Shown in pieces: positions 1-64,000 of a DNA stretch of 64,000 nt (positions are counted from its first letter, which is position 1; each line of letters opens with the position of its first letter). Source of the stretch: Symbiodinium sp. CCMP2592 (Eukaryota > Sar > Dinophyceae > Suessiales > Symbiodiniaceae); the NCBI GenBank assembly GCA_905221615.1, contig CAJNDT010000587.1:62001-126000 (forward strand). Reading direction: 5' to 3'. Under the pieces are notes generated by a model. The model made no database searches and had not been told where the DNA came from. It saw only the letters and a list, made by a program, of their open reading frames with translations. A program made the position numbers and the translations under genes.

Positions 1-50
1 GAGTCATAATGTCCCCCACTTATATATGACTTCCCATGAACCTCCAAGTA
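1..50. mobile_element. MITE-A, right-end fragment
   Basis: Ends in CCCATGAACCTCCAAG followed by TA, the right terminus of family A. The left part lies outside the window. Confidence 0.75.
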
Positions 51-88
51 TAGGATCTGGATACGGTCGTCTAAGCTGTGCTGTTCAG

Positions 89-152
89 GTGGTGCGCTGC
101 TTCGCACGCCTTGGCCCTAGGAACCCCGAGCTCCTCAACTTGCTAGCTCGAG
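89..152 (+). CDS. Candidate exon, plus strand
   Basis: Follows TGTTCAG. The frame reads VRCFARLGPRNPELLNLLAR with GC-rich third positions. The helical style resembles the alpha-helical repeats of RAP/FASTK-like organelle RNA proteins, but this is a loose resemblance. It is opposite in strand to the nearest island, so the strand call is uncertain. Confidence 0.3.
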
Positions 153-196
153 GGTTCGGGTTTTTGGAGCTCAGTTGCCCCGACCCTGGAGATGAG

Positions 197-314
197 TGTC
201 TGGTGCTTAGTAGGGAATTCGGGAATGGATCCCTATTTCTATCGTAGTCCCTAGAAAATCCCCCAAAACTAGTCCCCTTAAACCATTCCCCCATTCCCTA
301 CTAAGCACCAGACA
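197..314. mobile_element. Short inverted-repeat element (family Q, single copy)
   Basis: Arms TGTCTGGTGCTTAGTAGGG and its complement are nearly perfect over about 22 bp. GATGA flanks both sides (191-195 and 315-319), a possible target duplication. The inner arm (AGTAGGGAAT) is shared with family F. Confidence 0.75.
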
Positions 315-325
315 GATGAAGAAAC

Positions 326-416
326 AAGAAGTCCTCCACGACGTAGTTGCGCATGGAGTACTGGAACGATAACCGCTGGAAGTCGTTGGGGTCGTCCACC
401 CTCCAGGCAATGTGAG
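326..416 (-). CDS. Candidate exon, unknown product
   Basis: Acceptor TTAGACAG then a frame reading AHIAWRVDDPNDFQRL and YSMRNYVVEDFL, with almost every third base C or G. A GT donor follows. I do not recognise the protein; it may be the tail of the large gene or a downstream gene. Confidence 0.5.
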
Positions 417-429
417 CTGTCTAATGTAC

Positions 430-1355
430 GGGCCTAAATAATAATACAATACTAATACTAATAATACTAATAATAATGATTTGACTAGGGTCTCGGTTCG
501 TTTGGTTTTAAGGTCGGTTTAGAGTTTAGACCAATTGTTACAGGTCAGGGGTTCCAGGAACCAGTTGTCAGAGTCTTTGGAGGATGGGCGCACGGTTGCA
601 AATCAGCTTCCTAGTTGACTGGATCCTCTGCCATCAAGGTGACTGTAAGGTAAGGTAAAAAACCATCAAGCAGCTCAAAAAGGTGGCTGTATATGCACGG
701 CATAAACCCACAAAACCTTGCAATATCCTGGTTCTGAGGAACAACACAGCCACTCCAGTAGACACTGACAACAACATAGGAACTTTGCTTACCCTTAATC
801 AAGGAATCTCAAACAGCACGTCCTCAACTCCAAACTCCACTAAGGGACCTCAACAGAACCCCTAAGGACGCTTATGAAACCCCTACAGAACCTCTGAAAG
901 TCACCCCGCATATTCGGGAATCCGCTCAGTGCATGCAATCAGTTTCAAAAGCACGTTACGACAGAGGATTGAATTATTCGAACAGGGTTTTGGGGTATAC
1001 TAGAGTACAGTTATCATAACAAGGAGCACTGGGTAAAGGTATCCGTGTCATTTTATTAACACTAATTACCCCAGACTCTATATTACTCGAGACTCAACTC
1101 TACCCAAGACAAAACCCTACACCCGAAACACCCCGAAACCCGAAAGACTCCTCTCTCATTCTCGGACCCCGAAGCCAGGAATCTGATACCCGAGAACCCT
1201 CGAGCGGACTCAGAAAAGTCCAACCAGGACAGTAATGCCAAAAGACTGAAATACTAATCACGTGAGCTTTGGGTTCAATGTGTTCTGTTACTGCTCAAGC
1301 TACTTAAATAATGTCGTGAAATTTTCAAGAATAGTTAGTTACTAAACAATGAAAG
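430..1355. other. Intron-like sequence, no gene seen
   Basis: Contains ATAATACTA-rich sequence (440-480) and weak telomere-like words. Frames are broken and no inverted-repeat element was found. Confidence 0.5.
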
Positions 1356-1360
1356 CCAGC

Positions 1361-1411
1361 CTCATGTCAAAGACTTCCCCCTCCACGACCACCACGGGCC
1401 AACCGCGGAGC
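1361..1411 (-). CDS. Candidate exon, unknown product
   Basis: Preceded by TTTCAAAG. The frame reads RLRGWPVVVVEGEVFDMR with strong GC3 bias, ending at ATGAG before intron-like sequence. Minus strand like most other islands; function not recognised. Confidence 0.45.
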
Positions 1412-1477
1412 CTTTGAAAGTTACATGTACATGATGAGACAACTGTATGAAAGCTGCATATAAACAGATATGGGTAA

Positions 1478-2130
1478 ATAAATAAATATACACATATATG
1501 TATATATGTATGTGTATATATATATATATGTATATATTGACACTCACACACATATGTATACATACACACATGCATAATTGCATATACATATACACATATA
1601 AACTATAAACATCGATATACCGACATACGTATATACTGCCGTACACACATATATGCTGACATGCATCATGCACAACTACCTGCAAACATACAGTCATGCA
1701 CCCGCATTCGCGCACACACACACACACACACACACATCTACTTATATATGTACAATACAGACATACACACATACGTACGTACATACATACCTCATTCATA
1801 GTTGCACACTTACATACTTACATGCATGCAATCATGCATACATACATGCATATCATATACACATACATACGTTCATACAGACGGACGGACACACATGCTT
1901 ACTTGCTACATTTGCACAGACTTACTGACTATGTTTTTTTCGCGTAGTGAAACAGACAAACCAAGAAACAACAGGCATACATACATAGAGGATCATACTT
2001 GCATGCACACATGAACAGTTATGAGCATACATACAGACCTGCACACGTACATGATTACCTTTACATACATACATGCATACATGCGTACACATGTAATTAC
2101 ATATTCACGTGCGTACATGCGTGCATGCAT
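1478..2130. repeat. Long mixed microsatellite tract (ATAC/CATA, CA, TA)
   Basis: About 650 bp of degenerate ACAT/CATA tetranucleotides with a perfect CA run near 1712-1735 and TA runs near 1516. Any ORF here is simple repeat. Confidence 0.95.
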
Positions 2131-3160
2131 GACGGCCCTAGAGGAAATCTCCATGAAGTCTGTATGTGTGTTTGAGGCAGGTACAAGTGATATGACACAA
2201 GTTTCTGTGTTACTCCACGTATACTGACACCCCCATTATACGCTGAAAGAAGATACAAACACTATACTACTTTAGGTAGGAACTTGGATCCGTGTGCTTG
2301 GATCCCGAAGCCCCCAGATTCGTATCCGAACATGATCGAAACAGCCTCAAGACAACCTATGTAAAAGAACGCGTTTTGGACCGTAAAGCCATAAAATATC
2401 AATCCTCAGGTCGTGAGGGCTAGGGCTTTGGGTATGTGTCTATAGGATCGGAGCCCAACACACAAAGCAATGATATTGGAATTAAGGGATTACGCGCTAA
2501 AGCCGGCTCGCTCTGGAGATTAATTAACATCGGGGTTGTTGCGACGGCCTTTGTTTCGCCAACCCGTGACCTGTGAACTGCACACGCTCGGACTCCAATT
2601 CCGTAATGTAGGCCGCCGGTGAACAAACCAATGATGTTCGCTTTCAGTATATAGCACCGCATGAGCACGTATTGCAATCTCTTAACCGAAAGTTTCGGCG
2701 GCGTACTGTCAGATTTCGACCTCCACGTTCATACTAACAATCAATAATCGGAGAAATGCTAGTATAGCTAAAAAGGCACTGAACATCCACGTAGGATTCG
2801 CATTACAATCGTTATTTTATGTTGAGCACTCCGGGCTGAAACCCGGTTTGCTCTTCTGAAGTTTTGTTGCATACGCATACATCAGGAAAATGAACCCCAC
2901 AACTAGAGCTTGGACTTCATACTGATTTGCGGGCTGGCACTATGTGAAACTCAATGCAATGTGTAAGAATGAATTTAACACTACTTTCAGCCAGAGGACG
3001 CGAGTTCAACTACTTTCAGGACAACATCATCAACATCATAACTAGAATGTTGTGCGTGATGTATGAAGCTGAATCCAACCAATCAACACCCAGTTCCCTC
3101 AAATGCAATTACATTTCCGAGCATATGGCATGACGACGTAACATGTAGTTTTTTACTGCG
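2131..3160. other. Intron-like sequence, no feature resolved
   Basis: Mixed-composition DNA with broken frames. Few telomere-like words and no clear inverted repeats. An 85-codon minus ORF near 2420-2677 lacks codon bias and is not called. Confidence 0.4.
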
Positions 3161-3161
3161 A

Positions 3162-3336
3162 CTAAGAATATTTTTGCAGCGGAAGAGTATGTTCTGCCGC
3201 CCATGCACGCATCGACTTTATAAATGCAGGAAGCATGCGGATACCGCGCTCCATTGACAGGAGGCATTCGTCTAGCCGCTGTCTAAACTCTAGCAGTTTT
3301 GGGTTGTGCAGGGCGCCGCCACGACAGCAAGCTGTC
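3162..3336 (-). CDS. Candidate exon, unknown helical protein
   Basis: One of the longest clean islands. The frame reads GALHNPKLLEFRQRLDECL then SMERGIRMLPAFIKSMRAW, ending in an in-frame stop after LPLQKYS, so it could be a terminal exon. Upstream is GAAGAG (possible acceptor). No family recognised. Confidence 0.5.
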
Positions 3337-3900
3337 TCTTCGAAACGCCACAAAGCCCAGGAATTGCCCCATATTACACTGCCATATACTACAATATACT
3401 TCGTTGTACTATCATACACGATACTAAAAAACTCAAAACCACTATCCTCTGCACATTATTGTCAAGCTGTGGGTTGATTTGCTTGAACTGAAATTTAAAA
3501 CAGCTTGTAACCGTAACCTCAAACAATAAGCCAGACCTTGTGAGGGTTTCCACTGATTTAGGACCCCCTTTCCGGGATCCTTCTTTCTTACCGTCGGTCA
3601 GGGTTCGCATATTCGCTGAACATCCCTTAAATCAACAAAGCCAGGTCTTCCGTTCAACTCGAATAACATCATCAGGTTACAACACGACAACTGCTCAAGC
3701 AATTCTAACGTCTAAAACTACAGCAGCTCTATCGTTCTTACAACAATTCATAGACGGGCTCAAGCAAAAACCTGCGCCGCAAAATGCAACAGGCAACCGG
3801 CTGCTTCCGATCTTCATGCAAGCTCAAAGAGTGTCGAAAGTCAATCACTGCAGCCCTACCACGACACTTCAGAGGCCTCATGAACCACTACTGAGCATAT

Positions 3901-4003
3901 GGGAGTTCCCGAAAAATAGGGGACCCTAATATAGTACCCTAAATAGTAGGATCCTAATTGCAAGGACCCCAACATAAAGTACCCTAATTTTCGGAAACTC
4001 CCA
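3901..4003. mobile_element. MITE-B
   Basis: Arms GGGAGTTCCCGAAAAATAGG and CCTAATTTTCGGAAACTCCC enclose the family core (GTACCCTAAATAGTAGGATCC). Flanks ATAT and ACAT approximate a 4-bp target duplication. Confidence 0.85.
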
Positions 4004-4201
4004 CATGGATATCGAAAGGTCCGGGGGCGTGGGTACACCATGCGAAGAGCACAAACCCTGAAGCCCAAACCCAAAACACCTAAACCCCCATTCCCCCGGA
4101 ACCCTAAAGCCAAACACCTAACCTCTGTAAATCCCAAGCCGCAGCCCTAAACCCTGAACCCGAAACCAAGACTCGCAAGGTGCCGACAAACCGAGGCTTT
4201 T

Positions 4202-4334
4202 AAGGTTTGTTAGTTTCAGAGTACACGGCTCCTTCAAAGGGAACCCCTATTATAGAACGCCTATAGATCCCTCACATTAAACCAAATTATGGAACCCTTA
4301 TAGAGATACCTTAAGATTTGTTAGTTCCAGAGTA
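4202..4334. repeat. Telomere-related spacer between direct repeats
   Basis: AAGGTTTGTTAGTTTCAGAG (4203) recurs with two changes at 4313. The DNA between holds the spacer words CTATAGATCCCT and GAACCCTTATAGAG. Confidence 0.75.
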
Positions 4335-4620
4335 CTACATGGATCCGTGAGATTCTTTTACCTAGAGGCTCACAGGACTCATCGCTGAATGCTTTTGGGC
4401 CGAAAGACCACCGCATAAGGCTTTAAGTGCTTTAGGGCAAAGAGCAACTACTCTCAGGGTTCAGTTTGCAGGGTTCAGGAACCGGTTTAAGGTGTTTATC
4501 AGGGTACTCTGAGGGTGCAAACATTAGCAATTAGGATTTGCATATTATACCCTCGTACCCAGAAGCCCTGCGCAACTCCCGAAACACGAAAGCCGGAGAC
4601 ATGCGAGCCCCCCAAACCCT

Positions 4621-4726
4621 ACTTGGAGGATCATGGGACTTAGTAACTGGGGTTATTACTAGGGTACTTATAACCCCACTAAAGGTACTTATAACCATAC
4701 TTACAAAGTCCCGTGATCCTTTAAGT
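4621..4726. mobile_element. MITE-G
   Basis: Arms ACTTGGAGGATCATGGGACT and AGTCCCGTGATCCTTTAAGT. Related to family A at the first ten bases but with a different core. It directly abuts a C element. Confidence 0.85.
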
Positions 4727-4824
4727 AAGGGTCCATGTACCCAATTTTTTCATACTTTGGCCCCAAAGTATCTATATAGGGACTACTTTCTGGCCAAAGT
4801 ATATACTGGGTACATGGATCCTTA
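4727..4824. mobile_element. MITE-C
   Basis: Arms AAGGGTCCATGTACCC and GGGTACATGGATCCTT, with internal sub-arms ACTTTGGCCCCAAAGT and CTTTCTGGCCAAAGTA. It starts where MITE-G ends. Confidence 0.88.
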
Positions 4825-4941
4825 ATGACAAAGACGCAGTTCTGAATACAGACCCTAGTTTGTCCTAGCATCCTAAGTCCTCAGTACTGAGCCTCGCCTG
4901 CAAAAAGAGCCGCGGCTAGATGAAGAAACCCTGAACCCGAA

Positions 4942-5054
4942 CCAGAGAGCCCATAATACCCCTTAATTAAGGAATATGGCTTAAATTATATAGGGCTTCA
5001 TAATATGACTGATTTAAGCTACATTCCTTAATTAAGGGGTACTGGGTTCTCTGG
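4942..5054. mobile_element. MITE-E
   Basis: Arms CCAGAGAGCCCATAATACCC and GGTACTGGGTTCTCTGG with inner TTAATTAAGGAATATGGCTT on both sides. Its right end coincides with the end of an exon-like island, giving CCCCA^GAGAACC on the minus strand. Confidence 0.9.
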
Positions 5055-5103
5055 GGACGACGTCCAAGAAGCTTGAGATTGTCGTATGCCACCAGGTCAG
5101 AAC
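5052..5103 (-). CDS. Candidate exon abutting MITE-E
   Basis: Acceptor GCTGCAG, frame SDLVAYDNLKLLGRRPQ, then a GA-type donor formed exactly at the end of MITE-E. Product unknown. Confidence 0.45.
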
Positions 5104-5211
5104 CTGCAGCGGAGACTTGGGGGGCTTTCGGCTCGAACTTCGGGCTTCTGGGCTGACGGAATGTAGGGCTAAAATCGCTAAAGCCTTGCAACTTCCTAAT
5201 TTCAGGCTATA

Positions 5212-5314
5212 TGGGTGGTTGTCAAAATTATGGTCCCTTTTTGGGTCCCTATTAAAACACGGCACCTATTATTTAGGGTACCCAACAAAGGGCCTTAATT
5301 TTGACAACTACCCA
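5212..5314. mobile_element. MITE-I
   Basis: Arms GGGTGGTTGTCAAAATTATG and CTTAATTTTGACAACTACCC. ATAT on both sides fits a 4-bp target duplication. Confidence 0.9.
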
Positions 5315-5385
5315 TATGGCTATGTAGTTCTTTGCAGTTTCAGGGTGCAGCGCTTCCAGCCACAGGGTCGACGGACGGATTTCGG

Positions 5386-5525
5386 GGGGGGGGGGGGACC
5401 TAATATACGACCCTAAATAGTAGGATCCCTACTAGAAGGACCCCAAAATAACATATACGACCCTAAATAGTAGGATCCCTATTATAAGGACCCCAAAATA
5501 AGGCACCCCCATTTTTGGAAACTCC
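5386..5525. mobile_element. MITE-B with internal duplication
   Basis: Family B core present twice in tandem (CGACCCTAAATAGTAGGATC at about 5408 and 5459). The left arm is replaced by a poly-G run of about 13 bases; the right arm TTTTTGGAAACTCCCA is intact. Confidence 0.75.
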
Positions 5526-5611
5526 CATTTCGGGGTTTACAGTTTCATCCTCAGGGGCTGTTCCAAAGGTCCTTCTAAAAGAGTTGCCACTAGAAGTACA
5601 CCTCCTTCCCC

Positions 5612-5717
5612 AGAGAGCTCAATACTCCTTAATTAAGGAATATGGCTTAAATTATGTAGGGCTTCATATTGTGATTTAAGCTATATTCCTTAATTAAGGG
5701 GTATTGGGTTCTCTGGG
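5612..5717. mobile_element. MITE-E
   Basis: Arms CCAGAGAGCTCAATACTCCT and GTATTGGGTTCTCTGG with the TTAATTAAGG inner block. The right end again gives a CCCA^GAGAACC junction beside an open frame on the minus strand. Confidence 0.9.
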
Positions 5718-5790
5718 TCCGTCTAGGGAGATCGTAATCAAAAGCCTTCTGCGTCCTTGAAGCAGTTTGATCCTGGCACGAAGAACTGTC
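5714..5790 (-). CDS. Candidate exon, frame undecided
   Basis: Open in at least two frames between CTAAAAG and the end of MITE-E. Readings include KLLQGRRRLLITISLDGP and QDQTASRTQKAFDYDL. Listed because of its position against MITE-E. Confidence 0.3.
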
Positions 5791-5879
5791 CTTTTAGGAT
5801 TCAGGGTTCAGGATTTGAAGTTTTTTTGTTGTGGGGACCTTTTTCCAGTGCATGGAGAGCCTCAATGAGGGGAGGATTG

Positions 5880-6065
5880 GAGGTTTAAGGTTGAGGGTTT
5901 AGGATCTAGGGTTCTAGGGCTTGGAAACTGCTTTAAACAGCCTTATCCTGCAGAAGCGTCGATTGCCAACTCACGACCGGTGCGACAGCAGAGCCACGGT
6001 TTAGGGTTTAGGGTTTAGGGGTTTAGGGTTTAGGGTTTAGGGGTTTAGGGTTTAGGGTTTAGGGT
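5880..6065 (+). repeat. Interstitial telomere-like array
   Basis: Degenerate from about 5880, then a clean TTTAGGG/TTTAGGGG run at 6000-6065. A short open patch (GSAVAPVVSWQSTLLQDK, minus, 5945-5998) lies inside but lacks an acceptor. Confidence 0.85.
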
Positions 6066-6186
6066 CCAACACACAAAACAGCAAACGCTCTCAGGGTTTG
6101 GGGGTTTAGCGTTTAGTTTTTGTTGTTTAAAGTTTGGTTTGGCTTAGGGTTTACGGTTCAGGCAAGCCCATCACTCAAAGGCTTAC

Positions 6187-6305
6187 AAAGCCCTGCGTGA
6201 GAACCTTAACCCTCTGACGGAGTTCAACCCGGCCTGCAGATGTCTGGACGAGCATGTCCTTGCCATCGAGCTGCCATGGCTCTTGACGGTCCACCAAAAG
6301 CCTTC
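6187..6305 (-). CDS. Candidate exon with GTAAG donor
   Basis: Acceptor TTAACCCAG, frame VDRQEPWQLDGKDMLVQT then SAGRVELRQRVKVLTQGF, donor GTAAGC. The plus strand is also open and slightly more GC3-biased (NPLTEFNPACRCLDEHVLA), so the strand is not settled. The canonical donor and neighbouring islands favour minus. Confidence 0.5.
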
Positions 6306-6466
6306 CTGGGTTAAGTTCAGGGTCCAGAGCCATTTAGGGCTTAGGGTCTAGGGTTTAATTAAGGCCTTTTAGGGTTTAGGGGTGAAGGCGTTTCGTGGCT
6401 TTGTTTTCTAGCTGCTTTGGTGTGGTTGGTCCAGGGACTCTACAGCGTGAGGCTTGCTTTTCCGCA

Positions 6467-6570
6467 AGGGTCCAAAGGACCCAATAATTAGGTACTCTGT
6501 TTTAGGATAGTAGTTATGTAGGTTAAGATTTTGGGGAGTATATGATTATTAAGTACTTGGACCTTTGAGA
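6467..6570. mobile_element. MITE-H
   Basis: Arms AAGGGTCCAAAGGACCCAAT and GTACTTGGACCTTT; core TTTTAGGATAGTAGTTATGT is shared with the 56.9 kb copy. Confidence 0.85.
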
Positions 6571-7079
6571 TTTTGTCATTGAAGGCTTAGCATGTCAGGG
6601 CTCGCATCTCTGGGTGTTGCTGGCTGTGGTTTCGGGTTTTCAGGCTTTAGAACGTAGTGTTCAGGAATTCAGGGTTTTGAGCTTTGGGGGTTTCTGGCTT
6701 GGTGTAGGGGGTTAGGTTCAGGGTTAGAGGGTCTTGATTGAAAACTCTGGGATTCTGTGTGATTCATGATGAAGGTGCGAAAACGAGGTATTTTTGTTCA
6801 AAGGATCCTGGATTTGGGATGCGGGGGCTTATGGGTGGTTTTGCAGGTTTGGTTTGAGGGGTTCTTAGAAGTTCAAGGCACAAGACTCAAAAGAAGCTGT
6901 TGAAAAGATCCGTGTAAGAGAAAAGCCTCCTACAAATAAGAGATCCTGACCAAAACGCCTGCCGTTTGGGGACAGCTATGCTGAACATCAAAGCCCTGAA
7001 GCCTAAACCAAAAACCCTGAACCGTGAACCCCAAACCTAAAACCCAAACCAAAAGCCGGAAGGTTTACTGTAGAGGCCT

Positions 7080-7163
7080 TGATAAATAGAATGGGGTTCG
7101 AGGTATATTATTCTACAAATCGAATCAGGAACCCCTGGCAATTAGCTAGGCCCCTATGGTACC
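7080..7163. mobile_element. MITE-J, degraded left end
   Basis: Shows the J core (GGGGTTCGAGGTATATTATT) and right end TAGGCCCCTA; the left terminus is not clear. Confidence 0.55.
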
Positions 7164-8215
7164 CGGAAGGCTTGCCTGTTCGGATCCTCCTGTAGCGGCC
7201 GGAGCACTAGTTGGGGTGTTGCCAGAATGTCGGGTCTGATTCCGAGTAAAGGAGTAGGAATGAACCAAAGCTTGATGCTGCCTTTTGTGAGTTGTTACAA
7301 AGTCCTAGAGGGTTTGGCGCTCTTGGGGCAATTTTCTGGAATTGGGCTTTGGGGTATTCTGGTAGGGATCATGAAGAGATAGCATTGCTAACTGTTCAGA
7401 CCACTTGCGTGTTCGGAACCCACACTATACACTCCTCCCTATCATGCGCTGCAGTCCATGCCCGGCAAAACAGGTTTGGTCAACCCCATGGTTTAGTGCC
7501 TAGACTAGAATAACTTGTTAACGTACGCTAAATCCTAAACTACACACCGGAGCCCACATCGAAGACCGTTGACAAGTTGCTCACCCGCACGGATCCATCT
7601 TCAGCACCGCAAACAAGGCCATTTCCATGCTCGTCTGAATGGTGACAGAGACCTCCACGCGCAGACAAGTTGCCAAGCTAAGATCATAGGAACGCATGGA
7701 GCGCAACAGAAGGGATGGCTTCAGCATGATGGTAATTCAATCAGTGCTCGGTAACATCCTCGCGACCTGAACCCTAAATCCTAAACTCCTACACCCTTAA
7801 ACCCTACATCCCGAAGCCCAAAGGGCCCGTAAGACAAACGATGGGAAGTCTAAAGTCTAGACCTCTAAGGCTCTAGGGTTACGACTGTCAAGGGTCCTCA
7901 GGACCCGGCTTTAGGGCTGAGGGTTCGGGGGGGTTGGGGGTTAGGGGCTTGGGTTTGGCGGCTTGGGGTTTAGGAGCTTGGCGGTTTGGGGATCTAGGAC
8001 TTGGGGATTAGGGGAGTTAAAAAGGCCGGGAGAGGGCATTAGATTATTGTTATGTAGGAGCATGGGTTCATACGAGGTCTCTGACTATAGATTCAGACAG
8101 TTTGGAACCATGGGCTTCTTTGATGCCCGCGCAGGGAGCAAGGCCCGAAAACCTGAATCGTACTAGCCCTAGTGTAGGAACCTGATCAAGAAACCCTAAC
8201 CCATACCATCAACGG
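7164..8215. other. Intron-like sequence, mostly unresolved
   Basis: Holds degenerate telomere-like stretches (7765-7830, 7920-8010) and a family N end fragment at about 8172-8200. A GC-moderate open patch on the minus strand (about 7590-7735) is too weak to call. Confidence 0.4.
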
Positions 8216-8230
8216 CACTAATGTAATGTA

Positions 8231-8314
8231 GGGGCCTCAGTAATTATAATTACAATAGGGTTTGGGGGTGTAGTATATTATGGTCATAATACGGAGCCCG
8301 ATAAATACGGCCCC
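8231..8314. mobile_element. MITE-J
   Basis: TA then GGGGCCTCAGTAATTA; core AATAGGGTTTGGGGG; right end CGGCCCC. Ends decayed but colinear with other copies. Confidence 0.7.
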
Positions 8315-8689
8315 TGCAGTACCTGTAGCAAGGATTCTGGAGTTACGACTGGCTTAGGCCTTCATTTGCTCGGCATGGTAAAAGATCAGGCGTTCGTTTG
8401 GGGTTTAGGGTTTCAGGGTTTCTTATTTCGGGAACTCGGAATGTGCGATGATTTCCACCGAGGTTCGCGATTACCGACCCATGCGCAAAGTAACTGAAAA
8501 AGGATAAATATTGTTAAATATGGTCTTGGGACCAACCGGCAGAAACTAGAAGCCTCAAACGATGCCCAGCCCTTCATTCCGGTAAAGACAAGCATAATCA
8601 AATTCGGACAGTTGTTGGCAAGAAGCATGGTTGTGAATCTATGCTCACCATGTTCCGCAGCAGCAATCCTGGAGGTATATACTCCAAGA

Positions 8690-11600
8690 ACTACTGTACC
8701 ATGACAACTGCGACAACGTCACCACCGCCAGGACACACAATAGCAGAATGCGAGCTAGACCCGCGATTAATCAAACGATAGAATCATTCATATTCCAACA
8801 CTTTACTGCGCCCCAGTGGAATGGCGTGTCATCAGGAGTCTTTACTAATAGCAAAACCACACTACACTGCGGACTCCCTGTTCTCCGACGTAGAGACTAG
8901 AGCCTAAGCCACTGCTGCGAAACAGCACGAAATCTGAATCCTATATACCAGAAACTCAACTTCAGGAGGTGTGACCCCTAAACCTCGCGTTTTTCAGGCC
9001 CAAAACCAAAAATGCTTGTAAGGCTTCAACGAAAACCCATGAATAATCCTATGTCAATGTTGTCTATGTAATCTACACCGACTCAGCCGCGAAATCCGTA
9101 CACCGTAAGCCGCAAATTCGCGAAAATTTCAACCGAAAGTTGGACTTTCGGTAGCTCGGCCTGGGAAATGGTTGTATTCGTAGTCCAGGGACACGAAGCC
9201 ATTGGGATATCCCGTGAGGGTGCCATCGAGATCCCAGAAGATCCTTGTGCTTTGCTGGTTTAAGCTTGTTTCATTTGTTTAGGGTTTAGGTTTTAGGGTT
9301 CCTTTACAAAGCCCGATAACCCGAGGCCACAACGTCTGAGCCGAAAAAGACCTGAAGGCTTAAAGCGCAACACCGATGGCATAAAATCTGTAAACTCTGA
9401 ACCCTCAAATGCCTAAACACCGTAGTCCTCCACCTCTTAGTCTAAACCCTAAACCCTTAAGCCTCAAATCCCAAATTCGAAGGCCTCAGCCTCTTAGATC
9501 CTAGTCTCCCAGACTGTCGAGGAGTGCTCCACGTGCGTTGCGTGGAGTTCCACCACCTCCAGGGTCTGGGTCGAGGGTTATGGGACGTATATAAGGTCTA
9601 TATAAGGTCTTTATATAAGATGTGAGTAGAGTTTATATAGGATGTTTATAGGGTCTATAAGGGTTTAGAAGGGTTTAGGGTCTGGGCTTCAGGGCTTAGT
9701 GGGTTCGGGTTCAGGGTTCATTGTCAGTTTTTCTCAGGCCTCAAGTGCCTGTATAGTAACATGTAGGGTTTCTCGCTTAAGAATTCAAGAATTACGACTA
9801 GAATTTGGCGAAGTATCTAAGTATCCACCATAGCAATAGCTGGGACCCTTCGGGAAAAGAGGCTTCTAAAGGGGTCTGGTGCTTTTGCAGCCTTTGGGAA
9901 CGCTTGGGGTTCAAATTGTTGAGAGTGGATCAAGGAAGCTCGACAAGGATGAGGGCTTAGGGCTTAGATTCTAGGGTTTAGGGGTTAGGGTATAACATAG
10001 GGCTTATGGGTTTGGGCCTTATGCGTTTAGGGGTTGAGGTTGAAAGTGAAGACAAGGAAAATGCTGGACAAAATCCCTTCGCAGGGAGCCAAGACGCGTG
10101 GCTCGCTCAAAGCGCATGGTGCAGGTCGTCTCGAAGCAGCCTTTGAAGGAAAGAGCATGAACTAGGGGATGTGGATGTTAGACTTAGGAGTCGGATTGCA
10201 GCAAAATGTGCCGATATCGGAGGTCAAAATGTTTAGCAACAGTATGCTGATAGGGTTCTCTCTGGGATTCTACTCCTCTGTAGTTTTGGCTACATAGGTT
10301 TGGCGAGGAGCCCTTAAAGCCTTTACTTAAACCCTGAACTCCCCAAACCCTATACACCTATAAACTACACCCCAACCCCAAACCCTATAACCCTATACAC
10401 CTATAAAACTACACCCTAACCCTAAACCCTAAACCCTGAAGGTTCAAGCTTCGGACTTCGGAGCATTAGACAAGGCTTGTGGTTCGGGTCCCCTTTCACT
10501 ATACACACCGACATACGCACATACATACAAAGAAACATACATACATACGTACGTACATACATACCTATGTATATGTATGTGTTGTATACACATAGCATAT
10601 TCCGAAACCTCGGGAAGTCAAGCAATATTGTGACACTATGCTTTGAGAGCCAAGCGGTCTATGCGGAGCTATGAAGCTCAAGTGTCAGACCCTGACCTTG
10701 CTTGTCGCCAGTTGCAGAGTGCGACGTTGTGGGAGAAGCTATCGGGTAACGTGTTATCTTTTTGCAGTGTTGCGTCTCCAGCTGCCCGTGAAAATTCCTA
10801 TGCTTCAGTTCACCTACGCAATCATTAAACCGAAGAGGTCATAAATGTGCCAGCCGGATTCATCCCGCGCGAAGGTTTAGTTATGGTGCTGGGATGTTAG
10901 GGTATCGAATCCTGAACCCTGTAACCTAAGCCCTCAACCTAAACCGTGAGCCCCAAAACCCGACACGCAAGACCACTACTCCCTACCCTAAGCCCTAAAC
11001 CCCTAAACTCTTCTTCCTGAGGTTTGAGGACAATTAGAATCAAAGGGTAAAAGGAGGGACCCCTAATAAGGACCCCTAGGTATATACCCATAATATAGCC
11101 AGTGTATAGCCCATTATAGGCTAGGGGTCCCCATTAAGGGTCCCTCCTTTTCCCCTAAACCCTAAACCCTTATAGATCCCTTTAAAGGAACCCTAAGAGC
11201 CCTAAATTAAGGGTCCCTCCTTTTCCCCTTTGATAGAATCCAGCCTCTGAGTACAGGAGACTCGAAGTAGTTGATCGCTTTGAGACCTGAGACGAAGAAG
11301 TACCTTGCTCAGAGGGTTAAGGTTTAGGATTTAGGGTTTCAGGGCTTAGGGGTTAGGATTTAGGGTTTTTAGGGTTTAGGATTCAGGGTTTAGGATTCAG
11401 GGTTTAGGATTTAGGATTCAGGGTTTAGGATTTAGGGTGTGGGGCTTTCTTTTGTAACCCTCGGCCTCCAGGGACCTTTTCTTTGGGTCCATACGGGGTC
11501 CAAGGCCCTAACTACAAGGTCCTTGGAGTCATAGGGTAAATCTCTTTTGACTTGAAGCCTTTAACCCCGGAGAGTCCACTACGTTTCGCGCAAGATGCGT

Positions 11601-14600
11601 GCCTTAAACAACTGGAACAGATGTTAGGGAGCATCGTAACCATGACTATAAGAAGGAGCGCGTGGCACAATGACATGATGCTACTAAGTAACCATCAAGG
11701 CCCCTAAAGTACGGTTGATGATAGAAATCCTGCATCACCCATAATAGGGAACATAATATCGGAATATACCACAATTCCCATAGTCTAGGGTCCTTAATTA
11801 AGGTAATGCAGGATTTATATCATCAACAGTATTGGTATCTCGGATCCGGAAGAGCCCCTGGTAGCCGCACGAAAGAATAATCATGTCGCTACTCGACAAT
11901 ACCTGAACCAACGCAGGTAGTTTAAGCTTAAGCTATCTGACTGGCTATAATGACTACTCTCTAGTCACAGAACTAGTTCAGGAGAGCTTTGCGGGGATTC
12001 TTAGATGTACCCGGACATTCCGGAGTACCCGGGCATTCCGGAGTGGTAGGATAACTCTAGTGATATCCTATATATTCTGACACTATCAACCACTTGTTAT
12101 AACTACCCATGAACCTCCAAGTAGTGCTCCGGGGCTTTGAACGGGGCCAGGGGATCCGTGAGCTTAGAGCTTTTGGCCAATGTAGTGCCTTGAATAAAAA
12201 AGAACCAGAAGAATCGCCGCTTTGTACCAAAAAAACCGAAGACCGTGGTAATGATAGTAATGACGTTAGTAACTACGAAGTCCTGGTGCGTAGTTTACTA
12301 CTGTAGTTCTTGTGGCCAGAAGGAGCCCTGAGTAAGTCTCAAGGGCCCTATACTACCAGGAGGACTGTATAGCTTACGAGTATGAGGATAGAACAAGGGC
12401 CTCGGGAAACAGATTTTGCTTCGGGGTATGTGGACTATGGCTACCTGTAGTACTAACTTATTTCGCCGCTAAAGCTGTTAGTGCTGTTAACTTGCATTTC
12501 CGTACTTCGAACCCCTCATTAGGCACCACACGAGGATCAATAATCCCATCCTTGCAATGCCTTTGAACTAGGCCCTATTCTACCTAAGATGTGCTGCAGC
12601 TCCAATTCAAGCCCACGAAATCCGCCAAAAACGTACATGCTAGGCTTTTGCCATGGATTCCTTCTTGAGCTGCACCAATTGATAAAAAAATCATGACCGG
12701 AACGGAGACCAAGGCCACACAAGGCCTTGAAGCCCAATCCATACCACCCTACACGACTACCCCTTAAAGTCCGAAGCCAAACCTAAAACGCATGAACTAG
12801 TGTCAGGCTGAGCCCAGGGACCAAAAACTCAAAGCCAACACTCTCACCGGCGCAGCAACAAAGAAACAACTTAAGCACCACCCACCCCCCTCCTTCAACA
12901 AAAAACTAGTCCAGGTGCTCGTTGTCTTTCGGACCCCTGATGCCCAAACCGCTCCTGACGACTGCAGCCATTGCGTTCGAAACCACCAACCCTGCATGGA
13001 GGTTCGTGGGAAGCTATAAGTACCCTAAGGCCCCAAATTAGTTCCTTTCTGGGGTTCATATTTAGAACCCTATAAGGTAAGCCCAAAAACGAACTACTTT
13101 GGGGCCATGGGTAGGGTTTGTAAGTTTCTATATTCGGGCCTATCAGGGGTTTGGACTTGGAGGTTCATGGGTAGCTATAAGTAGGGTTGTAAGTAGGATA
13201 ACTAGATATGGATAGCCTATATTTGGGGACTTATATACCCCACGGTTGATGATATAAATCCTGCATTACCCAGAACAAGGAATGTACCATAATTCACATA
13301 GTCTAGAGTCCTTAAGGTCATGCAGGATTAAGATCATCAACAGTATTTTAACTACCAATGAGCCTTCAAGTAACACCCCAAAACCCCTGTACTGTGAGGC
13401 TCGGGCGACTTCCTAAGCAAGGATATGGGAGTTGCCGAAAATAGGGGACCCTAGTATAGTAAGTGGGATCCTTATGATAAGGACCCAAAACTTCCTGAAA
13501 ATAGGGGACCCTAGTATAGTACACCAAAATAGTAGGATCCTTACGATAAGGACCCCAAACTAAGGTAGCCCGAATGTTCGGAAACTCCCATCTAGGTGCC
13601 TTAAAGATGGCAAGTGGGAGCATCGTTGCCATGCTTGTAACCCCACTTGCCACGTCCCCTGATCCTGTTTAAGTCCACCCCGAACAAAAGCCCAACCCGT
13701 AAACAAATACCAAGCCATGGACACTGTAAACCCAAACCCTAGAATTATCCTAGATCCGAAACCTCCACCATGGACCCGAAAACCGACAACCTGCACAGCA
13801 TCCCGTTGAGAATGAGCCTATCCAGGAGACCCCAGCTGAATGGTAAAAGTTCCTGGAGAGCCTCCCTAAAACCCCTCTTGACCCCAAACCCCTGAACCCT
13901 AAACCCCATAAGCCCCAAACCCTGAACCCTGGCTTGCTCCTGGCAGTCGTAGCCTCCGGCGCGATATTGCCGACAAGAACGAGATTGTGGTAGAAGGGAG
14001 GCGTATGCAGCCCATTACCTGCTGAATTCAGTGCGCTTCTATGGACCTTCAGCTTCTTTGGAAGTTCGATTCATAGGTTTTAGGGTTTCTGAGGTTCTTT
14101 GACCGGCTGGCGTTCGAGCTTCAGAAAATGTGTGGCCAATCGCCGTGGGCTGCGGCTCAAAGCGCAGAAACCCTAAACCCTGAAGCCTTGAGTGGACTCC
14201 TCACTTAGAACGGCACGCGCCTAAAGAATTCAGAGTGGTTCTGGCTTTGCGACTCTAGCAGGAAGTACGCAGCTGACATTCGTTCGGCTGTAGATGGTAT
14301 CATGCTAATTTTCTCGTGCTGTGCGTGGCCGAGTATGGCAGGAGTTGTCGGCTGGATATTGGCTGAGAGATCATCCGACTTGTCGGGTATCAAAGGGAAC
14401 TAAAGGTTAACCCTTTTGGTCATATAGGGATTATATAAGGACTATATACTACCCAAAAAAGGTTAAAGGTTACCTACTCTACTACTAGGTTAGTTGTAAA
14501 GGGCATTAGAATCCCCTAAACCCTAAGCCTATAGATCCCTTATAGATCCCTTGAAGGTTACCTACTCTACTACTATAGGCCATAGCTCCCCGATAAGTGC

Positions 14601-15838
14601 GGAATAACGAGCCCTGAGGCCTGGCGTAAGACCAGGCTTTGGGGTGTTCATGTAGGGGCCTTATAGTAAAAGCCAGAAAGGTGGAATATGATTATCCTAA
14701 GCCCTTTATGGTAAATTATAAGGTTTCCTACCCTGAAACCATATTCCAACTTTCTGGAGTACCCTTTAGTAATTGGAACATGGTTCTGGGACCCATTATA
14801 CTATACTCTTATAAGAATAAGAAACCCCAGCATAATCTTGGTAATTATTTGGGGCCCAAACCTATATTACGGTTTTACGCCCAAAACCTTCTCACCTTCA
14901 ACTCTGAACCGTTCAGCATCGCCAGCACCGTGTCAGGCTTGAGGGTAAGAACCTCACACCTCCTGGCTGAAAAATTATACCTTTAGCTTCTGCCATGTTA
15001 TCTTTCACCCTAAACCCTGAAAATACCCCTCAAACCCTAAACCTTAACAACGAACCGTGGAACCCTACACCCTTTGCGCGCATCATGTTGTCCGACTCAT
15101 CAAGTACATCTGAGGTCTGCATACAGTACTTCAGTTTGAGATGGTTCCAGCTCCCATGTTTCAGGGTCCAGGGCTAGGCGGAAAGGACTTGTCGAATAGT
15201 TGGTGGGTGCTACCCGGAAAGTCCGTGGCTATATGCACTACGACTACTACTGTATGGTATGGAACTACGTCCCCAAAACCCGAATCAGGATATCTAGGGG
15301 CCTTACTTATTAGAATTGGGTTTTGGGGCCGATTATACTATAGTCATGATTAGGAACCCCCACAATAGTAGTATTGCTATTTACCTAGGCCCCTATAATT
15401 ATTCTATGATGATTGATATATGAACACTCTGGATTAGTCATCAGCAAGCGGCTAAGGTGGTTCATGAAGTGGCCCGTGCCGCACTCGATGAAGCGGTGGT
15501 CATCGTGCAGGATGTTCCCCGTCCCATAGTAGAACATGCCCGTGTCACACCTTGCCAGTGTTGGGGATAAGGGTTTCAGGTTTAGGGGATGGGCCGCCAG
15601 TCACCCCGATCACTTCAAAAAGCACTAAGCCCGGGCATCGTTTGAGCAACCCACGTAAGACACTGACATCAGAAAGTTGACAGAACAATAACGGCAGTAA
15701 GAGTCTTTGCAACTACAGAGGAGGCGCAAACCTCTCAGCGAAGCATCTCCTACAGGAGCGGCCACGGCCAGAATATGTATATATAACTATATATATATAT
15801 ATATAACCATATATATATATATAGATATATATATTACC

Positions 15839-15869
<31 letters not shown>

Positions 15870-18800
15870 GGAAAGTCAGCATCTGGAAATATCCCTCCCT
15901 AGCTTCAAGCTCAATCACCCAATACCCCTTAATTAACGAATACGGCTTAAATTATATAGGGCTTCATATTGTGATTTGAGTTATACATCAGCATCCCTGA
16001 GTTAGGGGGTACTGGGCTCTCTGGGCAACCAACAGCCGAGATGCCGGAAAGCGGTGAAGTTCTGAAAGACGTTCAGCGTGGGCGGTGCATGCGGTGGCCT
16101 CAAAGCTTTTCCACGGATGACTGACCCCAAAGGCTCAAAGGACTCAGACTCATGGGTTTGGAAGGGTTTATAGCGCTTTAGCGTCTTAGGGTTAAGGGTT
16201 TCACTGTTCGGGGTTAACGGTTTTAGGGTTGCGGGTTTAGGGTTAAGGGCCTAGGCTTTTGAAGGTGCTTGTTTGACCTTCGGCTCTGATAAGATTTTAG
16301 GGCTAAGGCCTTAGGGTACTGATCACCGAGTTCGAGCCTGTGAGTCAGAGATTACCAACGGGTAGCCCTGCAACCTTGTATACAATCAGACTTACTTGTT
16401 CAATGATACTAGGGAACAAGTGCATGGAAATTGTATAGTAGTAACCCCAAACTATACCCTTCGAACCATAATAAGAATAGTATGTTTAATATTCTCTTGT
16501 GTTTTAACTGAACACAAATTTTTAAAAATAGTTCCTAAGGAGACTATAGCAAAACCGGTGAAGGCCGCTCGACCTTCTGGGGTTTAGGGTTGCTTTAAGG
16601 GGCCCTGTGATGGGAGGCCGAAAGGGGGGTTTAAGATTCTTGGGGTAGGGATTCCATAATCTGAACCCGACTATGGGAACCCTACTCCCGGCTAAACCCC
16701 CATAGGCTAAAACCCTTTTGGCCTCCTATGACACTGTAAAAGCCCTCAGAGCACTAAGGCTGCGGCTTCAGGTGCCAGCCGAAGCCACTTGCGTGCGCCG
16801 AGTTGTTGAAGAAGGTCAGGTCCTCTTTTGTACCCAAGGCTTAGGGTTTAGGGTTTAGGCAGGCTTTGGTCCTCTTTTGTTAGGGGGTTTCCGAAAGTTA
16901 GGGGTACCTTATTTTGGGGTCCTTATAATAAACATATCTTTTTATTCAGGGTACTGAACTGTGATCCCCTATTTTCGCAAACTCCCATTTGTACCCAAGG
17001 CACACTACCCGTAGGCCCCAAAGTAGTTCCTTTTGGGGGATTACCTTATAGCGTTGTAAATATGAACCCCGAAAAGGAACTACTTTGGGGCCTCGGGGTA
17101 GAACGATATCCATTCCCTCTGAACATGCCGAATCCTAAACCCCCACCCCCTGAAATTAGGCGTGGAGCCTTAAGGCTTTGGGGCCCGGAGCTTCCTAAGC
17201 CCAGCCGTACCCCATCACATTCCCTAAGGGTCCATGTACCCATATAGAGGTACATGGGCCCCAAAGTGCCCAAATAGGGACTTCATTAAGGCCACTGTGT
17301 ATACTATATGAGTACATGGACCCTTTGGGATTGTACGCTGGCGTAAAATTTAGATCGCTGCGAGGCTGAACATGGCCCCATGATGCTCGGATGGCATGGC
17401 CATCGGAAACCCTTACAAAATCAGCAATGAAAGCCTTGAGGTCTGCCTGAAAAGCACGTAAGCCTTGACATAAGCCTTAAGCATCCTATAGAGACTCATA
17501 CACCTTCCTAGGTACAGCCTTGAAAAATCTGAATGCCTTTCAACCTGTTTAGGTTCCTCGATCATTTGTTCGTATCGCCTTAGACAGGCAGCTTCAGTAA
17601 GGAGACTCGAAAGGTACTACTGGATAGCCTGCCTAGATTTACTTTGCCGGGGTCCGTCTGCCCACCCGCCACGCCGGCAATCTTACGTACACGCCATCCG
17701 CGGTGGCAGCCCGCTGCGAGATTGTTGCGGTGCCAGCCTGTGACCATAAGAACTCAACTTCAGGGTCTGGGAATTCGGGGCCAGCGGAACCATTTCCGGC
17801 TCTTTTGGCCCGAAGTACTTAGTCAACCTACCCTTTACTTTTCCATGCCATCCATCCACAGACACAGAGCCTCAGAGTCTGGGGTGTGTGGGATTCAGGT
17901 TTATAGTCCATCACCCACGAGCCCCCGGAACCCCAGATCCTCAACCCTGAACTCCAAAATCATCCAAAACCCGTTCATGCAAGGCCAAAATCATTGGAAC
18001 AGGATTTTGGAGGTACTACAAGTACATGAACGGGCACTAAGGAATAGAATCAGTACTTGTTCAGGCCCCTACATACGAGGATGGCTTAGACTTAGTTTGC
18101 CTGGAAGCTGTTCGGACCATAGCCGTTAATTCAGTAGCTTATCTCTATGTTTGCAGGAAACTTAATATTGGGTCCTTAAAGGTTGCTTTAAGGTCTCCTT
18201 TAAGGGTACCTTCAAGCATTCCTTTAAGGGTTCCTTAACGGGTCTGGGGCACGTGCTATAAGGTCCTTGGAAGCCTTGGCTAACATTCACCTCGAAAGAT
18301 CCAGCTTCCTCATGATCACATGGGAGTTTTCGAAAATTAGGGGTACCTTATTTTGGGGTCCTTGTAATAAGGATCCTACTATTTGGGGTACCATATTAGG
18401 GTCCCCGATTTTCGGAAAACCCCACATGATACAGAGGCGTGCAGTGTTGGATTAGGATGATTAGATTCTTGAACCAGCTAGGGACACGGAACTGAACATT
18501 ACTCCCCTTTGGGTTTATGGACTTTCAGAGTTTGGCTTCGGGATTGAGGGTGTGGTTTTTTTGGGGGGGGATTGTAGCACTGCCCGGCAGCCCCAAACAC
18601 CAAAACTTTAGCCCCAAATCTACATTGTCAATACGTCCCAAGCCCAAATTCCCAAACACCAATACTCTCTCGGACGGTGCCTGTGAAACCCGGCAGCCAG
18701 AAACCAGCAGGATCCATGTCATCATCCAACAGCCTTCGTCGATGTCGGTGCTGCAGTAGCAGTAGCGGCAGTGGCAAACTGGCAGTGGTTGCGCTTGAAA

Positions 18801-21800
18801 CCATAGCGGTAGCAGCAGCAGGGGCAGCATGCAATTGTAGTGGCAGTAGTCGTAGCCGCAGCAGCAGCAGCAGAAGTAGGAGCAGGACTAGTAGTCACTA
18901 GATGATGGTGTTGTTGTCCCACAACCCAATAACCAAGGTAATTATCATGCTATATCACGCCCAGATACCTGCTTACCACTAGATAACCTGAACATCTCAG
19001 CAGGGTTTGCGCGTCAGCTGTTAGGATTAACTCTGAGACCCTAGACCCTCGCGGCTAAGGCCTATCGGCGCCTCGGGCGCTGTGTTCTTGCGCAGCCCAG
19101 CGGAAATCCGGATGCTGAGTTAATATGGGGGCCTCAATATTTAGAATAGGGGTTTTGGGGCCCATTATACATATCATACTATAAATATTAAAAAAAAAAC
19201 CACCAAAGTAGTTTAGGTAACTATTTAAGCCCCTATAATAGGCGAGAGGGCTGAAGATTTGGAGCTCTAGGGTGTTAGGCCTTGTGGCTGCTTGTAGTTT
19301 CTGAACGCTGTGTGAAAGGCTTGGGAATCATGCTAGGGCCCTATCAACCTTGAACTCCAAAACACACCAACACCGTAATAAGAACCTATGCAATCTAGTT
19401 TAGCTGGCATGAAAACGGTATGACTGAAGCCCTTACCACAAACCTTCTCACAAGCAATAAAACCTTGTCCCTAAGGCTCGCAATGGCCCGAAAGTCTTAC
19501 ACAGTATGGTCCGTAAAACCATAAATACATGAGCCCATGGAGCCGTAGGGTTAATCAACATTCCTATCAAACCAAAAGCCGCAAGCCCTCAAACTCTGAA
19601 CCCTGTATCAGAAGCCAATAGCCCGAAAGACTTACACAGCATGGTCCTTAAAACCATAAATACATGAGCCCATGGAGCCGTAGGCTTAATCAACATTCCT
19701 ATCAAACCAAAAGCCGCAAGCCCTCAAACTCTGAACCCTGTATCAGAAGCCCATATGACAAACTCTCAAAGACCCTACTTGAAGGACCAAGCGACTTAGT
19801 AAGCAAGTTTATACGTATACTCTAAACGAGGTTATAGTTAAATACACATAACAACTCTAGATACACCAAGTCCCCTGATCCTTCAAGTATAGGAGGAATC
19901 CAAGGAGCAAAGGATGCTGCAGCGGCCGCACCGCCAAGTTGTGATCTCGGCGGAACTATTGTAAGGTTTTCACAGGGGCCAAAGTACCTATATAGCCGTA
20001 TGTAGGGTTTCAGTATTAGAAATAGCTATTTCAAACCCTAGACCCTAAAACGGTCCTAAGTATGACTTGGGGAAGTATGCCCTGTAGGACTACTTGGGGT
20101 TTCTATAATTACTCGCATCTACTAGAACCTAATTATCATTTGGGGCAGTACTTGGAGGTTCATGGGTAGTTATAAATGGAGTTATAAGTCCCCCAATGCA
20201 GGTTATAACCACAGTTATCCCGATTGTAACCCCAATTGTAACTACCCATGAACCTCCAAGTATCCCCCACAACTCTCTTCTTGAACAACCGGGCCCCAAA
20301 AAGTTCAAACTTTCTAAGCTAGAGCTAATATATAAGGCCAAAAAGTTTAATGTTCCCCCGTCCACTCTCTCAGAATACTTGGGGCCCTTTCAAAACAGCA
20401 GCTTTATGGGCTCAGTGCGCCGGGCTACTTACCCAAAGTCTGACAAATCCTACCCTTTAGGGTTTCTCTATTCTGGCTTCTATATACCACTCCTGAGAAT
20501 AGAAAGGTAGGCTTTTTGGGGGCATAGGCATGGTTTAGGGCTTAAGTTTAGGGCGTTTAGATGGTGTAAGAGTTCCTCTAAACCCTGAACCCTCAACCGA
20601 GGGTTCATAGGTACTTAAGAAGTCGGCTACTTTAGAAGCCTTAACAGAATAGACATGAGGCTTTTTACGGAATAAATCTAACCAAACGGTGAGGAGCCCT
20701 ACGGAAACTGATAGTTCAGACACCTATATGCTGGTCTGGGTGCTTGTAATTATACTCTGATATACAGGGGGACATTTAGGAATAAAGAAACCGACTGCCC
20801 GGAAGGGCCCCCTTCATAGTCCTCAACCCTGTAAGGCTCAAAACAAGCCAAAAGCTTGATGCAGTATGGTCTTAGGCCCAAAAGTCTAACATTCCTGAGT
20901 TCTAGGAGCCTTAAGGTAAAACACCCCTAAAGCCTGAACCCTAAACCACCCCCCATAGAGTATATACTTAGGCCTTAAAGTACCTATATAGGGGCTGCCT
21001 TAAGGCCAAAGTATCTACCCTAAAGGTACATGGAGTGCTTGGGACCAAGCCGCCGTAGAGTGCGAAGACCTCGACCCCTAAACCCGAAACCCCTAAACCC
21101 CTAAACCCTAAACCCTAAACCCCTAAACCCTAGGCCCCTGAACCCTAAACCCTTAAGCCCCTGAACCCTAAACTCCCCTTAACCTTCGCCAAGGCGCTGT
21201 AGAGTGCGAAGACTTCGTCTCCAGCCTCAGTGAAGTAGGAGTGGCCCTTCGTCTTGTAGGCGACATTGTGCCTCGGCTGGGGTTCTTTTGGTGTAGTTGT
21301 TTGTATACTTTTTGGGTTTAGGGTTTATGGTTTAGGGCTCTAAGGACTCATATATTAAGCTCTTGGGCCCAAAGACCATACCATACAAGGCTTTTGTGCT
21401 ATCCGGATCCCGAGGTTTCTCTTCCAGGACCCTCCTTGTACTTAGGGTAGATGGAGGGTCTAGGTTGATTGATAGGGCTTGAAAACGGTGTTAGCGAAGG
21501 TCTCTGCAGTGCTTCGGAATAAAGGTGGAGGAGTGAGGAATTGCGGCAATGTGGGGAAGGGCTTCTCAGGGGCCTTTGGGTACAAAGCCATATGAGGTGC
21601 TATATCGGAGAGGGTGACGAGATGAACGTCCAAGTAAAGGCTTGATCCAAATGCCTCTTTGAATGAACTGCTGAAGAATCATCCGGGCGAAGGCACCGCG
21701 TGGGCATGCCGCTCGGATGGTGCAATGTTTAATACGACTCACGGGACTGTAGCTTAGTCAAAAGATGCACCGAATGCTTAGAACAAGCTTTTGGGCGTCG

Positions 21801-24800
21801 TTGTGCTGAGGCCATCGAGAAGTGACTCCAGCGTTACCCAGCTGCTTGTTCGGAATTACCTGGTGATGGCGAAGACGAACCTCCGTAAAATCCATACACG
21901 AGAATCAAACTTGAATGCACAGCTCGAAGCTCCCAAATGCCGAAACTACGCAAAGGCCACCGTGCAACACACACCGTAAGGGTCCATATATACCACCATT
22001 ATGGCAGTAGGTCCCGACAGAGCATCTTGACTATGATTTCCCGAGCCTAATAGTTCCACGACATAAGCGGTCCAAGCATTCAGACAATAATGGAGTTCTT
22101 TCATGTCATGAACCCGGGTATCGGAAACCTGCGGATACTCGCACATAGGCGATCCCACAGCACTCTGAAACCCACAGTGGGATTGCAACCCTGGCATAGT
22201 GGGATTCTGGTCAAAGCGCTCCACGGTTGCGAAGTCCGAAGAATGCACAACCACTGCACGTTGGAACGTGTTGTGGTAGGAGTTGTTTCGGAGGTAGGCA
22301 ACATCCTCAGACCGCACAAACTACCTGCCCTAATGAAATGACTTTGCGAAACCTTCTAATGGCTGACACTTTGAGAAGAGACTTAGATTTGGGCTTCGCA
22401 TGGCTTATACTTGCGGGCAAGCACACAACATTTCACATCAAAGTCAACCTCTGCAGTGCAACTCTGGATGCCATATGATGTCATCCTGTGCCAACGAGTA
22501 TGTGCTATACTTGCACAGTACCAAACTTTCAAACAGTATGGCGGCGCAAGGGCAGTTCCTGCTCCTACTACTAGCCGCTGCTTCTGCTGCTTCTGCTGCT
22601 GCTCCGACAACGACGAAGACTTTCGAATGCAACACGACTATATGAATGTGTCGTTCAAGGGCCAAGCTGAAGGTAGAGGTGTCTCCAGTTCTGCTACCTT
22701 CGTTTCTTGAGCCTGCAACCTTCGCCGCCAAAAGGTAACATGTACGACCAAATATACGCTTACCTAGACCTCCAACTAAATACTCTCCAAAATACCTTGA
22801 ATAACCACTGTTAGGGACCATAAGGCTTTACAAGGGATCTATTAAAGGGCCCTTGAGGGGTCCTGGTATGAAGCCCCTCATTAACCGGTAAGCGTCTGCG
22901 ACATCAACCGTCCGATGGGGCGACAGCACGTGCCAGTGCGAAGAGTAGCGTCCGAAGTTGGCGGCCTGTCCACTCCGAGTGATCTCCTGTTTAGGACCAG
23001 TAGTTATATGTGGTTTAGGGTTCAGGGTGTGGTGCTCAGGGTGTTACAAATCTCCGAAAATGGGTCATAAGTATTCTGATCCTACATATAATACATCTTT
23101 CTATGAAGCCCAAATACCCTCCATAAACGACGTGTTTCAAGTCCTCGTGGTATGGAACATATAGGGGCCCTACAGAAGAAAAGGCTCTGGTCGGTTGGTT
23201 CAGGTGGAACTTGGGGTGTGGGGTTTCGGATGTACAGCTTGGGGGTTATTGCTATCTCAGCTGGGCAAGACTCCGCCCTTAAGCCTACACCCTAAACCTT
23301 AACTAACCCTAAACTCTAAACCCCAAATTCGGGTTTGAGGTTTGCAGCGCAGGACTGGGAATCAGGATCAACCTGAAAATTTCTGAAAAACACCTCTTTC
23401 AGCAACATCTCAGACACACCTGTAAAATAGGGGCTTTCATAATTACGCTAGGAATTCCCGAAATTCTACAGTATGCAAACCGTGCGTGGTTTTGTCTCAC
23501 ATCTGCGAGGTCGTTCAAGAGGTCAGGACGTGGTGTTTCTTTCGCTGCCGGTTAAAATGTCTCCTAAGTAGTAAGTATAAGGAAAACTTACTCCCCGGAA
23601 AACCGCGAAACCCTACGCCCGGTCTCCGTGTTCTCGATGCGCATGACACCGCCAACGAAGGCTCCCACATGCACCTTACGGATCACAGCACGTTCAGGGC
23701 TGTTCTTTGTGATGGGGGAGGGGGAGAAGCATTGGTAGCGTTCTCAGGAATTTCTATTTCGAACGCATTCTATGCTTGTGCTTGATGGAGTGAGTCATGT
23801 TACCTCTCGCAAAATCAGGGATGTCTATAGGGAAGCCTCAACAACATAGGAGGCTTTCTACAAAGACCGCAGAGCAAGGGAACCCCTAAACCCTAAACCC
23901 AAAGCCCTGAACCCCTGAGTTTTCAAGGCCTTGTGTGCCAAAAGACACGCGAAACCCTGAAGCGTAGCATTTACGCCTCACGGCTTAGGGTTTAGGCTTG
24001 ATGGATTTTGCATGTATGTTTAGGGCTTATGTTTGAGGCTGCAGGGCTTTCGGGGCTTACCGGTTTACGCACGGGCTTGGGAGTTGGCGAGCCCCTGCAT
24101 CAGCCTTAAACTGTACACCGAAAAAACAGAAGGACTTAAACCGAGACCTTTAAGCCCTTAACCCTGAACTGCACCCAGACACTACATCGCTGGGCGTAAG
24201 CCTTGACGCGGAGGGCCCCTTAACCCTAACCCCCGAAAAGCCCTAAACCCCAAAACACTAAAACCTGAAGCCTGAACTTTACCCTAAACTCTAAACGCTA
24301 AATCCCAAACCCCAAATCGTTTTAGGGTTCAGTGTTTGGGGGTTTGGGTTTCAGGTCCTAGCCCTGGACTGAAAATGAAGGCACGAATGATGGAAGTACC
24401 CCTATGGGGCTATAAGCAACCACAACTGTACATCGCTACCTTACTCTTGTCGCTACGTACTACATTTACATCCTGTCATAGTTTAGGTACACCTTCGACC
24501 TGCGATGAAGGCACGCCAAACTGGTAGGCATTGCCAAGTTCGACAGAAGCATCGTCGCCCTGCACCTGTTGCAATTTAATTCAAGAATCAAAAGGTCTGG
24601 AGTTCAGTCTTCCGGGCGATCCTGGGGAATCTTAAACAAGAACACGACGGCACACTATGCAACCTTGAGATTACAATTACTACAGGTGATTCGGATGTCC
24701 AGGAATCCTTGAGCCATCGTAAATTAGAATAGGGTTTCGGGGTCCGTTTTACTATATGTATAATAAGGTAGGGAACCCCCCAAAATAGACTTAGTAATTA

Positions 24801-27800
24801 TTCAGGCCCCTATAATGATCACATAACGTCTGCTCCTGTCCCGGTGACGACACACGCATGGGCAGTTGTCAAAACTATGGCCCCTTTTTGGGCACCCTAA
24901 ATATTAGGTGCCGTATTATATTAGGGACCCAAAAAAGGACCCTAATTTTGACGACCACCCACATACACACACACACACGCGCACACACACACACACACAA
25001 CCCGAGACTTCAACACCCTCTAGTCAAATCAAACCAAGGATCCCTCCACGACTTAGGGTATATTCCTGAATTAATTGTGGGTTTGGGAGTCCCTAAGCCG
25101 TCAACCCCAATTCACATAAACGCTGCAGGTCTAAGATCTATATGTCTATACCTTGGTTATGAGGGGCTTTGCAGTCTCTGGGAGGGTATATTCTTTCAAC
25201 GCACAGGGTTTGAGCTCTGCCTCAAGATACCCAAACTACCTTTTTTGTAGGTTCTCACTATGAACACTAATGCAGAATTCTATAGGGATCCCACTACAAA
25301 GTATAGGTTTTGGTAATTCCTCGTAGTCCTCAATCTTTGCAGTTTCGGGGAAATCTCTGGAAGAGGGCCCAGAGAGCCCAATATTTCCTTAATTAAGGAA
25401 TATAGCTTAAATCATAAAATTAAGCCCAATATAATTTAAGCCATATTCCTTAATTCCCTTATAGAGACCCTATAGATCCCTTCAAGGAGCCCTCTACGGA
25501 ACCCTTATTCCTGAATTAAGGGGTATTGGGCTCTCTGGAGGGGGCTCGCGCGCGCCTTCACGTTGCGGGTCAGACGCCCGACAGCAGCCCGTAGGTCGGT
25601 GGGAGTGGGGATCTCCTACGGTAAAAGCCAGAAAGTTGGAATATGATTATCCTAAACCATTTATGGTAAATTATAGGGTATCCTACCCTGAAACCATATT
25701 CCAACTTTCTGGATCTCCTATCGCGAAAAGGCAGACTTCCCTCTACTTACCAAGTCCCTCGACCCTCCAAGTAGCGAAGTACTGACTTCCCTTAATTCCG
25801 TTGATGATATAATTAAACCCTGCATTACCTTAAGGACCCTAGACTAGAGGAATTATGGTGTATATATATATTCCTTATAATGGGTAGTGCAGGATTTATA
25901 TCATCAACCGTAGGAGCCCTCACAGAAACCCATAAAGGATCTCATGAAGGAGCCCATAAAAGGATCTGTAAGGCTTCCTTTAAGGGGATCTACTCGGGCC
26001 TCTTCTTAGGGGATCTGTAAGGGCTCCTTTTAAGGGGATGTATTCGGTGCTTTTTAAGGGATACTGCAAAAAGGGTTCCTTGCAGGGTTCGTTCATGGGT
26101 ACACGGTAACTCTCTTCTTCAATATCCCGGCCCAAAAACGTTTTAAACTCTGCTTCAAGCTCTCCCATTGGCTATTGAAGGGAAAGGCTCCTTCTTGAGA
26201 TTTTCGGATCTGGTGGTTTTAGACTTCAAGGGTGACAACTGACCCGCCAAGGGGCTTAGACTGTTAACCAAGTATGCTCGATGGCAGAAGGTCTCGGATT
26301 CAGGGTTTCTGAACTTCTGGCTTAGCAGTCCGGAGAGTCGCGGCCCTAAACCCTAAACCCTAAACCCTAAACCCTATATCTCTCTGTCTGTGTGTGTGTG
26401 TACTGAGCTTCAGGCTGGGAGTTCGAGAATGCTTGGATTCCCCCCCTCAAAAGGGACATGTGCAGACGAATGCCTGGATTAAGCAAGGATCCCCCTGGGG
26501 TCTGATAAAGGTCTTAGGGAGACTGACAGCCTGCCCTGCAGGTTCAAGTGCTGAATTAATGAGTTGCTGGTACGTATTGGTAGTATAGTTTAGTATAGTA
26601 TAGTATAGCATAGTATAGCATAGTATAGTATCGCATAGCATAGTACAGCGCAAAAAACATTCAGAGCACGGTGATTGTGATTTGCAGCCCTGCTTAAAGC
26701 ATGAGCGGGTAGGAATGTGGGTTAAGTGATTGGGTATTCTGCTAACCCACAGCTCGAACTGAGGTACTTCCAGCTTGCTCCTGAACTACATAAGTAGTTC
26801 GCTACATGAAGGTCGCCCGAAAAAATACCACACCGCCGTAATAAGGACCCCCAAAAGAATCAGGGCTCGAAGCAATCAGCACATTGCACATGTCAGTCGA
26901 CACATTTGGGTAGTTATAATTGGGGATATAAGCGGGTTATAAGTATGGTTATCCTACTTATAACCCTACATATAACTACCTGTGAACCTCCAAGTGGGCA
27001 CTAGCCACGACAGCTCGACTCTGCATCCCCTCCACCTAGAGAAATCAGAGTAAACCGTCCACCCGAAACCCGGCACGACCGTAAATCCTTCATCAACCAC
27101 CGTAGACAGAACCCTGGAAGAAAAAAAATCATGACACCCTCAGCAAATCTTGTCACACCTTGCAAGCGTCCAACAGAAACCAACAGCAAGCCACAAACTC
27201 CTACCAAAACCATCCAGAAACCCCGTCAATATCTTATGACTCTTATGAAATCCCTCGGAAGTCTGAACCTCACAACCCTGCACCTTGAACCCTGGGACCC
27301 GAACCCGCTAAACCCTAAACAAAACAGGACAATAATACATTAAAAGCAAGATGACAAAATAATGATCAACATCAAGGTGAACAAGAGGATGATAACACCG
27401 GAAAATAGAAATCCTCATAAATACAGTCTAACACTGACTGGCAAAATAGAAATCACCAGAAATACGGTCTTCACACCAAAAAAACAGAAATCCCCACAAA
27501 TACGGTCTTCGCCCGATCTCCTCATGGTGGTACCAGATGCCCAGGTGTTCGAAGGTCAGGGGCCGGTCTAACTCCACCGTGAAGCCGCCCTCCTCTGCTT
27601 TCTTTCGAATAATCTAGTATGGTGTAGTACATGAGTATATTGTAGATATGTGAAAATCGTATGCTACAGTAAATGTTAGAATGCATTATAGTATATGCTA
27701 ATAGTATGTTAGAGTATATTAATCATGAGTTAGAGTATTGTATCGTATATCTTTGAGTCTCTTATCGGCATTGCTGTTGCCATTATGGAGGAAAACATGT

Positions 27801-30800
27801 CACTCTGAAGACTGACCCCCGACGGGACAAAGAGGAGGGAGGGCTGCTGAAATAGGCAAAGAGCAACTGTCACAAGTCGATCACGGATCGGCTAAGGTTG
27901 TTTTGGTTGAGGGCTCAACCCAGATTTAAGGAATATACCGTAGATCATATTGAGATTCCATTATGATTGAAGGTACATTCCGGTATTAAGGGATTTTGGA
28001 AGATCTGGGAAGCCATTTGCCGATTTAGGGCTTCAAAGGCCATCGTCTATACACTTTGAAACCCCTCAGCCCTCTCCAAAGGGTCCAAGGCACCAATATC
28101 ATAGCTACGTGGTTCGATACTTGGGCCCCAAAATACACATTACTCTACTATACTACACTAAACTATATCTACTATACTATACTACACTCTACTATAGCTG
28201 TACAATTACTTGGACCTTTTGGGCTCCTGTTGGTGACCCTTAACCCCTTAACCCCTAAATCCCGAACCCCCCTCAATCCCTAACTCTTCTGATAGTCCGC
28301 AACCCCTAAACCCCAACCCCTAAACCCCCAAATCTAAATCCTACAACCCTACAACCCTGGCAAGGACCAGGTGCCAGGATGTCTGCCACCTTGCGAACTT
28401 CATCCTGATGCCTGCAGACACTCTGCAGACAGAAGCTGGGGTCAGCAAGCGGGGTTTGGCCTTAGGGGTTTAGGGTTTAGGGGTTTAAGTTTAGGGTTTA
28501 GGGTGGTTTCGGGTCTAGTTTTTCAGGGTTTTAGCGTTTAAGGGAGGCTGGCAATGTCGGCGAGCAGCCTAAACATTGTCAGGTTGAGGAGTTGGGGACT
28601 ACTGGGATTTGTAATTGCACTGTGAGGATCTGAAGACCTGACATGAGGGCAAGGCTTGAAGATGGTCTAGAAAGCCGATCAGAAAACCGTATGGCACCGT
28701 CTCACTTCCTTCTAAAACCCTTCTTACCCCCGCATTTGACACCGAAAACACCTTGCAGCAGCTTGAACCCTACATCCTAAATCCAAACTTCCTTGAACAC
28801 CCAAACCCTATAGCCCTAACCCTATAGACCCTTTTCAACCACTTGGAAGCCTTGCCACACCTTCTTTCCTTCTTTCGAGTTCTGTTGAGAGCTCAGGGTT
28901 TCTGTGGCGGTTGAGGGGCTTAGGATTTCCCAGCGGGTCCAGAAACCGACGATTTCAGTGGATGAAATTTTGGGTTGGGCCCCAGGGCTTGAAATGCTTA
29001 GTAAGTAGGTTTGAGGGTTCAGCGGGCTTGGGGCTCACAAGGTCTTTGAGGGTTTTGGGTTTTAAGGCTGAAGGGTTTTGGGGGTTTAGGGCTTAGGGGT
29101 TTAGGGTTTAGGGTTTAGGGAGGCTGGGTTTGGGGGTTAGGGTTCATAGGCTTTAGGGTTTAGTGACGTGTTCTGCGCGCTCAACCAACTGTACCGCCCT
29201 TGCACACGAAACTGTGGCCGAAGACCTGTCGGAAGGCGTGATGACAATCTCGGTATCGATCTCCCAATCCACGGCCTTCCATATAGGGTGCAGGGTCTGT
29301 CAGGATTGCAGTTTTGGATATTGGTGTAGGGTTTGTGATTCTGGGGTGGCTTCTAGGATTGTCGAGCCACACATTTGAATCGTTGTGGGGCTTCTGGAAG
29401 CAACTTCCGAATAAAACACAAGAGCGGAAATTCGAATTCGGTGGATCTTGATTGTCAAGAGCCCTACGGACCTAAATGCATGAAACCGTTTCGAACATGC
29501 TCCATGCAGGAAAGCCTTCATCTCAGCAGCCGAAGAGTCGCCTAGGCTACCTATAGGCTTCATTGTAGTTCCTTCTTTTGGTTCATATTTAGGATCCTAT
29601 AGGGTGATCCCACAAAAATGAACTACAATGGAGCCTAGAGGTATAAGCTGTGCTTTCGACAGGAAGCTTTGTTTGAGCAAGCGAAGCATCGTTGACAATG
29701 TGCCCGCAATATACGGAGCCTTAGTCATTACCCATAATGTTTTGGGGGCTCCTTACTAGAATTATAGTACAATGCGTCCCCAAAACCCTATTCTAACTAT
29801 TAAGGCCCCTTTATCATAGTACCCCTATACCACCCGATGATAGATCCCTTCTAGAACCTTTGTAAGACCCCCTATTCTTACTATTAAGGCACCTACATTA
29901 CAGTACCCTTATTGCTTCCCTTATAGAACCTTTAAAGGAACCCCCAAACCCTATTCAAATTATTCATGCCCCTATATGAAACCCGTATAGATCGCTTATA
30001 GAACCCGCTTTATATAAGACCCCTTTAAAGGGAACCCTATTCTTACACTAAGCCCCATAAAGTTGGAAACCGGATTAAGGCCAAATAGTGCTGGGATTCC
30101 CTATATATGACTCTTAAGGATTGAGGCTATTGGGTTTCCAACTTTTGGGCTTCTACTGTATCACTAAGGACCCTTATAGTCCGCCCCTCGGCCTCCTCCA
30201 GTTGCAGGAACCGGGACCCTGCGGAGGCCGTACTGCTCAAACGCGTCCACGAGATGCCCGGCCTTGGAGTTTTGGGTTTTAAGGGTTTTAAGGGTTTTAG
30301 GGGTTTAGGGGTTTCAGGGGTTAGGGGTTTAGAAGGGTTTAGGGGTGTAGGTTTTGGGGGTTTAGGGTTTGGGGGTTTAGGGGTTAGTACTTGCGGTGTT
30401 TAGGATGTCTGGCTTTAGGATTCTAGGGTAGGGCTGGTGGCTTGAGGAATCTCGGCTGCGGCTCTTATGGGATCTTTTCACGTGGCATAGGGGTCTTGGG
30501 CGTTTTCCAGCCATCTAAAAAATTTTCTATGCCCAGGGATTGGGGGCTTGTAAGGGTCCATGTACCCAACTAGTATATGCTTCGGCCCTAAAGTACCTAA
30601 TACTGTTCGGGTACATGGACCCAACCCCATAGAGTCCTTGTAGAACCCTTATAGCATCCCTTAAAGGAGCCCTTAAAGGATCCCTATTTGGGTACATGGA
30701 CCCTAAGGGACGGCTCTTAGGGGGCCGAGGTCTCGAATGTTACGGCTTTAATGTTCCCGAAAACACTCGGCCTAAGGGACCATAGGCCAGAGTAAGTAGG

Positions 30801-33800
30801 GTCAGAAGTTGTAAGTGCAGGAAATTGGGTGAAGGGCGATAAAAGACTACAGTTACCTTAGTTTTATAACCCCTGTTTCTAGATTCCAGGTACCCTATAA
30901 TTATCCTTCAAGTCGGACCTCCGTCCCCCACCCCTCCAAGTTCATGAACTCTAAATATCCTGAGATCCGAAGACCACAGGGCTACACTTACACAAGTTAA
31001 GGGTCCATGGTTCTTTTGGGGGTAACGTCGTCGAAATGTGCGGCAGCACTTCGATGACTCCGTCGTGCACCGGCGCTTCTTCTTCGAGACACTCCTCTGC
31101 AGCTTCTGGAGGCTCGTGCTCTTCGAACCAATGCCTCTTGCAGCAGCTCTTCGTCGGAGTCCACTGCCTGCAGAGGTCACCTGCCATGCCGCCCGCGGAC
31201 GAAGATGCCGCCGAGGACGAAGAAGCCATTGGGGATCTATGGTAAATGGTTTAGGACAGTTTAGGATTTAGGTTTAGGGTGTTAAAGGTTTAAGGGTTTA
31301 GGGGTTTAGGGGTTGAGGGGTTGAGAGTTTAGGGTCATAGGGTTCAGGCTTTACTGGGTTTCGAGTTTATGAAGTGGCACATCGTAATCTTTTGGACCCA
31401 TAACCTGATAGACCCCTGTCTGGAACAATATAGACACTCGTATAGAACCGTAACCCTTCTACAATGCTTGTATAATAGCACACCATGGAACCTCGTATAG
31501 AAACCCTTGACAGCCTTACCCTTACAGACTTACAACGCCCTTAGGGAGTTCAGAATCCCTGGCAGAAATCCTACCAACTCCATATTATAAGGACCCCAAA
31601 ATAAGGTACCCCCTAATTTCGGAAACCCCCAAACCCTAACCCCCAAACCCTTTATAGAACCCTTATAGATCCCTTCAAGGAACCCTTCAAGGATCCCTTT
31701 AAAGGTAACCCTAATTTTCGGAAACCCCCCCACATGAATCCCAGTCTGACTGTGGCCAGGGGCTTGCCGTGGATCTCCATCCGTCCCACCAGCCTCGGAA
31801 GCAAGGAGCCACGCTTCGAGCTTAGGTCCTGCTTAGGCTTTAGGACTAAGGGTGTAGCTTTCAGGTCAAGGTGCTTTAGGTTTAGGGTGTAGGGGTTTAG
31901 GGGTTTAGGGTTTAAGGGTTTGGGGGTTTAAAGGTTTCGGACTTAAGGTTTATATGATTCTAAAGACAAAAATAGACGACCAACCGCGAATTGCCAGTCC
32001 TTGTCATATTGCCGACTTGAAAGATTGCTCGTGCCCCGTCATCCTAAACCCGCAATTTGGACCCCAATGATCCTGACTTAAACTTAAAGAGCACCACTAG
32101 CACAGCATTTGAGATCTAGTTCCGCACTGTTAGTTCATATGCTAAACAACAATCCCCTCCAACACAAACTCTTTTCCTAAACCCTAGAACCTAAACCCTT
32201 AAACCAAAAGCCCAATGAATTAACCCCAACACTCGGGCATTGCAGTCGAACAGCTTCACGGGACAGGGTTCCACATAGTGGTTTCCCCTGGCGGACAGTC
32301 GCACCTGCGAGGTTGGTTTGCAACACACTTCTAGGGTATGGGGTTCAGGGTTTAGGGTTTAGGGATTTAAGGCGTTTTATCTCAGCGTTTCCGCGATTGA
32401 AAGGCACCTTGCGGGGATGGTTCTTATATCGACGATCCTCCTGCTTCGATCCTCCTCAACTTCGGGTCTGTGGGCCCCTGGCCGACGGAACCCCCCTGCA
32501 TGCACATATTGGCCCTCAAAGGACTTGTAAATATGGTATATGCGACATCAAGGAAAACTTGTTGGGGCAGTCGGCGTGCTGGTACAGAGTCCCGAGCACA
32601 AGAGATGCCAGAATTCTGAATGATGGGACGATGGTCTATACTATAGGGGCAGGTTTTGGGGGTTCCTTACTATAAATATAGTACAAGATACCCCCAAACC
32701 CTATTCTAAGTATTAAGGCCCCTACAATATATTTTATCCCTAAAGAATGCTAAAGACTCCAAGTCCCGCCTTGGGCTGACGGCTTGATCCATTGAGTTTA
32801 GTGATCGTCTCAGGACACTTAGGGTTGTAGATAGTTGTAGCAACATTAAGCAGGTAGAGCTATAGATACCTTGCTAAAACAGTATACTCCTACTGTCCTA
32901 CGATTTGCTTATGATCCTTTCGGTAAGCCCTGTGGCCAAACATGCCGAAGCAGCCTTTGTTGGTCCGCGGGCACACGTGCCGAGGCCTGCATTGCAAGAT
33001 CTACGGACGCTTGATTCCCCTGCATTAGGCTTCAGGGTTTGGGGGATGCCCTTGCAGGCTTTGGAGTCGCGATTCTCGGGTTGTTATAGCGGTTTTCAGG
33101 TTTGAGGGTGTAGGTTTCAGGAGGTGGAACTCGAAGCCCATCATGCACCCTAAATCCTGATTTGCAAACCACCGAAGCTCCGAAGCCTACACCCGAATAC
33201 CCTCAAATAGTTGAGTATAGCCCCAAGAACGATGCAAGCAGATGTACAGCGGCTGCAAGTCCTGGCACATCATGAAGTGAGGGTACAGTGTTAGACATAT
33301 GGTCAACAGCGTTAGTGGGAAGCCGTATATATATATATATGTATGCAAAACAAATGTGTATATATATATGCACACATATCAATTTATTTATGCACTTACC
33401 AAAACCCTTTTCTGTAGGACCCTGCCTTACATATATACTCCGCACATGTATCCGGTGGCCTATGTCTGAACCCCCAAACTCCTGAACCCCAAGTCCTGAA
33501 GCCTTAAGCCCGTTTTGCAGAACAACCTGTGAACACACGACTTGGAATTAAGTGCATGTCCATGGATGCGTCTCACAGAATCCCAGTCATGCAGTCATGC
33601 AATTACTACAACTCTTGACATGGCGCAGAAAATCCTACTTATCGGGTATCATGGGGAACTCAAGATTAACCATTTTGGTAATATAGGGATTATGTAGGGG
33701 TTGTACTACCCAAAAAAGGCTAAAGGTTACCTACTCTACTACTAGGAAAGATGGCCCTAAACCCTAAACCCCTAAACCCTAAACCCCAAACCCCTAAACC

Positions 33801-36800
33801 CTTAACCCCTAAACCCGTAAACCCTAAGATGGCCTCCCAAGTTCGTCACTGCCAGCATCTTCGAACCGATGACTGGCAACTCAATCGTCTCCCAACGGTC
33901 CTGGGAGCATCGGCTTTTCCCATAACTTACCTTTGGCAGTAGGGAATGGAAGAATGGTAGTAATTGTAGTTATAGTTGCACCCCATTCTTCCATTCCCTA
34001 CTGACGAAAGGTAAGATAAGGCCCCAAAGTAGTTCCTTTTTTGGGATTACCTTATAGGATTCTAAAGATGAGCCCCAAAAAGGAACTACTTTGGGGCCTT
34101 AGGGTTAGAGCTTTGCAGCTTTGGGGGTCCGGAAGGGATGTATTTTGGATGCAGAGTGGAAGGTGAAGCTGAAGCTCTGAGATGGGTTTCCATGTCACAA
34201 GAGTTTGGTATTCAAGAGGGTTCAGGTTCAGGGCTCGAAACACTCACATACGGCTGGGCGGCGAAGTGGTCTTGTTGACACGGCTTCATGTTAGGAACCT
34301 GAAGGTACCATTTTTATGGAATGGCGTATTTTATGGCCAGGATCTTACAATAAGAAACTAAGGTAAACAACAATACACGATGTTTACGGGTCAAGGTTAA
34401 ATTAGGGCTTAGGGTTTAGGGCGCCTCTCATCTTCCACTCTGCTTGGGGTTCGGGTTTACCGTTCCGGGCTCCCGGCTACCAATCCCAAAGTCCCGTCGT
34501 AACTACACCCACAACACGATCATGAAGGCTGAACCCTAAACCGCCTAAACCTACGCCCAGCTCTTGCTTCAGAAACTCACACGAAGCCGCTATAATCAGA
34601 AAACCACAAGGAAACTGCTTCACCCCTAAACCCTAAACCCCGAACCCTAAACCCTAAACCCCACACCCGAAACCCTAAACCCTAAACCCGATACCTTAAA
34701 CCCTAAACCCTAAACCCGAAACCCGAAACCCCAAACCCCCAAATCCCCAGAACGGGAACCCTAGCATCCTAAACCGCGAAAGCTGAAACTCTGAACCCTG
34801 AAAGTGCGATCCACGCTTCCCCATGCAGCGTGATCGTCGCTTGGTGGAAGAAAGGCGCCTTGTGGGGTGTTTCTGCTCCGTTTTTTAGATTAGGGTGGTG
34901 GCTCATAGGGGGGTTTAGGATTTCGGAAGTTCCAAGACCGTTCAAAGGCCCGTTAATAGAGCCCTTATGGTCCTTTAAAATAGTGGGTACTTGGGGTATA
35001 TTAGAGGGTAGACTCTCAATTTCCCGGCCCGAAACCTGAAACCCCCAAGCCCTAAAGGCCCTAAAGGCCCGAAACCCATGTTGTAGGGTCGGCCTCCTCT
35101 GTGCCGACCATGAAGCTGCCGCCGGCGATCCAGATGTAGGTCGCATTCCTTGTGTGGGTGTAGGAGTTTAGGGGTTATAGGGTTTAGGGCTTAGGGGGTT
35201 TAGGGTTTATGGTTTACGTAGGGGGTTTAGGATTTAGGGCTCGGAGGGTTTAGGCTTAGGGTTCAGGGCTTAGGGGCGCGCCCATCCTACTTTTCGGCTT
35301 TTCGGCAGAAGTTCCCAGATGAAGGGGGCAAAGCGGTTTTAATGGTAAACCTAACTGCGCAAGTCCGGCAACCCCTGAAACCCTAAATCCTGAACTGGGT
35401 GCCCCCACAGAAGGAAGCCCCGCCAACAGCGGGAGGCAACCCCAATAATGAGAAAAAGAAGCCCCAAAGCAGGAAGGAGCCCCAGAACTCAAAGGGAACC
35501 CCCAAAACCGAGAGGTCATCCACAACTCAGACGAAAAGGACAGCCCCAAACCGAGAAGGAACTTCAAGACAAGCTAGGAGCCCTACGAATTGAACCCAGC
35601 AACTGGAAAGGAACACCAAAACTGAAATGGGAGCCGAATCTGCAAGGGAACCCACAACAAGAAGACCGTGTTTAGGCCAAGGCAAAGACAAGGCTCCAGA
35701 GCAGGGCGGGGCAGGTTTGGGGCTTACATGTCCTGTCTGAACTTGAACAGCTGGGTAATGCAGGACCGGCAATGACAACAGCAATCTCGATGGCAGCTGA
35801 CTTTCTTGCCGAACTGAATCTCAAGCTTCGAGAACAATCGTTCTACAGAACGTAGGACCATATTTAAGCGGAGTCGACAAGTTTCCAACATGATATCGAC
35901 GATAGTACACCATAAGAAAACCGAAACCCTAAACTCTAACCCTTTACCCGCAGATCAGCAAATCGGAAAACTAAGCTGAGGCGAGCGTCAATGCCAAATC
36001 GCGGCGATCGAACTCGAAGTAGCCACCTGGAGCTCCACCAATGATCCTATGACTATACCCTGAACCGAAGTCCCAAACCCTACCCGAAATCCTGAACCCT
36101 AATCCATGCAGTGAGTTCTCCGCGTGGAGGAGCGCGCAAGTGTCGCAGTGTCGCCAGTCTGCCCGCAGAGCGGACGAGGTCGTCAAACCACTGCCAGAGC
36201 GTCATGTCAAGAAAGGCGGGCAGACGACTGCGTCCGCTTAGAAGGGGCATGCCACATTGACCACCGAGTCCCACCAGCGTGTTGCGACTGCACTGCTGTG
36301 CACATGTTGTTGTTGCCCCCAAACAGCGAAGCCATGGGTTCCCTGGCCGTTTTGTTTCGGAACTGACTCTGGAGGTTCCAAAGCGGCCCGGCTCCGCCGC
36401 TGCTGGATGGCGTCCGCGGAAAGAACATCAGCTCCTCACAGGCTTGGAAGCGTACCTTCTTTGGAAACTGCACCTCGAAGAGGGAAGGTTGCAGGTAATT
36501 CGAAGCTTGGTTAAAGCTTTGGGCCAATGGTTTGGGCCTGAGCTTGACGGCATGGGTTTGGGGTTTAGGCTAACGATCGACTAAAGGTTTGGGGTATGGG
36601 GTACAGATGCTCCATCAGCCAGGGGCATTGGGATCTCTGGGTGGGTGTGCTTCCTGAGACGTTCAGGGCCAGGAAGCCGCGAGCCCAATCTCCAACCAAA
36701 AACATGGGGTCTTAATGAAGGGAGTAAGGTTTGTTGAAGGGTTCCTTGCAAGGCTTACTGTAAGGGTTCTGCATGGGTGTACGGGCCTGGATAATTAAAA

Positions 36801-39800
36801 ATAGGGTTTGTGCACATATTCAGTGCAGTCAGAAAGGAATGCTCTTACCAACTGTCCAGAACTCTATGTTCAGGCCCCTGTGAGTCCCTCTAAAGCATGA
36901 ACCTTACCAGCCCATGAACTTTAAACCCTCTTCAGTGGTCCACATAGTAATGTAGTAGTGTATACGTTGACCCTTCGAGCCTATCCCAATGCCAGGGGCA
37001 CCTTACTGGGACCCTGAACCTCAGTCGTCGAGTCAGCCCGGCTCAAAGAAAAGGTTAAAGTTTCCATGATGGTAGTAGGGTTTAGGGTTTAGGGTTTAGG
37101 GTTTAGGGTGTAGGATGATGTTATGTCCAAACAGGTCACAGGTCACCTCAGAACCCTTGGCGATTCAGAAACCTTGAGTTAAGGTACCTGAAGTGCTCAG
37201 GACTACGGGGGCTGGTGTCGAGCTGCTGATCATCAGCAGGAACAGCTTGGGCGAGTCTTGATCCAGCCTCGGCCGGCTGCTTTGCATGTGGGGCTTGGGA
37301 CATAATCTAGCGAGCAACCGTGACCCCAGAATCCTGACCTCTAATGTATGAACTTGATTAAGAAACCCTGGGCCTTTATCAAGGTTTCGGAATCCAACTA
37401 TTTGGGGCTTATAGGGCCAGGGTTTCTTAATCAGGTTCCTACATTACCCAAGAACCTAAACCCTAAACCATCATGCAGCTAGGACCTCAGGAACCTGAGC
37501 GTAAACCCTGAACCACCCTGCGCCCAGGTTCCAAAATTCCTACACCCAAGTGCCTAGTATGGGAGTTTAGAGCTTTAGAGGTTTAGGCTTTTAGGGGTTC
37601 AGGGTTTAATTTCAGGGGTTTAGGGTTTAGGGTTAGGGTTTGGGGGGTGCATGAATTATAGTATGTCTACACAGGCACTGGAAGGGAATCATGATCTTTC
37701 AACTATTCATTCCGTCATCCGTATTCGGTGCTTGGAAGATTTGGAGCCTCAGGTCTGGAGCTTCCAACTTGCGCTAGGGTTTCATGGTCTTTGGGTCGAT
37801 CCTCGGGCTTCCGGTTTAAAGTTTCAAGGGTTTTGGGGGGGTGTTTTGTCTGTAGTGGGCTTCGGGCCTGTAGGCCTTGGGCCCTAAAGCCTAATCCCAA
37901 GCCCTGAACCTTAAACCCTAAACCCAAAGCCCTAAACCTAGCCCAGAACCCTAAACCAGCCTAGGACTTAGGAATTCAAATGTGCGCGTTGGGGCGTTTG
38001 AGGGTCGAAGGCGCCGGCTTCCATGACAGATTAGGGTTTGGGGGGGATTAGGGCTTTAGGCTTTAGAGGCTTAGGGGGACGGGTTTGGCGTTTGTTTAGG
38101 GATTCAGGCGTAGGGTTTAGGCTCTTTTGGGCGTAGGGATTTGCTGGTGGGAGCTTATGATTTCCCGCAGCGTCGCACGAAGAATCTGCAGGCTTTCCGA
38201 GTGAGGCTTATGTAGAGCTGGGTGCTTTCACAGCAACAGGCCGCCCGACCGAAACAACCTAAACTTGCTAATTAGCTGCTGTTCGGACTCTTCCGACTGC
38301 TAAGCGAGACTCTTGCCAAAATGAAGCCTGTATATCAATCGCCCGAGGGCCAAGTGCTGAAAGGGAATTCGGCAGATGAGGCAAATTCAACGGCTCCACT
38401 CCAGGAGCCATCATATCTAAAACGTAATGAATAAAACAAGGGTCACCAGAATTCAACATCCCTGTGGTTTGCAATTGCAGGTACCCCAGTGACATTGTTG
38501 CTTCTTGATGCTATTGGGCCTCTGGGCGATCAAACCCTGAACCTGAATCCTCGACCCTAAGCCAAAATACCACACTCTCTTCCCATTGGTATATTAAGAC
38601 CAACCCTCAACCCGTAAACCCCCCCAAACCCAAAAGCCCGAAACAAAAGGCACCCTAAACCCTCAACCTCTCGCACCCTGTCTCCAAGGGGCATGATGGC
38701 CTGGCCCTCCGGGACGATGACGCTGTCGCCGTCCACAGGCGGCTCGGACTCCAACCAGCCTTTGCCAAGGTGTGTGTGTGTGTGGGTGGGTGTATACATA
38801 TATCTGCAAATAAGAATACGTACATGAACGAATGCACGTATGCGTGGAAAAATGACAGCTTTTGAAATGTCGCAATCCTAAAAACCCCAAACCAACATAC
38901 TTGCTGGCATCGTCTCCTGGAAGCAGTCCAACCTGCATGCAGTGAATAGTCACTATCTCTTTCTAAATTTTTCAACCCTACATAAATATGGTCACACCCC
39001 CCCCATGATCCACCCCAGCCTTCTCCTCAACTACTCCTGCAGTGTCTTCTGGTACAAGATGCGTATTGCAAAAGTTAGAATCTATCGGTATTTACGGTGC
39101 TTTCTGCACTTCATGTACATGTACAGATGCTGCTTTTCGCCTTTTATATCATATACAAACAAGCCAAAACCGAAACCAGATTCTGGTTTTGGATTCTGGT
39201 TCTGCTGCCAAGCTCTTGGTCCACTGCTTCGTATCAGCTCTTGCTGTTCAAGTCAAAACTTGGCCTTCCTCGTTTCAGGCACCAATTTCCCTAAAATCCC
39301 CAAAATCCAGGCATCTATGGAGGCCGTCAGAGTTCAGCTGTATGAATTTTGGGGAAATTGGTGCCTGGCGGTGTTTTCGCATCCGAGGTTGCCAAAACAC
39401 CGCCAGGCACCAATTTCCCCAAAGTTTGTGAGGCTGGAAGTGCCAAAACCTCGCTATGCTCCAATTTCCCCAAAATCCCCAAATTCCCGGCATCTATGAG
39501 GCGTGCCGGGCCATAGTTGCTCAGAGTTTGGGATTTTGGGGGAAATTGGTGCCTGTCGATGTTTTCGCACTTCCGCCTTTGCAAACTTTGGGGAAATTGG
39601 TGCCTGGCAGTGTTTTCGCATCCGAGGTTGCCAAAACACCGCCAGGCACCAATTTCCCCAAAGTTTGTGAGGCTGGAAGTGCCAAAACCTCGCTATGCTC
39701 CAATTTCCCCAAAATCCACAAAATCCCGGCATCTATGAGGCGTGCCGGGCCATAGTTGCCCAGAGTTTGGGGATTTTGGGGAATTTGGTGCCTGTCGATG

Positions 39801-42800
39801 CTTTCGCACTTCCAGCTTTGCAAGCTTTGGGGAAATTGGTGCCTGGCAGTGTTTTCGCACCCGAAGTTGCCCACCTCCCATGATCCACTGTTTGCAAGAA
39901 GCAGGTTCGGGTGGATCATGGGGGGGGGGGGGGGGGCGCGTGAGCATAAATATTATATATATATATATATATATACACATGTCTGTATATATATATATAT
40001 ATACATCATCTAAAGCTTATTTGGGGCACCTAACATAATTGAGGCCGCTAGATTCGGGGCCTGACCCGGAAGCCTCAAACTTTCAAGGCCGGGCAACTGC
40101 GGATGTCACTCCAGCGATCTACATAGCGGAAGATGGCCACTTCCGATGCAGACGGAGTCAGTGCAAAGCCGCGACCTGCGCTTTCAGCGATGCTGGGATC
40201 TACCCGTAGTCTCCATTGTACTTCCAGTTTTTGGCTCAGCCAGTTTTATAAGTAGGATCCTAATTAAACGGTAACTCCAAACAGGAACTACAGGGGAGAC
40301 TATTGGCAGCGTAGAACAGTACTGGACTTTGGAGTAACCAGGGAGAAAAAAGTAAAGACTTTCGTTTCATAATGGTTCCTTTAAGGAGCAGGTACCGCAA
40401 AAAAGTATTCAAGTATGGTACTCCAAACCCAGGAGTAGAGTGTCTTGGGTGCCGGGGTCCGAGTGTCATGAGCAGACTTGTCTGGCAATCTTGACTCAGG
40501 TGGGCGGTTGTCAAAATTAGGGTCCCGTTTGGGGTACCCTAAACATTAGGTGCCGTACTATATTAGGGACCCAAACAGGGACCATAATTTTGACAACCAC
40601 CGGTTTCTTAGCACGATGACGAAAATGACACTGTTGCTCGGCATGATGATTTTCTTGATGGCGATGATGATGATTGTGATGATGATTACGGGGTTGAACG
40701 AGGGTGCGGATAACGGTTGTCCTTGTACTGCCGGTGCTGAGATCATGGTGACGGTGATTTGAACAAAAGTGCGGCGATGCTGAAAACACAAATCCCAAAC
40801 CCTAACTCAAGGCTTTTCCTGGCTCGTTCGCCGCACATTAGAACACAATAATCCAGGCAGCTCGCATTCGAGGCAGATTGGCAAGGAAAAGCCCTGACTA
40901 AAACCCCAAACCCAAATCCCAAACCCTACTTGGAGGTTCATGGTTAGTTATATGTAGGGTTATAAGTCCCTCAATATGGGTTGAAACTATACTTAGCATA
41001 CTTTTTGTCCCACTCATAACTATCCATGAACCTCTAAGTAACCTCAAACCCCAAACACTAAACTCCAAAAACCAAAATGCGCCTGAGAGCCAGAGCTTGG
41101 TCTCAGGGGCTTTGATGCCGTCCTGCCGCTCAGTCGTGGTGCAGCGAATAAAGCCGTCGGAGCTGTTCAGCGGGTCCACCTTCAGGGTCTTGAGGTTTTT
41201 GGGCTTGGAGGCGGATATGTGTCAGAAAATGAAGATTTGGGGTAGGATCATACTGACTCTGGGGCACATGTAGTATCTATATGGATTTGGGGTTCTGGCA
41301 CGTAAGGTAAACCTGAACTTGAAACCTTAATATGTGTGGCATTGAGGATCACGCGCAGCAACCGTTGTGAAACCCGGCATAACAATTGCTTTCGTGAAAG
41401 CGAGGAAAAAGTTGAATCAGGTGTCTACAATAAACCTCAAGCACATCAACCACTCACAACCCCTAAACCAACATTCAGAAACACAATGCCCTACTTCAGC
41501 ACCCCCAGGCATCACCTCACAGGGGTAGGAGTTTAACCAGATCTCCGCCGTCTCGCCGCTTGCGTCGATCGGCAAACCCTCGGCATCCAGCGGCTGCAAT
41601 CCTTGCCCGACCAAGGTAACCTGGCCGTTGAGGTTTTGAGGTTTAGGGCTTAGTGCTTGGGGTTTGGGGTTAATAGGGCTTACGGTTTAGGGATTGGGGT
41701 TAGGGCTTTGTCATGCTTTCTTGTTGGTACGCGTGGACTCTGTGTGTGTGTGTGTTGTTTGGAGATGGTTCGTTTTCCGTCATAATTAATTATATGCCCT
41801 CTGAAACCCTACAAGACCATATCAAACCCTTACAGAACCCTACAACCCTTCAACAGTACCAGTCCCTTAAAGCCGCGGCACCTCAGTGCCTCCTCGCGCA
41901 GAGCCCCGGTCGGGGCTCAGGCGGGACACGATGGGCGTCCTCTCAAGGCCTTGTGCTTCTTTGGGTTCGGCTTCAGGGTTTAGGGTTCAGGGTCTGGCTT
42001 CCGAGTTGAGGGTGTAAAGGGCTTAGAGCTGAGGTTGCGGGGCTTGGCTTCAGGGTTTAGGGTTAGGGGAGTCGTACTGCGCAGGCTGCGAAGTGAAGTG
42101 AGTCCGGGGTTTGAGCTTGCGGTTGTCGGCCTCTAGGCTTGCTCATTGTGGACTGCATGTGCATGCATGCACCGAATATAGTGAGATGCTTCCGATGCGA
42201 CAGCTGGAAGCTGGAGTGATTCATCATTAAGCTAACTCCCCTAAGAGGGTGCTGGTCATTCGCAGGAGAGTTTTGGCTTCGCCTGGCCCTGAACACCCTT
42301 TCACAAGTGCTCAGCTCTTCCGTAGTTCGGACCTTTCAAGATTTCAGGTCAGATCCAAGGATCTAGACTGGAGGGTTTAGGGTTTAGGGTCTACTTAAAA
42401 TTAGTCTCTGTTGTAGCCCCTTTCTTCCTTTCCTAAGTACGAAATTTGCCAAACCAGAACAATACAACTACAATGCAGACTATTGTTGCTCTGTCAGTGT
42501 TACTCTACGGCTCCCACGTGGGCGCCGGGCTTTCTGGGATGGGGGTTTGGAATGTCCCACAAAGGGACTCAAAGCCTTAACCTTAGGTTTAGGGTTGTGC
42601 ACTGCCCCCAATACAGTAAAAGTCGATAAAAGGGCTGCTATTGAAATTGAGGTCCTAACATACCTATAGTATGAAATATGATTCAACAGTTGCTGAGTGG
42701 GGGCCGTACCCAGACTATAGGAGTTCGGCATTCAAAGTTCAAATCCTTGAGGCTCAGGCCTTACCTTCTGTGGGCGCACAGTTTCTGCGGCTGAGAGAAT

Positions 42801-45800
42801 ACAGCACCGCGGGGGGGCCTTGAGAATTAGACTGGGGATAAAAGGAAAATCACATGCCAAATCTTCAAAACGCACAGCGCGCCCTAAATTATGAAAGCCC
42901 TGACACCTCTGAGCCCCACTCTAGGGCTTGAGTTTAGGGTCTGGGGCTCAGGGTTTAGGGTTGATGGGGCTGTAGGGTGCAGGGCTATGGGTTTATTGTC
43001 GAGTTTAGGGCTCAGACCCTGAGACATGTTTAGCGTTCCTGATTATCATGGTTTCCTCATAAACATCCTTTACAAATTGTGTGTGCTTTGAGGTTCATGG
43101 AGGGCTTCTGAAAATAATGGCTGACTTCAATGACTAGTTTAAACAGTTTGCATTCAGGCGAAAGGTGTGCTATGATCGGAGCAAGGTGACGGGTAGACAG
43201 ACAAGAGCTCAGGAAGTAGGGTGAAGGGTTTTTCGCGTAGACCTTAGCGACTGCTTGTAATGTGATGTCCTTCTCGTGGCCATCTCGTTGTGTCCTCAAA
43301 TAATTACTGGGTTCTAACCACAAAAAAAGGGTCATTCAAGACGAGGTACTGCATTGCAAGGCCGTGGTAGGGTTGGACAAGGGCTCTGCCTTGCCTATAG
43401 TTTTCAATGTGAGTCGTTGTTGACTAATTAAGCAACTTTACTTTTGGTCTCCCATAAGCGAACACCCTGCCTAGACCCGGCCATGTAGTACCTTCTTTTG
43501 GATGACGCATTGATGGACCGTGATGGTAAGGCCTTACGGAAATAGACAGCGTACACCAAGGGACCATAATCTATACAGGGTCTAGGTAGGATTAAATATA
43601 GTGAAGTTAAAGCTCTTCTGTCCCAGGTGCTGTAGGAGAGCTGCGCCGGGGTCCATGCAGAGCCTCCACCTGCCGAAGCCAGCGGATGCGACACGCCCTC
43701 GACCTGTCAGCAGGGGTTTAGGGGTTCAGGGTTTAGGGTTTAGGGGTTTTAGGGGTTTAGGGTTTTTTGGGGTTTTAGGGTTTTAAGGCCCCCTCGACCT
43801 GCCAGGAGGGAGTCATCAGTTTTACACAGAGGCCTCAAGGGCATGAAGAGGGGTTTGGGGTGGGTTAACATAACCATGAAAATAAACTTAAACATATGTA
43901 TAAGCAGAACCATTATGAAACATACATAGCGGTATAAAAATGTATGTGTATATATATATATATATATGTGTGAATGATTAGAGAACCTGATGAAACTCTA
44001 AGTCTCTGGAGGAAAGGTTCCGGGCTTAGGTGGGCTTAGGTGAGCTGTGCGCTAGTTTGCAAGCCGGCTGTGTAAGGGGCTGGAAACCGCCACTGGTCTG
44101 TGGGCGTGGTACAAAGTACCACACTCACACACCCCTGAAGTCTCGCCATGCAACCTCAACAACCCCAGTTGAAATTTCGATCAAACATATCCCTGTCTCG
44201 CATCAAGCTGAAGCAGCCATACGATCGTGCGAAATGTGTTGCGCCAGCCTTTCAATGCACAAAACGGCCCAAAGGATTGCGGTTTGCGCTTAAAGTGTGA
44301 CGGCACGGCAGTGCTGGTACTGTCGGGCACCATGGTCTGAAGCTGCGGGTGTCGACAGCGTGCGGATGTCTCTTCGAGAGGAGCGAGCACGCGTACAAAG
44401 AGCACGAATTAGACACGATCTGAAGCTGTACAGCAAACCATATACATCATCAATCCAAGCCCTGACCACCTAAAGACTCCAAACCACTTATATATTCTGT
44501 ATCTATACATATATATATATATATATATATAGGGAGAGCTTGTAGTGTAACCTCAATGCCAGTAACATCAACAGGTGCGCAGGATTTCTATTCCGGGTAT
44601 CTTGGGGGTTCTAAACCCTCAATACTTACCTTTGGCTAGTAGGGAATGGAAGAATGGTAGTAATAGAGTTATAATTGTACCCCATTCCTCCATTCCCTAC
44701 TAGCCCAAGGTAAGAACAGTGCACCTTGACCAAAAAGCCCCACAAGCCTAACTTGGTTTGCGGTTTCAGGACTCCGAGTTTGATGCTCAGGACTTATCAA
44801 TACTGTTGACGGGAACTGGGATTTCGGCAGCATCCAGGAGACGGTGAGACTGAAGTTAGGGTTTAGGGTTGAGGGAGGCCCCAACCCTCAGCCCCACTGC
44901 ACACCCGAACCCTGAAACCGTAAAACCGCTCAAATGGACCTGATTCCTGGTATGGGATCCCTGTCAGGCTCCTTATGGCAAAAGTTTATCAATCATGTGC
45001 TCTTGTGAAGGGCTAAGGTTCATGGTTTAGGGGTGGGGGATCAGGTTTAGGTTTAGTTTGTAAACTCAGTTTCTAGGCCTAAGAGTAACCTAGGAATAAA
45101 AAGGGTGCCCTTTTTGATTCAAAGGGCGCTATAAGGGAACCTGAACCCTAAAAAAGGGAAAAAGGGCCTACTCTGGGTCCTAGGTTTTGCAAGCACACAG
45201 TGACGGCCTCGATGGGGCAGGCACTTGGCCTACCGGTGTTGACGAGTATGCCTGCGCCCGCGGCTTGCTTCGTCAAGAATTGCTCAAAGCCCAGGGGTTT
45301 TAGCTCAAGGTGCTCTCTGAACCGATAAACCGTTCAAGGGCCGGCACCGATGAAGGTTGAGGAAGTTCTCACGACCGTTGGATTGATATGTAAAACAGGA
45401 AGATGCCAACGGGTGAAATAGGCAGCTTCTTAGGGTATGATCGCGGTAGCTTCGTTGTTATAACCAAGATCGCTAAGAAGCTTATCGTAAACTGTTGCGG
45501 CTAGAACCCCAAACTGAAATACTACAAGCCAGAGAGCTACTACATGGGGGAGACTTAAGTCAGACCAGTCCGTGTGAAGTCACATCATCCTCGTAAACGC
45601 TGTGGCGGGCCGAAGTCACTAAACCCAAAGGGTCTCAGGTACTGTTATGGGGGATACTTCCCCAAATCATAATAAAAATTCCTAATATAGAATCCTTACA
45701 TTCTACTATATCGGTACATAGGACCCTTTGGGAAACCAAACTGCAGAAGGGCTGAGAGGCCAGGGATCCCCGACGGAAACATAAAACAAGGGCACAACGC

Positions 45801-46087
45801 CGCAACCTTCCATCTCTTTGGGCTTACCTCAACCCGGCTTAGAGGCTTGGGTTTTAGGGATTTAGGGGTGTTAGGCGTTTAGGATTTTAGGGATTAGGGT
45901 TTTTCCTAAATCGCTTGATCCCGGAAACCCAAGGCAAGAATGCCTAGATCCCCTATCCCCCTATGTCCATATATTATGCCATATGGGTGGCTGTCAAATT
46001 TATGGTCCCTTTTTGGGTCCTTATATACTATAATACGGCGCCGATGATTGAGGGTACCCGAAAAGGGACCATAATTTTGACAACTAC

Positions 46088-46122
<35 letters not shown>

Positions 46123-49100
46123 AATATGTGTGTGTGTGTATATATATATATGTTGAACGCTGAATCTTTCCCAGCCCCACACTGTAGCATATTTTGTCAC
46201 TAGCCTATCTTGCATTTGAGAAACAGTAGGGTTTAGGGATTAGGGTTTAAAGTCGGAGCCGCAAAATAAGGCACTGCAGTCACCAGCGCAAGATCCAGGT
46301 CAACTGGCTATATTATATCTGGAGAGACCTCAGACCCTTCTGTAGGGGTTTGGAATCAGAAGTGGACTGTTGCCTATAGTCCCTATGTACTCATAGTCTA
46401 GATCCCCCCGGAACCCTTTTCTGGTTGAGGTCCTGAACCTATACCCTTGTAGTAGCCATTCTAGCACCCTTTAGACAGGAACTCCATTCCAAGTATCACT
46501 AAGGCCGCTATGCCGAAACCCTGAGAAATCGCCACCAGAACTTGCATAGACCCATGTCTAGGCACCCTATTCTAGTCATTAAAGGGGACCCCATCATAGA
46601 ACCCTTTAAGGGCTCCTGAAAGCCTTCCTTTGAGGGTACTATACGCACCCATAGGCTCCATCCATAGCAATTCATTTTGGGGGCTCATATCTAGAATCCT
46701 ATAAGGTAATCCCAAAAAGCAACTACTATGGAGCCACTGGCTTCAAGATTACAGAGCAGGGCCTCGGAAACGCACTCCGCGCATGAGCTCACCGGTGGAG
46801 GAGCAGGCGTCGGGGAGGATGCGCACCCGGAAGGCTTGCCCTGCATTCAAAAGATTCCTAAGGGTTTAGGGGTTGTTTATAAGGTATTTTGGAGTTTATG
46901 GTTTCAGGGTTTCAGGATTTCCGACCCAGGGTTTGTCAGCTAGGGCTTCGGGTTCACACTTTTGGGTTTATTGTTTTCAGCCTAGGCCTAAGCTCTTTCC
47001 ACCTGCAGATTCCTGTGCTACAGTCACAAAGCCCAGAGGCCTTTAGGGGTTTATGGTGTAGGGTTATGGCGGTTATGGCAGAAAACACCGCATTTCTCGA
47101 GCCCAGGAAGCCTCCCATAAACAGACACTCTCCCCCAAGCCATAATCCCTAAACCCGTAGAGAATGAAGTGCTCCTCAGCACAGGATGTCGTCCTATTAG
47201 CGACTGGTATATGATCCATTTAGCTTCAAACGATTCTGAAGTCAGTGTGCCTTTCGACTCTTCCTACAGCTTCATACCAAGCCCCAGCCGCCCAGACCTT
47301 GCACCCCAAACACCTTGACCTAAACGCGAAAATCCTAAACGTTGCCCAAACACTCCCAAAACAGGCAATCAGCAACGAAAGCCATTTCTGCTCTTGCAAA
47401 GCCGGGTCCGGCCTACTGCCGTGCCATTGGGTCCCGATCCCGACACGGTGTAGGAGGTCCAGCCTCTCTTGTGGTGATTTTGGGTGCAACAGGCAGGGGT
47501 TAGGGTTCAGGGCTTAGTAAAGGCGTAAGATTTCGGGCCTGGGGTTTAGGGTTTAGAGGATCAAAGAACTGGTGATTCTTGTGATGGTTGTGGTATGCTG
47601 ATGTTACCATCAGGATGAACATCCTGAAGAAGCAAAGAGCCCGACCCAGTGCGAACAGTGGGCACTGCAGGTGATCGACCACTGCTTCCTTGTGCTCCAA
47701 CCAAACACAACTCAAGAGGCCATGGTTTACGTCTGGGTGTTGAGGTGTGATATCGGCGGCAGGGTCCTTGTGGCAGTAATGCCCGTAGTGTGAAGAGTCA
47801 AATTGGTATATTATAGTATATTATGGTATAATATATAAGTATATTCTAGTCTACATTATTCTATAGTGTATATAATGGTACATGCCATAGTAAATTATGG
47901 TAAGTTTTCGTAAGTTAACATAGTCATACTGCTGATGGACAAATCCTGCCTTACGCATTATAAGGAATATACCATAGTTCCCATAGTTTTAAGTTTAGGG
48001 CCATGCAGGATTTTGTCCATCAGCAGTAGTGGTAATGGTTGTTGCACTGGGCCGCTTTGGGCCGAGGTTGGGTCGTACTTCAGAGAAAGAGTAGCTTCCC
48101 CTAAGGGTCCATGTACCCAAATAGGGATCCTTTAAGGGCTCCTTTAAGGGATACTGGGTTCTATAAGGGCTCTGTAGGGTTTAGGGTTTAAGGGTCCATG
48201 TACCCAAATAGTCTATATTTGGCCTTAAAGTAATCCCTTTCTAGGTACTTTGGGGCCAAAGTATGTAATATTTGGGTAAGGGTTCGTTTATGACTGATGT
48301 ACAGCTCCGTGAATCCTAAACTCGAATCCTTAACCCCATTCCTCGGAGCCTGCAATAACGAACTCGCCCTAGATCCAACTTGAAGCAGTAGACCACTGAT
48401 AACTGAGTTAGAACCCCGTCTGTGTGGGGCTTCGCGGCGTAGGTTCGAGCTACGTTGCTCCCCAACATCAGTACGTCTGGTTTAGGGCTTAGTTAGGCTT
48501 TAGTGTTCAGGGTTATAGGGCTGTGGGCTTAAACCATAAGGGATTGGGGATACACCTGATAAAACCCTTGTATACTCAAACAGACTCCTTATTACACCCG
48601 GTAAGCAAGCGTGTAACCCCCCCCCCTGACATCCCTTCAGCGCAGACATAGCCCGATTGTACATGTACTTTCCTATGGTACATTACGCATACCACAGTAT
48701 ATTATAGTCATACTAGGCTGATCAGCAACCCACTGGGAGAAAGTATATACTTGATTGGGCTTCTTATTTTATAGTAGGAACCAGAAACCTGTAAGTAAAG
48801 AAGTGTACCACTGAACAGCCTGGTATAGCATGTATCGTATACCAAATGAAACTATAGTATCAAAGGGGAAAAGGAGGGACCCGTTAATAAGGACCCCTAG
48901 GTCATATACCCTTAATATAGCCATTATATACCCATTATATAGCCCATTATAGGGTAGGGGTCCCCATGAAGGGTCCCTCCTAATCCCCTTTGATAGTAGG
49001 TTGCAGTGAACAACTCCAGCCCACCTTGGGCGATCGTCGCTCCTGTGTCCATGGTCTCTGTCACGCTGGCGATCTCCTGTGCCGTTTAGGGGTTTTGGGG

Positions 49101-52100
49101 TTTAGGGTTTAGGGGTTTAAGGGTTTTTTTAAGCTTTGGGGTTTAGGGTTTATAGGGGTTTAGGGGTTTAGGGTTTATAAGGGTTTTGGGGTTTAGGGGT
49201 TTTTGAGGGTTTAGGGTTTAGGGTTTTGGGGTTTAGGGGTGAAGGTTCAAGGATCCTGTGGCCTTGCAAACTCTGCGCCCTAACTCCATCCTTCAACTGC
49301 CGGACCCCAAAAAGTTCAAACCTTCCAAATTTGAGCTCATGTCTAAGGCCAAAAGGGTTTTAAAAGTTCCCCCCCCCTTCACTTGCTAAGCTACTAAAAC
49401 CCACACCAAGGCCATAAACTCCCGAACTCTGCACAGTCTCAAAACCGTGAGGCGAAGCCCCTGCCCTGACAAGCCTGCGAAAGTGTAGTGTTTCTGAGCA
49501 TTTAAGGGAACAGCAGAATCTAGTTTAAAGGTATCATAGTACCCCCAAAAGGTCAAAGGTTAGATTTTTTATAATTACCGAAGATTACCTGGGCTGATAA
49601 TGGCTCCTTTAAGCAACAGGTCCAGAAACAAAATAGTAAAGTATGATACCTCAGAACCCAGTTACCCGCACTTCAGGGATCCTCCCAGGTCAAATTCCCG
49701 GAGAAGCTGCGCACTTCGAAGACCGTGTCGCGAACCTTCTCACGCCTCTCGGTTAGTGCCGCTGAGGGTTTAGGGTTGGGCTCAGCGTTTAGGGGCCGGG
49801 GTATTTTGCTGTATGACATGCAGGGATAGGTAAATGCATGGACAAGCATCTGTGAATGAACAAACGAACACCTGAAAAGGTAAATCCACACTCAAACCAG
49901 ACAGTAGACAAATTATAAAGTGAACAAATGAATACATAATAGATGAACATACATACATCTATACGTATAAGTACATAAATAGATATACGCAAATCTATAT
50001 ATATATATATACATATATACATACATACATACCTACATATGTAGGTAAATACATCGCTGTGTACAAGGTTATATATGTACATACACATGCCCGTGTGTAT
50101 GTTTTGTCGTCTTGGTGGCTTTCGGCTTTGGGGCTTCGCGCTCTTGGGCCTCAGGAGCAGGGTGATCTGTTTAGGGTTTAGGGTTTAGGGTATAGAAATC
50201 CCACCGATTCCCCGGGGGCATGTTTTGTGACTTGGTACACTTCTAGACTGGTACCGATTTAGGGATTAGGGTTTAGGTTCTAGGGGGCGCTGGAAAACGG
50301 ATTTAATCTCAAGCGGCATGAGTATCTGCATGTTGCAAAGTTGAAACCCAAAGGTGCGGGAGAAACTGCATGCGCAGGGAGTATTGGAAGGCTCTGACAA
50401 ACAGCACTGCATGATACAAGCTAGCACAGAGAACACCAGAGAGCTCTGAGGATACTGGTGTTCCAACTTTCTTTCTGGCTTCCAGGCTAATGGAAGCTGA
50501 GCTGCTCTGCGGTATCATTTCTCTCTCAGAAGCCTGTGTCTTACCTCACCCTAAACCCTAGACCCTAACCAACCCCAAAGCAGCCACATGAAACCTGAAC
50601 CCTTGACCAAAGACTGCCGCAGAACCCACACAATCACATCAAATCCTAAACCCTACATCTGAAATCCCAAACCCTGCGCCTACATACTCTCAAAGTAAGT
50701 TAAGTCCCACACCTCAAGACCACATATCATACCCTGGACTCTGAACAACCCTTCACTGGGTTCTTGCTAAGGAATTTAACTTAAGTTGCCCCAATAAGTG
50801 AACCATACTATTTACCAAAGGTTCTTGATATGGCAACTCAAATTATGCAACTAAATTCCTTAAGATTCTTGTTATGGTAACTCAAACTGACTGAATTCCT
50901 TAACTACAACCCTTCACCTGGATCCCCAGGACATGGCAGGGAGAGCCTGTACGGGTCTGTAGGAGGGAAGAACTCCACCGACGTAATGATCGCTTCTTTG
51001 CCTGGGTTTTGTGCTTTGGGCTCAGGTTCAGAGTTTAAGGTTCAGGGTTTACGGTTTAAGGTTTAGGGTTTAAGGCTTGGGAGATTTTCAACCTGTGCCC
51101 TACCTTCACCCACAATAGTAATGCCTGATCATCAAACCCAATGAAGAAAGACTGCATACGGACTAGACAGTCAAGCAGGCTGATTCAAGGATATGCCACA
51201 TCAACCCACATGCAGATGAGCAGGTGGACTTAGCACGCACCTTTTGCAGGAGGACAGGTCAGGAGAAATGCGAGCCACAGGTGAGCTCTTAGACCCGCTG
51301 TAGGGTTTAGAGTTGGGGGATGAGGGTCCCCAAAAACCCGAGTTTCAGGGGCACTACGGTTGATGATATAAATCCTGCATGACCCATAATAAGGAATATA
51401 CCATAATTCCTATAGTTTAGAGTCCTTAAGGTAATGCAGGATTTATATCATCAACCGTACCAGGAAAATTTGTCAAGGAGCCTTGGGCCTGCAGAACTGT
51501 GAGCCCAGGGTCTTTTGGGTTCAGGTCGGGTTAGACCCAGAAACACTGAAATCCTACATCCTGCTCTCAACAGGCTCAAACCCAATGCCGTAAACCCTGA
51601 ACCACTAAATCCTAAAGCCCTAAACCCTAAAACCCCAAATTCTAAAAACCTTGATCCTTGAAACCCTAAAGCCCTGAAGCCTAACATCCTAACCTCTGAA
51701 AAACCCGATAGCTGCGAGTTACTCGGTGGCAGCTCAAAGCCAAACCAGCAGCCATGACGCCTCCCCACCGAGGAGAGGTCCTTGGCCATCGAAGACATGT
51801 ACTATAGTAATGACCTGGAGGTCCATGTACCCATACAGTTGACACTTAGGCACCAAAGTAATCCCTATACAGGTACCGTAGGGCCCAAGTTACATGAGTG
51901 CATGGACCCTGGGGTGAGGATTACATATGGGTACTACAAGTATGAGGGGTACCATAAGGACTATGGATACTACCAGGCTTACTACAACGATTGTGGATAC
52001 TATAAGGGTTGCTATGTGCTAATTAGATTGCGGGTGTAGTGTTTGTATATTTAAGTATAAACATATGTATGAGCATGTATAAATACTTATGTAGTAAAAC

Positions 52101-54279
52101 TCAATAGGGCAACCTAAGGAATAGTGATCATTGGTAAATAAATAGGCTTGTGTAGTAAGGTTTCGGGCTCCGGTAAGGGTTTCTGTTGAAGCTCTGAAAG
52201 GGTTCCAAGAGGGATCGTTTGGAGTGCAGGCGCTTAGGAGCTAAGGGTTTATTAGGGCTTGGGGTTTACGGTTTGGGATAACTACTGATGAACGGTTAAC
52301 CACTGCAGAAAAGTGAACGAAACACGGGGTCTAGCGCTTTGAAACTGTATGCCACGATCCCGCAGTTTTGCTTGGAGTTCGCTACCCTGGCACCCTGTTC
52401 ATTCCTAAAAACCCCTATTGAACCCGGAATGACACCATGTACGACCCAACCTCCCAGACCCTCAGCTCATACGGGAAGCCTCAAGTATCCGATCACGCAG
52501 ACGCAAGTCTTCAACTGGAGATCCGATAGCACACGTGGCTCAAAGAGGGGCTTTGGAAAAGGGTTTCACACAGAAACCAGGCATCCAAAAACCAAGAAAC
52601 TACATGGGAGAGTACATATAGGTACATGCTACAAGTAGCCTCTAAACCCTGACCCCTTGGGTAAACTCAGAAATCAAGAAAACCAAAAACAAAAACCCAA
52701 CCAGGTCTTCCATCCTAATCTCATTGGCTGGGCGGCGATCTGCCGGTCAACGGAGGAGGTGAAGGCCAGCTGCGACAGCTGCGACTCGAGCTCCTAAGAT
52801 GACCCTAAAACCTAGACCCCAAGCCATAAAGCCGAAAGCCCTAAAGTCCCAAACCCATGCAGTGGCAGGGCCCTAAACCCTAAGCCCCTAAAGCCCTAAA
52901 CCCTAAGATGAAGCCCAACAGCCATCAACGCAGGTTCCCTCCAATCCCCGTAGACGTGGAGAGCAGAACTGCCTGTCTGTAAAGTAATCACAAGAATGAG
53001 CCATCACAGAAACAGTAATGACAACGGAAGTTCCAATGCTAAACAACTGTGATGATGGTAATGATCATGGCGATGGTTGTCATCATAATCAAACGGGTCA
53101 CAGTAAGCCAGTAAAACGACCTCTTTCAAGCCATTTTCACACCGAATTGAACTCTTTGAATACCCATGTGATACTGCTGATAGACAAAATCCTGCATGGC
53201 CCTTTAAGCCCGAAGCTATGTGAATTATGCTACTATACCATACGTTAGGGTAATCAGCATTTTGTCCATCCACCATACCGGTAGGGACTGTACAAGCCCT
53301 GGAAGAGGATGAGGATCTGTGGTATTCCCGCAGGGTCCATGTACCCAAATAGTATTATCTTGGGCCCTAAAGTGCGAAAATAGAGACTACTTTACCACAA
53401 AAGTACATACTATTGGGCACATGGACCCTTAGGGATTATCACCATAGAACCGAATTCAATGACAATAAGCCATCAACCCTGAAACAGTAGACCATCAACC
53501 CTATATAGCCTATACACGACTGTATAGTTCGCAGGCGAAGTGCACCACGATCCGTGTAGAACTTGGAGGCGTGCTCTGCCAGATCCACCTGAAGTCAGGA
53601 ATAGTCTGCAAAGGAGTTCGGTTCAAGATCTGGGGCTGAGCAGAACTTCTGAGTGACTTGAAACTTCCTTCTGCGTGGTTTTGCCAGGTTACATAGAATC
53701 GATGGGTTTTCAAAACCCTAAACCCTACAACCCTGGTGTTCCTTTCAGGGGAAAGAAGCAGCGTCTACAGTGGGGTCTCATGGGCCTGTAGCTTCGCCTG
53801 CTATCTCCCTTAGGGGCTCGTTACAACCATACCATAGGGACCCTTAAGGGGGGGAGAGGGGTAGGACCATACTTCCTTAAATAGGCCTTATACTGGGTCC
53901 TTCTTATGGGCATTAAGGCCCCCTACCCCCCCTCTCCCTACCCCCCTAAGGGTCCCTATGACTATAGCGTGTAGGGGTTCAGGACATGCGGGTTTAGGGT
54001 TTGATCCCGACACTTGTCACTTAAGTTCTGGAACATCTGAACCCCGAAAAGCCCTAAACGCGACCTTAGCTTGCGGAGGGTCTTTGTCTGAAACCATAAC
54101 CTACCTAGACCCTACAGTGGCGCACCTTCTTATGATTTCCCTATTATTGTCAAGATGGGATACTACGCATGAAGTATATGTAATCCAACAAGTTCGACAT
54201 GCTACATTTTAACGTCCACGTAGATCTCGATTTGGAAGGAACTGTTATGCACATACCCGAAAGTCTATCTATCTATACG

Positions 54280-54311
<32 letters not shown>

Positions 54312-55536
54312 CATATACACCCACACATTTGTTTATACTAAATACTATGGAAATAGAGCCCAAACAAAGATAAATATGGTCTCTTCTGCCTAATTCCATA
54401 AACATAGTCAGCGTGGACCCTCTGGTTGAGGATGGCTTGACCACTTGAGGTAAACACTACAGTCACTACAGCCCCAAGCTCGAAAATCGGGCGCCTCAGC
54501 CCAACTTAAAACCACACACTGAAGTTGAGGGTTTGGCGCCGGGAAAATCTTATAGACACCTACGAAAGCCAACACACATCATGCCACACTGCTGCAAATG
54601 CAATCATCTCAAGCCTGCCAAGATCCTGTATAAACCCCCAGTAGTTAAAGTCAGGGGTAGGATGATTGTCAAGGCTTCGTATGATGTCAATAGGGCTTGG
54701 AGAGTTTACGGCTTAGCGTCTAGAGTCCAGTCTAGGGCTCAGGTTCAGCCTGTAAATGGTGCGTACTATGAAGAAGCCCGCCCCTTAAAGGAGAGACCCT
54801 TGTGTTGTGAGAATCCTGCCGACGCGGCAAGCAAAGTAGGAATAGGCAAAGCTCAAGTTATAGCATCCCGGAATCCCGGCAATCTCCGTCAACACAATGT
54901 TCTTGAGGATGCGAATAGGGTTTAGGAATGGTTGGAAACGGTTTTACCGGTTTCTCACAGGGTTTTTATGCCGTGTGTGGTAGAATGTTTGGTGAATAGA
55001 ACACGTCTTCTTTGGGGGGGTGTGTTGCGCGACACGCAGATTATGATCTGACAGTGACAACAACAATAACAGTAAAGGGACACTCTAAACTAAACCTTCC
55101 CAAGCCGCCGAAGGGAAGGCGCTGGGGAAGCTTTCAATCAGTGCATGGTTGACCATCGCCGGTGCACGGCACGTGACGTGAGAGCCGCCTTGGCGTCGCT
55201 CTTACAAATTGTAGAGATTGGCATGTGAGGTTTGGTTTAAGTTAACGTCGGGGACCTGTGGCCCCGAGCACCCTAATCTAATGATTAGGCCGAAATCATC
55301 AACTACAGGTTCTCGTAGCCCACCCCCAGAATCAGAAGTCGCCGCACATAACCTGAGGCTCAAGCCTACATAAACTTCAAATGCTAACCCCGAGCCACAT
55401 AACCTCAAAAAAGGACCACTTAACATCAACACCCAAACCCGAAAGACTCCAACTCTGAAACTCGTGAAGCCCTGCCCCGTTACCCTAACTCCTACTACTC
55501 CTACTACTCCTGCTACTACTACTACTACTACGACGA

Positions 55537-55606
<70 letters not shown>

Positions 55607-58600
55607 CCTAAGCCACACCCCTACCGCCCTCAATTCCAAAACACGAGCAGATCTCTGCTTCGACAGGTCGCTGCTCTCCACGACTGGACAATCCTGCAGA
55701 AGACTGATGCCACGATCTGGGGGTTTCCGAAAATAGAGGACACTAATATAGTACCCTGAATAGCAGAATCCGTATTCTAAGGACCCCAAATAAGACGCCC
55801 CTAATTTTCGGATACTCCCATTGGGGGTAGAGGTAGACTTGGGGGGTCCCAGCTCGACACCATCGACCACATAATCTGCCTAGGGGTTTACTTACCTTTG
55901 GTTAGTAGGGAATGGAAGAATGGTAGTAATAGTAATAGTAGTTATAATTGTACCCCCTGATCCAAAGCCCTACAACCCCCAAGCCCAACGCTAAGCCCTG
56001 CATTGCTGGACCCTAAGCCCTAAACCCTAATCCTAAGTGTCCAAAAAGCCTAATATTCAGGCACTTGGGTTTCGGATAGCTGTTTTGTAGCCCAGCGTTT
56101 GGGAGAACATCTGACTATTAGGTACCTGAGCTCTCAGGGTAGACAGCCTCACGAAGCTTGATCTTGTCGGTACGTCTTCCTCTTGGCCGACACCGGTTGC
56201 GACGTGGGAAGTGCCACCCAAATCCAAATCCCTCAACTCTAAGCCCGCAGCCCGAAATCCTAAAATCCCTAAGGCCTGCCCAGACCCTGCAATGTAGTAC
56301 CTTCGTTGGAAAACTATTCTGTGGTTAGGACCCCATGGTAGCCAAATGCGATAATTAGCCAGAAAAAGGAACCCGACACAAAGAAAAACAAGCCCTGAAA
56401 CCCTAAACCCACATCCAGGAATTCAGCATCATGGGGCGGTCGACTAGAGCATAGCTATATGCGGACTGCAAGGTCTATGCTTCACAGACCCTGTCCCAAA
56501 CCCAAAGTACATGTTTCCTCTTCAGTCCTAGTTGGAGACTCATGGGTAGTTATTAGTTACAAGTGGGGTTGCAAGTCCCCGAACATGGGCTATAACGTTA
56601 TAACTATAGCTACCCTACTTGTAACCCTACTTATTACTACCCATGAATCTCCAACGGTTGATGATACAAACCCTGCACTGCCCCATAGTAGGGAATATAC
56701 CATAATTCCCATAGCTTAGGGTCCTTAAGGTAATGCAGGAGTTATCTCATCAACAGAAGCACGCGGTTTACAATCTCCCCTTATAGAGCCCTTATAGAGC
56801 CCTTATAGAATCCCTAGAGATCCCTTTAAAGGAACCCTTTATAACTACCCATGAACCTTTAAGGGTTTACAGGTTCGAACTTCGGCCCGGGAGCTGCGGG
56901 CTAGGGCTTGCTAACTTCGCGGCAAGGCCCTGTCCCCAAGGGTCCAAAGGACCCAATAATCGGGAACTCGGTTTTAGGATAGTAGTTATGTAGGCTAGGA
57001 TTTGGGAGAGTATATGGTTACTGGGTACTTGGACCCTTGGGGTGTCGGAAGAGGAAAATTGAGTTGTAGACCCTGCACCAAGCCGACTATCCAAACCCTA
57101 AGCCCCCAACATTTAAAAAACAAACCCTCGACCCTAAACTCAACAACCCTAAAAACCCAAACCCTCAACCCTGAACTCTTAAACGCTAAAGACCCCACAA
57201 CCCTGAACCCCAAACCCTAAACGAAAGAGTGCCCGCCTCCCCGCAGACGGAGACTCGGCTATGCGAAGGATCCGAGCTGAAGCCCGAACCACGGAGCGTG
57301 AGATTCACGCCTCCGAAGCTACGGCTGATGATGCAGATCTTGCATTACCCATAATAAGCAAGATGCCATAATTCCCATAGTCTAGGGTCATTTAAGGTAA
57401 GTAATGCAGGATTTAAATCATCAACAGTATTCAGGAAGGGACAATACTGAGGAACCATATTATTTACTATAGATCCCTATTCTGGTAACTTAAACTATAT
57501 ACTTAACAAGAACCCAGTGTCTTCTAAAAAGTCTAGTGGCGTTCGGATTTACCGCCTCCGTTTTTCACCTGCCCTTTAGGGGGTTGAGATGTTGTTCGGC
57601 ATGGGTAGCTGTCAAAATTACTGCACCTTTTTGGGGTACCCTAAATATTAGGTGCCGTACTATATTAGGGACCCAAAAAGGGACCATAATTTTGACAACC
57701 ACCCGCATAGCTTCAATGCCCGCCTTAAAGTTTCAGGTGCTCCTCCCTTTTTCTTCGGAGGCAGGGAGGCGTCGGGGGTTTTAGAATTTAGGGGCTTAGG
57801 GTTTCGGGCTTTAGAGTTTTAGGGTTTTAGGGCTTTGGGGTTTTAGGGCTTCAGGGTTTAGGCCTAAAGTTTGGAACTTCGGAGCGTGGGTTCTGCGTGC
57901 TACAAGCTGACATTTGGGGTGGTTGTCAAAATTGAGGTCCCTTTTTGGGCACCTTAAATACTAGGTGAAGTACTATAATCGGGACCCAAATAGGGACCCT
58001 AATTTTGACAACCACCCATGTGAGGCTTGGGGAGTACGGTACATTCTGACAGGACTTGGTGATCAGACTTGCAATGGTAGCTTCCGTTGCTCTCACGCCT
58101 TCGGAACTAACAACAAACATGTTCGGATTCGGATACCTCGACCGTCCAGTGCAGCAAATTTTGCAATAACCTACTGTTTGGCTTGGACCCTCAAACGAGA
58201 AACTAAGGTAGCCAACAACTCAGTACCAGATCGCAACCGTAATACCCTAATACCCCCTAAACCCTAAACCCTAAACCCTAAACCCTAAACCCTAAACCCC
58301 AAACCCTAAACCCTAAACCCTAAACCCTAAACCCTAAACCCTAATACCCCAAACCCTAAACCTGTAACCCTGTGGCAGCCTCTTCGGCTTTCCAGCTTGC
58401 GAAGGGTTGATGATATAAATCCTGCATTACCCATAGTAAGGAAATGCAGGATTTATATCATCAACCGGGAGCATCCCCTCCTTCTCCGACCTCATGAAAC
58501 CCTTAGGGTCCATGTACTCATATAGTATATGCATTGGCCTTAATGTAGTCCGTATTTGGGTACTTTGGGGCCCATGTATCTCCATACGGGTACATGGACC

Positions 58601-60669
58601 CTCATGAAAGCTGTCGCTGAACGGCTTGACCTTCTCGGATCCCCTTCCAATCTGCAAGCTCTTTCGCTGGAACTGCAAACAGTTGCCGGTGTTCTTGAGA
58701 AGCCGGACCTGGTAAAAAGGCCCTTTTTATGCCTGCCTTCAGGAGAGTCCATCCCCTCTAAGCTGCGTACGGAAGAATGAGTTTTCGAGTTCGTGGCACA
58801 TCGTGGGTGAGCTTGATACGATGGCATCAAGATTTGGATCTTCGAATCCAATCAGGACGATGCGGTCTTTGGCAGCACCGCTTTCGTTGCAGGTTAGCAC
58901 CCACTGCACTCGAATGGCTCTCTGTGGATTAATGTGGCTTTGTACAGGTTTGGTAGCCTTCGCTTGGATCCATTGATCCACTTCCAACATCTTGGCGTTA
59001 AGGCGCTGCACCAAGAGAATTCATAACCTTACAACACAAGCCTCTCGTGCAGAAAGAGATTTACACGGGGAGACCTAGAATGCTTCTACAGTACTTCAGA
59101 ATATGATCATGAACTTCTAGACCAGGACTCGTGGCAGAACCCCGTGAAAACCTTGAAGCACCCCTGCACAATTCCCTGACCCTAAGTCTCCAAAGGCTCT
59201 AATAATCAGGTAATTGGGATCAGGATAGTAGCTTTGTAGTTTAGTATGTTAGGTACTTGGACCCTTAGGGCTAAACTCTGGATTCGAGGTGTCCAGTAAA
59301 CAACAGAGTTCCTGAGATTGACAGCATCGAGCCTCCGCCATAGCCGCTGTGGAGGATGCCAGTTGAAGCAGCTTCCTGCTAGAAGGGTTTACTGTTCCGG
59401 GTTTAGGGTCTAGTGATGGCTTGTTTCAGTGTCTTTTCAGAGTGCTATAGGGTTGCAAGCTCCATGGAGGAATATTATAGTACAGCAATACAGCGACTTC
59501 GAGAAGATAGAACTGCGAAGCCTTCCGACCCCGAGAGTACTTGCTAAGATGGTGAGCGGAGAAGTAGACTTGGCCAGGTCGAAAGAGCCTGGATGCCAGG
59601 GCCTCTGCACTGAATCCAGCTCCGCGAAGACCAAAGAAACAGGAGGCTCGGGCTTTTGGGGTGTAGGAAGGGATTTAAGGGTTTGCGACGGTTTGGGGCT
59701 TTAGGGTTCAGAGTATTGGGATTTTCGAGATTCAGAAACTTCGGTCTGTGCGTTGAATCAGGGGCCTGCAATACCGCATTAGCACGGAAGTCGTGAGCGG
59801 CCCACATTGACTTGAATACGGCTAATGCTGTGGCATTGTTCTCGCACATATTTTACACGGAATCCCACGGAATAGCATAGGTGCGTATTCAAGCCTCCAC
59901 ATTACCATGCCATAGCTGCTGGTTTGAGGCTCAGGGTAAAGATTCTCACCATACGGCACAGTCTTGTCTTACTTGAAGTTATCTGACGGGTCTTGGAATC
60001 TCTGGAAAAGTTTGACGAATCCGGCTCTTCGAACTTTTGGATGGGGAAGTTCGAACCGAAGGTAGGATGCTCGTTGAAGACGGATGCGGTGTTTACGAGT
60101 CTTATCCATGTTGGGAGGGCTTCAGCTAGACCCTCAAGCCCCAAACCCACATCGCCCGTCCAGGGCTTTGTAAGAGCTGCAAGGACATGACCCCTTGTTC
60201 CGACTGAACGCTGAAACAAAAGAAGCAAACACTGAGTCTCTTTAAGAAGTTTCGTCGAAACGGAAACATTCGGGAACCCGAAGGCATACTAGTAATACTT
60301 ATAGATAGTAACTACTTCTTCAAACTCGTGCAACGCCCTCAGTACGGAATGCACACGCTACGAAGGATCCTTCTGCAAACTTAGGAACAAGTGGGAGTTT
60401 CCGAGAATAGGGGACCCGAATATTGTACCTTAAATAGTAGATCCGTATTATAAGGATCCCCAAATTAGGTATCCCTAATTTTCGGAAACCCCCAAGTACT
60501 TCCTGAAATAAACGGCTCTGGAGCATGTGGGAACGAGGCGCATGCGCCGCCTCGGCAGTTGCGTTCGCAACCCAAAGCCATACGTTCTGGGATCCGTCCA
60601 CGGAGTAGCTACCTGAGCAGTTCACTACACAGAAGATCTGAGGGTTTAAGCTGACACATAAGCAAAGAA

Positions 60670-60700
<31 letters not shown>

Positions 60701-63700
60701 GTATACTATCATATATGTATATGTATGTAAGTATGTATATATATATATATATACACGCCTAGAGCTCTACTATATGTATACACACATACACATACACATA
60801 CATATACATATACATATATACAGAGATATATATATATATATATGGTCACGTGCTCCGCAGCCCCCCCCCCTCCCCCCCAAAGGTCAATGGTCCGGATATA
60901 GGGTCGGGCCCCCCCTCCCCTGTGTGGGGTGTGGGGTTCCTCTTCCCTCTGTGGGTGGTTGTGGGGTTTTGGGGTTTAGGGTTTAGCTTAAGCTTGTGAG
61001 TTTTGGGTTTACGGTTACAAGGTAAAAGGCTTCGGGTCGACAAGGGCTTAGGGAGGATTTGCGGTGTATGAGCTGCTTTAGGCTTAGAGCCTGCAGTTAG
61101 GTGGGGTTTAGGGTTGGGTGTAGCGTTTTAAGTACAAGTTAAGGTTGCTCAAAACTGGGGCATGCGCTGCGTTATAGGGTTTACGGCTTGCTTGCGAAGG
61201 GCTTGCGCGTGAGCCCTGGCCGCCAGCACCACCCCACCATCCGGTGGCAGCTCCAACGGCCCCCAACCCCTTTCCGCACATGCCAGCCCCCACCCCCCTC
61301 CCCACCCCTGTCAGACCATACCATTGGGGGGGGGGGGGGGGGGGGGGCTGGGAACGGGAACGCCAGACGCCTGACCATATATAATCAGATATAAGAGGTT
61401 GATTTTTCAGGCTCGGGCCTAGGGTTATATCATCATCTAACTACAGTACAACACCAACTCTAATCAGGAATAGTATATCAGTTGCTGCTCAGGCCAAACC
61501 TGCACGGCAAACTTTGTGCTATACACTGCCGGCATCGACAGTGCATGCCCCAGGCTCCAGGCTTGCATTTCTGGGGTATAATATTATACCATGTAGTTAA
61601 AATCAGGAGCCCTAAAATAGCGTTGATACTTAAGCCACTACATTAGGCCGAACCCTAAGCCCGAAACCCTACTACCCTCTGGACTGCATGGGGGTTCCTT
61701 TCTGGGTTGCGCCACAGAGATTCATCCTAAGGAACTTAACCTAAGCTAGGGTTTGGGCGCGGTGTGAGCTCTACTTGCAAGCACTTGGGATCAATGAATC
61801 ACCGATATAATCTTAGGGGTTTGGGGGGGGGTGAGCTCTCCAGACACTCGGGTTCAATGAATCACCGATTCAATCTTAGGTCTCAGGATTTAGGATTTAG
61901 AGGTTAGATTTTGAGATTTAGGGGCCTACGGGCTGTAAAGCTTTAGAGGGTAGGACATAAGGTAGGCGGACCGAGCAGGGGCATCGGAACAACTTGCAGA
62001 TGATATGAGAAGCATGTTTGACCGTTTACGTGATGCGACAGCAGCTCGAATTAATGGAAGCTCGACCCCTTCCACACCCTGCAAGAACTGGGAAACAACA
62101 ACTAGCTTAGGGCTTATGCTTCAAGTATTTTGGGCTTAGGGTTTACAGAACTCCTTTTGAATCCTTGTAACGACACAAACACACAGATGTCCTTCCTTGT
62201 ACACTACCCTCGAAGCTGATATACAGTCTTCATTCCTAACTACTCCAAGACCTCCGTCAAATTACCTGACGGCTAAACCGCAAACCTGACCACTAGACCT
62301 GAACCATAAAGACCGTAAACCCCAATCCTCACTCGTAAACCTCACACCCAAACACCCCGAAGCCTGAACCCCAAACCTGAAGGCTTGAAATCCCGCTCCG
62401 AGCAAGTTGCAGCTTCCTGCCCCACTGGCAAAGAGCGGCGTCCAGCCCGCGCCGCGCGCGTGGACGCCCTCACCTGGGTCGGGTTTAGGGTTTAAGGTTT
62501 TTAGGGTTTAGGGTTTAGGGGTTTAGGCTTAGGTTTTAGGGGTTTAGGTTTAAGGTTTAGGGTTTAGGGCTTAGGGTTCGGGGTTTAGGGTGAAGGTTGG
62601 GTTCGGGGTTCAGGCTTGTGGATTGTATAGGGGGTTGTTGGTTCAGGGCTGAGAGTTTTTAAATATACTTTCCGGGTCCATAAAGGCCTAGGGTGTGGGG
62701 CTGATGGCACCTCATATACTGCCCTAGAATTGGTTTTTGGATCCCGGGTACTTGGAGGTTCATGGGTAGTTATAAGGGGGGTTATAAGTCCCCGATTACG
62801 GGTTATAACTATAGCTATCCTACTTATAACCCTACTTCTACCCATGAACCCTAAACCCTATACACTTATCGAATCCCTATATAGATCCCTTTAAAGGAGC
62901 CCTTATAACTTCCCATGAACCTCCACGTAGTCTCACAAGTTACCAGGAACAAGGCAGGCTCAGAGGAGTGCAGCCAAAAGATCCGGTACGAGCTACCCAG
63001 AGACTCCAAGGGGCCCCTTAATTAAGGAATATACCTTAAACCTAGGGTTCCTTAAAGGGTTCCTTAAAGGGATCTATAAAGGGATCTATAAGGAATATAC
63101 CTTAAATTATAGTGGAATATACCTTAGGGTTCCTTTAAGGGATCTTTTTAAGGGATCTATAGGGTTTAGGGTTTAGGGGATTCTAATACCCCTTAATTAA
63201 GGAATATACCTTAAATTATAGTAGGATCCCTAACATGATTTAAGGAATATTCCTTAATTAAGGGGTATTGGAGTCTCTGGGTAAGTTGCATCTTCAGGCC
63301 AGCGCGTACTACAGGCAGGGGCCTTAATGGTTAGAATAGGGGTCTTATAAAGGGTTCTATAAGGGTTACTACAATCTATACAATGGATCTAAAAAGGGTA
63401 CTATGATATAGGGGCCTTAACAATTAGAACAGGGTTTTGGGGTATATTATCCTATAACCATAATACGGAACCCGCCGCAACAAAGAATATTTCGGCCCCT
63501 ATTTTAAAGAGTTGGTGTTTAGGATTTCGGGCCTTGGGGTTGAGGGTCAGGGTCTCGAAGACCAAGCTTTGCAAGACCCTTCCCAGACCTTCCAAAATCC
63601 CTTAATTAAGGAATATACCTTAAACTATAATAGGGTCCCTAATATGATTTAGGGTATATCGCTTAATTAAAGGATTTTGGAAGGTCTCGGTTCCGCAGGG

Positions 63701-63950: not shown

Positions 63951-64000
63951 CAACTCTTAAGAAAACACAGTCCAACTGCAAAACTCGGTACGTACAGTAA

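What the first reader, a model, noticed from the sequence alone, without database searches (positions are those of the whole stretch)
4202..63850. Telomere-like spacers flanked by duplicated MITE ends: a recurrent insertion system
At about twelve loci the end of a MITE (or intron sequence) is present two or more times, and the copies are separated by the same kind of spacer: CCCTAAA repeat plus CCCTTATAGA and CCCTTTAAAGG units. Loci: 4202-4334 (intron), S 11.1 kb, P 14.5, E 25.45, J 29.8-30.0, C 30.6, B 31.65, C 48.1, A 56.8, A 62.85, E 63.05, J 63.35, N 63.75. Undisturbed copies of the same families lack it. In every case the G-rich strand of the spacer runs toward the element centre. This is a directional, family-independent insertion with 20-35 bp duplications. 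I infer break repair with telomerase or template switching at MITE hairpins; I know of no description of this spacer.
Basis: partly seen in the sequence, partly recalled or inferred. Interest (0 to 1): 0.92.

Follow-up and report, generated by a model that had tools for sequence, protein, structure and literature searches.

The report
Shared cassette inside one-sided double-ended MITEs
In this dinoflagellate genome, several unrelated families of tiny transposons carry the same 45-70 bp partly telomere-like cassette, nearly always facing the same way, between two copies of one of their own ends, and in the families tested these double-ended forms have copied themselves around the genome as units.

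Summary
The pattern is real, but it is not a fresh insertion at each site. The window lies in a 1.1 Gb dinoflagellate genome. At 12 of the 13 listed loci a sequence occurs twice around a spacer (weak at 25.45 kb; absent at 56.8 kb); exact CCCTAAA is in only 5 of the 13. The spacer 22-mer has 28,755 places genome-wide. Of 69 fetched loci, 39 have flanking direct repeats (controls 17 of 188); without five repeats made of spacer words, 34 remain, with the opposite MITE end on the telomere-like side in 24 versus 2. For family B the expected orientation beats the reverse 767:7 and 328:2. In S, N, E and B the end-spacer-end unit recurs at scattered loci; S composites have 5-bp target duplications outside the OUTER end (5 of 9; swapped flanks 0 of 72). 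So composite MITEs transposed as units. Spacers of eleven composite types from nine end families are collinear. P elements carry the E spacer together with E end sequence, so a cassette moved between families. Best reading: a cassette copied into MITE ends a few times per family, probably by microhomology template switching, then amplified by transposition. Per-locus telomerase repair is not supported. Locus 4202 shows the same layout in apparently single-copy, non-MITE DNA.

The parts
4200..4335 (+). Apparently single-copy locus: 25-bp direct repeat (4200-4224, 4311-4335; 23/25) around a diverged 12-mer spacer 4225-4310; no telomere heptamers
   Evidence: only itself found genome-wide; no inverted partner above control
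11040..11233 (+). S composite MITE: left end, core, inner right-end copy 11133-11155, spacer 11156-11205, complete outer right-end copy from 11206; 5-bp target duplication TAGAA on both sides
14463..14575 (+). P composite end: inner copy 14463-14487, E-like tail plus spacer 14488-14550, second copy 14551-14575
25448..25515 (+). E composite type 1: spacer 25456-25504 without exact telomere heptamers; short (about 12 nt) repeat of the E end; L017 looks like the same type
29786..30060 (+). J composite with repeated J-end copies and spacers 29918-29943 and 29982-30032
30608..30706 (+). C composite: inner end about 30608-30622, spacer, outer end 30683-30706
31603..31729 (+). B composite: inner end 31603-31630, spacer, outer end from 31702
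48102..48212 (-). C composite: outer copy 48102-48125, spacer, inner copy 48189-48212
56778..56833 (+). Spacer-like 12-mers beside a single A end; NO duplication found here
   Evidence: best repeat 8 nt
62749..62929 (+). A composite: left end 62749-62775, inner right end, spacer with CCCTAAACCC, outer right end 62903-62929
63010..63265 (-). E composite type 2 with two spacers (63045-63094, 63127-63178), both toward the same end
63325..63434 (-). J composite end: outer copy, spacer 63340-63366, inner copy 63407-63434
63701..63827 (-). N composite: outer copy 63701-63735, spacer 63737-63786, inner copy 63795-63827
48860..48992 (+). Simple S copy without spacer, 5-bp target duplication TAGTA (comparison copy)
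20149..20262 (+). Simple A copy without spacer (comparison copy)
60392..60494 (+). Simple B copy without spacer (comparison copy)

Best explanation
The spacer is a shared, directional cassette of about 45-70 bp (reading outward: CCCTAAA-like heptamers in many types, then 12-mers of the CCCTTATAGATCCCTTTAAAGGAACCC kind) that sits inside one end of composite MITEs. A composite has a complete outer end, the cassette, and an inner copy of the same end that often lacks the last few nucleotides. SHOWN: composites transpose as whole units using the outer end (S; B by its 2-bp duplication); simple and composite forms coexist in a family; cassettes of different families are homologous and face the same way; P elements carry the E cassette with E end sequence attached. 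INFERRED: each family got the cassette once or a few times when repair or replication synthesis at a MITE end switched, by short homology (AAGG, AAGGAACCC), onto a cassette in another MITE and then back into the MITE end, which duplicates 20-35 nt. SPECULATIVE: composites spread because the second end copy acts as an extra inner transposase-binding site, as in IR/DR transposon ends.
For: Recurrence as a unit: S, 39 of the 40 best-scoring hits cover at least 105 of 121 bases of end-spacer-end at 88-100%; its inner junction has 300 places against 6,502 simple ends. N, 40 scored of 648 candidates, 80-100%. B, 767 inner junctions, 34 of about 100 listed letter-identical. Unit transposition: S 5-bp duplications outside the outer end 5 of 9 versus swapped 0 of 72; B 2-bp 12 of 18 rows versus 49 of 306 swapped. 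Homology: 12 spacers, 63 of 66 pairs above the 99th percentile of shuffles; mean 49 versus 17 shuffled, 20 reverse-complemented, 22 against telomere-like arrays; collinear in 11 types. Transfer: the P query matches E composites at 88-96% over query 43-103 or most of it, E-end sequence included (seven fetched E loci, two of them identical with flanks); L042 also keeps E sequence on the outer side. Direction. In B locus L014 a beta inner end pairs with an alpha outer end; in some N copies the outer side matches N's other arm better (L063, L065, L068).
Against: No empty or intermediate site was seen and no other strain was available, so template switching is read from junctions only. Only one clear inter-family transfer (P with E sequence) was found, and its direction is inferred. 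DNA searches score only the best candidates, so full-length hits are favoured; the S junction count is defined by its pattern. The spacers are single copies chosen partly because they hold the anchor word, which inflates similarity. Locus 4202 has the layout outside MITEs. In 30 of 69 loci no repeat reached 26, and five of the 39 repeats are mostly spacer words; some of the rest are arrays, solo ends or decayed copies. In several composites the source arm of the outer copy is ambiguous. The binding-site role has no direct evidence, and two things speak against it: the authors of PMC3310237 suggest that an extra TIR on one side only may hamper transposition (passage), and Sleeping Beauty needs all four sites, on both ends (passage). 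Composites are only about 4% of the two S forms counted.
Confidence: 0.68

Rival explanations
1. One reading: telomerase or break repair adds the spacer afresh at MITE hairpins, locus by locus.
For: Telomere-like heptamers lie beside the inner MITE end in many composites and the G-rich strand runs inward, as extension of the flank-side 3' end would give. Locus 4202 is outside MITEs.
Against: The same junctions recur within families; the larger part of the spacer is non-telomeric 12-mers in a shared order; exact CCCTAAA is missing from 8 of the 13 listed spacers.
Confidence: 0.1
2. The cassette is itself a mobile element, for example a small RNA copied by target-primed reverse transcription, that inserts with 20-35 bp target duplications; those in MITE ends are common because transposition then multiplied them.
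For: Target-duplication-like repeats in many families and at 4202; constant orientation; 28,755 places of the 22-mer.
Against: 50 of 69 places score at least 24 against one of my MITE-end probes; E end sequence moved with the cassette into P; by my reading no fixed termini or tail; no Rfam match in the window.
Confidence: 0.17
3. The cassette is an ancestral subterminal part of these transposons, inherited from a common ancestor whose ends later diverged.
For: MITE cores share similar words (AAGGAACCC, GGATCC) with the cassette.
Against: S and B have different target-duplication lengths (5 versus 2 bp) and unlike ends, yet the cassettes are alike; simple ends greatly outnumber the counted composite junction in S; E has two different composite types.
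Confidence: 0.05

Closest known systems
Mutator-like elements with multiple (tandem) TIRs in plants (PMC3310237; abstract and passages seen)
   Same: Extra end copies in tandem; some forms amplified; cause of the duplication unsettled
   Different: Long TIRs within one superfamily; the abstract and passages seen mention no shared spacer between families and no fixed cassette direction; the authors found forms doubled on both ends more successful
IR/DR ends of Sleeping Beauty (Tc1-like; PMC7827188, passages seen)
   Same: Inner and outer direct repeats in an end; the outer is longer than the inner; element inserts at TA (many B duplications are TA)
   Different: IR/DR at both ends and about 220 bp; here only one end in the copies read, and MITEs with another target-duplication length have it too
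Foldback/MITE and Helentron elements that carry tandem repeats and seed satellites (Tetris PMC4079207, oyster PMC7492417; search listing only)
   Same: Small transposons carrying tandem-repeat cassettes that can expand into arrays
   Different: As far as the listings tell, one element family per repeat; here one cassette across many families, between duplicated ends
Dinoflagellate introner elements (PMC7789003, passages seen)
   Same: Short inverted-repeat elements in dinoflagellates with direct repeats
   Different: Their direct repeats are 3-5 nt at exon-intron borders; no telomere-like cassette is described in the passages seen
Interstitial telomeric repeats inserted at breaks in vertebrates (recalled, not read)
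   Same: Short telomeric tracts with small duplications at the site
   Different: Pure telomere units, not amplified by transposition

Membership tests
MITE (non-autonomous TIR transposon) | Inverted ends and target-site duplication | tested here: met
   S: 5-bp duplication in 5 of 9 composites and one simple copy; B: 2 bp in 12 of 18 rows. Not shown for C, K, A and N, where the script found too few complete copies
MITE (non-autonomous TIR transposon) | High copy number, short | tested here: met
   S simple end 6,502 places; S composites 194-221 bp
Tandem-TIR transposon (MULE type) | Two copies of an end in direct order at one side | tested here: met
Tandem-TIR transposon (MULE type) | Mutator-type long TIR and about 9-bp target duplication (recalled) | tested here: not met
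   duplications 5 bp (S) and 2 bp (B); other families not settled
IR/DR (Tc1-like) end | Inner and outer repeats, inner lacking terminal nucleotides | tested here: met
   S inner copies and many B inner copies lack the last few nt; some B, C and A inner copies reach the terminus
IR/DR (Tc1-like) end | Arrangement at both ends | tested here: not met
   No spacer at both ends among the composites read; no systematic search was made
IR/DR (Tc1-like) end | Both repeats bind transposase | not testable with these tools
   needs a binding assay
Telomerase-made interstitial telomere | Pure telomere units added independently at each site | tested here: not met
   recurring junctions and mostly non-telomeric spacer

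The most novel reading that the evidence does not exclude
A non-coding, partly telomere-like cassette is a parasite of transposons: it passes between unrelated MITE families by end-to-end template switching, always in one direction, and by giving each host an extra inner transposase site it makes the composite form amplify, later seeding minisatellites and telomere-like arrays across a dinoflagellate genome.
Probability: 0.2. Interest if true: 0.82.

Novelty: new variant of a known kind. Interest (0 to 1): 0.56.

Why it matters
MITEs with different transposase requirements are normally thought to evolve separately. One directional cassette shared by families with different ends and, for B and S, different target-duplication lengths would show a channel of sequence exchange between them, and a way in which composite ends, minisatellites and part of the telomere-like repeat load of dinoflagellate genomes could arise. 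It can be tested on existing dinoflagellate assemblies.

Tried and rejected
Per-locus insertion was the starting hypothesis and was dropped. A first repeat test was weak: 9 of 18 cores with at least 12 unmasked matches against 16 of 176 controls, and at 18 or more 2 of 18 against 6 of 176, because its anchor rule missed several listed loci and its controls hit tandem repeats; searches replaced it. In one search only 8 of the 45 own inner/outer pairs scoring 24 or more are best in both row and column, which went against independent recent duplications. The idea that the outer copy comes from the opposite MITE arm was tested and is undecided: most S and B copies match the near arm as well or better, three N and all three E copies the far arm. 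Rfam gave nothing in the window. I could not use other strains (the genome has no relatives in the tool) or the telomerase RNA. Searches for prior description; several listings were capped (for example 12 of 725, 15 of 460). The four spacer strings gave three papers, each holding one string once and all on bacterial vaccine or antibody work.

Full report
WHERE IT IS. The window is G000:C587:62001-126000 of a 1.098 Gb, 5,383-contig genome. The dinoflagellate spliced-leader 21-mer (recalled) has 318+318 places at up to one mismatch and none in the reversed control, so the host is a dinoflagellate; the size suggests Symbiodiniaceae (recalled, not tested). Dinoflagellate telomeres are TTTAGGG (passages of PMC11453091 and PMC11508785).

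THE OBSERVATION. Spacer words far exceed chance. Twelve of 13 listed loci show a sequence on both sides of the spacer; 25.45 kb is weak and 56.8 kb fails. With spacer words masked, five of the listed loci stay under the threshold and two were not in the test. Exact CCCTAAA is present in the spacer at 5 of 13 loci. Spacer-free copies of the same families lie in the same window.

GENOME-WIDE. The 22-mer CCCTTATAGATCCCTTNAAGGA has 14,587+14,168 places at up to two mismatches, none in the control. I took 69 of the 100 listed places: 29 of the first 30 (L002 overlaps L001) plus 40 of the other 70, picked down the list. Of these, 39 have a flanking direct repeat of score 26 or more, against 17 of 188 random positions in the same loci. 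The listed places are exact matches in contig order, so worn spacers are under-sampled. In 25 of the 39 the inverted partner end lies on the telomere-like side, in 3 on the other, in 11 it is undecided. Five of the 39 repeats are mostly spacer words; without them it is 34 repeats and 24 against 2, 8 undecided; the two are a tandem array (L003) and a repeat half made of spacer words (L076). A stricter test with spacer words masked gave 21 of 77 clusters against 6 of 260 controls, and 11 against 0 for the side, 10 undecided. Fifty of the 69 score at least 24 against one of my MITE-end probes.

DIRECTION IN FAMILY B. Telomere side next to the inner end: 391+376 exact hits. 12-mer word next to the end: 53, of which by my reading 7 clearly have the G-rich strand pointing outward and most others are short right-way spacers. 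12-mer side next to the outer copy: 169+159; reverse arrangement: 2. The words of the paired patterns differ, so the ratios are rough.

INHERITED, NOT INSERTED PER SITE. The S query (inner end, spacer, outer end) finds 40 scored hits of 1,140 candidates; 39 cover at least 105 of 121 bases at 88-100%, the window's own copy included. Only the best candidates are scored, so partial copies are under-reported. The S inner junction occurs at 300 places with up to two mismatches, while the simple end occurs at 6,502; other S junctions were not counted. Target duplications of S are exactly 5 bp directly outside the left end and the OUTER right end in 5 of 9 composites, with 0 of 72 when flanks are swapped; a tenth fetched locus (L056) had no left end and was not counted. 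The simple S copy in the window has a 5-bp duplication as well. N gives 40 scored hits of 648, 80-100%; in some N copies the outer end is cut short (L064, L065, L068). E composites share one spacer at distant loci: seven fetched, of which L046 and L047 are identical with flanks, so six distinct. In B 34 of the about 100 listed inner junctions are letter-identical and 19 more are near variants, by eye; the pattern could not show three heptamers. So, in the families tested, composites are subfamilies that transposed as units; I infer that most sites in the window are such inherited copies.

FEW FOUNDING EVENTS, MANY FAMILIES. The families differ: S has a 5-bp and B a 2-bp duplication (12 of 18 rows, two of them sharing one left end, against 49 of 306 swapped; E 3 of 5 against 4 of 20). 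Yet their spacers are homologous and collinear: 63 of 66 pairs of 12 spacers (one copy each) exceed the 99th percentile of shuffles, mean 49 against 17 for shuffles, 20 for reverse complements and 22 against telomere-like arrays of the window. The spacers were found with anchor words, which inflates this somewhat; 4202 is the least similar. B has composites on both of its unlike ends (alpha and beta, with slightly different spacers) and E has two types, so there is more than one event in some families.

TRANSFER BETWEEN FAMILIES. The P query matches other loci over query 43-103 or most of it (88-96%); the seven such loci that I fetched are E composites. The matched part includes E end sequence (GGGNATTAGAATCCCC) before the heptamers; three P loci have it (the window, L042, L043) and L042 also keeps E sequence (CCTAGGTATTCCTTAA) on the outer side. 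I read this as the E cassette with E flanks copied into a P end; the direction is inferred. Borders carry short homologies (AAGG in B, P and E; AAGGAACCC in N). This fits template switching but does not prove it.

AN EXCEPTION THAT MATTERS. Locus 4202 has a 25-bp repeat (23/25) around a diverged spacer, is found only once in the genome (common words are skipped by that search), and has no inverted partner above control. Either it is the last copy of a lost family or founding insertions can also happen in ordinary DNA. This keeps the independent-mobile-cassette rival alive.

HOW IT MIGHT WORK. In S and many B copies the inner copy lacks the terminal nucleotides while the outer copy is complete. 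Sleeping Beauty ends have an outer repeat 2 bp longer than the inner, both bound by transposase (PMC7827188 passages), but there all four sites on both ends are needed. Plant MULEs with tandem TIRs amplify in some families; their authors could not settle how the duplication arose, and suggest that an extra TIR on one side only may hamper transposition (PMC3310237, abstract and passages). An extra binding site is therefore a possible but untested, and contested, reason why composites spread.

NOVELTY. Tandem ends and repeat-carrying MITEs are known. A single directional cassette shared across MITE families that differ in ends and, for B and S, in target-duplication length was not found in the held library (capped listings), which lacks most subscription journals and preprints. 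I class it as a new variant of a known kind.

Noticed in passing
window 1-64000: Telomere-like heptamers saturate the window outside MITEs too: 259 CCCTAAA against 21 expected, in many degenerate arrays.
   Followed up: partly
L003 1501-1908; L019; L021 1061-1316; G000:C779:1422108-1423196: Tandem arrays apparently built from composite ends or from the 12-mers, for example about six units of end plus spacer in L003 and a period of mostly 204 bp in C779: small transposons may be seeding minisatellites.
   Followed up: partly
window 33560-33827: A P element end (33744) stops about 10 bp before a CCCTAAA array (33755-33827), a possible case of a MITE end beside a growing telomere-like array.
   Followed up: no
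window 63170-63218; L044-L050: The E type-2 junction GGGGTATTAGAATCCCC is a near-palindrome, as if a fold-back step made the first spacer bases.
   Followed up: no
L046 and L047: Two contigs hold the same E composite with identical flanks over 300 bases: duplicated sequence or a second haplotype in the assembly, so genome-wide counts may include some doubles.
   Followed up: partly
window 19481-19755 and 39348-39871: Two near-perfect tandem duplications with 135-bp and 239-bp periods.
   Followed up: no
window 55488-55606: A long (ACT)n run of about 40 units.
   Followed up: no
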